Part shown: positions 1 to 64,000 of the stretch, one piece after another
Position numbering within the stretch: the first letter of the stretch is position 1
Layout: each line of letters begins with the position of its first letter
The notes under the pieces: generated by a model
The model's input: the letters and a program-made list of their open reading frames with translations, nothing else
Told to the model about the DNA's origin: nothing
The model's database searches: none
Translations under genes and position numbers: made by a program
From: Sipunculus nudus
Lineage: Eukaryota; Annelida; Sipuncula; Golfingiida; Sipunculidae
DNA: 64,000 bases
Assembly (NCBI GenBank): GCA_026874595.1
Contig: CM049307.1
Span: 42,972,362-43,036,361, forward strand
Direction of reading: 5' to 3'

Positions 1-388
1 TGTGAGCTTTCAGTTAAAAATGTTATGCACTGTAATAATTGACAATTTAATCTAGTTTTAGAAAAACCACAGCCCTTTCACCTGTATATTACCATGGAAA
101 CCTAAGAAATATGATCACTGATGAGATAATACACTTGTGCTTCATCCTTTTGCAGTATGTACAGAGCTTTCCTAATCACTAGGAACATGAGATCAAAAGC
201 TTCCAGTAAAAATATAAACATAAAATTTAAACAATGGAAAACAAATCTGCAAATGTTCACAATTTGATAAAAGTGAAGTTTGAATGGTATGTACACCTTC
301 AAAGCCGTTTCCACAGCTTAAACATACAAAATATCACAATAATGCACTGACGACAGGATTTGTATCTATACTATTCTAGTATCTAGAG
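1..388 (-). other. 3' UTR or downstream flank of the CCSER homolog
   Basis: Sequence just past the TAG. No canonical AATAAA on the minus strand is visible here, so the 3' UTR probably continues beyond the window edge. No repeat or other gene seen. Confidence 0.5.
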
Positions 389-778
389 CTATTTTCTAAC
401 ACTTGCAGGTCTGGGCAAACCAGAAGGCCTGCTTTTATTGTGTCCACTGCGGACAGGTAAACCACTGGACCTTCTGTTGTTCTTCCCCTCTTGTGTTCTA
501 GTTTCCTTGTTGGGGTTAGACCCATTGTGAGTTTCTGATCTATGATTTACCTCCATGTTTTTGTTGCTGGTGTTCTTTTTAGGCAGCTCTGTTTTGCTGT
601 TGCTGTTGAAGCTCCTGCGTGCTACCGCCCTGTCCTGTCTTGTTGTCTTCTTTTCTGGAGTCCCGAGGGACGGTGAGGTGTCTCCTGTCTTCCCAGATGA
701 TCCGTTTTGCCGATCTGTCCATGGATTTTCATGGACTTCTTTTTTCTCATTATCCTTTGAAATACTTTTCCTTCCAGC
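389..778 (-). CDS. CCSER2: Coding exon 10 (last) of CCSER homolog with stop
   Basis: Acceptor 'cattgtattcccag' then 129 codons (816-944) and TAG at 391-389. The tail is polar and basic (many Asn, Lys, Arg, Ser, Thr) and ends RRSSGLPVRSG...RPSGLPRPASVRK. SGLP is at 920-923 and 934-937 in a basic, Pro-containing setting, as in EB1-binding SxIP-type motifs. Human CCSER2 ends with a comparable SIPRPLTQRK (from memory). The open frame runs on upstream of 778, but exon 9 joins in phase only at 778. Confidence 0.87.
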   Translation of the reverse strand, partial: AGRKSISKDNEKKEVHENPWTDRQNGSSGKTGDTSPSLGTPEKKTTRQDRAVARRSFNSNSKTELPKKNTSNKNMEVNHRSETHNGSNPNKETRTQEGKNNRRSSGLPVRSGHNKSRPSGLPRPASVRK

Positions 779-3700
779 CTGGGAATACAATGTGAGCTTA
801 TCATTGTTCATACTACTACAATATACAAAGCAAAACATATGAGGAATAGGATCTGTTAAATAACTACTGAAAATCCCTGGACTGTAAAGTTCAGTTTCTT
901 TTTATTTTTAGTGTAGTCTTTGCCAATCAAATTCCATATAGAGTAGAATGTTGTTTTTCTGAAAGCATCTGATGACAAGCGTTTTATTCTGAAAACAATC
1001 TATAGGATAAATGGTCATGGGTCATTTTGAAAGCCTTTGGGTAGAAAGTACGCAAATTTGTAAAAATCCATGTACTACCCATGTACTCTACCTACTGGAA
1101 TACAACCGAGATATGGTTGGTACCACACAGGCTCTTGGATCAAATACTCAGATGTCACCTCAGATGTCTTTGGACAAGCTTTAGATTTCACACCTATGCC
1201 TTGGCGACAAAATTAGCATGAAACTAATGAATCAGAATCACTTTTGGCATGAACACTTGGATATCCCCCATTACTCTCACAACAATACATATAAAAATAT
1301 TTATATGCTTCAGACATATTTTTGGTTGGTCATTTAAAATTATTGGAAAACAAATTTTTGGAAAAAAATGACGTTGGAAAAACAATGTTCTACTTTTATT
1401 CATATTAAACAGACTGCTTGCTCAGTTTTCTTTTGACTTGGCTGGACTTCTCAGTAAAAAATGTCTGCTGGAGCAGGCACAAATCCCTCACCATTTTTTA
1501 GTGTTTTTAGTTACCTAATTCAATTCAATCAACAAGACTGAAAATACAACTCAACATACTTTTGATCACTAGAACTTAGGCCTGCATTTCTGCTTAAGCT
1601 GGAGAAGACATACACTGCAAAACTGAAGACTGTATTGATTTCTAGACTGGAGAGGCTAAAAAACATCAATGGGCCAAGCAGATACCAGTTAAAATACTAT
1701 TGTGACATACATGAGTCAGTAAAACACAAAGACAGCTCAGTGATTATCCAAAACTAGGCTTGCTGAAGAACAGTTTAAAAACCAAATGGGACATTTATTC
1801 ACAGACAAGGGCTCTTCACAAACAACATTACATCAGTTGACAGATGAAAAAGGAACAGGCTACAGCTCTCAGGTGTACCTAGCTGCACTCCGGGTGGCCA
1901 TCCAAATGACTTCTTTATACCTAATAACAATCAATCTCACCGAGTTTCATGACAAGTCACAGTCTACATAAAGATTTGCCTGTTGGAAGCAATTCCTTCA
2001 GATACAGCCATAGCCTGCAATACTTGAGAAAATCCTAATAAAATAGCCTTTTGAAAGCATATTCCTATCAATCAGATAGGCATCTAGAACAAGAAAACCC
2101 TTAAAGGACAAACAAGAGGAGATAACTTCCTGGCACCAATGATAAAAACAGTTGCAGACCTGTTCAGTGCAGTGCTCCTGAGTCAAGTATACAGTAATCC
2201 TCATCATTGTTAACTCTCCTTTTCATCAAAATCTGGTAAAGGGCTTCATTTTTTCAAAAAGCTGTATAATCTTTTATTATAGCAAATTAGATTGACAGAG
2301 TGAGAACTCTCAATATTGTCATTACCATGTTTGGCAGCATTGAAACTTATGTATGATCTACTGAAATGAGACACTGCTTTGGTTTGTACATAAAAACATG
2401 AAACTTTATAATCTGCTAATGGAATGCACCAATCTTACTGACCTTACCAATAAAATCCTTAAATAAAGAAGACCGGATATGACCCAGGGCTGCTCTCATT
2501 ATGCTTGGTAAGATGTTAGATTCAGATCATGTCTCAAAGAAATGACGTCTTATTATTAAAATAAATCAACAGTTAGTAACAATCAAGATCTATTATTATT
2601 AGGACAAACTAAACAAATCCAGGCTCCTGTATAGCAATCCAGGTGTTACATGATTTAACTTACCCAGAAGCGAGTCTGGTTAAATATAACAGAGGAGTCC
2701 ATGAAACAATCCAGACTACCATAATAAATCCAGCTGACACAAGGTTAAAATCCTGAACTGGACATCACTGATCACAATCCAGATTTTACATAATGATTGC
2801 TGTGTGGAAACTATTTCATGTAACCTATCATTTATGATTTAATATTAAAAAACTTACCAATCCTTTGCGAGCTGGCTTCGGAGGTGGCAAGCTGAAACAA
2901 ATACAAAGTAGTGTAAGTTTTGTTCATTTCTAATACTTCAGACAATGGAACTCATGCAGCCAATAATACAGCGAAAATATGCTGACTTTGGGAGGTGTTG
3001 CTGACAAAAACTGAAATGATTAAAAGACAGTCTGAGCTTTTCTTCTTTGTAGGTAAGGCTGTGGGTGATTGTACAAGCTGCCTGTGTATTTATAGCATAA
3101 CTACGTTGGAGGCTACATCAAATTATCCTGAAATCCAGGAGGATTGTGTTATGTCATTTTGCAGGTCCAATCATACCAAACTGTGATCACACAAGACTCA
3201 ACATTGACCAAAGTCTTTACTGACTACAACTAACTGCAACAGATGCGCAACAGATAAACCACGGAAGCTGACTTGGGGGGGGGGGGGGGGGGGGGGTTCT
3301 ATTACAAACTGAAAAAAAAAATACATGATTAAATTCACCTATTTTGTGAAAGTTCCAGCTACAGGTTACAGTGTTTTACTATATAATACACTTACAATAC
3401 CCTTTGCTTTCACTGAAAAACATGTATGATGTTGATAATTATAAAATTCATTTTTTTAAAGATGATAACATGAATCAATAAGTTTATATCCCAGCTTACT
3501 AGCTTGGCTGATAAAAAAAAGTGGCCTAAATACTACTTCAGGCAACGAACGGCAAATGTCTGTTTTCATAACTCTTTAGACTGGACACTTGAGTTTGTAT
3601 ATTGTATGATATAATCTAATTCAGTGCTTGGCAGGATTTAAGCTGACCCAGAGGTGTACAATGTCACCAGTAAATCATTAAATGGAAACTGATAACTCAA

Positions 3701-6700
3701 TGATGTATTAAAGGGGAGATACAGGTACTGTACAGAAGCATTCGTCCCCATATTTATAATGAATGAGTAATATTGCACCAGTTACCAATGAGGAGGCTTA
3801 AAGGGGCATATTCACCCACATTTTATAATAATTTTTCATATCTGGCTTACTCTGAGTAAATATTAATGATCTAACAGTAATTCCCGTTTAGAAAACTTCT
3901 TATAATGCCTCTGTGATGGATGTATGAGCTTGTTTACAAACACGTTGTTAGTAAACAAAGCAATGTTGACAAGTGGGAAACTATGTAACCTGGGGTAGTT
4001 GGCTACATATATACAGAGGCTGAAAGTTCATTAAATGTAAAAAATCCATTTGGAAAATTTTAGTTCATCTGACCTGCCACCAGATGTCCTAGTTGAATGT
4101 GTTTTGATTATTCTGACGGGCCGCCACATACTGTAAACAAGTGGATATAAACAAAAAGAACAGCCTGTGTGTGATTGGATTGGTGTTTTCTTAACTATTT
4201 TAATGAAAGGTTCAAGAGATTACTTTTAGTTGACCAACATCAAATATCTGATTGGGCCCCTTAAGTTTTGTGAAATGTACATACACAGTGAACTGATCAT
4301 ATTATTCACTAGTTATTGTACAAGACATCCCTGAATGGTTATTACCAGTTTGAATTAGAAATTAAATTTTAAATTGCACAAATGAGGTCATAGGGACCTA
4401 GTTCCATTTTTCAAACCATCTTGTCTACCTGGGTTGTCCATGTGCTAAACCCAAAGTTTCTAATTATAATGAAAGTAAAATAATACATCTAATACTTATT
4501 AAAGGAATTCAGTTCACGTTTGTTCACAATGTTCTCTAAAACTGCTTTGTGTACAATACTGTGCCATACATCATTTTAAAGGTTATTATCCCCGCAGTGA
4601 CATAAACAATATGAAAATAAATAATGTTTAATGTACATATAATTTTAAGTGATTTTTCTGTTTTTTAATTACTTGTACGGTGGTTAAACTGAGCACAGCC
4701 GAACTGCCTTCGGCAATGATCGGAATGCGTGCATCCTGGTCACTCAACCTTGAACACTATTATATAAGGACTTTTGATCATATGAATAACCCTTGCTTTC
4801 AGTAAGGGATTTGAGCATGTCTGGCCTTACACTTGTGTGGTCAGTAAAAGAGAAAAATATGTTCTCGTGTTATAAAATGGAGCGTTCAACCATGACAAAA
4901 CCTAATTCAAGGTCCCAATTTCAGGAACAGGGGTGGGTCAGGGTGGAGTGGTGGTGGGGGTTTCAAAATTTGTCTGATACGATAAAAAAAAAGGTTGGGA
5001 TACAGACCCTCTGCATGGAGTCCCATTGGGTCCGCTTCTGCTACTTATGAGGTATTCATATTTCTGTTTCTTTATTCTTTATAAGGTACAGTTTCCTTGC
5101 AACATACATTTAATAAATCTTTCATGTGTTCCTCACATCAACCTAATCTTTATACGTCCAATGATAGAATCCAGTAAAATATCATTGAAAAATTGAATGC
5201 CTCCACGTCTCATTTTGGTTCTCAATGTAAACATCATCATTGACCAGATCTTCAAGGTAAACATACCTGGGTATGAATTTCTTGTCACAAGCATAGCACC
5301 AAAAAATAAATGTAAAAAATATTAATACATATCTTATTGAGACAGTTACCCACTGAGAACCTATATTTTCTGTTAACTTTTAGAATAAACAAGGCCTACA
5401 AGCCTAATGCGAACCTGTGCAAAATTTGGGAGTATGAATGGAGGATTATTATCAAAATTTAATATTGATCCTCTCATGACCTGCATATCTACTTATAATT
5501 AGTATTATGATTTCAGCAAAATGGATGTTCCGGACCTGCAAGTTTTGGACTAGGACATTTTAAAACTAGAATACAGGTAGTGGACAAGCTACTTCATGTA
5601 TCCGCCAAAATCTGAGTGGGACGGGTAAAGTAAGGCATGGATTGAGTGGCAAGGGGATATAGAATGACGTGTGTTGCATATTAGCATGGATGTTTGCAGC
5701 CGTAATGTGTATGTAGGTTGCGCATACTACCACAAAATCCAGAAAGCTGTCCAAGTTGTTTACATATGCAATATTTTAGAAGGACGCTGTGCAAAAATGC
5801 TGGCAGGTGGTGCCATCAGTTTGTATATGATTAAGAGCTATATGAGATGCATACATATGCAAAATTTCAGGGGGATATGTCAAACCAGTCCTGAAATATA
5901 AGCCCGAATGTCTGCAGTGTAAACATAAAAGTAGGTGGCGCCACCTGCCACATAATCGAGAAAAGCTATCCAAGATGTATAAACATGCAAAATGTTAGGC
6001 AGATATGTCAAACCACTACATATGAGTAATTTTATCAAACGGCAGACAAACAGACGGATGCTGTGCAAAAATGGTTGCATGTGGCGCCACCAGTTTTGTG
6101 TATGATAAAGAGCTATGTGAGATCTATACACATGCAAAATTTTGGCCCAATCGGTCAAACGGTTTTCGAGATATGAGCTTGGATGTCTGCAGTGTATACG
6201 TGAATGAAGGTGGCACCACCTGTCACAAAATCATGAAAACTGTCTAGGATGTATAAACCTGCAAAATTTCAGGTGGATAAGTCAAACCACTGCTGAGATA
6301 TGAGTGATTTTATCCCAAGGCAGATAAACAGATGGACACTGTGCATAAGTGGTTGCAGGTGGTGCCATCAGTTTTGCCTATGATGAAGAGCTATGTGAGA
6401 TCTATACACATGCAAAATTTTGGCCCAATCGGTCAAACGGTTCCCCAGATATGAGCTTGGATGTCTGCAGAGTAAATGTGAATGTAAGTGGCACCAACTG
6501 TCATAAAAACGAGAAAGGTGTCCAGGATGTATAAACCTGCATAATTTCAGGTGGATAAGTCAAACCACTGCTGAGATATAAGTGATTTTATCCCAAGGCA
6601 GATGAATGGATGGATGCTGTGCATAAGTGGTTGCAAGTGGCCCCACCAGTTTTGCCTATGATGAAGAGCTATGTAAGATCTATACACATGCAAAATTTTG

Positions 6701-9700
6701 GCCCAATCGGTCAAAAGGTTCCCAAGATATGAGCTTGGATGTCTGCAGAGTAAACGTGAATGTAGGTGGCACCACCTGTCATAAAATCGAGAAAGCTTTC
6801 CAGGATGTATAAACCTGCAAAATTTCAGGTGGATAAGTCAAACCACTGCTGAGATATGAGTGATATTATCCAAAGGCAGATGAACAGATGGATGCTGTGC
6901 AAAAATGGTTGCAGGTGGCGCCACCGTTTTTAGTGTATGTTATAAAGCTGTATCAAAGGGCTACATTTGTGCAAAATTTTTAGCCTGATCGGTCAAACAG
7001 TTCCCGAGATATGTGGGATTATGTGTGGAAACAGACGCACAAATGGACGCTGGGCAGCGAGAAAAGGTCAGAGGTCAACCAAAAATGAGGGCGCAGCAGT
7101 TCACATGTGACCTGATGATAAACCCGGTTTGCTTAAAATGCAAACCAAGTTTTTTTTTAAACAGTTGAAAGATATAGCTCCAATAATCTGGGAATTCTGC
7201 ATCTAAACACTGTGTCTAGACGTCTAGACGCTGTGTCTAGACGTCTAGACACCCCTCCAGAGCCAGGTAGGTGCCATGGTGATGTCTGGACCCCACCTGT
7301 TTGTACTGAGTGACCTCTTGACTTGGGTGCTGAAACTCAGCATGTTTTCAAATCTGTTTTCAAATACAGAAAGCCTTTTCAATTGGCTACAATGCTTTTT
7401 TAAAACTGTATTTACCCAATCTATTCTTATAAAACTGGCAGAAACCTACCATAGAATAATTCTTGTAAAGTTTAAACCAATCAGCTTAACAGTTTCATCA
7501 TAAATCAGTGTATAAGCTAGAAGAGTTTCAAATTACATTTTCGCTTGTAAAAAACACATCAATGTAGGTGGCGCCACCAATTCCTCAAAATCAGATATGA
7601 CATATGTGACAAACATTGGTATAAAATTTGGTGATTATAGCTCTAGCCGTGGATGGTGAACGGCTGACGGTGTGCCATCGCATAAGCTCACAGGTTCACT
7701 AAAAAATGAGCCAACATTCCACATCTCAGTTAATATATATTCCCAACCCTGGTAATAAGCCCAGTATACCGGGCTTATCAGCTAGTAATGGAAATAAAAT
7801 AAAATAAATAATTTAATGAACAGCAGTTGGTGTGGAAATATGACAGATTGCTGCTGACAGGCATGATGTAAAAATGTCACAGAGCACAAATAAAAAAGGC
7901 CAAGCTAGAATGGAACACATGGATACATTCATAAAATGACCATATGATATAATGCTTCCTTTGCATGTTTCTTTCAACTGTTTAAGGTGATTTTCCTCCT
8001 GCCAATAGTTTTAAATAATCTATGATTCAGGAAATGTTAAATAAGGCCCCACAAATACATGTTAATTACTTTTGCCTGAATACAGGTAACTAATTTGTTT
8101 TCACAGATAATGAATTTTCTCTCGGCTTGCTGTGGTGACAATGTCCTTCTAGCCAGTTAATTTTTTATTTATGGTATAAATGATGTCCTTGAACCAAAAA
8201 AAATTGAACATATATATATATATATATATATGAATAATAAAACAATTAAATCTGGTGGTTACACAGTATTGTTGACTAAACATTCAAAATTAAAAATATA
8301 AAGTGACAAGCTTGTTTTCATTGATACAAATAAACCAAATTTTTGACATGATACATGATGAATACATGAATACTATTGTCAGCAGATGAGAAACAGAATA
8401 AAAACATAAATAATATTAATATAAGAAAAAGATGTGTCACAATTCAACAACTGGATGGTTGAATCACAAGTTAGCTCAGCTAGCCAGAACAAAGAAGACC
8501 CCTAATACCTGTGAATGAATCTCACCCTCAGATCGGATAAACAAATCTCCCTGAGAAAAAATGGTAAAGAACCATTTGCATAAAATGTATGACTTGATTT
8601 ATTTATACACATGCATTAGAAAACCTGCTACTTGCTTCAAAGGGAATTGTAATTGTGGTTCATTGAGCAAAAGCCTTCTTTATGCTTTCAATTTCCCATC
8701 ATGCATCCTGTTTCTAAACAACAGCACAGATGACTACTTGAAAGACCCATGGACTGTTATAATGCTCTTCACATGCTATCTACCTTCCCCCTTCCAGTTG
8801 CTGTAAGTTTTTTTCATGCAGCCAAAGTGTGGGAGACTCAAAAACACTCATCTTCAAACAGGACATGCTTTCTATGGATAAAACAGCTTAATGCTTCAAT
8901 TCACTGTGACAAAAATGGACTCATATTGAGCTGTCTGTCACCCAGAAAACACTCTTTCAAATAGTGGTAACACCTATGACAACAAACCTGATCAGTGCAA
9001 TAAAACAAAAAGATCAATGATTTTTTCCCAACAATATCAATATTTTGTTTGTTCCTCTTCATATCGACTTTTGCTATTTCTATTGGTTCTTTTTTTATTA
9101 CTGGTATAAATACTCAGGTGTTCACACCTATGACAACAAACCTTATCAGTGCTTTGATAAAACTGATCTACATTTTTTTTTCAACGACAGCAATTTTTTT
9201 GTTTGTTCCTCTTCATATCGACTCCTGCTATTTCTGTTGGTTCTATTTTTATTATAATTGCTCAGGTGATACTATATATGATATAAAACAGTTTGATTCT
9301 TTTCTTAATGTTTTTTTAATAAAATGACCACTATTAATAATACTGCGGCTTTATAACTGCTATTTGTAATTATTATTAACATTGGTCATATAATATCCCT
9401 CCTACCCTGCCTATCAAACATTACAATTTAAGTGTTTTGTTTAACATCATAACATTATGACTTTATGACATTATTACCATTACTACTACTATCACAGTTT
9501 CTTGATCCTTCTATAATATAAATGAATGTGGTCACTTCCTGCAGCTGTGGTTTAAATATGTTTTCACAGTAGAAGCTTATCAACCCAGAAAATTTTGCAT
9601 ATTATAAGTTGTTAAAGAGATGTAAATCCCAACCTGACCCTCTATAAAATCTCAGGTATCAATTGGAAATTACCATACTATACAGGTATCAGGAAATTTT

Positions 9701-12700
9701 GAAATAACTGTTCGTATACAATACTTTTCACATTGACCAAATTTATAGGTCACAGTTACTTTTGACACTGAATGTACATACAAATGGTATGCCTGAGAGT
9801 TGATAATGTATGAGTAAACATCAAATACATGAGAGTTTTCTGTGTAGTAATAGAGTAGGATCATTCAAACAGAACTTACCTCTGTACAGGTTTCCCTGGT
9901 TTTTCTTTTTCCTTGGCGGTTTCCTCTTTCACTGGCTCATCAGTTTCACCTGTCAACAGCATCTATGAACATAATCAAAATTAGAATACAGGATACCAAA
10001 TTCATATTTTGTAGGTATTTAGTCATATTTGCACGATTTATTCCTAGTTAACAAAATAAAGATTTGGTGACACTGAGATTAATATAATGACTGACCTTGG
10101 CAGTAAAGCAAAAATAACTATCTGCTTCTTTGTATCCATGTGCATTTAATACATCTCCATATTTAAGAAAAAATTTATCTCTTTTAACTTACATTTTAAT
10201 TCTAGTCGATCCTAGTTAATCTGATGCAAGGCGTACAATTTACCTGATACGATGCTTTCTTTTTAAGAATACAGAGAAGCAAAAAAAAAATAAAATAAAA
10301 TAAAAATTGATAACTGTGCATCATTTAAAGGAAATTACTTAGGGGGAAATATGTCTGATACAAAATTTTTGTACTACTGAATATGTAAAACAAGTCCAGG
10401 AAAATTATATGCCATACATCATTTACCTCACTATCTATAAAGCTGAACATGAATATTTTACAGCCATTATATTCAATGATAATATATTGTTGTCTAAGCT
10501 TATTCTCCCACTTCTCAAGGTACACCTCATTAGTAATCTAACAAAGTAATTACTGTACCAGAAGCCATGTTATCTGTCCTCCTCAAGTCAACGTAACTTT
10601 TTTTTTTATAATATCATACAGTATGGTCCAAATATCGTGAAGCTATAACTATAATATAGGTAAAAATATAGTTTTACTAGAAAACGGGTAGTCGACAAGT
10701 GACAACATGTATTTGCAGAAACCAGAGTGGGACAGGTGAACTGAGGCATGGATTGAGTGGCAAGGGGAAATAGAGTGAGCTGTGTTGCATATTAGCATCG
10801 ATGTCTGCAGGCGAAATGTGTATTTAGGTGGCGCAACCTACCACAAAATCCAGAAAGTTATCCAAGTTGTCTTCAATTGCAAAACTTTAGGCAGACAAGT
10901 CAAACCACTGCCGAGATAGGGGTTATTTTATCTAACTGCAGACAAACAGATGGACGCTGTGCAAAATAAGTTACAGGTGGTGTCACCAGTTTTGTATATG
11001 ATAAATAGCTATGTAAGATCAATACACACGCAACATATCAGGAGGATATGTCAAACCAGTCTTGAGATATAAGCCTGGATGTCTGCAGCCTATATGTGAA
11101 TGTAGGTGGCGCCACCTGCCACAAAATCAAGAAAGCTATCCAGGATAAACATACATGCAAAATTTTAGGCAGATTAGTCGAACCACTGCCGAGATACGAG
11201 TGATTATATCCCATGGCAGACAAACAGACGGATGTTGTGTACAAATGTTTCAGGTGGCGCCACCAGTTTTGTGTATAATAAAGAACTATGTGAGATCTAT
11301 ACACATGCAAAATTTCAGGTGGATATGTCAAACCAGTCCTGAGATATAAGCCTGGATTTCTGCAGTCTGAACATGAATGTATGTGGTGCCACCTTTCAAA
11401 AAATCAAGAAAGCTCTCCAGAATGAATACGCATGCAAATTTTCAGGTGGATAAGTTCATTCACTGCAGAGATACGGGTGATTTTATCCCACAGTAGACAA
11501 ACAGATGGACGCTGTGCAAAAAAAGTTGCAGGTGGCACCAACAGTTTTTCATATGATAAAGAGCTCTTCGAGATTTATACACGTGCAAAATTTCAGGAGG
11601 ATACATGAAACCAGTCCTGCGATATAAGCCTGGATGTCTGCAGCCTGAACATGAATGTAGGTGGCGTCACCTGTCATAAAATCAAGAAAGCTATCCAGGA
11701 TTAATACTCATGCAAAATTACAGATGGATAAGTCCATTCACTGCAGAGATATGAGTGATTTTATCCAAAGGCAGATGAACAGATGGATGCTGTGCAAAAA
11801 TGGTTGCAGGTGGCGCCACCGTTTTTAGTGTATGTTATAAAGCTATCCAAGGGCTACATTTGTGCAAATTTTTTAGCCTGATCGGTCAAACGAGTCCAAA
11901 GATATGTGGGTTAATGCGTCAAAACAGACACACAGATGGACGCACTGGAGAGAGGAAAGGTCTGAGGTCAACACAAAAGATTTTGGCACCAGTTCATATG
12001 TGACCTGATAAGCATGTGAAGTTTCGGAAAAATCTGTTGAGTGGTCTAAGAGTTCTACTCTGGAAACGAACGCGGCGGCGGCGGCAGAACCTGGTCAAAA
12101 ACATACTATCTGCAAAACTTTGTTTTGGCGGATACAAATATATAGTTATTCTAATTCATAATATGATAATTTGTATTTCTGAGCATTGATGATTGAGTGA
12201 ATATGGCTTGTTTAAAGGACAATATTTCACTGGTTAATAATTTGTATATAATATCACCTCTGTGCTCAATTACAATGTATCACAGAAATGTGATTTTCAC
12301 TCCTGCAAGCTGAAAAAACATTTAACTATTCTGTCAAGTGAACAGTTGTTAAAACACATCTACAAGTGGTCATAATTTTTTCCTACTATGCTCCCAGTAA
12401 GTAAATACTGCACTGGGTCAGATTTAATTCCATGAGTTTTAAAATACTTTCACTTCACTGGGGAACTAAAGTATCATATATTTTTTAAACCATTCCCCAG
12501 CTTCCTTTCAGGTTCATGTCCATGCAAACATAACAGTTACACAAAGTCCTACATAAAAATCTCTGATCAACACCTTGTACACAGGTGACTTGACATATAT
12601 TATGTGTCTAAAATAAGCACTCTTCAGGTTTTTTTTTTGTTTTAGGATTTCCCATATATTTTAAATTTCATTTCACTAGCCTTTTCACTTTTTTCCCAAA

Positions 12701-15700
12701 AAGCATAAATATTGATTTTTATGATTTATTTTGCATGGTATCCTTCACACAAGACTTTCTCTGACATTTTCTATTTTTAATTCATCACAGCCATGCACAA
12801 GTATTCCTGAAAAAAAAGAACACATTGTTGCCAGGTCAAAGCATGTCTTCCTCCTCTTACTAGTCTTAGTCTAATACAGCCATTAGAGTGAAACTTTTAT
12901 CAAGGTTGATGTCAAGGCCTTAAAAAAAATGTGCATAATTTTTATAATACTTAAGGAATTTAAACCACATGTTCAGTTCTTCATATGACACATTTTGAAA
13001 ATACTAGTATGCAGGACCAATAGCCACATTAAGTGGAGGCACTACCTCTCAAAAGATGGAAATCTTCCAGGTTTACTATTAAATATGGAGTACTCTGTCT
13101 ATAATTATCCCTTTTCAGGTATGACCTCAGGTTATTTCTGCCTTTGCCTGTTATGTATCCTGAGGGATTGGTTTTATTCCTCTTAATAGAAGTAACAAGC
13201 TTTTAAATATGTAGAACCCATTTCTGCTAAAGGCTGTATCCTTGGCAGGGTTCTTCATACAGAATACGGTATTTGTTAAGTAAATGGTGTCTGATGTTGT
13301 TTTAAAAAAGAAACATGTATCATTAGCAATGCCTATCAAAATCAATTAGCACTCAAGTTAAATATCAGCAGATTTTATATATACATATAGCTATTCCATT
13401 AAAAAAATGTAAGCATGGCAGCCATTACCCTAAAATAATATGATATAGAAAAATTTTAATGTAAATATCTTTAAACATGCACAAGAAAGTTGTTTACTGT
13501 TTATTACATGCTTACAAAATGAATGAGCATTCACAAAAAGCATTAAAATAAATAAATGAACTTAACTGTTTTCATCACCTCATATTAAATGAATTAAAGT
13601 ATATGCAGATAAACATATATGAGAACAAGCATGCCCCATCTACATTTTCTCATCTCAGCAGATAATGGAATATCTGACAAACACCCAATTTTTATTATTA
13701 TTATTTGAACACCTCCAACAAAATATTAGTGCATAAATATACACAAAATAAGAAGTGTCATGCTAATAATGGCAAAACAATCTGCCAACATAACTTGTTA
13801 CATGAAGACACCTCTAAGTGAGTAAAATCCCTACCAAATCAGTTTGAACGGCTGCATCGCTGCCGCCATCTGGTGTCTGCTTGGTGCACTGATATTTTGT
13901 CTAAAATTGAAGTGGAGCACAAGACACATGTACAGTGTTAGAAAGCAAAGGCTTTTTTTAGAGACAGAACAGGCATTCTTGTTATATTTGTCAGTTACAG
14001 TCTGTAATATTCTGAGAAAGTGTTAGTCACAGGTTTCATTGTAAAGGCTCCCCCACACTCAGCAAAAATTTTGAAGAAGCTCACAGAATAAATTGTAATA
14101 TCATGTTATAAGAATATGTATTTTTGCAAACCCATTGTACACAGTTCATTTCTGCTTTAGATTGTAAATTACAAGATATTCATTTTTTGGTTTTCTGAAC
14201 TTATCATTTATATCTAATAGCCAACACAAAAAAAATTACTGTTCTATGGATTTGCTGCTCCCATTTTTAAATCATTTTTTTTTTCAGATGAGGTCTTTGG
14301 TAATGTTGCTAATTCGCTCCCTAAAGGCTGAAAGGTATGAAAGATAGACTAAATTTTGTGTTGATTATATGCACAATTTCAAGAACTGGAGCAAAATTTT
14401 GCATTTCTCTAGGCAAGCTAGAAAAATTCCATGTGTCCTGTTTTAACCTAAAAAAAAATTTTTAATTGTCTGTTTGCACCATACTTTTTGTTCCCAGAGA
14501 CCATAGAACAATAAAAATGTTTTCGTGAGGCCTTATTTATATGGTGGTTCAAGAAGAAACATGAATGATACATTCTGTGAGAAACTTAAATGCCGAGAGT
14601 TGAGGCATGCTGTTCTGATGGTGTGGGGGAACCTTGATCATATTCAGATCAACTGCTTTTTAAATATGAAGTATATCATGCACGAATCATCAGTCATACA
14701 CAGAAGTGACAAAGCATTACTCAGGGACATAATCACATGCAAAGGTCTGATTTCCCTCAAGATTGGCCTTATTTCCACACAACATAATAACACAGACGGG
14801 TGCTAACAGTGTCTAAGCTAACCCAGTTAGTAATGGTTAATATACTACAGCAACATTACTTCAAAATACATCATGGGAAATTCGTCTGTCAATTTTAGAC
14901 ACTTGTGTACCATCCTACGCAATTTTAGATACAGTAAGCCAAAGTTATTTATCTTCAGTTTTGAAAAGTTATGATGGGTGTAACAGATGAAACAGTTTAG
15001 GTGGAAAAGTTGGTTTAAACATCTATGTGACAAGAATCAAAGCTCATGATTCCAAAGAGATCCGATTCAGGACTGAAATTGCTACAAATTCTTGATTCTT
15101 TCAAATTTTATACTGAATGTGTCAATATACAAATCTTAACTGCATAATCTTATTTTCAAAATGAACTAAAAGAATCAGCATATTTCATTCTGTGGTCGCT
15201 TCATTAAAATATAACCTTACAGGGTGAGTAAGCAGGCTGGAACTTTGCTGCAACATAATTTTTTGATCAAATAATTCTGAAACCTATCTATGGATACCAT
15301 AACAGGAATTACATGTCATGCAAAGATAAGAATTAAATGAAATAATGAAAATGTTTAAAGGTCACAGTTCATGTACAGTTAGAAAGCAGAGAGATAAACT
15401 TCATATTGATTTCAGTATATGCTCTCAAACCCTACGAAACACATTATTGCCATTATTATGTGCATTAGTACTGACTATTCCAAGGACATAAACATGCAAT
15501 CTAACCTGATATACATATTCTAATTCTATGATTACAGTCATCTCATCACACAGAAAACAAATGGACACAGTGGTGTCTAAATACAGGGCTTGACATTAAG
15601 GGTTTACTATTTGCTCGAGGCAAGTAAATATTCCAGAAAATGTTGGTAGGGCAATCAAAAGTGGGCTTAAACATTTGAACATGTTTACTTTTGCAAAACA

Positions 15701-18700
15701 AGAATGTAGAACACACTTATTGTGTTTGTGGATGTGTTCACAGATTTTTGGAGGACAAGGAAAATCTCATATAAAGCAAGTAAAAGCTAGATGTTACATG
15801 CCCAGTAGTGCAAAATTTAATGTCAAGCCCCGCTATCCTAGCTATGTGTAATCCTACGTGTGTATGTGGACCATTAACTGATTATATAGATGTGACATGT
15901 ACATAACAGAGTAGGCACCATGTACACAAGAACAGAGGTGATAGAGATTAGGTTAATTACCATTTGTTCTTGTAGCAGGTGTATGGTCTTCTGTTGTTCT
16001 TCAACCACGGCTTGTAACTGTTTGACCTGGGTCTGAAGCTGATGGTTCTCCTGGATAAACATACATATTCACATACATAAAATACATGCATCATTAATTA
16101 GAGTTGGGAATCAGTGTAATCACATGATCAACCATCAGTAAAAATCAGTTGACTTTTCCTGATAATTGGACATATTTAGAAGTTTAGAAGAATGAAATTT
16201 CTCGGCATATATAGACCTATGTATCATCTCAACTGATCTTACCTGTTGGTTAATATATGTTATATTTTACAGCAAACATGTGTATTAAGTGAAGTTAGGT
16301 AATGAAGTTAACAGTGAACACAATTATCTGGCATGAATTATATATGAAAGCACACACTTCCTTATCATGGAGCCAAAGTTGTAAGCAAAACTTTGTATAT
16401 GGATATGGCACAGAAAAGTTGATGATCAGATCATTTTGCATAAACTGAACAATCTTAAATTATAATTGATCATTGGCCCATCACTTTAATCAATTGTAGT
16501 TAATATATTTCAGGTTTGAAGTGTGCATATTTTTGGCCTAGACTTTGTAACACAGACAACATTTAAGAAGCCATGCCTAGAACTCCAATACACTGCAGAC
16601 CTTACATGTCCATGTACATCACCTGATGACAATGTTGATCTTACATTGCTGATCTTTGAATAAAGTGATGAAAAATGAATTCCCCTTTAAGAATCCTTGA
16701 AAAAGAGACACACTGTGAGTGTTGTTTATAGTCCTATCTTTAAGATGACATTTAGCTTCATGTTAAGCATCAATATTGCTCTGTGTTATGTACAGCTGCT
16801 GTGCCAAATCTGAATACCGGTATAAGCAGATTTACACATATATTTAGTAATTAACTGAATTTTGCACCTGTGGCATGTACTGTTGGAGACAAGACAAATG
16901 TAAAAGGAAATGATAAGTTATTTAGAAAGACAAATTTACAGTTAACAGAACTGTTGACAAAAAAAATTAGCAGCAAACATGCAGTTAAATGGATTGCACA
17001 TATTAACTTGGCCGTTGTGAATTCAAGCAGCGACTTACCAGAGCCAGCTGTTCTGATGTCCCTTCAGGTTTTTCTTGAGATGTGAAGAAAAGAGAACTGC
17101 TACCGAGGTTCAGTCCATTCTGTGGAACATCAAGTATGTGAAGTGTATTGTTCAGAAAACTTTAAAACAGACCTCATCACATTATGTATCACATGCCATA
17201 CACTGCATGAGATTTGTTATATATGTGAAATGCTGATATAATTATATATAGCTGACATTATAATCTGAGAATACTTCTATATAATATGCATGGTCTCACA
17301 TTTATATGCCTAAATGGATGAGATCCCTTGTATTATTTCACCAATATTTAATATAAAAGATTGATTATAACAGTACATTGGGCCATCACTACTGAAAATG
17401 CTGAATTATTGATGCATTTCACCCACAAGCCAATGTGATTTCTCGCAGGGCACTAATAAACAAGTTTATCAAACAAATATCTTAACACTGCTATCTTAAC
17501 GGTTAACATCATTTTTATTAAGAAAAAGACACCCTTGAAAGCCTAAGAACAGGACTAATGTTGCCATGTTGACGAAACTGTAATTTAAAGGACAGTTTTA
17601 GAATGCAAACCATTTTTATGTAAAAGATTGATACAAGAATTATATGTTAATTGAATATTTTAAACCCTGTTTTGATCACCTTAGTTTTACAATATTTTGA
17701 AGTAATGACCATCATCAAACTCTGAACTTGAAACGAATTAATCCATCAGAATTCAAAGATACAAATTATTAGCATTTGTAAACTTTACATATGCACAAAT
17801 CAGTTTAGGTATTTCATTTTTTTTGTCAACTAGAAAAATTTTTATTATTCAAAATGCACAAGACAATGGAAGGAGAAACCAATGATGATGCTTATAGTGC
17901 CATCTTGTGTGGAATACAGTTGCTAAATTATGTTACATTGCCATCTGGTGTGAAATACATAAACTAAAACTGTTGTTATACCACTGTGTGCTACAAGTCA
18001 CAAAAGTTGATTTTAGTCATAGTATTACTTAATTTTCCTTGACTATTCCAGTTGTAGAATATTTGATTAACCTAGATAGAAGTAAATGATACTCATTTAT
18101 TATTATCTTTTGGTTTATCGAATGTTGATCATATTAAACATTCAAGGTCTATGAAAATCCTTCAAATGTTTTTGAGATAGTAAACTCAGCCCTTTAATAG
18201 ATACACTTGATTTGTTTTTAAAGGCAACAAGAATACTCTAGAAAATGTTTGAACTTTTTTCTAAACAGCTCTGATACCTGTATTCATTCAGCTTACCTTT
18301 GTGCCTTGTGGGAGAAAAGGTGACAGACACTCCTCCTGAAATGATAAAAAACATTTAAAACATTATAATTATTTATTGATCATCATTTTGACTCTCGACC
18401 TACTTTGAATTCCTGACTTGTAGACCCCTGTTGAGTCTTGTACTGCTTCAACTGGTGATATAAATCAACAAATGAAGTATAAGTTTCACCCATGGGAAGA
18501 AAAGGGCCATCCCGAGGACTGGAAGTTTGAAGGTGTAAACAAAATCTGGACACCTGTAGGTTGAAGGTGTGAATAAAATACTGATGTCTGTGGGCTATGT
18601 CCGCTACAGATTCTAAAAAAAATGCTAGATCTGGGCCAAACAACAAACTTCCAGATTTCAGTTAAGAGTGGTAAAATCTAGAACAATGTTTTTAGGTGGA

Positions 18701-21700
18701 TATAGATTCTAGCACACACCAGACTGCAGTAAAAGTGCAGTGGTTTTCATGTGTCTTTCATGTAGTTTCATAGACCTGGAGTGACTCGATCTAGTTTGAG
18801 CACATTCCAGCACTGCTTGCTAGTACTACTACATGCCTGTGGTTTAGATTTATGTGTGTAAATGAGATTTGGACAGAGCTTGGCACCTATGGCCTAACAC
18901 ATTTGTTAAATGGTCACTCGGGCCGACTCGGCAAAACACATTGTAATTACAAGATGAAATATTGCACAAGCCGAATTTGTTTAGGTCAAGTCAAGATTTT
19001 CTATTGTAAAACAGGCTTTTAGGATCCTTCAATAAAAATTATCAGGTACTGTTTTTCACAAGAGTCTGCTCCCAAGTTTAAAAAAAGCACAGACTGGTGG
19101 TGCAATCTCAGCATGTCAGTATAATCTAATGAAGAAATGCTGCTGCCATCTACTGGTTACTTTCATAACTACAATCGCACTTCCATAACTTCAATGCACT
19201 GAAGTCTGAATAGAAACAATCATAACTGAAGCCATGCCATACTTAATTTTACCCTATCTGATAGGAAGCACATAACCTACCTCTTGGACTGTACGTTTCA
19301 GTTTAAAAAGCATGGTTTTCAGGGAAGTCAGCTCCTGCATGACCTGTCTATAGGAGACTCCATCCACCTCGATGACCTCATTGTCTGCGATGCTTGAGTG
19401 TCGAGGTGGCCGGAGGTTGAACTGGTGGACATTGGACAGCAGAGGCTGGGAGAATTTACGAGGTCTGGCTGGCCCTGGGTATGACATAGGTCGCTCTGTG
19501 GTCATCCCCTTGTCCCTGTTTTAAAATACAGTAGAACCTGTCTAAATGACCATCTGTCTAAAAAGACCACCTGTCTAAAAAGACCACCTGTCTAAAAGGT
19601 CACCAGTCTAATAAGACCACCCCAGAGTGAACGGAAAACATTAACATTGGTTATTAACAAACAATATTTTTAGATGCATAGGTCTTTTAATGTGAAATCG
19701 CGAAAATGGAACCCTCACAAAACAATGAAATTGAAACGGTGAAAATTGTGAAATTTTAACTTTGCAAACATGAAGCCAACCACAGTGACTGTAGTAAAAG
19801 GTCACAAGTTCCAGTAACGGTTGTCCTATTTAGCAATACTTTGCCTAATGATATAGATATAATGGAAATAGGCGGTAAAATTCAATTTATGATCAGATCA
19901 AAATTATTTGTTGCACAATTAAAACTGAGACAACTCAAGACTTTCAAGATGCTCACATGATCATGATTTCACCAGAGGCCTGCAGCATTCATGTAAGCAT
20001 GATATAATTTATTATGTTTTTAAAACAGACTTCATAGGGACTCATCCAGATGTCAAGACATGCAGGACTTTCTGAATCAAATGATTGTAATTAGGCAAAT
20101 CAATAGCTGGCCAGCCTGACAAACTGAAGGACAATGAAGGCCAATCACTATGGTTCAGTATAATTAAAATACAGTGAGCTAAAAAACATTGTGATGAGCC
20201 AGGTTGAAGTAGTTGAATGTCCCTTGAGTTCATAAGTTATTACACAGTTTGTGCTGGGATAATCATCTTACCTGGAGCATGTTTTGTGATTATTAATTAA
20301 TCCTGATAACTGTTCCATATTGCTGATATACTGTTTCATCGTCACTGTTATCAACTCATCAAAGCCACTGGTTTCATGGGTCTACAGTTCACTCTATGCA
20401 TAGATGGGTTTCCTGGTATTACTGAGGCCATGGCTCGGACTCCTTGTATGAAGTAAAGCTGCTTATCTTATCTCACTGCATAAACCTTATCAGCCAGCAC
20501 ATCAGCACAATTTCAATTAAAGCCAGCGTGAATCAGCAGCACTTCAATGTCTGCACAATTCTTATCAGTTATAGATTTTATGTAAACTTATTAATTAATC
20601 TCTTAAAACTATGAGGGCTGGATGCAATAAGATAACAAAAACAAATCATTGTCACCCAGCTGACACTGTGACTGAGGGTAGACACAACAGTACTGCAAGA
20701 AGAACTTCATAATAGGCAACTTGTCACAGCTGTTACATAAACGATACAAAATTATAAAACTTAGGTTATTTTACTATCTTATTAGTGCCAGAGGGTCATT
20801 TAATACAGCAAACTTTAAGGATCAATTGTGTTGTCATAAATTTTATTAACAATTGAATCATCATTCATATGACTCAACTGTGAGCAATACATTTGACACT
20901 TTTTGCTTTAAAATTGGTTAGAAACCACTGTATAGAACTTTTACCCAGTGCAAATGTGGACACAGCAAATTAATGGATACCTAATATTAGATAAGGATGA
21001 GTCTAGTAAGAATTTTTTACATTTATTCTTTGATATTTCTATATTTGTCTGTTAGCTTGAATTCGGTGCCTCAACAGATGTGCAAACTGGCAAAATTGCA
21101 CTTGGCAAAAATATTTGCTCAATTGCATTTCTTCCAAAGAATCTTATTATAAGATTTTGAATATTTGTTACAGTCCTAATATCATGTCCAACAGATAAAG
21201 CTATCAAAGACATTAAACTGCATATATATTCTTAGTCCCAGAGAGGATATTTTGCCTTCAGAATAAAATTTAGTAAAGAAAGGCCAGGCACAAACAGTAA
21301 AAAGTTGTTTTTTTGGTAATATGGTAAAGAAGGACTTTTGTGGATGATAATACTGATACTTCAATGTAATAGGCAAATCTGCAATATTACTGGTACTAGT
21401 TGTCAACTTTCTAGCTCAACTTCACTCAGTGATCGCAATCAACAGTTACTGAACCTAGTTTACAAAATATGGTAAATTATTCTGTCTAATCCTCTTGACT
21501 GTATCCACATGCAGTAATATCCCATTCCATTTTCTCCAATTATAATTTTATAATTATCATATTAAACTGCTGTATCTAATTAAGAAAGTATTTTTATGCT
21601 AAAACATCAAATTATTAATAAAAAATCTAAAGGAATGAACAATATCTTAACTCATGAGCTACTTTTATTTTCATTGATTACAATTAAAACACATTACCTT

Positions 21701-24700
21701 TGATGTAAAACATGAGGTGAAAACTTCCAAGTTAATCCTTTAAGAAAATCACAGCATCATTCCATAGTCCTTGCATATAAAATATACAGAATTTATACAA
21801 GGGCCAGAGGTCTTGTTTAAGAGTACCCACTGAACCCTTACAGCAGTTTACTCATACTCACAATCCTCTGAACAAGTTGTGACATGAGCATAGGTCATGC
21901 AAATAGTGATTACCTCATCTTACCTTAATCCATCTGAGAGAGTCCTGAAGCTCAAGATGATAATATACTTATGGTATATATACCAATTTGTTTTCTCAAC
22001 ACAAAAGCTAAGGCATGTAACTAACTCCTGGTTTTGCTATTTGAGGTCCTTCACTTCCCCGTCATTACCAAGGTTGGTTTGTGTGTATAACATACACTTG
22101 GCAATGTTTTGAGCACAAAGTCTTCATGTTTTGTGAAATACTGCAACCTGTGTATTTGGTACGCTTTTTCTCATTCTAAAGAGCTGATGTTGTTTTGCTT
22201 AACTACCTGAGGCATCATATATCAAAAGTAGTTTTGCTGTCATTTGTGTTTTTATACAACCCGATCATTGGCCTTATCAGCACTGAAACTGTAGTTTTAA
22301 CATTTATTCTTGATCCTCAGAAGATGCAAGTTTATTAATTAAAATGGTTCAAATCACCAAATATTAAATTGGCAGTTCTGTATAATTTGCACCTAAAGCT
22401 GGTCCACTGGTTCCACAGGTGGTTCAGTTTTTAAGATATTCCACTCAGAAGATATAAGTTTGTCAATTAAAATGGTTCAAATCACCAAATATTAAATTGG
22501 CAGTTCTGAATAATTTACACCTAAAAGCTGGTCCACTGGTTCCACATGTACAGGTGGTTCAGTTTTTCAGATATTCCACTCAGGAGATGCAAGTTTGTTA
22601 ATTAAAATGGCTCAAATCACCCAATATTATGATGGCAGTTCTGTGTAATTTATCCCTAAAAGCTGGTCCACTGATCCAACAATGTTGCAGTTTTTAAATA
22701 TATATCATTCTTTGTAATTTAGAAGAAATTCAGGTTGGTTCCATTCTCTAAATATCCTACAGTACTTAGCTGTCATTAATGTTTATATAAAGGCAGGTGT
22801 GCTAGTCTCACAGGTGCTGCAGTTTCACAAAAGTCCACAAATTCTCATTCTTGGGGGGATGAAGGTTTACTAAAATACTAATTACAATACACCATACATC
22901 AAAATAATAACAGCACTTTCCTGTCATGTGATGATAATAATAACTGGTCCGCAGGTACATGTGACAGTACTCTAACAACAAAACAAGAGTGACTGTGTGA
23001 TTATTTCTGTGCATGTATGTGTACACAGCCCATGAACCTACCCACCTAGGCTATATGTAACCATACACAATTCCATGAACTGGCAAGATTATTCACTGTG
23101 TATGCCGATACATCTATAGCACCCAGCTGTTTCACAACCGTGTTCAAAATCTGTAGCTCAGGCATGCACTGGGCAGCTGCCAGGTCTACTAGACAGGAGG
23201 CCCAAGGTCAAACAGATGTTAGTGAAAGTTAAAATATTAATTCTAACACTGCCCTTCTTCATGTACATGGAAATTATTAAATACAGCATTTATCTCTTTA
23301 TTTACAGTTATTGCAGAGGTAAATCCAAGGTATAGAGGTAAATGACCCTTGGACTGTGATGCTCAGTTGTATTTGGTAAAACATGACCATTAAACAATGA
23401 GGCTCAACAAAATAAAATTCTGCAAATATTGCAACTGCAACAAAGGGGAACTTGAATATTGAGGATGAAAGCCACCCAAACTGTTTTGCAAATACTTTGG
23501 TGATAATGACATAATGCTAGTGAGTAGGCTTAATTATGCATTTTATATAAATTGGTGGAAGTTACTGCCTCAATTTTTAAAGCTTGCTCACTTCCGAACC
23601 ATGCACATATGCAGTATTCCATTAAGGTTTCGGATTACGTCACAGAGGTTTACAAACAATAATGCTGGTGTCAACCAGCCTTGGACCACCCTTGTGGGTC
23701 CTTGTTGGATAATAATGCCAAGGACTCCCCCAAAAGGCACACTCGTTCATGACTGAAATACAACTGTTGGGCAATCACCCCAATAAACCTGTAGAGTGCT
23801 GACTCTGGGTGGGGGCCGACTAAAAAATCTCACCGCTCCTTGTCTGAGATTTAAAATCAGGACCCCCCGGCTTTGCACTATGTGCTCTACCCCTGGACCA
23901 CAGAAACCAGTTTATGTGAATATTCCAAGAACTGAAATATCCTTCACTTGACATGTGGTATTTATGATACATGCAGCTCCAAGTTAAATACATTATCTTT
24001 CAGCAGACAGGCAAAGGGTAAAAAATGTGCATTTTATTGAATTCAAGCCTCTAGATTATTCTGCAGACCAACTCAATACAAAATTTTTTTTCATTTATAG
24101 AGATGATCTATCGGTATACTTGTATTATTCTTCATTTCTTATTCAACAGACAATCACTGGTTCTTGGTTTTATTTTATATATATAAATATTAATACTGCC
24201 ACCATTGGTGAGGGGTATAATGTTTAGTTTATCTGTAAGCAGATTTACTCATAAAGTACACGGTAGAATTTGTTGAAATTTTGTGAAATTATACCCAAGG
24301 ATAAATTCATTATATTTTGGAGGTAATCTGGATCATTATCTTATGTTTTTCATCCAAAGGCTACCTTTCTTCTTGGATGCTTTCTCTATATACTATTTTA
24401 GGGGTAAGGGGGGGGGATTCTATGTTTTTAGTTTATACTGAAATATTTTAAGCTCTATGAATTAATGCTCACAGAATTTTTAATTAACACTTTCATTGCA
24501 CACTTTTTATGTTTTACAAAAAAGAGGTATTTGAGAATGACTTAAAACTTGTGATCTTACACCAGACTGCTCCTTTTAAGCATAATTACCATTTAAAACA
24601 AGTGACCCAGGGGTCATGACGCTCAGCTGACCAGGAAGACATTGACAAAAGTAATTTTATCATCTGAATGTCAAATTTGAATGAAATACTTTTTCCAAAC

Positions 24701-27700
24701 TTGACCTTTTGTATAAAATCATCCAATATTCATTGGGGTACTATGGAGCTCTGTAGCATGAAGGATATGGGTAACAGACACCTATTTTCAAGGTTTACAA
24801 GATGACTTTTCAGGGGTCTCCCAGCATGTCAAAAAATAAAATTCTAGGTCCAGTTATTATGATTTGTGCCCTGTTAACAAATCCAAATGTTTATTCTGGG
24901 GGGTATTTCAAAGCCGCATAGGATGAAGGATATGGGTAACAGAGATGTAATTTCAGGTGCACAAGGAGACTTTTCAGGGGCCTCCCAGCATATCAAGAAA
25001 GGAGATTCTAGGTCAAGTCATTATAATTTGTGCTCTGTTAACAGATGACCAAATCTTTATTCTGGGGAGTACTTCGGAGCCCCAGAGCATGAAGGATATG
25101 GGTAACAGGGACCTTATTTCGGGTTTCCATGTAGACCTTTTATGGGCTTCCCTGGAGGTGAGGACAGAAAATTCTAGGTCCAGTCATTATGATTTGTGCC
25201 CTGTTAATATATGACCAAATCTTTATTCTGGGGGGGGGGGGGGGTACTTCAGAGCCCCATAGCTCACAGAATATGGGTAACAGGGACCTTATTTCGGGTT
25301 TCCATGTAGACCTTTTATGGGCTTCCCTGGAGGTGAGGACAGAAGATTCTAGGTCCAGTCATTATGATTTGTGCCCTGTTTACAGATGACCAAATGTTTA
25401 AAGATCACAAAAGTAGAGAAAAAAAATCGTAAAAAATAAAAAAAATATAGGTGGCGCCACCAATCTCCGGATGAAACACTCCATGATCAATATCCATGCA
25501 AAGAATCATGGTGATTAATGAATTAGTTGTTCAGAAACTTGAGCTTTTGTATTAAATTTTGCATTATTCTGGGGGGTACTTCAGAACCCCATAGCTCGAA
25601 GAATATAGGTCACAGTGACCTAATTTCAGGTTTACAAGGAGAATTTCCATAGACCTCCCAGGATTTCAAGTAAGAAGATTCCCGGTCTAGCGGTTACGAT
25701 TTGTGCCCTGTTAACAGACAGACGCCTGGATGGCCAGACGGACGACGGACAAAAGGTGATCCCTACAGCTCAGATGACTTTCAGTCAGCTGAGCTAAAAA
25801 TTGAAAAAATACAGGTGGCGCCACCAGAATGCAGAAACTGATGAAACATTTCATGATCAATATCCATGCAAAGAATCATGGTGATCAATATAATAATTGT
25901 TCAGATACTTGAGCTTTTGTATCAAATTTTCCATTATTCTGGGGGGTACTTCGGAGCCCCATAGCTCAGAGGTTATGGGTCACAGAGACCTAATTTCAAG
26001 TTTTTAAGGAAACTTTTCATGGGCCTCTCAGCATGTCAAGAGAGAAGATTCTAGGTCCAGTTGTTACGATTTGTGCCATGTTAACAGATGACCGCATCTT
26101 ATGAGGTCTCAAAAATAGAGAAAAAAATTCGTAAAAATAAAAAAAATACAGGTGGTGCCACCATACTGCAGAAACTGATGACACATTCCATGATCAATAT
26201 CCATGCAAAGAATCATGGTGATCACTGCAATAGTTGTTTAGATACTTGAGCTTTTGTATCAAATTGTCCATTATTCTGAGGGATACTTCAGATGACTTAC
26301 AGTCAGCTGAGCTAAAAACACTTAATGGTCAATATCCATGCAAAGAATCATGATGATCTCCGTATTAGTTGTTCAGATACTTCAGCTTTTGTATCAAATT
26401 GTCCATTATTCTGAGGGATACTTCAGAGTCCTATAACTTGAAGGATATGGGTAACAGAGACCTAATTTCAAGTTTCCACAGGCACTCTTCATGGGCCTCC
26501 TTGCATGACAAGAATGAAGTTTCTAGGTCCAGTTGTTGCAATTTGTACCCTCTTGATAGATAACATAGGTGGCGCCACCAGTCTGGAGGAACTGATGGAA
26601 CATCTCATAATCAATATGTATGCCAAAAATCATGACCATCAGTGATGTAGTTATTGAGATATTGAAGTTTTTGTATGAAATTTTTGACTACTCTGGGGGG
26701 GTACTTTGGGGCCCCATAGCTGGAAGGATATGGGTAACAGAGACCTAATTTCTGGTTTCCATGGAGACTTTTCATAGGTCTCTCAGTGTGTTGAGAATGA
26801 AGATTCTAGGTCAAGTCGTTACTATTTGTGCCATGCTAACAGATGGCAGCATCCTTAAAGGTCTCAAAAATAGAGGAAAAAATCGTAAAAAATCGAACGA
26901 TACAGGTGGCGCCACCAGTCTGCAGGAACAGATGACACATCTCATGATCAATAGTTATGCCACAAATCATGACCATCATTCAAGTAGTTAATGACATATT
27001 GAAGTTTTTGTATGAAATTTTTTACTTTTCTTGGGGGTACTTTAGGGCTCCATAGCTCGAAGAATATGGGTAACAGAGACCTAATTTTGATTTCCATGGA
27101 GACTTTTCATAGGTCTCTCAGTGTGTCCAGAATGAAGATTCTAGGTCCAGTCGTTATGATTTGTGCCACATTAACAGATGACAGCATCCTTAAAGGTCTC
27201 AAAAATAGAGGAAAAAATCGTAAAAAATCAAACAATACAGGTGGCGCCACAAGTCTGCAGGAACTGATGGAACGTTTCATAATCAATATGTATGCCAAAA
27301 ATCATGACCATCAGTGATGTAGTTATTGAGATATTGAAGTTTTTGTATGAAATTTTTGACTACTCTTGGGAGGGGGGGGGGGGGTTTGGGTTTTGGGGCC
27401 CCATAGCTCGAAGGATATGGTTAACAGAGACCTAATTTCTGGTTTCCAAGGAGATTTTTCATGGACCTCTCAGTGTGTCAAGAATGAAGATTCTAGGTCC
27501 AGTCCTTACGATTTGTGCCATGCTAACAGATGACAGCATCCTTAAAGGTCTCAAAAATAGAGGAAAAAATCGTAAAAAAATCGAACAATAAAGGTGGCAC
27601 CACCAGTCTGCAGGAAGTGATGACACATCTCATGATCAATAGTTATGCCACAAATTATGACCATCAGTCAAGTAGTTAATGAGATATTGAAGTTTTTGTA

Positions 27701-30014
27701 TGAAATTTTTTACTTTTCTTAGGGGTACTTTGGGGCTCCATAGCTCGAAGAATATGGGTAACAGAGACCTAATTTCTGGTTTCCATGGAGACTTTTCATA
27801 GGTCTCTCAGTGTGTCAAGAATGAAGATTCTAGGTCCAGTCTTTACGATTTGTGCCTTGTTAACAGATGTTTACATTTTGAAAGTTCTCAAAAATAGAGA
27901 AAAAAATTCGTAAAAAATTGAACGATACAGGTGGCGCCACCAGTCTGCAGGAAGTGATGGAACATCTCATGATCAATATGTATGACAAAAATCATGACCA
28001 TCAGTCAAGTATTTAATGAGATATTGAAGTTTTTGTTTGAAAATTTTTACTTTTCTGGGGGGTAGTTTGGGGCCCCATAGCTGGAAGGATATGGGTAACA
28101 GAGACCTAATTTCTGGTTTCCATGGAGACTTTTCATAGGTCTCTCAGTGTGTCGAGAATGAAGATTCTAAGTCCAGTCATGACGATTTGTGCCTTGTTAA
28201 CAGATGTTCACATTTTTAAAGGTCTCAAAAATAGAGAAAAAAATTCGTAAAAAATCGATAAATACAGGTGGCACCACCAGTCTTCAGGAACTGATGGAAC
28301 CTCTCATGATCAATATGTATGCCAAAAATCATGACCTTTCAGTCAGCTGAGCTAAAAATAAAAATAAAGCTGCTTACCTAAATACAACACCTGGATTGTC
28401 CATAAGAGTTGATAGCTCTTCCAGAGGCTGCTGACCTTGAGGGGCTTTTACTGTACCATATTTTGGTAAACCACCATCAGTGTAACGTCGCACAAGCTTC
28501 TCTCGACGTGCATGAGGCTTGGACGCTGCATTTTCTTCTGACGACTGCTCCTGTTTTTCCAAGAATGATGGGCGACGAGCAACCCCACAAGAGCTGGAGG
28601 TCCTCCTGTCTCGGTGTTGCATGTCTTGGGTCGAGATCTCACTTTCAGGGTCATCAAGGTCAATGTCAATGTCAAGCATGAGGTCATCTGACTGAAGACT
28701 TTGCACAGAGCCAGTTCTTTCGGAATCAAAGCGACTCTGTTTAACAAGTTGCCTGACAGCATTGGTAGGCATTTCACATTTGATTAAATCAGTAGGATTG
28801 TCTGAGGTAGAGTTCCCTTCTGGCCTGAATACAGATGATTCTCCTGGTGTAAACACATTATCATTCACCTCCTTAACTCCTGAATCAGCACAATCTGTGA
28901 CAGTAAATGTACCGTTCATATTATTATTGTCTGGAGGTGTTTTGGGTAGCAGTGACTTTGGATGCTCCTTGGTTGAACTGTTACCACTGGTATTACTGTC
29001 CACCGTATCTACTTCATCCCTCCCTATGACAAAGGTATCATTCAGATTACCACACGTATCAACTGGTTCACATATCTGATCAGAAAAAGCACTATTTAGA
29101 TTGTCACAGATTTCAACAGCCGCACCAGTTTCATCTCGTTTGAGACTGTTTGTTGCTGTATTGATGGGACTGCTTGTCATCTGTGGCAGTGTCTCTTCTG
29201 CAGGACTAGGCAGCACACTGGTACATGGGGTTCTTACGGAGGACAGTGACAGAGAATCCACCGAGGCCAGAGGGGCACGGGTACCAGCCTTTAATTTTGA
29301 CTCTTTCTCAACCCCTGGCTTTGCAAATTTCTTTTTCTTGCTAGATCCCCCAAGCCAAGAAGGCCTGAATGATTTTTTGCTGGGTTTGGCATTATTGTCT
29401 GGCTTTGGAGACGATTCACCTTTGTCTGCACCTGTATCATCCTTCCCTTTGGAATTATTTTTGTCCCTGGCATTCCCTGGAAAACTCTGACGTTTCTGAC
29501 ACTTATTCACGTTAGTTGTGTCATTTGCATCTTTCTTGGATGTCTGACTCTTGCTGGCGTAAGATGTCCTGCGGGGAATAAATCCAAAACTTCTCCTCTT
29601 AACATTGGCATTAGTGACATCAGGATCATCATCAATCATAGGAATGTTGTCACCGAGCATCCTTGCCACTGCACAGCCTTCCTGCCGGGTCTTATTTGCA
29701 CTGACATTATTTGTATTATGAGGTACACTTGTACTGCTACTGCTACTTAAACTTTCAACAGAGGCACATTTAGCACTCAGATTCCCCGCTTGCGTACCAG
29801 CAGTACCATAGTTTTTATTTGCCGTGGCTGTAAGCTGATCCTGGCTGCCCCACGTGGCTTTCACGTCACCCCTCGTGAACAGAGGGCGTGGGAGACCTGA
29901 ACGGCGGCCATGTGGGCGGTCTGATTTGTCCCCAGTAGGATTGGGCATTCCCGGCTCAAAGGAAGTGTTGTAGCCGTTCTGTAATTTTGATCCACTTGAG
30001 TAACATCCACCCAT
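389..30014 (-). CDS. CCSER2: CCSER1/CCSER2 (FAM190) homolog, serine-rich coiled-coil protein, 10 coding exons
   Basis: Joined exons on the minus strand: 30014-28378, 20367-20272, 19515-19281, 18553-18404, 18335-18297, 17119-17039, 16050-15961, 9962-9880, 2891-2858, 778-389. They total 2835 nt (944 aa plus TAG), and every junction is GT-AG and phase-matched. Visible in the protein: MGGCYS N-terminus (GxxxS myristoylation pattern with Cys4); SGLPRP at 39-44; serine clusters at 85-96 and 251-263; basic KRRSFGFIPRR near 139-149; acidic DDLMLDIDIDLDD at 443-455; LPKYGT at 516-521; helix at 625-656; heptad coiled coil at 747-776; SH3-type proline motif at 805-815; two SGLP motifs at 920-923 and 934-937. 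From memory, vertebrate CCSER1 (~900 aa) and CCSER2 (~834 aa) share the DDLMLD motif, the 'QDCTAVKT' helix followed by a second coiled coil, LPKYGT (CCSER2) and a C-terminal SIPRP (CCSER2). CCSER2/Gcap14 is reported as a microtubule plus-end protein, and loss of CCSER1 is linked to division defects. Function here is inferred by homology. Assignment to CCSER1 versus CCSER2 is uncertain, because one invertebrate gene may be ancestral to both. Confidence 0.85.
779..2857 (-). other. Intron 9, nothing else recognised
   Basis: AT-rich intron between the microexon and the last exon. No repeat array, transposon ends or conserved frame were recognised. Confidence 0.6.
2858..2891 (-). CDS. CCSER2: Coding exon 9 of CCSER homolog: 34-nt microexon encoding an SH3-type motif
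   Basis: Acceptor 'gtatttgtttcag', donor TTG|GTAAGT. It supplies the third base of Ser804 and then LPPPKPARKGL (805-815). P807-x-x-P810-x-R812 fits the class II SH3 ligand pattern PxxPxR. The downstream junction is phase 0 and fits exon 10 at 'cccag|GCTGGA'. If the microexon is skipped alone, exon 10 is read in another frame and stops at 622. Confidence 0.82.
3275..3296 (+). repeat. Poly-G run (22 nt)
   Basis: Uninterrupted G22 in intron 8. Similar G runs occur inside the 336-bp repeat family (25230-25244, ~27371-27383, ~37678-37691). Confidence 0.95.
3797..4263. mobile_element. Possible TTAA-flanked non-autonomous element
   Basis: Left side reads TTAA-AGGGGCATATTC and right side GATTGGGCCCC-TTAA, giving short inverted ends (GGGGC) inside TTAA, as expected for a piggyBac-like MITE. 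The inverted match is only 5-6 bp, so chance cannot be excluded. Confidence 0.25.
5565..7140 (+). mobile_element. Composite non-autonomous element, copy A (head, ~278-bp tandem units, tail)
   Basis: The head (5565-5720, 'ctagaatacaggtagtggac', 'gcatggattgagtggcaagg') and tail (about 6950-7140, ending near 'tcacatgtgacctgatgat') match copy B. Between them, units repeat every ~278 bp: the phrase 'gatgtataaacctgcaaaat' recurs near 6248, 6525 and 6803. Each unit carries two copies, intact or degenerate, of the palindrome GGTGGCGCCACC, about every 130-150 bp (intact at 5933, 6081, 6913). Open frames inside read through these units and look fortuitous. Confidence 0.8.
7212..7252. repeat. Perfect 18-bp-arm inverted repeat (hairpin)
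   Basis: Arm GTGTCTAGACGTCTAGAC (7212-7229), 5-nt loop, perfect reverse complement (7235-7252). Each arm itself contains the palindrome GTCTAGACGTCTAGAC. It lies about 70 bp beyond the tail of composite element A. Confidence 0.9.
8211..8231. repeat. (TA)n microsatellite
   Basis: About ten TA dinucleotides in intron 8. Confidence 0.95.
8969..9260. repeat. Tandem duplication of a ~156-bp T-rich unit
   Basis: 'cacctatgacaacaaacct' recurs at 8970 and 9126, and 'gtttgttcctcttcatatcg' at about 9046 and 9201. The Phe-rich open frames here are products of the repeat. Confidence 0.85.
9880..9962 (-). CDS. CCSER2: Coding exon 8 of CCSER homolog (83 bp)
   Basis: Acceptor 'ttatgttcatag', donor GAG|GTAAGT. 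Codes MLLTGETDEPVKEE then a Lys/Glu-rich run and KPGKPVQ (777-803), leaving two bases. A competing acceptor 14 nt further in (gttgacag|gt) would break the phase with exon 7. Length is not a multiple of three, but 83 plus 34 (exon 9) is, so the pair can be skipped together in frame. Confidence 0.82.
10244..10258 (-). other. Possible 15-nt microexon (KASYQ) in intron 7
   Basis: On the minus strand the sequence reads 'tgtattcttaaaaag', then AAAGCATCGTATCAG, then GTAAAT. The five codons are in phase 0, matching exons 7 and 8, with a T-rich stretch upstream. Short matches of this kind arise by chance in 6 kb of intron, so this is only a candidate. Confidence 0.2.
10672..12154 (+). mobile_element. 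Composite non-autonomous element, copy B
   Basis: Same head, ~278-bp palindrome-bearing units and tail as copy A, in the same orientation, in the next intron. Intact palindromes at 11104, 11252 and 11808, degenerate ones at about 10826, 10976, 11382, 11530 and 11661. Its 3' end (12127-12154) reversed gives 'tagaataactatatatttg' followed by 'tatccgccaaaa'. Copy A's head has 'tagaatacagg' and then 'tgtatccgccaaaa', so the full element seems to have imperfect terminal inverted repeats. Confidence 0.8.
15584..15832. mobile_element. hAT-like MITE (~249 bp)
   Basis: Begins CAGGGCTTGACATTAA and ends TTAATGTCAAGCCCCG, near-perfect 15-16 bp terminal inverted repeats. The CAGGGCTTGAC start is typical of animal hAT elements (family knowledge). 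No clear 8-bp target duplication remains and no open frame fits a transposase, so it is a non-autonomous, probably old copy. Confidence 0.7.
15961..16050 (-). CDS. CCSER2: Coding exon 7 of CCSER homolog: coiled coil
   Basis: Acceptor 'gtatgtttatccag', donor ATG|GTAATT; 30 codons (747-776), phase 0 at both ends. Hydrophobic residues at 751, 755, 758, 762, 769, 772 and 776 keep 3-4 spacing (with Q765 in register), which is a clear coiled coil (LQTQVKQLQAVVEEQQ). It corresponds to the vertebrate CCSER 'IKQLKDEIKKKDEKIQLLE' segment, the second coiled coil after the LLKLKR helix (from memory). Confidence 0.9.
16051..17038 (-). other. Intron 6, nothing else recognised
   Basis: AT-rich intron of 988 bp with no repeat or open frame of note. 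Confidence 0.6.
17039..17119 (-). CDS. CCSER2: Coding exon 6 of CCSER homolog (81 bp)
   Basis: Acceptor 'cttgatgttccacag', donor CTG|GTAAGT; 27 codons (residues 720-746), phase 0 at both ends. It begins NGLNLGSSSLFF and ends SEQLAL, whose final leucine continues into the coiled coil of exon 7. Confidence 0.78.
17120..18296 (-). other. Intron 5, nothing else recognised
   Basis: AT-rich intron. Two nearby copies of a 'gccatctggtgtgaaatac'-like phrase (about 17911 and 17941) are the only internal similarity noticed. Confidence 0.55.
18297..18335 (-). CDS. CCSER2: Coding exon 5 of CCSER homolog (39-bp exon)
   Basis: Acceptor 'ttttatcatttcag' and donor AAG|GTAAGC. The exon codes exactly 13 residues, EECLSPFLPQGTK (707-719), phase 0 at both ends. 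The signals are strong on both sides and the length is a multiple of three, as in small in-frame cassette exons. Its SPFLPQG resembles GPFLPMG of exon 4, so the two could be related by duplication or be alternatives. Confidence 0.7.
18404..18553 (-). CDS. CCSER2: Coding exon 4 of CCSER homolog (150 bp)
   Basis: Acceptor 'ttcaacctacag', donor AAA|GTAGGT; phase 0 at both ends, 50 codons (residues 657-706). The peptide carries LQTSSPRDG followed by FVDLYHQLKQYKTQQ. In vertebrate CCSER proteins the same place, just after the LLKLKR helix, holds an 'LSLPSSPEPEDG'-type stretch (from memory), which supports a real exon. It is separated from exon 5 by an intron of only 68 bp. Either exon 4 or exon 5 can be skipped without a frame shift. 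Confidence 0.65.
18554..19280 (-). other. Intron 3, nothing else recognised
   Basis: 727-bp intron between exons 3 and 4 with no recognised repeat or gene. Confidence 0.6.
19281..19515 (-). CDS. CCSER2: Coding exon 3 of CCSER homolog: conserved helix
   Basis: Acceptor 'ttttaaaacag', donor GAG|GTAGGT. The exon codes the end of residue 578 and residues 579-656. Residues 585-621 are Pro/Arg-rich (RPMSYPGPARPRKFSQP). Residues 625-656 form the most family-diagnostic helix, VDGVSYRQVMQELTSLKTM then LFKLKRTVQE. It corresponds to the vertebrate CCSER segment with 'LRHMVQDCTAVKTQLLKLKR' (quoted from memory). Phase joins without a break to exons 2 and 4, or directly to exon 1. Confidence 0.92.
19516..20271 (-). 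other. Intron 2, carries a transposon-end-like 17-bp repeat
   Basis: 756-bp intron. Right next to the acceptor of exon 3 lies a run of 'gtctaaaaagaccacct' monomers (19528-19622). The rest is unremarkable AT-rich sequence. Confidence 0.6.
19528..19622. repeat. Short tandem monomers resembling a DNA-transposon end
   Basis: Begins 'tacagtagaacctgtctaaa' and continues with four or five ~17-bp copies of 'gtctaaaaagaccacct'. This style of end is seen in pogo/Tigger-like elements. No matching second end was found, so it is a fragment. Confidence 0.55.
20272..20367 (-). CDS. CCSER2: Coding exon 2 of CCSER homolog (96 bp, cassette-like)
   Basis: The acceptor follows 'cccatgaaaccag' and the donor is CAG|GTAAGA. 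The exon supplies the third base of Ser546, then GFDELITVTMKQ...NNHKTC to Ser577, then two bases of Arg578. This fits exon 1 (ends with 2 nt) and exon 3 (begins with 1 nt). The entry and exit phases are the same and the length is a multiple of 3, so skipping it would keep the frame, consistent with a cassette exon. The peptide looks helical (KQYISNMEQLSGLINN). No single long open frame marks it; it was found from the splice sites. An alternative acceptor 13 nt further upstream would not keep phase. Confidence 0.72.
22321..22680. repeat. ~127-bp tandem repeat, three copies
   Basis: 'agatgcaagtttattaatta' (with variants) starts copies near 22322, 22449 and 22577. All contain 'aatggttcaaatcacc' and 'gctggtccactggttcca'. 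Confidence 0.88.
23690..23905 (-). mobile_element. tRNA-derived SINE candidate
   Basis: The minus strand shows an A-box-like GGTCCAGGGGTAGAGCA (23898-23882) and, about 30 bases on, a degenerate B-box-like GGTCCTGATTTTAAATC (23865-23849), followed by unrelated sequence. This is the arrangement of a decayed tRNA head. A full cloverleaf cannot be drawn, so it is not called a tRNA gene. Confidence 0.45.
24598..28357 (+). repeat. Element with ~336-bp tandem units and inverted GCTCAGCTGA ends
   Basis: The 5' end is ACAAGTGACCCAGGGGTCAT followed by GACGCTCAGCTGA. The 3' end is AGTCAGCTGAGCTAAAAA (28341-28358). GCTCAGCTGA and TCAGCTGAGC are exact reverse complements. Inside are about ten divergent units with 'cccatagctcgaaggatatg', 'gattctaggtccagt' and 'aggtggcgccaccagtctgc'. 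Palindrome spacing settles at ~336 bp between 26904 and 28265. Intact palindromes at 25449, 25813, 26567, 26904 and 27929. Copies of the 3' end also occur internally near 25797 and 26316, so several elements may be nested. The 'gacggacgacggac' run near 25737 is typical of the tail. Open frames inside are by-products. Confidence 0.85.
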
Positions 30015-30043
30015 TAATAAGCTTCATAAAGTGATATCTGCTC
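28378..30043 (-). CDS. CCSER2: Coding exon 1 of CCSER homolog: large N-terminal exon with short 5' UTR
   Basis: Acceptor 'ttctttcag' ends at 30044, the UTR is 30043-30015, and ATG is at 30014-30012. An in-frame TGA in the UTR, four codons upstream, fixes this ATG as the start. The exon codes residues 1-545 plus two bases of codon 546, and ends at donor 'gtaagc' (28377-28372). It is low-complexity, rich in Ser, Asn, Asp and Lys, and probably disordered. Features: MGGCYSSG acylation-type start; SGLPRP 39-44; three copies of SV-x-SL (85-89, 251-255, 436-440); KKSFRPSWLGGSSKKKK 213-229; acidic DDLMLDIDIDLDD 443-455; VRRYTDGGLPKYGT 508-521. The last two match conserved CCSER motifs. Human CCSER genes likewise carry most of the N-terminal half in one large exon (from memory). 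Confidence 0.9.
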
Positions 30044-30080
30044 CTGAAAGAACAAAGAAAAGAATATAATGAGAACTATG

Positions 30081-30475
30081 ATCCAGCAACCATTATTTCA
30101 GGAACTCAATCTTTACTATGATCCAGCAACCATTAATTCAGGAACTCAATCTTTACTATGATCCAGCAACCATTAATTCAGGAACTCAATCTTTACTATG
30201 ATCCAGCAACCATTAATTCAGGAACTCAATCTTTACTATGATCCAGCAACCATTAATTCAGGAACTCAATCTTTACTATGATCCAGCAACCATTAATTCA
30301 GGAACTCAATCTTTACTATGATCCAGCAACCATTAATTCAGGAACTCAATCTTTACTATGATCCAGCAACCATTAATTCAGGAACTCAATCTTTACTATG
30401 ATCCAGCAACCATTAATTCAGGAACTCAATCTTTAATATGATCCTGCAACCATAATATTCAGGATCTCAGTGTAC
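30081..30475. repeat. 40-bp minisatellite, nine copies plus a degenerate tenth
   Basis: The unit starts 'atccagcaaccattaattca' and ends 'ctttactatg'. Copies start every 40 bp from 30081 to 30401. Copies 2-8 are identical, copy 1 has 'cattatttca', copy 9 has 'ctttaatatg', and a worn copy begins at 30441. The array ends 36 bp from the acceptor of coding exon 1. There are no variable spacers, so it is not CRISPR-like. Confidence 0.97.
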
Positions 30476-30619
30476 AAAGGATCAACAATAAACAATAAAT
30501 GTTGCTGAAGTGTACACTGGTCATCTTGTTTTTTTAAAGCACTAATACATTTACTCAACAAAATAATAATTATTTAAAAACAAAGGCGCCGCAAGAGCCC
30601 TTAACTTGGCACTCATATG

Positions 30620-31060
30620 GCTTTTGACCTCTGACCTCATTACTTGTGGATTTTGCAAAGACATTCATGTAAAACTCTAGTGGTAGATTTTATATAATGA
30701 ATTTCATGAAAATCCATCGGATTCTTTGGTAGGTCATCATGGCATCACCAACCCTGGAGTCCCCTGACCACATTTGATATCCATTCATTTATCAAGGGAA
30801 TCAATTTAGGAGAGATATTGTATTAGTTAATATGTCTATTTAGTTTCATCAAAATCCACCAAATTCCTGGTATATTATTGCAGTGACACCATGAAGGTAA
30901 CCTGGTAACCTTTGACCTCATTAAGTATGCAAATATTTTGTCTAGAATTTAACTCAGGTGAGATAATATATTGTTTAGTAGTAATCGTGAGTATTGTGAA
31001 AATCCATCCAAGTCCTGGTAAGTTACCCCTATGATGCTTAAAGTTAACACTTTGATGGAC
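30620..31060. repeat. Divergent ~145-bp repeat, three copies
   Basis: 'gaaaatccatcggattctttgg', 'aaaatccaccaaattcctgg' and 'aaaatccatccaagtcctgg' recur near 30710, 30851 and 31000, together with 'tgacctcatta' and 'ggcatcacc'-like phrases. Confidence 0.65.
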
Positions 31061-34000
31061 ATATGGAAGGACAGTAGGTATACCAAAACACATCTCATCT
31101 AAGACGTGCATATAGAAATGGACAGAGTGAAAGTATTTCCTGTGCTACATACAACTAACTAGTATTATTACAGGATCTGTGATGGCATGATCAATGTTTT
31201 AACAAAATATCACAGGAACAATTTAATTTACAGAAGTACATTCACAGAATCCCCCAATAAAGTTTTGCTTTAAAGTGGCCAGCAAACAATTTTTCAATAT
31301 CCATATTTATTATAAATGTGTATTATTCTATTCTTTCATAACTAAATCATACATTGCACCCTGTGGAGTAAGGCTCTATTTTCCAAGGTCCAGATCATTA
31401 AGAAGTCAGTTTCGACTTTACTAAAATATAGGACCGATGCATATATGAGAATTTCTAGGCAAATAACCCAGACAATCTATGCAAATCAACCTCTGCTAGC
31501 AAAATACAGATTTTTCTTGTTGATACCAGTGGTGTTGCCCTTGTATGATACCAAGTCACAATATCCACACAGATGAGAAGAAAACAACAGTAGCCCTACC
31601 ATCTGTAATGTGGAGGTAAACACCAACTGATTTCTCTGAAGATATGTGCAGTTGTTTTCAAACATCCTAATTAAACTGAGAAAAAAAATTATTCCAAAGA
31701 GTCTGCAAGGGTCTGGATATTCATGTGATTTGTATTAAGCTTGCTTTGTCAGGTGTCGATATGATGCAAAATGAACATATGTCTGAACATATACCCTGTT
31801 AACATATGCAGGCAAGCTCTTTTCTATTTACACTATGCCACATGACTTGATAAGTGCTGTATAGGGTTAACTGACCTCTTATTTTTCAAATAATGCAAGA
31901 TGGAATTCACAAGTATAGAATTATACAACAGAAAAATATGATTAAGTGATTTCAGCATACCAAAGAAACTTTCAATTCTTTGAAGTGATCAATTCTTATT
32001 TAATCCATTATATAATATAGGATTTTATGTAAATGTCCTTGAAACAACAGATGGTAGTATATCTGAATGTCTCTATTCCCAAACACTGGCATATTGGTGT
32101 TCTAGTGTTGTAATTCATTATGAAACATCACTGTATATAACAGTTATAGCTATTGATTATGTTTATATACAAATATGGACCATTCTCAAAGGCTCCACCA
32201 TATTTTACAGGAAAGAAAGCCAACACCATTATGCTATATATTATCTGAAATTGGAAACCTGGTGAACGTATGCACTGCTATTTCTAAAATGCACCAGTCT
32301 CCCAGAATGGTAGGCAAAAAGTGTTAATAGTGAAACTTCCCTGCTCAGTTTCCGATCAAATGGATCAGGAAATAAATGTTGGTAGTAGGTACACAGTCCT
32401 GTAATAATAAAACATGTTCCATCAAATGGCTGAATATCTACAGGGCTGCTATATATGTTAAAGGTATATAAACATTTGCCATACTGTGTGTTTACTCATG
32501 CTATTCAGTGATTTTGGATGACTGTAGAAGTTTCCAAGCAACCAGACTCTCTTTGCCCAACTGGATTGCTTTATATGCTGTTATGGTTCTGTGTGTGAGT
32601 AAACACACGTGTGTCTGTTTATCATAACAAGACTGCTTGACCAGAGGTCTGATCTTGTGCAAGTGTGACATTTCCTAATCATGGAGATGATAAGTGACAG
32701 AAGCAACATTGGTTGGAAGCTTGAAAAAGCTTGATTTATTAAGTTTGGTGGTACAGCCACCAGGTGGCATGCTTGTTTGTTGTGCAGCCCTGGTCATGTC
32801 TGGTGTAAGCAATTTTCCACTTGTACACAGAAATAACCAAATGGTTTTAGGAGAAAATATTTGCAGATGCCATACTCTTGGCATGAACAAACTGCTGAGA
32901 AAATACTTGCAGAACAAGTGTAGTATGTATATAATACATAAACAATACAACATAAAGGTAATATAGAGTACTGTATCACCAGGAAATACTGATACATACC
33001 ACAGTATCAATGTGCTGGTCTAATCCCAGGAGACAGTATGATGTCAAGATCTATACACACACTGGTGAAGTGTGATCACACAATAACAAGAGACTCTGGA
33101 TCACAGTAATTACAATTAAATGTTTGTCTTCTCATTTATCACCTGTTTTATTTTTTCCAACCCAAGTATATGTAAGATGAAACCAGACCAACAAAAGGTG
33201 AACAGTTGTGAAGCATATGGTCAAAAATCATGAAAGGAACACAGGCTTAAGGCGCTCAGTCCAATGCCATGTGAAACAGAGAGACTGGGTGAGACTCTCA
33301 CAGACATCTGACAAGGGGGCATTGTTTCAACACAGCCACCTTGAAACAACAACAGTTATTTACCAAATGCCAGGTATTCAAAATATCAGCTGAGCACCAC
33401 ATGTGACAGCACACTATTCATAGCTGTCCCATTCTCCTGTTGTGTACATCTGTTTGTTCAGTGAATTGCTGAATCTGTCACAATGTTTGTCAAACACATT
33501 AAGTCATTGATATCTCTGAATAATCTTTAGAACTATGTCACAGGTACTGTAATGTATCTCAAAATAGCTAGGTAATTATGGTGACTTGCCACCTGTGGAC
33601 ATGCTCAACAATTACTCAAAACTGGCCAAAGATCTACTCTCATCTACTGAGTCTCCTCATGCCAGCTGAAAGACATAAACACCTGATCAACATTTACCTG
33701 TAATTCACATAACACAACCATGTTATTAATTCATAAGGTTCATTTGCTTGCTGAAACTTGTTAGCGTGAGTTTAAACGACTGCTGATACAGAACACTTCA
33801 GCCCAAATACAAGCTTAGCTTGTTGGCTAAGGGGCTCTTAATTAACTACTCATGTAACATGATTACCTGCCTATACCTGAACTGCTGGTTTAGTGAGCTC
33901 CAATAAACTACTCAGGTCCTCTGACACACTACCAATAACATGAGAGATTCTTGCATGTTAGTTTTTCTGCTCATAAAACCCATCCAATTATTATATACAA

Positions 34001-34193
34001 TTCATTTTCAATATAACTTTATCTTTGTATGGCTTATGGTAATAAAAATACTTAATGACTTATATAATTGCATATCTTTTAACAACAAAAGGGCAAAAAT
34101 ATGTCTAAGTCTACAGGCAATTTAAGGAGAAGGAAAAAAATCTTGTATTTGGTGTTTTTTAAACTCTTGATAATAAGGATGAAATATATCATA

Positions 34194-37100
34194 ACAAGTG
34201 GCCCGCGGGCCATGATGCTCAACTGAATTTGACGTACAGATCAGGCATGCAACTCCCTAAATGCTAACTTGGAAGTTTCTACATCCATCTGCTACAATTT
34301 GTGCCCATCTGACCAATAGAGTACTTAAATCATGTTCATTCACATAACTCACAGAAAATAGGACAATGTGGCCTTATTTCATATGGGGAAAGGAGACTCT
34401 ACAATGATGTGCCCAGAACCTCCCAGAATGTTGCCTTAGAAGATTCTAGGCCTAATGGATACAATTTGTACCAGTTTGACTGAAAGCATGCTCAAAATCA
34501 TGTTTTTGGCCATCTGTTTCCTGTATATAGGTAACCATGACCAAATTTCAGCTTCCATACAAGATTTGCCTCAGACCCCCCTCGATGTAGAGTAAGAAGT
34601 TTCTAAATTGAATGGTTACAGTCTGTGCCTTGTCAACACACAGACTGCTTCATTTAAGACCTCAAAATGCATAAAAACTAAAAATCAAATAAAGATGACA
34701 TCACAAGTCTTCAAGAATTGATGAAACAGTCCATGATCAATATCCATGGAAAGTATCAGGACAATAAATGTATTAGTTATTCATACTCATAGTCATACAC
34801 TAAAGCTTTTGTATCAACTGTTTAATTATTCTGGAATGCAATAACTGGTCCATAACTCAGAGAATACAGGTCAATATGTGTAGATTTTCAGGAACCTCCT
34901 TGTATATTAAGTCCCAAGAGGATTTTAGGACTAGCAGATACAATTTGTTCTCCGTCTGCTTATCTTGGTGCTTAAAATTATGTTTTAGGCCTGTAGTTCC
35001 CAAAATATAGAGGTCACCATGACCACAATTTCAAGTTTCTATGGAGATTTGCCTACCACCTCCCTGGATGAACAGTAGAGGTTTCTAGGTCAAATGGTTA
35101 CGGTTTGTGCCTTGTTAACAGCAGGACTGCTTCATTTGAAGGTCACAAAAATAGAGAAAACAAGGGACCTATGGGTCACAGCGCGCAGCTGTTATATATG
35201 ATAAAAAAATATGATTTAGAAATGAGGCACATGCAGGTTTAGTGTGGTAATAAAAATAAGCTGTATTATGAGTTGTTGTTGTTTAGCTTATGTATGATTT
35301 TGATAATACCTTTGGAGACAGGAAAGAGGATTGATTTCATTTATATTATTAACAAATGGAATACTCTTGTCACACAGATTTTGACTTGGCCATATAACTT
35401 ATAAGCAGAACATATAATATAAGAGTTTAACTATTTATTAAAAAAATTACAAATATTTTCCAAATATAATTTTTATTAAAAATAATAAGAGAATCATATG
35501 ATTTTTTTAAATGAAATATAACTGAAATGATTATTAAAATAATATTAAAGAATATATTCATGAATGCATTCATGAATACATTTTGAAAGTATTTGCACTG
35601 GTATTCATATACTTTCATTTTTACCTGAATTCCCATTCTTTATGCAAGAAATTTTATAATGGAGTACATATTCATATTCGTATTTAATTTTCAATTGCAA
35701 AGTATTTGCACCGTGTCTGGTATTTATATAGTTTTCACCAAACAATGATGTTGAGAATCCAGAATATACAAAATTCACACATTTAAATAATGATCATAAG
35801 TACCTGGTTTTATGACTTTTATTTATATTATAAAATATGACTTTTATTTATATTATAAAATATCATATAAATATTATATCATCAGTAACTGCAAGTTAAT
35901 TTCCTGTTATTATAACTAAAAAATTCCTTTTCTATTTTTCTTTAATTTGTTATTAAAATCAATAAAGATTTATTAATTTATTGTTTATTGTTATGTTGTT
36001 GGTTAAAACTACTAGATGAGTTGGGTTGGACACCTGGATCAACTGTGGCTAGCCATAAGCTGCCTGGCTGCCCCAGAGAATGCCTCGCGTCAAGCATGCA
36101 TAATTTGCTGAAAGTTCAACAAGGTCAACATACAGGTGACTCAAGAGGGGCTTGAGAGAGCCAAGGTCTGACATGGTCTCATAAAAACATTAATAAAAGC
36201 TACAATATTTGGCCAATTTCTTTCAGCTTTCTAAACTAAAAAGCTGAAATCCTTATGCGTGCATGATATGAAAATTGTATCAACAGTGCTTACAGGAAAC
36301 AAATGTGCCATGGTCAAAGTTGGGCAAAATTTAAGGTACTAATTTTATATTTATACTAATAACTTATAAAGTTTGAAAAATTCAGAAATAATTTTGGGTA
36401 TTCAATTGAATCTTGATTAAATAATGTTACATCCCTGACAAAAAATCTCTAGCTTCAGCAATCCCCTTGTAAAGGGAGTAAATATATTTCTTGATTTTTT
36501 ACAAAGTGCATTATGTTTGGGCCCATAACTTAAAACAATTACGCAATACTGACATCATTTCTGGCATGTGCTTAGAGAATGTACAGAAAAATATATATAT
36601 TGTATATGATTAAAGTCAGATCAGTGGTTTTGATATTAGGCAGTCTTGAAGTGTAACAATGGGTTTTTAATGGAAAAATGAAGTTTTTCATTAATATCTC
36701 GAAGGTATTAAGTCCTAGTGACCAAATTCTTGGCATGGTAGGGGATTTTGGAGACATCTAATTGTATGCCAAATTTTAGGAACTTAGAGCTGAAGATGGG
36801 GAGCTGGGCTCTTGCAAACTGCATAACACAAGTTGATGTAAACAATATGTTACATGGTGCTTGAAAACTTGAATAAAATCTACAGTTTTTGATCAACTGG
36901 TTTCAAATTTTTGGTGTTAACAGACAAAATGCTAACATAAACATGCTGTGAAAATTAAATCCACAGTACTTACAGGAATAAAACGTGCCATGGTCAAAGT
37001 TGGGCAAAATTTAAGGTACAAATTTTTTATTTTTGTTAATATTTAAAAAAATTTAAAAGATTTTGATCTAATTTTGGGTATACAATTTAATTTTGATAAA

Positions 37101-37860
37101 TTAAAGTTATATTACTGGAAAAAAAGTCCATAGCTTTAACAAGTTTTGTGTTAAGTGATCAAATATCTTTCCTGATTTTTTACAAAATGCATTATGTTTG
37201 GGACCATAACTTTTTTAAATTATATAATACAGACATAATTTCTGGCATGTACATAGGAACTATATAGGGGAATATTCATGGTAAATATGAGGAAAAACAG
37301 ATGAGTAGTTTTGATATTAGGCAGTCCTGAAGTGTGAAAATAGGTTTTTAATAAAAAATTGAGGTTTTCCTTAATTTCTCAAAGGAACAAAGTCGCAAAG
37401 ACCCAGTTTTTGGTTTGGTAGGAGATCTTGGGGACATCTAACATTATGCCGAATTTTGGATTCCTAGGTCTTACTGTTTCAAAACGTGCCACATCTATGG
37501 ACGGATAGACGGACGGACAGACGGACGGACGACGGACAATGGACCACGACTATAGCTCAGATGACTTATAGTCAGCTGAGCTAAAAATTAGAAAAAATAT
37601 GCATGGAAAGAATCATGGTAATCAATGCATTAGTTTTTCTGATACTGGAGCTTTTGTATCAAATTTATTATTATTCGGGGGGGGGGGGGGGTACTTACCA
37701 GCCCCATAGCTCAAGAGGATATAGGTCACAGTTACCTAATTTAAGGTTTCCAAGAAAATTTTTTTATGGACCTCTATGGGTGTTTAGTAAGAAATTCCTA
37801 GGTCCAGCGGTCACGATATGTGCCCTTTTAACAGCCAGCTAGACGATCTTCAAAAACATC
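34194..37860 (+). repeat. Element(s) of the ACAAG...CTCAGCTGA family, with ~680-bp internal repeat
   Basis: 5' end at 34194 (ACAAGTGGCCCGCGGGCCAT then GATGCTCAACTGA). A second 5' end is at 35160 (ACAAGGGACCTATGGGTCAC then AGCGCGCAGCTG). The 3' end near 37586 reads 'gacttatagtcagctgagct' followed by AAAAA, preceded by a (gacg)n-type run at 37500-37540. Internal phrases 'gtgccatggtcaaagttggg' recur at about 36307 and 36985 (~680 bp apart). 37600-37860 resembles part of the 336-bp unit. 35200-36000 is very AT-rich with a direct repeat around 35813-35865. Confidence 0.7.
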
Positions 37861-37919
37861 CTGCCACAAATATGTTGTGGTTCTGTCACAAGCTATGGTT
37901 TTGTGAGATTGCTATCATA

Positions 37920-38650
37920 ATAAAACCAAAACTAGATGTGGTCGGACATTGGTCCTCAGAGGACTAGTTTACATATGGGTGAAAAATTAAGTTAAATTTA
38001 AAAAATATTACAAACAGATACAGATTTTCATCCATATGCATGAGGGAAAAAATCCTACTGGATCAAATGATATTAAAGATATGTCTGAAATAATATGTGC
38101 AATAGAAAATCACCCAATGCAGTCTGTTAGCCATATTTGATTTTGAGCAAGTCTGTAATTCAATAGGTCTGGAGCCCTCATAGGCACCAATGATCCCTGT
38201 AAAATTGGCGGGGAAAGCTGTAGAAGGTTGTTGTTGAGTTATCGCATGCGTAAGAAAATCAGCAATCAGGCTGTGGCGGCCATATTGGAATTCCAACAGG
38301 TCTGTTATTCAATTGGTCTGGAGCCCTCATAGGTTCCAATCATCCCTGTGAATTTGGGAATGCTGCAGTAGGTTGTTGTTGAGTTATCACACATGAAAGA
38401 AAATCAGGGATTGGGCTGTGTCAGCCATATTGGAATTAAGACAGGTCTGTAATTCAAAAGGTCTGGAGCCCTCATAGGTACCAATCATCACTGTGAATTT
38501 GGGAAAGCTGAAAAAGGTTGTTGTTGAGTTATCGCGCGTGAAAGAAAGTGTCACTGACGGAAGGACGTAAGTAAGGAAGGACGGATGGACAGAAGGACGG
38601 ACGGACTGACACGGTGATCACTATAGGGCACCACTTTTCAAGCAGGGCCC
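37920..38650. repeat. ~150-bp tandem repeat, three copies, ending in a (gacg)n-like run
   Basis: 'ggtctggagccctcatagg' recurs near 38163, 38317 and 38460 with 'gttgttgttgagttatcgc'. It is followed by 'ggacggacggactgacacgg' and 'actatagggcaccac'. A similar closing phrase, 'actatatagggcatcc', occurs near 52470. Confidence 0.8.
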
Positions 38651-41600
38651 TAATGAAAGTGCATTAAAGGAAACATATTGAATCACTCATATATCAGGTC
38701 CATTTAAAATTTGTTAGTTTAAATATGAGTCAATAGCCAACAGTCTGTACAAGTTGTGTCCATATATTTTAAATTCCTTTCTGGGTCATGAACTAACATA
38801 AGCCCTTGCACTAATTGCGATAGCCAGTTAAAAAGCTAAATGCGAATTTCATTAGGTTTAGAGTTTGTCAACCTTGGCTTGAACTGCAAGGGTGTATAGT
38901 TAATACTGATACTTCCAGCCCTGTAGTAAACAAGGAAATTATATTTATGCCAGGAGTTCATACAATCCAATACTTTATAATAACTTGGTAAGTAAAATAT
39001 ATAGATGGCCGTACATCTATTTATAGAGGATTTGAATCTACACACACAAAATAGTTTCAAGCACGGACAGTGACAGATAGCTTTATGTTGTTAAACACCA
39101 AGGGCACTTCACAGTTCACACTTGCCATGCAGCATTAATCCAAAATGTGTTTTATATGTAGGGCAACATATATTGCTGTGTGGATATTAGTGGTAGGAAT
39201 CTGTTGTAAAATCATATTCCTTGACTGAAAGATAAAAAAGACTGATCAATTATAAATTGATTATTTTATTATCAGCTATATTTCCCTAGAATCTGCTGTA
39301 TAGAATTATACCTAAAGTATTGGGCATGTAAATTCAGTCAAACTTGTACATCATACTGAAAGGGCAAGGTAATGGGTCGTATGTTGACACTTATGATAAA
39401 CTCTGATGCTGTTTCGGTTCCTCGACTTTCTTTTATCTCTGATAGAATCAAGATGATATGACTTCTTTGGATGTACATACATCATTGTTTATGATCAGTC
39501 ATGCAAAAATGCAATCAATTTAATCAATTATGAAAGAAAAAGAAGAATCATCCATAAATTTGATTAATTGGCATACCACTAGTGGATACAAATTATCTGC
39601 AAAATATTCTGAATTTCACATGTGTGCAAGGAAAACAGTTACATAACAATAAATATTTCCACTGGTAATGCACAAGGGCTCAGAATTTTATTTCACACCC
39701 TGCAAAGGGTCTAGAAGCAAGTCCTGGTCGTGCATTTACTCAGTAAAGTTCTCACATGAAAAGTTTGCTCGAACTTGTTTTCAATTAGAAATCAATCAAA
39801 TGTGTTGACAAATGCATTTATTGTGACAAAAGGAGCTGTACTGAACATTTACCTGGAAACAATTAGCACACCTGAAGAGAACATGTTTACAAGGAATATA
39901 ATGGAGTCACTGAATCACATGTAATGTGGCTTGTACATTGTCTGTCCATACCTCATGGGAAACTTCATCAGTGTCACAATCAAATGTATATTTTTCCTTG
40001 AGTTGTTTTGAACAAATTATATACAGTAATTCTGTGATAAAAGAATGTCTCCCTGTCCTGTATGCCTGGCCTGACAGCTGGCGTGACCAAAACACTATAC
40101 CTTCAAAGCATGTCATTCTTATGACTTCTCTTTTATTTAAAATTTCTATTTAGTCTAGCCAAATTTTCATTCCATGTCCTATATAAACTAAACTTAACAG
40201 GATTTCTTTTATTTGATTTTCATTAAAATAATGAACTACAAGCCACAGACTCAATGAAGTTAAGGCTATAATCCTGTCTCTACAAAACATTTTATTTTAA
40301 TTGAGCAGCTTCATTGAAGGAATGGCTGGAATCTCTGATCATTTCAAAACTGGAAAACCAAGTATTAGACTCAATGATATCTGAAGCATGAAGGCTAACA
40401 GTGAAATTAACAGACTGCTGCAGGCAATCTGACATGTGTTTAAAATATCATAGTGGTATTCTGGAGTTGTAAAAGTTTATTTTAGCAAACCTAGATTCTC
40501 TGCCTTGTTCACATAAGGTTGTGACATATGCACACACACACCTGTTCTCACATTATATTCTTACCCTTTAGTCCTCCACTCACTGTAGATTTTATGTATG
40601 TTAATAAAATCTATGCGAGGTTTAAAGTCAATTAAAATACACACATAATTAAGCTGAGCCTTGACATGCACAAACATAATGTAATATTCTAAAAATAATT
40701 TTTCAGCCTTGAAATCACTACCTCCCATTTTTATAAAATCTGACATTTATCACACAGTAGAAATTCTACAATGAAAAAAAACCCAACATTCACAGAGTCA
40801 CAATCACCATCAAATAAATGGCACCATCTGTAGGCCATTGACCAAATCATATCAGGATAATGCTACTCACAATTTTTAATAGATCCAACCAGTATGGTCT
40901 GATTTAAGTCATGAGACTTGATGTGCTACTATTTCTGTGAAACCTGCATAAAGACTATATGCAGAACAAACAAATCTGGTGTATATTCTGTTTATACAGC
41001 AAAGTGTAGCCATGTACATAGCCAGTGGTCTAACAACATGTTATGGTATAATGCTCAAAGGTGGAGTGTTCCCTGATATGTGACATTTGCTCCACTTACC
41101 TACATTCACTGATATTCTACAGTTTTCATACGGTGCTGGTCCCTTAAAATATCTAGATGTATCACTTTATTTAAAGCTTCATAAAGGACGACTTCACTTT
41201 CGTTACTGTTGATAACATGTGACACAGAATTGACACAAACTGTCTTGATTATAAGCCTCATTTTCAAATGACTCGAGGCATGAGGATCTAATTGTAATAT
41301 TAAGACAATTACAACCTTGCCTGATGTGCTAATCAGTGCTAAATGAATACATGTATACTGTAGTCTGAAAGGGTTGACTGCAATTACAGACCCAGGCTTT
41401 TATTCAAACTTATTCAGTCTTTCATTCAAGACTATTTAAAGTTGAGAACTCATATAATAACCCCATTCCCAATTAAGGATCCTGGGGCCAGCAATTTAAC
41501 CTATTTTAGTAAGACCCACCAAACCTTTGTCAGCAATGCAATTATGCAAATACAATTTCAAGAAATCCATTAATCAGATTTTCTGTCATAATTAGTTAAA

Positions 41601-42907
41601 ATACCACAGATAATGCACTATCTTATAAATAAACAAATGTTTATGTACATTATCAGAGCATAGGCTTTCATTAGAATACATGGTATATATCAAAGCACTT
41701 TATGATACTCACAAAAACCCAGGCTTTCAATTGAATTGTTAGTGAAAACACACAGCTATTTTAACTGTACAGTTTGGATCTCCCCCAGCTGGAGACTGCC
41801 ATGTTGTGTACAACCTGTCAGCAGTACTTCTTGCAATTTGGTAAACCACTAGCACCAGGTTTTACACTGGGCAAGGTCAACTGGATACATATTGTAAACA
41901 AGCATGTAATTACACATGAATATTCTTAGCTGTGTGAAAGCTGTAATATATACATTGTAGTTGGTCAGCTAAAAGACTGGTGATGACACTTACAACCCCA
42001 AAAAACTATACAAATAATGGATTATGATTTTTTACAGATTTTTTTCTGCATAGAGAAGTTCCACCACAAAATTCCTACACTGATTTCAGTCACTGCAAAG
42101 AACTGATCACAGGATGTAGTGTAAGGTTATTACCACCCTTAGTCTATATGAGGGTTATAAATACATACAGATTTATATACAGGCAAAACTAATACAATAA
42201 GAATTTATAACACTCTCTACCTGTCAGACATAATTAACAAGTTCACCTGTCAAGTGTCATTAATAACATTCAAATAATTCAATAAGTAAACTGCCCCGGC
42301 ACCTCCTGGGGCTTGTTCACAATATTATCAAGGGGGAGGGGGCACTTGGCCACCGGGAAGTTTGGGATTACTTCCATTTCCATGAGACAGGCTAGATAAT
42401 TGGAAGTTTCCTGTTGGCCTATGTGTGGATTTTTTTTTTACTTTTTGACATCATCAAAGTTCCAACATGCGACACAGGTGACAAAAAGTTAAACCACAAT
42501 ACTGTGCTGTTCTACTGTCATTCTTTCAGAAACAGATTTGGTGCTGTGAGATGATTATCTCCTACTAAAGTTCTTCAAGAACAAAAATGAAAGTTCAGAA
42601 ATTAAAGGTGATACCAAATTCTGGATGCAGGCTCCCAAAAATAAAGATGCTGTTTGGCTGATGGTGCAACCTTAGACACATTTGCCTACATGTGTGTGTG
42701 TGTGAGCTTTGTTGCCTTATCACACCCCAGATGTTTCACAGGTCAGGTGACAGTTTAACCCAAGTACTGCACTTGTAGGTTTAATGACTGAAGGTTTTCA
42801 TAAATATTCATGGTTATTCAATTATATATTTGCATGCATGTAAAATATCTTGTTTCACAGGACATGTACAGCATAGACTTGATGTAATAACACTAGTGTG
42901 AACCTAC

Positions 42908-42954
42908 CTTCTGTGGTATTTAATTCCATCCATGGTAAAAGTATTATCTGATTC
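42908..42954 (-). other. Candidate upstream exon (47 nt) with a strong-context ATG
   Basis: The minus strand reads 'attaacattgcag', 47 nt, then GTAGGT. It contains ACCATGG and reads ESDNTFTMDGIKYHR in phase 0. If spliced directly to 30043, that ATG opens a short frame out of register with the main ATG. It could be a 5' UTR exon with a uORF, an alternative exon, or chance. The peptide resembles DNEVIEVDGVSYRQ of coding exon 3. Confidence 0.28.
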
Positions 42955-44254
42955 CTGCAATGTTAATTTAAGTTATCAGCAGTGGAATTCCCTATTAGTG
43001 TTGGTAGCTAATATCTAAGCTTAAGTGAGAGTAAACTGCAACAGACATGCTAATAACCACGGATGGACACTTCCTTGTTATCAGTGAGCAATGATATACT
43101 GCACTTTCTAAAGCTAAGGTTATCACATATGAGGTTTTGACAAAACAGGAAGCACTTCTTAAAAGACCTGGTAATAACACTGCAACAGATGTAATGGTTA
43201 TCTGCTGAGACAGGTCAACAGGTAGTACATTTTGCTCACCTCTTAAGTGTATACTAAGGTTGGATTCAGATTCTCGGGGTTGAAATTTTGTGATTTCCAT
43301 TTTTTCATTGTTTCTTGAAGGAACAATTTCACAAAACAAGACCTATGCAAAGAGTATAACCATTATTATGTGAACTAATTATATCAAATATTACATGCAC
43401 AAAATCTTATTCACAAAAAATATTGTTCATTAATGGCAGATTATTGGAAAGATCTGATATACCAGTAATTAAATATATCAAATTTTGAACATACACAATA
43501 TTTTTATTCACAATCATGAATGTCAGCCTTTTACTTCACAACTTTGCCTTCAACAATGGGACCTCCTATTCAAGAAGGTTTCATCTTCCAGTAATTAAAA
43601 TTAATTTCGAGATTATTGAGAATTTGAAACCCCTTGTGAACATAAAGGTAACCACAGTATATATGAGTAATGAGCCATCTGTGTTTTAATTTTTATTCAA
43701 TATTTCATTGATAATACTTAACATACTACAGTAGCAGTTACAACTATTGCATCAGTATGGATGTTAAACAGATTTTTTTATTTATTCATCACTGTCACAG
43801 GTTATTTAATTAATATGAAGTAGGAAAACCTTCTCATTGGACTAAAAGAACAAGAGTAGCAAAATATCTAACTGATTCTAAAGCATGAGTTTATATTGTG
43901 TTGAATCACTCAAAACTTTGGTATATCCCTTCATCATGATCACCTAAAGACATAAGTAAACCCTCATCTTCAGGCCATAATTCTATATATTCAATAAAAT
44001 GAAGCCACACATATGATATCAGGATGATGAGGCTCTTTGGCACAGTCAGTTTGAAAGGGTATCAGATAAACAATATAATGCCAATTACATTGCTATGCTC
44101 TGGTGGCCACAAACTGACCAGACTGCCCTGTTATACGCCTGACAACCTGGCCATGAAACCTGACCTCAATGTTATTAATACTCTCCTCATTATGGATTCA
44201 TTACATACCATGTAGTGGTATATATATCATGATCCTTGGTCTGAACTACGTACC

Positions 44255-44404
44255 CATACTCAGCCATATACCCCTGAGAGCACACATACCAGGTATTCAG
44301 GTGATATACAGGTGATATACTGGTCAGTGTATCCCGGTTAACCCTTCACTCACGCTGCCTCACCTTTGATCATGTATTACCTGCCTACCATCTGATTTAA
44401 TTAA
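44255..44404 (+). repeat. Dispersed duplicate, copy 1 (~150 bp)
   Basis: From 'cccatactcagccatatacc' to 'ctaccatctgatttaat', nearly identical to 50501-50647 with a few substitutions and one 2-nt gap (cactcacgctgcc versus cactcactgcc). Confidence 0.93.
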
Positions 44405-45382
44405 GTCAGGTACTGGTGTCAGTGGATAACAAGATCACAGGACCACCTCTACCAAGGATGAATGAGAAAGTTTGTGCAACCTGCATCAGTCAAGATCTTA
44501 GACCCAAATGAGCAGGTTCATACACAGAACACAGATCAAATAATATTTAAATTTTCCCTGGTGATTAAATAATGACAGAGGACACTACTGGTGCAGTCAC
44601 ATGACTGATTCCAAGTCACATGACTTGGGTTCTTTCATGTCCTAGAAACCATCAGTAATTATTCAATACTATTCTTTGGACTGCACCACACTAAGTTCAC
44701 TTAATGGACAGAATTAATCAAGGTTCACCCTTTTCAACTTCTCAGCAGTTTTATTTGCAGTCTCTCGGTCTGTATATACAGTGGTCATGCTTGCCCTGAG
44801 CCAGTGGCATGGTAAAAATTACCATCCTAATGTAGAAATTGCATGTCAGTCATGCTACTGGGAGGTGTATTAAGCTGAATCATAGTTATAGTAACAGATG
44901 CATTTTTTATGCTGGGCTTGAAATATCATGGCATTGTATTGACTAAAGGCTACATCAAACTGCTCCCTATAAGTGATTGATTCCTGGGCCATTATAATTG
45001 TACAACAAAGGATATATGCCCACTTAACATTCTTGTTGAAAGAGATGTCAAAACCATTCAGCCTGCATTAGATCTGATCACTGAGTCATATGTCAAGTAT
45101 TTTAACAATGCAGAACTCAAAGAGCATATCCCTCTGCCAAAGCCAGATTTTCTGATACTGTGGATTGCCATTTTTGTTTGTGAACTTCTAAAATTTGCAA
45201 TTTCTCTGAAAGTGCCTCACAAATATGAAGCCAACAGCAGTTATATCTCACATTTGACCAATTATTCCTTGTTTCAGGAGTATGTCTCAATGAATTTAAA
45301 AACAACTGAGATAATATTTGGTTTAAGTCGAGCATCACAGTCACTGAATATAAGCTGAGCTGAAATATTTGACCTGAGAAAA

Positions 45383-45620
45383 GTGATGTATTCAAGTCCA
45401 CACTATCCAAGCCCGAGTGCAAGTCCAAGTCCAAGCCACTCAAGTCTGAGGCCAAGTCCTTCAGGTTCGAGTCCAAAAGTGATGTATTCGAGTCCACACT
45501 ATCCAAGCCCGAGTGCAAGTCCAAGTCCAAGCCACTCAAGTCTGAGGCCAAGTCCTTCAGGTTCTAGTCCAAGTGCATCCCCTCCGAGTCTGAGTTATTT
45601 GGAACCTAAGTCCAAGTCTG
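45383..45620 (+). repeat. 96-bp tandem duplication built on degenerate AAGTCC/GAGTCC hexamers
   Basis: 'gtgatgtattcaagtccaca' (45383) recurs 96 bp on (45479) with near identity, and 'aagtccaagtcc' hexamers fill both copies. It is open on the plus strand as a Ser-Pro-rich frame and on the minus strand as a Leu/Asp/Ser-rich frame. This follows from the hexamer and is not evidence for a gene. Confidence 0.85.
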
Positions 45621-46828
45621 TGCCTAAGTCCAATAAAAATCTCTTTATTAAAAGAAATTGAAACAGGGAAATTTGAGATTATCGTGTGTGGCTTTATGTC
45701 AATGTTTAAAAAAAAAGCTTTTTACCCGAGTGTGTAATATCATTTATATCTTGATACAGAGCCAAAGCTTGGTAGTATGTAATCTTTTCTGTAATATTCT
45801 GTTAGTAGTATACTACTAGTTTCACACAAGACTTCATAGTATTTGAAATAGCTTTTTCCAGAAGGACTAGGCCTGGTTTTTTTTTTAAATCCTTACCTCC
45901 AAGTCTGGATACAATTCCTCATCCAGATAAAAAAGCAGACTTGAGTCTTACATCACTGCTTGAAAATATTAGGATTAACTATCCACTATTTCTGCCATGG
46001 GATGAAAATAATATACTACACTTGCAGTACAAGTCTGACTGGAGTTGTAGAGGATTGCAGGTGTTCTGGTTATACACCGCACCTGTGCCACTGATGCTGT
46101 GGACTTGCTCAGCATCTATTTGTTTCCTGATTATTTGTATACAAACAGTCAGCTTGCTGGCCCTGATATATTCAAGCTTCACAACACCATTGATCATCTC
46201 CCATTAATTCATGAATATAATGCATCCAGGTTCACTCCAGTAAATAAGCACACACTTAATGATGTTACACACTGTGACTCATGAGTCTGAATTTTTCTAA
46301 CATGGAGGATTATTGCCTCCACTAGGAGGATATGCTTTCATCCGTGTTTGTGTTTGTGAATGTTCACAACACTCAAGCAATCATGAATGGAATCTCATGA
46401 AATTTTCAGGGCATAATTTGGGAATGGCAGAAGGAAGAATTGATTAGATTTTGGTGTGGATCCGGTACACGACCCGCATTCAGGAACATCATCAAGGAAA
46501 AGTCGCAAATTATTATGTAGAGCCACTTATACACAAATGAACCTGGAATATTTATTGAATAAGTGAATACAAACACATGGTGTGGCCTTGCATTCCTCAA
46601 AATGCAGATTTCTAGTTGTACTAGTGCAGCTGGTTAAAAATATTTATTTTAGATGAACTGTAAAAGTAGCAAAATGTGCTGGTTAAGGCACTGATCAGCA
46701 TGTCAGAAATTGTTACTGATAATGCATACAGATCAAGGTGCCGGAAAGGACACTGGTGCAATATATAAACTGGCGTCCTTTCTTTAGCAATGAAAAGTTG
46801 TTATACACCTCCCAGAATTAACTAATTA

Positions 46829-47044
46829 GGCCAAAAAAAAGGTATGGTTCTCAGGCACCACCCGCGCCACTTTTAACCCCCTGCATCAACAATTTTATTT
46901 TGATTTTCATCTTTCAAGAAGATAAAATAATACAATTTTGATAACATTTCCTTTGTTATGTAGTTCTTTTACCTGTTTAGCAAAAAATTCTGTTATTATC
47001 TTGCTTTTCCCTGATCATATGACATTTTTATCGAAACATACAAA
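46829..47044 (+). mobile_element. 5' part of a PIF/Harbinger-like MITE, truncated
   Basis: Begins TTA-GGCCAAAAAAAAGGTATGG then 'ttctcaggcacc' and matches 58948-59153 up to 'atcgaaacatacaaaa'. There the match stops and an ACAAGGGACCCATGGGTCAC element begins at 47045. The 3' terminal inverted repeat is missing. Confidence 0.85.
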
Positions 47045-48720
47045 ACAAGGGACCCATGGGTCACTGTGCTCAGCTGAAGTTGACCTTGAAGGTAATAATC
47101 TAAAATAATATCAAATGGAGATTAAGTGTGAGAGGAAGAGGTAATATAGGCCATGGTCGGTTAATAGGATTGGTTTGTATTGATGAGCAAGAGATTGTTG
47201 CAAATAATATTTGACCATGTGTTTCCTGATCAAGAAACTGAAGCATGTGAGCAATTGTAAACAAATGATCTGTACTATTACCATGATCTTTAGTTGGCTT
47301 TTTGATTAACTGTTGAAATTTCAGTAGTTTACATATTTGTTCAATTCAATCTATTTTTTTTATAATATATATTATTAAATGTATGCATTTTTATATTTAA
47401 TGAAATTTTTACAGTTGAAATATGACTAATGTCCCCAGATGAAAGGACTTGGTGGTAGTGGTGGTGTCGGCGGGGTTGGGTGTGTGGAATGATGGGAGTT
47501 ACAATACAACATATCTGTATTATTATAGTGTATATACATAGGATTTTCACTTAATTCAGCAATGCTTACAGGATAAAACTAGAATATCAGCAGAAGCTCA
47601 CAAAAGCCCTCAGCCAAAAGAACAGTGTTTATACGTGGTAACAGTAACAAGTACAAAATATTTGTTCTCTCATGGATGTATATCTGTATATGTCTCAGTT
47701 ATAAATTTAAACTGGAGAGGTATATACCATGTTTCATAACAATCTACCAAATGCTGCTAGAAGATATCCTGCTCACAAGGCCAAAGTAATCTGATAAAAA
47801 TTCATTAAGAATCAGGAATTGTAGGTGGCGCCCCTAAACTTGTGCAGCAAGTACTGACCATGAGTCCCAATCATCATAGTAATGTTTGTGAAAATCCGCC
47901 CAATAGTCTCTGAGAATTAAGCTTCTAAGTCTTTTTCTATAATCAGCTCTAAAACTTCAGTGCCCGTATCAAACTGAAGTCTACAAATAACTCCTTCTCT
48001 GAAACGATATGGCCAAATTGTTTAATATCGCACAGAAATGATCCTAGGGTAGTGCTTTCTGAAGTTTGTTCAAATGGTCTCAGTTCAGTGACTTTTGCCT
48101 AAGTTATGGGAAGCTGAATTTAGTCATATGACATAGCAGCCCATTTTAGCTAAGTGGCTAAAAAAATCTTCTTCTCAAAAACCACTGGGCCAAATTCTTA
48201 AATCTCACACATTAATTATCCTTAGATGTTGATAATTCAAGTTTGTTCAAATGGTCTCAGTTCAGTGACTTTTGGCTAAGATGTGGGAAGCTGAATTTAG
48301 TCATATGCTGTAACAGCCCATTTTAGCTAAGTGGCTACAAAAATCTTCTCAAAAACCACTGGGCCAAATTTTTAAATCTCACACATTAATTATTCTTAGA
48401 TGTTGATAATTCAAGTTTGTTCAAATGGTCTCAGTTCAGTGACTTTTGGCTGAGTTATGGGAAGCTGAATTTAGTCATATGCCGTAACAGCCCATTTTAG
48501 CTAAGTGGCTACGAAAATCTTCTTCTCAAAAACCACTGGGCCAAATTCTTAAATCTCACACATTAATTATCCTTAGATGTTGACAATTCAAGTTTGTTCA
48601 AATGGTTTTGGTTCAATGATTTTTGGCTGAATTATGGGAAGCTGAACTTTGCCATTTTGCTGTATTTTCCCATATGAATTATAAACCTACAAAACGTTTT
48701 TTGACTAATGATACTGAGGC
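47045..48720 (+). repeat. CTCAGCTGA-family element with ~175-bp tandem units
   Basis: The 5' end ACAAGGGACCCATGGGTCAC followed by TGTGCTCAGCTGA matches the other family members. A degenerate palindrome (aggtggcgcccct) is at about 47823. From about 48000 to 48700, four units repeat every ~175 bp: 'cccattttagctaagtggct' at about 48139, 48317 and 48491, and 'ctcacacattaattat'. No clear 3' end is seen. Confidence 0.7.
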
Positions 48721-49429
48721 CAGTTTGTTTAATATTTTGCAAGAATAATTCCCTGAATAATTCTTATAATAATTGTCTTTTATGGTTCCAAAGAATGAAT
48801 TTTGGCTGATTTATAAAGATTGAATTGAGTCATTTTACCATATATGTTAGCTGTGTGATGCTGTTACATCTAGCCTGGCACCAGTTTATCAGCATTTATT
48901 ACATCATGCCACTAGACATTTAGATTTCAGGTTATCTTTGGTTAATATTGACAAGAAAGTTTTTTTTAAAAGCTTTTAAAAAATTTAGATTTATGATTTA
49001 AGTTATTCATCATACCAGGCAATGTTACAATCATGGATATTCAGCTCTCTGTGGCTATATAAAGACAACTGTACGTGGATTATAAATTATTGGTATCCCC
49101 ACTCAACTTAATTCAAGACTTTGCCATCAGTGAGATATATCTGTACTTTAAATTTGCATTCAGTATGCATCCGTAATAATTTTACATATATTCCTGATTT
49201 CTTTTTTATAAAAAGTCAGCTGAAAAGCATTTTGTATTGGGAAAATAAATTTTAAAGTTATTTCAAGTAGGGACCACTTTTGTGTTCAGATGGCAGCACT
49301 TGGTTTACCATTGGCAGATTGCCAGTGCCTTGATGTTGGCCATAAGCCAAGATGATGTCAGCTCTATTAATAGTTTTAGCACAGTGCCAGGATTGGAAGA
49401 AGTGCAGCCGGTTATAGGTCTCGAGTTCA

Positions 49430-49680
49430 CTCAGTGCAGGAGTTGCATTCTATTTATAGCTTTGGCAGACTGCTCACTGCATCATATTTGGCACCAAAGC
49501 TAAGCCTGAATCTATTTATAGCTTTGGCAGACTGCCAACTGTGTCAGATTATGCAACAGGTCAAGAGTTCACTCAGTGCAGCCAGGTACAGGTCAAAAGT
49601 TCACTCAGTCTAGCCAGGTGCAGGTCAAGAGTTCACTCAGTGCAGTAGCTTGAGGCGGCAATTTGTCACAGGTCACTCGG
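49430..49680. repeat. Short ~40-bp repeats with 'agttcactcagt'
   Basis: 'gagttcactcagtgcag' or close variants occur at least four times (about 49423, 49565, 49599, 49631) with 'ccaggtacaggtca'-type links. 'tttatagctttggcagactgc' occurs twice (about 49451 and 49513). Confidence 0.75.
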
Positions 49681-50500
49681 GGGCAACTGCCTTACTCACC
49701 TAAGCCTTGTCAGCCCAGTGCATCAAACTCTGGGGAAGTTTGATGTACTGGACTGATATTTTGACCTGTCTATGCATCTTTGATGGTATTCTTATTTACA
49801 AAACAGGTGGTGCCACGTACATTGACTTTTGCACAGTGTATGTGCCTGCTTATTTCTATAGAGGAATTTGATATATCAGTCTGAAAATTGGCATATGTGT
49901 ATATCTCTGATAGCTTCAAAGTATACAAGACTGGTGGTGCCAGCTACAATCGTTTTTGTGTTGTGTGCACCCATGCCAGAATTTCAGCAGTGATGTTTGT
50001 GTAATTGTTTCTTATTCAAAATGTTTAGTACTTTCATTGTTCATATACATGAAAAGTAATGTTCCAGCATTAAAGCATTATACCTGGTGTATTTCCCAAT
50101 GCACAGGTTCACATTAGGCCTGTAGGCCTTGTTTCCCTTTGTTTCTCTGCTGAACTTTCAAAACCCAGGAGAACTGTTTTGACCCATTTCTATCTTGACA
50201 TCTCATCAATGTTGTTGCAGTGAACACTAATTGGAGTGAACAATTCAACAAAATGTAAATGAGACACTAATATATGTACACATGTATACACTGCAACACA
50301 GGCATGTCATGGCCAATCATCCAGTAAATTTATACACTGTAAGAGATAAAATATAACAAACTGGCCATCATCACATTTGGACCAATCAAATTCCCTGACT
50401 TTCCCCTGATTTTACACATTTTTTCTCAAATTTTCAGATTTAAAAAAAGAAACTGATTAACATAGTTCCTCCCCCCCTCCCCAAGTTCTAGGATTGCATA

Positions 50501-50647
50501 CCCATACTCAGCCATATACCCCTGACAGCACACATACCAGGTATTCAGGTGATATAAAGGTGATATACTGGTAAGTGTATCCCTGCTAACCCTTCACTCA
50601 CTGCCTCACCTTTGATCATGTATTACCTGCCTACCATCTGATTTAAT
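50501..50647 (+). repeat. Dispersed duplicate, copy 2 (~147 bp)
   Basis: Same orientation and boundaries as copy 1, about 6.2 kb away. The internal 'caggtgatatacaggtgata' is itself a short duplication. No ends typical of a transposon are visible. Confidence 0.93.
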
Positions 50648-51056
50648 CATTTGAAACTCTGAGAAGCTGACCTGACACAGGAAATAAGCACACTTCAACT
50701 TGCTGGTAATAGACAGCTTTAACTAAGTAAACAAGGTGTATGACTATAGGGATACTCTGGCAAACATGTACCGATTAGACAGGAGACAAGGCCTCTATCT
50801 GAAAGTTCCACTACAATATACAGACCATCTTGATGGAGACAGACTGTGCTGCACACAGCTGCTCTTTTAAATTTTATGGTTCTGTTTTTGCTGCTACATT
50901 ACTTTTCCTAGTTCCAAATATGTATGTCTGTGTCTTGTCATGCCTATAAGTGTTAAAATATCTGACAGCAACTTTGCAAATATTTGACTCTGTCATAAAC
51001 TGAAAGGAGATTCCTAAGCTTAACTGTATGAACTAATATCTATCTGAAATGGGTGG

Positions 51057-51060
<4 letters not shown>

Positions 51061-51141
<81 letters not shown>
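51061..51141. repeat. Long (TA)n microsatellite
   Basis: About 40 uninterrupted TA dinucleotides. Confidence 0.98.
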
Positions 51142-51144
<3 letters not shown>

Positions 51145-51599
51145 ATACCTGAATCTTTAAAAAAATATTCCGACTCATAAGTCAAAAAGAACTAGTCCGG
51201 CTGCTACTATTGAACATTCAGACTGCATTCTAGTGAGTGAACTAGGGACCCAGGTATGCTCCATAAGCAGTGGTCAACACAGTCTCTATACTGACTCGCT
51301 GGTGTGGCCTGAGGTCCATTATCCCCACTGTCTGCATATTTCCACTCTTGCAGTGCTACACGAGCTTGCCACAGGCACAGCTATGTTTGTTTACATGCTA
51401 AGCCAATTAGATTTCTTCCACCAGTTCTGCAGATTTGTTTAAACCAGAGCAAATCAGATTTTAGTTTATCCATCACAAACTGACTGTGTGTTTGGCACCT
51501 TGCCAAACCTGCCAGGAGGTCACGCGGTGTTTTCAGAGAGTTGGACTAAGAGGTTTTGACACTCAGCTGAATTTGTCAAGAAGGTTATTTTTTAAAGAA

Positions 51600-52500
51600 A
51601 TTTTACAGAATGACGGTCCTGTGACCTTAACCAATGACATTGTGACCAAGAAATCTGAGAAATTATTATCCTTGAACTTGCAGCATTTAGATTATCGTAA
51701 CAAATCTTTCAAAAAAAGTTGGTCCTGTGACCTTTACCTCTGACTAGCTATAGGTAGAGACAGAGTTCTTCCACTTCCACTTCTTCCAGTTAGGACAAGT
51801 AAGCCATGTGTGAAAGATGGATAGTTTGGGATGAAAAGTTTGATTTACAGTGCATCCACAATCATTTTCAAGATGGGGCTCCTGCCACCCTCACCTTTGA
51901 CCTCTGGACTCTGATAATCAAAATGTATCTTACTTAAGTAGTTGGTCATTTATAAATCAAGTTTGAAGCCAATCTGTCTGGCCTAAAGAGAATTATCATC
52001 CATAAACTAATTTGTAAATGAATGGACCTAGTGACCTTGACCTTTGACACTGACCCCCAAATCGAAAAGAATCTTCCCCTATTGGCATGTGAGTAATATC
52101 TTGAAGATGGGAGGTTTGTGATGAAAAGATTGGCTTGAAATACATACACATTCCTTTTAAAGAAATGGGTCCTGTGACCTTGACCATTGGACCTTAAATG
52201 GACAGGGTTCTTACTTTAGTGGTGAGCTATGTATCAGTTAGGCTTGAAACCAATATGTCAAACTAAACTGGAGTTATCATCTTGAAACTAATTTGTGAAC
52301 AGATGGTCCCTGTGATATTGACCTTGTGACTCCAAATTTATTTTTGCTCTCCTGATACTGGCAAAACAGCTAAATGTGCAAGATGGAAAGTTTGGGATGA
52401 AAAGCTTGGGTTAAAGCCAGGCAAAATCTTTTTAAATAAGCAAGACAGATAGACAGACAGACAGGGTTATTACTATATAGGGCATCCACTAGTGATCAAT
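51600..52500. repeat. Divergent ~105-150-bp repeat with 'ggtcctgtgaccttgacc'
   Basis: The phrase recurs in worn forms near 51617, 51721, 51877, 52023, 52167 and 52303, with 'gatgaaaagtttg' and 'gaccttgacctttgac'. The array ends in a (gaca)n run at 52441-52463 and 'gggcatccactagtgatcaa'. Confidence 0.75.
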
Positions 52501-52589
52501 AAACACACCAGGTTTTGGGACACTAGATGGAGTCAAAGCTGAGCAACTGACATGATTGTTGTCCTTTTATAGTAAAAAAAAAAATTGTA

Positions 52590-52962
52590 AAAATAATAAA
52601 AAAAACAGGTGGCGCCACCACTTTTCTGTAAATGACAACTAGTCATGGTCAATATTCAAGGCAAGATTCATGACAATCCATGCATTAATTATCAAGATAT
52701 TGGAGGTTTTGTATCAAATTTTTTATAATTCTGGAGGGGGCAGGGGATGGGACTTAAAGCCCCATAGCTCAAAGGATATAGGTTGCAGTGACCTAATTTT
52801 AGGTTTCCAAGGAGATACTTTATGGTCCTCCCAAGATCTTTAGTTACAGGCTTCTAGGGTCCGTGGTAACAATTTGTGCCCTGCTAATGGACGGCCAGAC
52901 GGATGAGAGACAAAGCGCCATACCTATACCTCAGTTTACTTACAGTTAGCTTAACTAAAAAT
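52590..52962 (+). repeat. Single unit of the 336-bp palindrome family with worn 3' end
   Basis: An intact AGGTGGCGCCACC at 52607-52619 is followed by 'catggtcaatattcaaggca', 'agccccatagctcaaaggat' and a tail 'ttacagttagcttaactaaa', a decayed form of the CAGCTGAGCTAAA end. Confidence 0.8.
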
Positions 52963-55722
52963 GGAAGCCAAATGGATTTTGACTACATTTAAACAAAAAT
53001 TGTTAAAAAAAAAATTACTTTGCAGTGCAGGGTTATAGCTTGATTAATTTCAGTGAAGGCTACATTTACAGGCATTGGTGGGAGGCAAGTGGGAGGTGGT
53101 CATGCTGGGGGTCCAGCTGGACAGGGGTGGTTGAGCGGACTATAACACTATACTAAACACACACGGGTATTGAGTCCACTTTTATTTAGCTCTTTGAAAT
53201 ACTTAATTATGCAAGAATTATTATTTACGACAGTCTTTTAACAGTGGAAAAACGTGCTCATAGGTATATGGTACAGGTTTTCAACTTTCAAGTGATATTA
53301 ATGTTTATTTTTAACTATCAATTGTACAAAATATCCTCTGAAAATTCTCCTAAAATTCCCTGTGGATTCTCTAGATCTTTGTGGATTCTCTGGCTTTTAG
53401 GTAGATTTTCAAACCCGAACTTTCTGTATGTGCACTGTGACCTTAACTCCGCAATAAGCCAAGCACAGAGTTGAGTCTTAGGTATTCCACATTTCATTAT
53501 GCATAAATTATGTCATAATGTCAAATATTTACACTAGGTGCACATACTCTGTTTCAGAATATGTAAGCTTTATCTTTGCATTGTTCTATGTGTTATAACT
53601 ATTTTTTTAATAAATAATTTGCCTCTCAATTGATTCAATTTTGTAAACATACTTATGATGAACATATTAAATGCAGCTTGGTGTAATAAATGACCAAAGT
53701 TTTATTGCTGGTAGCTTGGTTTTGACATTCTTAAAGATCTTTTGTGCTGGTAGGTGGATTGCAAATGTTAGCTTAGTGCCGGCTGACAGAAGCAAATCCT
53801 GGCTGACTCAAACAAGTGCCGACTAGTGATGCTAATACCCTTATGTGGTGAATGAATCTGTAACAGTTGCAACTATCTAAAAAGGGTGTGAAAAGCACTG
53901 AATATTTGATGCATGTAGTTGTGACCTCTTAAGGCCAGACTTTTTTAATTTTTCTGTTTACAAACCCGCCGACCTCCGATTTCCTCATTTCAGAAAAAAA
54001 AATAAAATTGGCATTTTGACTTTTTTTACCTTTTATATTGCGTCGCTGAATGCAACACGGTTGTTGACAAATGAAATGTTTAGTGACCGTGTTTATTAGA
54101 TCACTTCAAATGTTAGAACTCTTATGATTGGCTAATAAGGTCACTTTCATAATGACAGATGGAGAGTTTAAGCCAATCACAATAGGGTATCCGTGGGCCA
54201 TAAATGCAATTGATTGGCCATCAAGTAGTCAAAATATTCAGCAGGGAAATTGAGAATTCTTGGAGAGTTTTCAAAGTTCGTTTTCTGCACTACAGTACAT
54301 TTTCAAACCAGCGTTTAGGTCATATTTACCTCGTTAAACATTTTTTTATACATAGATGTGAATTAGAAAAGAAAATTAGTTTGGTTGCATAGCGGCTTTA
54401 CCAGCTTGCCACTGTTAATAACTTGCTGGATATACAAACAAATTTACTTCTTAAGACTAATTATTGCACTCAAAGTCAGACGCTATTTATTACTGCAAAT
54501 TGGCTAAGTTTTACAAGTTTACTCTTAAAAAATATTATAACTTGTCAAAACTTAAAAACATAGTCTTGTAACGCTTAAAAGAAAATTACTGAACAGATGA
54601 AATTATATACTGCATGAGGTCGTCATGTACTCTTAGAAAACTCCAGGAACTCACCGGGTTTCTGCAGTATTTTCGACTATCTGTAGTGTTAGTTGCACGG
54701 GTTTATGTAAAGCGTTGGCTTTGCGGGTATTTTTATAGTCAAAACAAGCTAAAATGAAAGTCATTTAAAATGCAGAAACTTTGAAAAGATTCATTTTATT
54801 GTTCCAAATGGATGTGATGGAAGCTTTGTTGTGTATGGATGCCGAAAAGTTATAACGGACTGACAGTGACCAAGTGACGGCATATTAAACTGAGTATGGT
54901 ACGTACTGTCACGGCTGTGGTAAGAAATGCAGTTCTCTATTAATAAATAAAGATTATTAATACTTTTTTAAATTTTAAAATAGTTGAATAATTCAATGTT
55001 ATCTCCAATGGAAACCTCATTTTATTAGCAGTTGTTGTATATTCAAAGGACTATCAAACATGCGCAACACCAAAAAGCAAAATTGTCATGAATAAAACAA
55101 CTCGCGTTCCATGTTGTTGTCATGTTGACATTTGATAAACAATAGGGGAATAGCTGAAAGTCGCATATTGTCGTTGTTATTGTCATTCACAACTGAAAAT
55201 TAAAAACTGCATTCTATCATGCTAGCAGTGAATATTAAGTATTCTCCTTGCATATCTGACAAAAATATATTATTTTGTATTTGTATAAGTATTTGACTGG
55301 TCTTTAATTTGTAAAAGTTTATAAAATAGGCAGTTCACTTGGCAGTGACAGTGACTGAAGTTTTATTTCAGGTGTGTATGAAATAATATTTAAGTTTTAT
55401 GGTTTAAACTTTTATTTGTCATTATTTTACCTTCAATGACATTTGAATGGCTTGAAAAAACATGGCACACGCATGATTCATGTGGAAAACTCAAGAGGAT
55501 GATGATAATATTTTAATTTTTATATATTATTTATATATTTTATACAGGTTTATATAGTGCCATTTAAATATGAATTTTATAACTCAACTGTACAATACAG
55601 GATTCACGAACACAAGTATCCAGGTTTGTTCCAATTTTTTTTTTTTTCCTACCTCCACCTATCACTTTTGTCAATCATGTTCGTAAACCAAAGAATTAAA
55701 AAAGTCTGGCCTAATTTAAATG

Positions 55723-57631
55723 TACCGTATTTATGCGTGTACAGGACGACAAATTTTATCCTAAAAATATTTGGCAAAGAAGGGGGGCCGGCTTATACAA
55801 AGGTACAAGTTTTTTGGTGTCCTCAGGGCCGCCGAGGATAATTTACGGCAATCAGCATTATTACGTCGGTCGAACTGGACGGCGTGAATATCCGTGATCA
55901 TGTCCGTATGGTGGTAATGTACACTCAATAAAGAACATTACAGTGCTTTGTTTTTGTTTATATTTATCGTTTATACATCAGATTTACATGCGCACATAGT
56001 TAAATAATTGATAAGAAAAGGTTTGCCTTGCCGCATTGACACAGGAATTTTAACGGAATCAATATATGAAAGCCCTTTTGACAGTAGAGCCAGTGATTTC
56101 CCGCGATAGCGGGCGGAATCGCGGAACTGACAGACCGAAACGGAATTCCCAATCCTGAAAATATATAAGTTTAAAGTATATTTTGCCAAAAATTTCTTGG
56201 CAAATCACTTTGTCGATATAATATAATTGTCGATGCGGCTATCAGCTTGCGGGGCTTACCCATGTACTCAAGATCCGAGAATACAGCGCTCGCGCAAGGG
56301 ATGCTGGGAACTTGCTAATGCCATCCAGTAGCACGTAATATGCATATTAATACAGGGATGAATTTTTCATATGGTGCCGTATTTACCGCGTAAAATGTTC
56401 ACGAGTCCAGTGAATGCGGCCGCTGTCAGCTGGCTTGCACACTGACATACACGGAGACTCGCACATGGTACTTCGATTACAAGACAACCAGTAGCGCGTT
56501 ATAATTATAAAAAAGAAGCGGCCTTTCCTCAGGTGACGCGAAATTCAATGTTTGTCAAGCTTGTATTATCGGACTACGCCAAGAAATGAATTTATTATAA
56601 CGGGTCAACTGAGTTCAAGAAAGGGACCGAGTTTCCGCGGGATATAAATATGACGAATTTCCTCACAATTTTATAACGAAACCCTGGATTTGGTGCGTAT
56701 ATCCTCTTAGGAAATGATCTTTTAAATAGTACCCGAATGGAAACCCTAGTTTCTACAAGGTAGAATTGAACTTGCACACAGTTAAAATGTCGTAAAATAA
56801 CGTAGTTCACGAAAGTCCTACTGGGTCATTACCTAATTACGTTTTTCCTGCCTCACTGTACAACGGAATAATTTCGAACCTGACCGACGTCATTTAAGCA
56901 AACGTGATACATTTTGTATGGAAAATTTGGTGACTGTGACATGGTTGTGGACAGGCCAGGAAAATGTAATTTTCGATAGTTAAAGATTAACACGGAATAA
57001 TAAATGAGGTAGCCTGGTTAAGTAGAGCATCATGGAAGCCTTGGTTTCCTGCGCTGTCACTTGTCTACCTTAAGCCACTTATAAACGTGGACGCTGAAAT
57101 GCAGTGGGTGTTTGGGGTGATCTCCCTCAAATTATGCAGAAGACTGACATTTCTTTGAAATAAATTTATCTTTGTTAAAGAGGAAGGTTTCAATGCCCTG
57201 TAATGCACATTCTCTTGACATGTTAATTCTTAGTGAGTGCCATTTCCTGGATAATAATTTATTACCCAAAATAAAATTTGGGCCCTAAAATTGACCCTTT
57301 GATGTCTCTTATGATATTAATTTGAATTGTTGCATAATACTCATTCTTTGATATGTTTAATTAATTCCGTTTTGGTCTACTCCATACCTTTCTATATTAC
57401 TTTCCTGTTTTCACTTGTAGCATCATGAAAAAAAAAATATACCACTGACCATTTTAAGAATATAAAATTTCAATCATCAGTGTTAAAGTGATCCTTATGC
57501 TAACAAAGTGAGCTTCAGTAGCTGGCAGCTCCAACTTTAGATGCTGAAAAATAATTTGAACCAAAATTTGAGGCTCAACATTGGGGGTCGTCTTATATAC
57601 GGGGTCGTCTTATACACACATAAATACGGTA
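55723..57631. mobile_element. 1.9-kb segment bounded by 28-bp inverted repeats (TA target site), non-autonomous
   Basis: Left end TACCGTATTTATGCGTGTAC then AGGACGAC; right end is the near-perfect reverse complement (GTCGTCTTATACACACATAA then ATACGGTA). Both are flanked by TA. TA duplication plus 'GTATAAGACGACC' ends suggest a Tc1/mariner-pogo type element (inference). No transposase frame was found; the longest frames inside are about 70 codons. The interior 55790-57000 is clearly richer in CpG than the rest of the window. Confidence 0.65.
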
Positions 57632-58944
57632 ATTGATTTTTAAGGTCTAATGACTGTAAAACTACCTTTGTTCAATTAAACTTTAAAATACATTAAATCA
57701 ACATTTTATTATTTTAGGGCAATACTTTGACTGTTACCTTCAAATCCATTCTTTTTTTTTATTTTTTTGCATGTACCAAGCTGAAGCCCACATAATTTGG
57801 TCCCAGTACTGCTGTACTGCACACAGTCAGTTGTTATGACATAACCAGCACTGTGTGTACAATGATCCATGTGCTGTTCAGGGATATACAGGTATTTATA
57901 AGAACACATGTGCGTATTACTTTACCATATATGAACAAAGTCTAAATAAAATGAAATACCTGAGATAACTTTTGGGTTCCCCCTTTTGCAAATATAGACT
58001 GCATGGGGCTTATTATCTCACCTAAATGCATATGGATGGTGACTGAAATGTACAATCAGATTTAAATTACAATTTAGTCACCCACAACACTGCTAAAGTA
58101 AGTACATGCTGGTATTGTTGACCATGGTTAGCCCTACAGCCTACTACCAGAGTCTGCACTACAGATTGGCTGAAGCACTGTATTCATGACAACCCGACTC
58201 AGTAGCCAATGATAATTGGGCTTGTAAGCCTACTTAGTTATGATACAAGCAAACGAGGAATGCATCGCAGTGGTCTTCCATCAGGTTACATTCATATTGT
58301 GGTACAAAGCCCACAATCTAACATTATGCTATGAATGATGAATTAACACAAGGAAATATATGAACCCACAACCCAATCTGAAACCCTGTCTCTATGGTAA
58401 CAAGTCATATCCTGAATAGCATACAAGTTGGCTGTGTCCAGTATCCAGTGAGAGCCATGACTGTATTCATGCAGTTAGAAATTCAACAAACATGCAGAGG
58501 GTTTGACCAATATGCTGAGTAAAAACAGAAATTTTTTGCTCGTGTTTTGAGTTGTTAGAAAGTATACTAAAAATGCTAAAAGATTGGTCTGGTTTAAACC
58601 ACTTTGCTTCAATAAAATTCTGAACATGTATTGAAATTTCTCCCTTTTTAACATTTCTTCAATGAAGACAAATTTAATAAACCACTTTTAAACCTCCTCT
58701 TCCTTTAAAAAAAAAAGATTGTGAAAGAGAAATATAAGTGACCTGCCGCAAACTGGCAGTACAAATTCTTAATTTTTCCCTCGAATCAAGTTTGATGAGG
58801 TCTTATTTTTATATGAATCTTATAAAATGTGTGCATGTGGATGTAATCATCAAATAAGCTCCATGTGGGAGCAAAAAAACATAAGGACAGACCATCAGAA
58901 AGTAAGCCACCTTCAGGCTTGTAGTGGTCAAGAGTTGACAGTGC

Positions 58945-59239
58945 TTAGGCCAAAAAAAAATAAAGGTATGGTTCTCAGGCACCGCCCGCATCAATTTTAA
59001 CCCCCTGCATCAAAAATTTTTATTTTTCATCTTTCAAGAAGATAAATAATACAATTTATGTAGTGTTTTTACCTGTTTAGCAATAAAAATTGTTATTTTC
59101 ATGCTTTTCCCTGATCATACTGCATTTTTATCGAAACATACAAAAAAAAGGTAAAAAAATAAATACCGCCCGCCCGCACTGATTTCAAGTTCTGAAAAAA
59201 AGTGCCTGAGAACCATACCTTTTTTATTTTTTGGCCTTA
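58945..59239. mobile_element. PIF/Harbinger-like MITE, complete (289 bp plus TTA duplications)
   Basis: The element spans 58948-59236 with TTA on each side (58945-58947 and 59237-59239). It starts GGCCAAAAAAAAATAAAGGT then 'atggttctcaggcac', and ends with the reverse complement ('gcctgagaaccatacc' ... GGCC), giving terminal inverted repeats of about 35 bp. A TTA/TAA duplication with GGCC-type ends is the PIF/Harbinger signature. No open frame, so non-autonomous. Confidence 0.88.
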
Positions 59240-59959
59240 TAATACAAGTTACATTCATACAACGTTGTGGATGAGTGAACCAGTGATTAATCTGCAAGCA
59301 CTTGCACAAGCTATGAATGAAATGACCAAAAACAAGTTTTTTTTGCTCATAATACACCCAAAAGGTCAGATATGGCTTTTTAAATAGTGTAAAACACACT
59401 ATTTGAGTGTGCACTATGAAACTCGATTGAATCCTGCATCACTGTACACATGAACAGAGGACCCACCTATGGGGGTCAGCACTATAAGTGAGAAGATAAT
59501 ACACTAGACATGTCAGATATTCTAGGTAATTGTCAAAAGTACTGCATTATTTGAAGTAGTTAATTAGCCACCAAAAGATCATATACTATTTGGTCTTTCC
59601 ATTGTATTAAATTATCCTGTCTAAACTATTCAAAACTGGGTAGTTGTTAAGAGTTTGGCGTTCATGTCCGCTCAGTCAAATCAGGTGTCGCATAAAGTGT
59701 TGTTTCCTGACAAAGGCAGATACATCATATTTTCCCCAAGAAATTCCCGTATTTCATTTTGCTAATACCTGGAGTTTATTATATTAGAGGAGGAGGGGTC
59801 CGGGAAACCTGGGTTAACCACCAGGGCTGGGGCGTGGGGGCAGGGCATCCAAAATATGTTAAATCCAGTTGTTCAAATACAAAATGGGTTTCATTTATGC
59901 TATAGATGAAGTTTCACACGCAGCTATAAATGAACAAAAATCTCCTTAACTTGTATCTC

Positions 59960-60025
59960 GTCTTCAAGGCTCAGTTGGCTGCATGTAAGGCTCCTACTCT
60001 AGAGATGGAAGGTTTGATTCCTAAA
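59960..60025 (+). mobile_element. tRNA-derived SINE head
   Basis: GGCTCAGTTGG at 59968-59978 matches the A box (TRGCNNAGYNGG minus its first base), and GGTTTGATTCC at 60011-60021 matches the B box (GGTTCGANTCC). The spacing is about 32 bp. Acceptor-stem pairing and a clean anticodon arm are not apparent, so a SINE or tRNA pseudogene is more likely than a working tRNA. Confidence 0.55.
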
Positions 60026-60339
60026 TCAGTAAAATTCTGATATTCACTGATAGTTCATGTTTGAGTAGGTGAAATGAGTGAAGGGACAGATGAACTAAGA
60101 AAATGAGAAGAGGCTTATTTATATTTTCATGTTCCTGAAAAAAGAATTAATTCTTAAAATAACATGCTCCCAAAATTTGGCACTAATGTAGAATAACAGT
60201 TAACACACACCTCTATGAGGCACGACAATTGCATGAACAGAAAATGTTTTTATAACCATCTTTTTCTGTGTTAATTTTGTCACTTATTTTCAACTGCCTC
60301 TTACTTCTTCATTTTATTAATTCTGATCACCATTACGTC

Positions 60340-61560
60340 CGTCTGTATACGGACATAGCTAATGCGCGAATGATTCTACATTCGCTCCCAAAAATGTTGT
60401 GTTTTTCCTTTCATTATGTGTGACCCTGGTTGATGGTCGCGCTGCAGTTGTTTCCCTTATCAGCTTATGTCGCGTGCATGACTGAGTCTGAGCCCGTCTC
60501 AGTCATGGTACAGGACAACCTTCAGGCAAGTCGGCAAGTCACCTGTACTGCAGTTTTACCAAAAAGATTTCTACATATGTGAACTCCTTGGTGTCAGCCT
60601 AAAACTAAGAAGTCCGACCATTTAAATGGTAACCACCTGTTTTGACAAAAAATTATCCTATCATAATTAACACTGATTAACCTTACGCGATATCTTGATT
60701 ATATATTTAAAAAATAGGATCTATACTTACTTTTATGCTCATTCACTGTGATTATGTCTACATGTTTTGGCCAAAATTAAGATGACTGTCAATTTTCGCG
60801 GCCCGTCTGCTTCTGACATGTCAACAACAGTCTCGCACATCCACTGAGGTCCAGAATGGGTAAGGGAGTGGCAGTTTTGGTTCTAATATTGGACCATAGA
60901 TGTCGCTCAAACTTAACCAACTGAAGGTGATAAAGGCGGTAGATCGCGGTGCACAATTTACCTGGTGAAAACTAGAAATCATACACACTGCTGCTTGGGT
61001 TATGTTAAACTATTTCCTAGAATGAGAAGAATTAAATGGGTACCTCTTGATTTTTTTTATAGTAGCTTCATGAGATTTTAATATGTATATTTTACCTAAT
61101 ATTGATCATGTGAATTGTAATCGTATATGTTAGTTACAGGTTGCGCCACTGTTGAAATAGTTTCTATTAGCAAAAATAATATGTTTATTTTTTTCTGAAT
61201 AAAAGGCAGATTTGCGCTCTAGATGGCAACACTTCTGATGAACTGCGGGTGAAATCCGTTTTCTGGTTCATTTCCTGTTTACCCACTATCAACCTACCAT
61301 GCACAGTTTGCACCGGCGAGATTGATGGCCCATTTTTTAAGAAATGACAGATTACTGCTTTCAGTGTGATATGGTTTCACACTTAAAAAAGTGACTACAT
61401 CGAAGTATTCCGACTAAGATTATATAGTTTCCTCTTATATATCTGTTTTTATGAGGATATAAGAAATATAAAGTTTCGATGATAGTCCCGCGCACCTATC
61501 CACTCATCTGTTACGTCGTACAATTAAATTGGCATGTTCTTGAACACTCACGTACCCCGC
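60340..61560 (-). promoter_or_regulatory. CpG-richer stretch, candidate promoter and first exon of the CCSER homolog
   Basis: CpG occurs in clusters (gtcgcgctgc, ttcgcggcccgtc, agatcgcggtg, tcccgcgcac) whereas most of the window has almost none. Usable minus-strand donors lie here: AAAA|GTAAGTATAG at about 60731, CAG|GTAAAT at about 60962 and a GTGAGT near 61552. A first non-coding exon ending at one of these could splice to 30043. No TATA box is clear. Inference only. Confidence 0.35.
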
Positions 61561-62379
61561 AAATCAGCATGGATTTTAAGTGTCTCTTCTCTTGATTTAA
61601 CAGATATGCTTACTTCCATGAATTTAAATATATACGGCTGATTGACCAATGTTAATTATCTACCAGCTACTAATTATGTTTAGCAATAAAACATTTCTAA
61701 ATAAGAATTTGCTGAATGAGTGATATACATTATAATATATTGTAATAAATAAATAAAGTGTAGTCGTCGCCTACATTCCCTCGCCAGGATCCTAATCCAA
61801 CTCTCCTGTGTTCGTCATAGTGCCATGCTTGACCAACAGGGCAACACAAGTCTCATGTGCACTGGAATAAAGCATCACCTAATACCGATGAATGAATCTG
61901 TCCCTCGCTGAGACAAAAGAATCGCCTATGTCTTAAATGTTTATAATCATTTTAATTATAAATTTATCATGGTTATGCAGGCCACCTCCAAAATTTTATG
62001 GATTCTTCCTTGGATGTTATACTAACCTTCCACTATATAACATTGAAATCTTTTCATAAATGAAGCAGTTAAAATTGCTAACCGGAAAACCAACGAAGGG
62101 GCATATATAATACTTAGCCCCTTAAGGAAAAATAAGATATCTTGATTGAACCACACAAGCGGACAATTCAATGCACTTGTGGACTTGGTATATCTGTCAC
62201 CTTGAATTCTCATGCTGTCCCCTGAATTGTTTTTTTTTTTGGTCTACAAAAATGGTCTGCGTCACTATCCTTATCTTTACTTTGAAACCACCAGAAATGC
62301 AGACTTTTCAAAGTATGCAGCGTACAATGCTAGATACGTGGGGGATGACTTCCACGCGCATACACACATATGCACACAA

Positions 62380-62380
<1 letters not shown>

Positions 62381-62417
<37 letters not shown>

Positions 62418-62418
62418 A
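62381..62418. repeat. (CT)n(CA)n microsatellite
   Basis: About six CT followed by about thirteen CA dinucleotides. Confidence 0.97.
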
Positions 62419-63129
62419 TAATTTTAGCGCCTGTATAACACATTTAAAATATATATACTTAATCATATTTCAAATATATTACAATTAAAGATTAATCTTT
62501 AGAAAATAAACTATTTAGTTTCAAATATAAGTTTATATAAGTCAGTGTCAGATTAAGATATAATATTTCATATTATTATTATTAATATATTTCATTTGCA
62601 ATATATAAATATTATTCTCTGAATAGAAGTGGGATGATTTCATTGACCACCCCTTCCCCCCTCCCTGCCAAAAGTTGGTGGGGGGGGGGGGGATTATTCC
62701 CTATATTGACGCCCATTTATATGGTTCGGTCACTGAATACACATTTTTCACAGTAAAATATTTTTAACCTGTGTTATATGTATGAACAATAGAAAAGTTT
62801 CAAGTGCACAATAAACACTTTATTGAGACCAATGAATATATTAATTCCAAGTAACATCCAAGAACACTTTTAAATACGAGTTTATGTTTTTAAGGTCACT
62901 ATGACTATGCACGTCAAATATTCCTGTTTCAAAAAACAATGAAACAATGGATCTTATATATAGTCAAACATACAATATAGTCACAAATAACGTCAACATG
63001 TACAACATGTAACAGTTAAGAAAATTATAAAATTAAAATATGTGTTAATGCTACAAAATATTCTCAGCCGAGAAAAAAAGGCAGAAGGATTTTCGAGAAG
63101 GCAAGGCCTTTAGGAATCCTCTGGTGATT

Positions 63130-63915
63130 GAACTTTAGGGGAGAAAAATGAGTTGAAAGAGTTTCTCGGAGCTGCTCTAGGGAGGAATAATCTGGTTTAG
63201 AATAAACTGAGTTTTGAGGCTGCTCTTGGAAGGGAATTCTGCTTTGGAATAAATTGAGGCTCAAGGTTGTTCTGTGGAGGTTATTCTGGTTTGGTACAGA
63301 TTGAGACACAATATTTTTTCCGGGGAAGGTAAATCTGGTTTGGGACAGATTGAGGCATAAGGTTGTTCAACAGAAGGTAAATCTGCTTTAGGACAGATTG
63401 AGGCACAAGGTTGTTCTGTGGAGGTTAATCTTATTTGGGACAGATTAAAGGCACAAGGTTGTTCTGTGGAGGCTAATCTGGTTTGGGACAGATTGAGGCA
63501 TAAAAATGTTGCAGGGATGGTTAATCTTGTTTGGGACACATTGAGGCACAATGTTGTTCACGGGAAGGTTAATCTGGTATGGGACAGATTAAGGCATAGG
63601 GTTGTTCCGGAGATGGTTAATCTTGTTTGGGACAGATTGAAGCACAAGGTTGTTCTGTTGAGGTTAATCTCGTTTGGGACAGATTGAGGCATAGGGTTGT
63701 TCCTGGGAAATTTAAACTGGTTTGGGACAGATTGAGGCATAGGGTTGTTCCTGAGAAATTTAAACTGGATTGGGACAGATTTAGGCATAGGGTTGTTCCT
63801 GGGAAATTTAAACTGGTTTGGGACAGATAGAGGCATAGGGTTGTTCAGGGAAAGGTAAATCTGGCCAGGAGTAGATTAAAGGAACAAGGTTGTTCTTGGG
63901 AAGGCTATTGTAGTT
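63130..63915. repeat. 48-bp minisatellite, about 16 copies
   Basis: The unit contains 'ggttgttctgtggaggttaa' and 'tctggtttgggacagattga' then 'ggcacaa'. 'ggttgttc' recurs every ~48 bp (63361, 63409, 63457 ...). Copies before about 63240 are worn. Since 48 is a multiple of three, both strands stay open for long stretches (plus strand repeating VNLVWDRLRHRVVPG-like, minus strand SVPNQFKFPRNNPMP-like). Occasional indels shift the frames. Confidence 0.92.
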
Positions 63916-63940
63916 TACAACTGAACTGGACCCTCTCCCT

Positions 63941-63962
63941 CCCCCCCCCCCCCCCCCCCCCC
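63941..63962. repeat. Poly-C run (about 22 nt)
   Basis: C run directly after the minisatellite, preceded by 'ccctctccct'. Confidence 0.95.
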
Positions 63963-64000
63963 ACCCCCGCCGATTCAGGACAGAAGGAAGAATATGCCAA

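Follow-up and report, generated by a model that had tools for sequence, protein, structure and literature searches.

Cg_HINE of the Pacific oyster and the pearl elements are HINE or Helentron-associated elements with satellite-like central repeats, according to the available portions of two reports (PMC7492417; PMC4067079). We compare them with repeats that share a palindromic word in Sipunculus nudus, analysed in a 64,000-nucleotide stretch of DNA (the window), in a blind sample and by genome-wide counts. As in the oyster and pearl elements described in those portions, short arrays of 140-180 bp units lie within elements, subterminal inverted repeats are accompanied by an inverted repeat by the 5' end and a 3' palindrome, and diverged repeat clusters contain two better-kept common segments (PMC7492417; PMC4067079). 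Unlike in those elements, the repeats here include a 336-bp unit and have (GGC)n on the right side. In addition, the common word is identified here, is CTCF-like, and also occurs in B-type repeats and single modules.

In mammals, SINEs of mouse (B2), dog, and opossum carry CTCF sites, and mouse B2 took the CTCF motif to >10,000 places, as stated in the accessible part of one report (PMC3368268). The present case resembles the SINEs described there in that a mobile element has increased the number of CTCF motif words (PMC3368268). It differs in that the host is a non-vertebrate, the element appears to be of rolling-circle type, the sites lie in tandem arrays, and the words number ~150,000, sequence matches alone being counted here. 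By description, the repeats are also like the bivalve satellites BIV160/Cg170 and phBglII400, whose diverged monomers retain short motifs; in phBglII400, a palindrome of 12 bp is found where arrays join (both from the available text of PMC5139131). The text searched does not spell out the letters of these satellite motifs. No prior report on CTCF sites in mollusc repeats is among the matches listed from the open-licence literature. Genome-folding studies in Spiralia, which bear on whether and how CTCF organises non-vertebrate chromosomes, are described as very few in the accessible part of a 2023 review (PMC10658182).

Copy number of the word and features of the window

The window contains 31 matches to the palindrome GGTGGCGCCACC with at most two mismatches (100 dinucleotide shuffles give 0.43 on average and 3 at most), and 12 perfect 12-mers. 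The mismatch scan recovers all positions named in the sequence-only reading (13/13 intact and 6/6 degenerate copies), whose start coordinates lie one letter before GGTGGCGCCACC. The unit spacing is borne out as well, at ~129/149 bp (the 278-bp dimer) and ~336 bp (Table 1).

Genome-wide, the 13-mer AGGTGGCGCCACC is counted 76,139 + 76,127 times and its reversed-letter control 5 + 6 times; the copy number of the word is ~150,000. In a feature-blind 200 kb sample, AGGTGGCGCCACC is the commonest non-simple 13-mer, 20/20 perfect copies are inside repeats, and 40 of the 51 matches to YAGRKGGCRS fall in palindrome-like sites.

Table 1 Coordinates of the repeat features in the window
Feature	Coordinates	Strand	Details
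A-type element 1	5562..7100	+	End coordinate approximate, right end not resolved; AACTAGAATAC..GTAGT-hairpin..TGTATCCGCC at 5' end, then tandem array of half-units
A array 1 motif sites	5716..6925	+	Starts 5716 (broken), 5806, 5934, 6080, 6209, 6358, 6487, 6636, 6765, 6914
Single C-type module	7567..7578	+	Perfect GGTGGCGCCACC
A-type element 2	10673..12139	+	Both ends present; 3' hairpin 12107-12134
A array 2 motif sites	10827..11820	+	10827, 10976, 11105, 11253, 11382, 11531, 11660, 11809
B-type sites	25450..25825	+	25450 and 25814
B-type array	26151..28278	+	Period ~336 bp; 26151, 26568, 26905, 27240, 27593, 27930, 28267
Truncated B unit	26316..26392	+	Downstream block without motif; profile search E=9e-16
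Old B-like unit	34694..34812	+	Decayed motif GATGACATCACA at 34694-34705, 7/12 letters; E=1.5e-14
Truncated B unit	37596..37657	+	Downstream block without motif; profile search E=8e-12
F-type module	47824..47835	+	GGTGGCGCCCCT
D-type module	49806..49817	-	CGTGGCACCACC; profile search E=0.07
D-type module	49933..49944	-	GCTGGCACCACC; profile search E=4e-8
Single B-type unit	52608..52619	+	Motif perfect
Possible decayed module	61139..61150	-	AGTGGCGCAACC; E=9 (n.s.), register match only

The units at sites 49806 and 49933 are on the minus strand. The window has no match to a known RNA family at gathering threshold. Minus-strand frames free of stops exist, but the 278-bp period is not divisible by three, and a coding role was rejected.

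Shared ancestry of the main families, and the A-type elements

With the word excluded from the profiles, families A and B find each other in register. In the blind 200 kb sample, a search independent of the word yielded 37 modules; the word is present in 23 of these with at most two mismatches and in 31 with at most three, compared with 2.4% of 2,000 random places within three mismatches. In the fixed-register test, the palindrome register ranks first in 26/45 downstream pairs and 10/45 upstream pairs, the 34694 unit being anchored one base late. Among the relatedness tests, the profile search is decisive and the fixed-register test mixed. Aligning the family consensuses locally, with shuffles as the reference, is insensitive (A1-A2 alone is clear, and A1-B is equalled by 14/300 shuffles), and anchored alignment, with random pieces of the window as the reference, gives a weak signal of family relatedness. 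The main families share descent. The repeat families, which had been called unrelated, belong for the most part to a single module superfamily and have diverged, as palindrome-free profiles cross-detect units in register. Three scans of viral contigs and genome contigs gave no relatives: one matched a phage and one a bacterium, both by chance, and one had no match.

The family A elements resemble Helentron/HINE elements. In an alignment of 12 left and 11 right ends, several of them decayed, both element ends have subterminal inverted repeats, with TGTATCCGCCAAAA close to the 5' terminus and TTTTGGCGGATACA at the 3' terminus. Also present are an inverted repeat by the 5' end and a 3' hairpin, GTAGTCGacaagCGACTAC. 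In the two copies folded, copy L039 and the window copy, the 3' stem has z=-7.7 and z=-3.6, and the 5' end z=-4.0 and z=-1.2, respectively. A by-eye view of the aligned A ends, without empty-site comparison, shows no target-site duplication, and the oyster HINE and pearl elements are described as lacking one in the available portions of the reports (PMC7492417; PMC4067079). The earlier suggestion of spread by transposons agrees with these observations: mobile elements carry and multiply the word.

Conservation of the word, core fit and the CTCF-like gene

The word is kept more strongly than its flanks. Between families, the flanks differ by about half and the word does not. The A before the palindrome and nine of the 12 palindrome columns do not vary among the seven family consensuses (10/13 word columns invariant), versus 0/59 flank columns (p = 5e-10, columns treated as independent). 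Therefore, the word is constrained relative to its flanks, and the source elements are probably the place where this constraint acts.

Within families, the palindrome is more conserved than the adjacent sequence, as claimed, at its non-CpG letters but not at its CpG cells. Among 26 copies of three families, 12/251 non-CpG palindrome cells are off the family consensus versus 398/2,947 in the flanks (Fisher p = 2e-5), so these letters diverge more slowly than neighbouring bases, whereas the CpG cells (12/61 in the palindrome versus 134/470 in the flanks) do not differ significantly (p = 0.17). When all 12 letters are counted, the palindrome does not stand out within A1 and A2, where 23/125 and 20/103 windows are equally conserved. 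The central CpG is the least kept part: its two positions mismatch at 0.18 and 0.25, the changes being chiefly to TG and CA. Constraint read from a kept GCGC is not supported.

Conservation of the palindrome surroundings is one-sided. The letter before the palindrome is A in 116/117 modules, and the letter after it is T in 50/117. Position -1 is C or T in 112/117 modules, and at position -3 a T is kept in the GGTGGCGCC families, in A/T-rich surroundings. Within a large, old family of mobile repeats, the word is the part that is conserved best. A possible compensatory pairing in the palindrome, considered in view of GGTTGTGCAACC in the first A-array units (2/117 modules), was dropped as unsupported.

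The core YAGRKGGCRSYV, which we take to be the CTCF consensus, is matched at 12/12 by all seven family consensuses, and these vary inside it solely at the degenerate positions of the core. The sequence-only reading saw the core twice, head to head; the core fits, but the A is fixed on one side. Double occupancy would hardly be possible, because two overlapping cores share central bases. The GGTGGCGCC word families lack the CCAS stretch that lies upstream in the CTCF motif. Outside palindrome-like sites, the blind sample has 5 matches to AG[AG][GT]GGCGC versus 4 with other letters, indicating little R/K preference.

A CTCF-like gene (E=4e-109; next best 9.5e-56) is located at G000:C11:67037578-67038510 (L053/P0001), and its best PDB match is 'Transcriptional repressor CTCF' (6e-109). 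With the finger numbering presumed here, the finger 4 helix, TSGELVRH, has the same letters as in the PDB CTCF chain, and the finger 5 helix has one change (VELSKLKRH for VEVSKLKRH). Fingers 3, 6, and 7 have several helix positions changed, including P for R at the helix start of finger 6. The species thus appears to have a CTCF gene with conserved core fingers, judging from the finger 4 and 5 helices.

Explanations of the word and a separate 328-bp family

We tentatively propose, with somewhat less than even confidence, that the modules form one superfamily of non-autonomous mobile repeats and that the word is a needed protein-binding site, its likeliest reader being host CTCF. The superfamily is old and diversified, and at least the A type is the central tandem array within Helentron/HINE-like elements. 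Each module starts with the conserved word TRYAGGTGGCGCCACC, with a loosely conserved block ~40 bp further on. The elements would require protein binding at the word, and we infer that CTCF may bind it in this genome, taking the YAGGTGGCGCCA side as a one-sided core. CTCF as the reader is disfavoured by the equally kept right half, the missing CCAS in the word families, the changed helices of fingers 3, 6, and 7, and the little R/K preference outside palindrome-like sites. The CTCF fingers would prefer TGCAGGTGGCGCCA over versions altered at A0, G4 or C6, and dependence on TGCAGGTGGCGCCACC would be one-sided for CTCF and symmetric for another dimeric factor. CTCF binding would let copies stay in open, unmethylated germ-line chromatin, helping propagation, and as a by-product ~150,000 CTCF-core words would be strewn over the genome, often as arrays. 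The overall sequence-only reading keeps its constraint, core fit, CTCF-like gene, and mobile spread, and loses its unrelated families, head-to-head double core, and kept GCGC.

If the proposal is true, the genome, with ~150,000 CTCF-core words borne by elements and many of these arrayed in order, is a natural experiment on surplus sites, and element-driven spread of CTCF sites extends from mammalian SINEs to rolling-circle elements. Even without CTCF as the reader, a word kept amid flank turnover indicates that the elements have a genuine need for binding. A broader version, which we consider unlikely, is that several mobile tandem-repeat families settled on the word bound by host CTCF, that Helentron-like and related modules thereby supply most CTCF-core sequence, that the elements use CTCF to remain in open chromatin, and that they largely shape or buffer chromosome folding in the lineage.

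Repeated sites of rolling-circle replicons can be bound by Rep. The word could accordingly be an iteron-like site for the element's own Rep/transposase or another element-encoded protein, with CTCF irrelevant; it is kept in every family despite flank turnover, and the A arrays sit in HINE-like elements with terminal hairpins. However, the word is also present in single modules and B-type repeats, where the surroundings are different, the CTCF core fit is 12/12 in all seven families, and HINE central repeats can be unrelated though their flanks are related, according to the accessible part of one report (PMC7492417). We regard an element-encoded reader as rather improbable.

The palindrome halves decay about equally (mean mismatch 0.048 left and 0.060 right), so the right half CACC, which lies outside the CTCF core, is nearly as well conserved as the left half. 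CTCF does not require this CACC. Maintenance of the palindrome by another host factor, bound as a symmetric dimer on GGTGGCGCCACC, would fit this equality, and the symmetric double variant GGTTGCGCAACC has 140 copies genome-wide, 12 times composition. Yet these copies are ~0.1% of the main word, and the flanking A is one-sided. We know of no host factor that binds GGTGGCGCCACC as a symmetric dimer and consider one quite improbable.

Similarly improbable is that the palindrome is a break-and-join site for module exchange and amplification, its conservation being a by-product. Units 6914 and 11809, the last of their arrays, agree with the A2 consensus at 0.95 and 0.97 left of the palindrome and at 0.68 right of it, unit 26568 matches at 0.40 in the 20 bp left and 0.92 right, and in copy L039 the array ends and the element end begins a few bases past the palindrome. 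In the clam satellite phBglII400, 13/16 junctions show an association with a 12-bp palindrome, as given in the available text (PMC5139131). But junctions 26316, 28267, and 37596 are located elsewhere in the unit, clustering at the palindrome rests on too few independent junctions, and the kept A, Y, and T left of the palindrome are unexplained by this process. Least probable is that one element family was amplified without function, the word being merely its recognisable part: the copy number is very high and the whole palindrome including CpG is ordinary within A1 and A2, but flanks about half different between families surround an unchanged word, and modules detected without the word mostly still have it.

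A separate 328-bp tandem family carries what is, by its letters, a fuller CTCF-like site, TGGC(C/T)GCTAGGGGGCGCTG in 8/12 units, and there alone is the upstream CCAS nearly present. The 12/12 match of its consensus to YAGRKGGCRSYV is by construction, because the CTCF core itself was the query that led to the family; 2/12 units read AGTGG, a form excluded by the consensus. For YAGATGGCGC and YAGRGGGCGC, composition with CpG depletion was used as the expectation; the reversed-letter control is unfair for both because it contains two CpG. YAGRGGGCGC is 19 times above composition.

Common descent of the repeat families

The main families share a common descent. An earlier reading of the window from sequence alone had called them unrelated, a claim refuted by profiles that were built from the 95 bp downstream, with the palindrome left out, and that cross-detect between families. 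Searching with the family A profile recovers B units in register, with E as low as 0.001, and searching with the B profile recovers A units, with E as low as 0.002. Two minus-strand sites also match the A profile, one at 49933 (E=4e-8) and one at 49806 (E=0.07). The profiles expose, in addition, a B-like unit at 34.7 kb with a badly decayed palindrome and two truncated B units without palindrome. Ungapped identity over the downstream 100 bp is 52/98 for A1–B, 49/100 for A2–B, 47/98 for A1 and the module at 7567, and 44/100 for A2 and the module at 47824, with the palindrome register best among 81 shifts for each pair. When ten sequences, some consensuses and some single units, are compared pairwise, the palindrome register is top-ranked downstream in 26 of 45 pairs, the others mostly involving single units and the site at 61139; upstream, it is top-ranked in 10 of 45 (A1–B ranks 7 and A2–B ranks 14). 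Local alignment against shuffles clearly detects only A1–A2.

The window (G+C 36%, CpG 0.31 of expectation) contains 31 GGTGGCGCCACC sites at two mismatches or fewer (shuffle mean 0.43, maximum 3), and its perfect 12-mers number 12. The palindrome positions named in the sequence-only reading are correct, all being found again on rescanning. Besides the A and B arrays, the window holds single palindrome units.

Features of the window and of other loci of the genome (window coordinates unless a contig or locus is named)
Feature	Location	Remarks
Family A dimeric 278-bp arrays, two (half-units A1, A2)	5.7-6.9 kb; 10.8-11.8 kb	
Family B 336-bp array	25.4-28.3 kb	plus lone unit at 52.6 kb
B half-unit in 175-bp tandem	24754-25400	without palindrome module; adjoins complete 336-bp units
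Long open frame	28374-30023 (-)	SGLPRP-like motifs; no match in a Pfam search; B array ends ~30 bp from its apparent donor site
Long open frame	389-901 (-)	SGLPRP-like motifs; no match in a Pfam search
40-bp unit x10	30075-30469	near-perfect (98%); just upstream (minus strand) of 549-aa open frame
177-bp tandem repeat	48062-48694; L039 8631-9420	opposite strands; in L039 directly after A element end
328-bp tandem family, L054/L058 (overlapping) and L055	G000:C1:81560-85760 and 2739380-2739900	reached through YAGRGGGCGC places
Five YAGATGGCGC at ~10.3 kb intervals	G000:C1:3714795-3756283	probably a tandem duplication, ~10.3 kb long

AACTAGAATACGGGTAGTCGACAAGCGACTACGTGTATCCGCC is common to the left ends of the A copies and ATAGTATCCGCAAAACTTTGTTTTGGCGGATACAA to their right ends, several copies being decayed. 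Both ends can fold in the A-type element of L039, another locus of the genome; the window copy has a folding 3' end, and folding of its decayed 5' end is not significant. The ends of family B appear unlike those of family A. A elements resemble the Pacific oyster HINE in end plan and in their central tandem arrays of ~140 bp units; in the oyster elements, too, diverged repeat clusters have two better-kept segments in common (PMC7492417).

Abundance of, and constraint on, the word

The word is abundant and under constraint. In the 1.43 Gb assembly (153 contigs), there are 76,139 forward and 76,127 reverse occurrences of AGGTGGCGCCACC, as compared with 5 and 6 of its reversed-letter control. In a blind sample of 20 x 10 kb at fixed coordinates on contigs C1–C10 (CpG 0.58 of expectation), it tops the non-simple 13-mers, with 27 counts on either strand against 17 for the runner-up. 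The sample has 45 sites, of which 20 are perfect, 10 have one mismatch and 15 have two, and the flank is repeated in register elsewhere within the 308 kb examined for 20/20 perfect sites and 37/45 of all sites. Iterated palindrome-free profile searches gave 133 modules, of which the blind sample contributed 37, the window 31 and loci around perfect copies 65. The word is borne by 23/37 blind-sample modules at <=2 mismatches and by 31/37 at <=3, as compared with 2.4% of random places at <=3 (n=2,000).

The palindrome had been said to be better kept than its surroundings, and its kept central GCGC to suggest constraint or recent amplification. The former stands for the non-CpG letters: in 26 copies of A1, A2 and B, 12/251 palindrome cells are off the family consensus versus 398/2,947 flank cells (p = 2e-5), and for G/C letters alone the figures are 12/199 versus 175/977 (p = 1e-5). 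It does not extend to CpG cells, which decay similarly in the palindrome (12/61) and at other CpG (134/470; p = 0.17), and the constraint argued from GCGC is not supported. A sliding-window comparison finds the whole 12-mer unremarkable in A1 (23/125 windows as conserved) and A2 (20/103) and unusual in B (3/107); with CpG left out, the palindrome lies in the lowest few per cent everywhere (A1 6/129, A2 3/111, B 0/113).

Leaving out 15 modules with >4 mismatches from 132 anchored in register gave 117 for analysis. Of these, 116 have A just before the word, 112 have C or T one position further back and 105 have T at position -3; just after the word, 64 have A and 50 have T. Mismatch per non-CpG position is 0.02-0.07 in the left half and 0.03-0.09 in the right half, and the CpG letters stand at 0.18 and 0.25. 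From 186 sites at <=3 mismatches, 118 were assigned to seven families (A1 46, A2 26, B 21, C 15, D 4, E 4, F 2) and 68 were left out. The preceding A and 9/12 palindrome columns are invariant among the seven consensuses versus 0/59 flank columns (Fisher 5e-10, columns treated as independent), the variable palindrome columns being traced to the small families D and F. The palindrome is not clearly better kept than the flanks in D, E and F taken alone, which have 2 to 4 members each. The conserved object is therefore TRYAGGTGGCGCCACC rather than the 14-bp palindrome.

Fit to the CTCF core and a CTCF-like gene

The vertebrate CTCF core is YAGRKGGCRSYV. All seven consensuses fit this core at 12/12 positions, as do 192 of 16.8 million possible 12-mers. 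In the blind sample, 40/51 matches to YAGRKGGCRS fall in palindrome-like sites (reversed control 6); outside such sites the R/K preference is weak (AG[AG][GT]GGCGC 5 versus 4 with other letters there). Genome-wide, YAGATGGCGC occurs 9,996 + 9,752 times and YAGRGGGCGC 9,069 + 8,811 times, each ~19x composition; YAGATGGCGC partly represents decayed copies of the word (palindrome-like in 4/5 in the blind sample).

Among 100 listed YAGRGGGCGC places, 41 have a neighbour at <1 kb, and 16/18 intervals <400 bp measure 312-334 bp. The 328-bp family carries the non-palindromic TGGC(C/T)GCTAGGGGGCGCTG in 8/12 units, a sequence close to the full CTCF consensus. Core conservation is 0.95 versus 0.81 in the flanks, the units being non-independent and some lying in larger duplications; since the family was located by the core pattern, the independent evidence is confined to the outer letters. 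As for the other YAGRGGGCGC places examined, the loci L056 and L057 lie outside 328-bp-type arrays, and L057 is palindrome-like (TAGAGGGCGCCACC).

The word would be bound by a protein, that protein would be CTCF, and binding would benefit the elements, which would be kept accessible; the constraint would act on source elements. The main point against CTCF is that the right half is equally conserved though CTCF does not need it, which could reflect further fingers, a second protein or another role. The weak R/K result, the register-test counts and the GGTTGCGCAACC evidence slightly lower our confidence in CTCF. Mouse B2 SINEs have spread a CTCF motif to >10,000 places, a precedent for element-borne CTCF words (PMC3368268). 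CTCF-like motifs are reported in molluscs, at squid domain boundaries (PMC9023564) and cephalopod loop anchors (PMC12407938), and in one annelid no motif is commoner in open chromatin than that of CTCF (PMC7854359). In a literature search for CTCF sites in mollusc repeats, we recognised no such report. The style of the repeats suggested a mollusc.

A query with human CTCF fingers finds an open frame on contig C11 (E=4e-109, 56% identity), with the next zinc-finger gene far behind (9.5e-56). Compared with CTCF in the PDB, the helix of finger 4 is kept, finger 5 has one change, and in fingers 3, 6 and 7 some of the helix positions are changed. The best PDB match of the frame is 'Transcriptional repressor CTCF' (7w1m), at 6e-109. 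Among the matches listed, of 325 to the CTCF query, C2H2 zinc-finger open frames are many and often clustered, on G000:C16, C7, C9 and C11.
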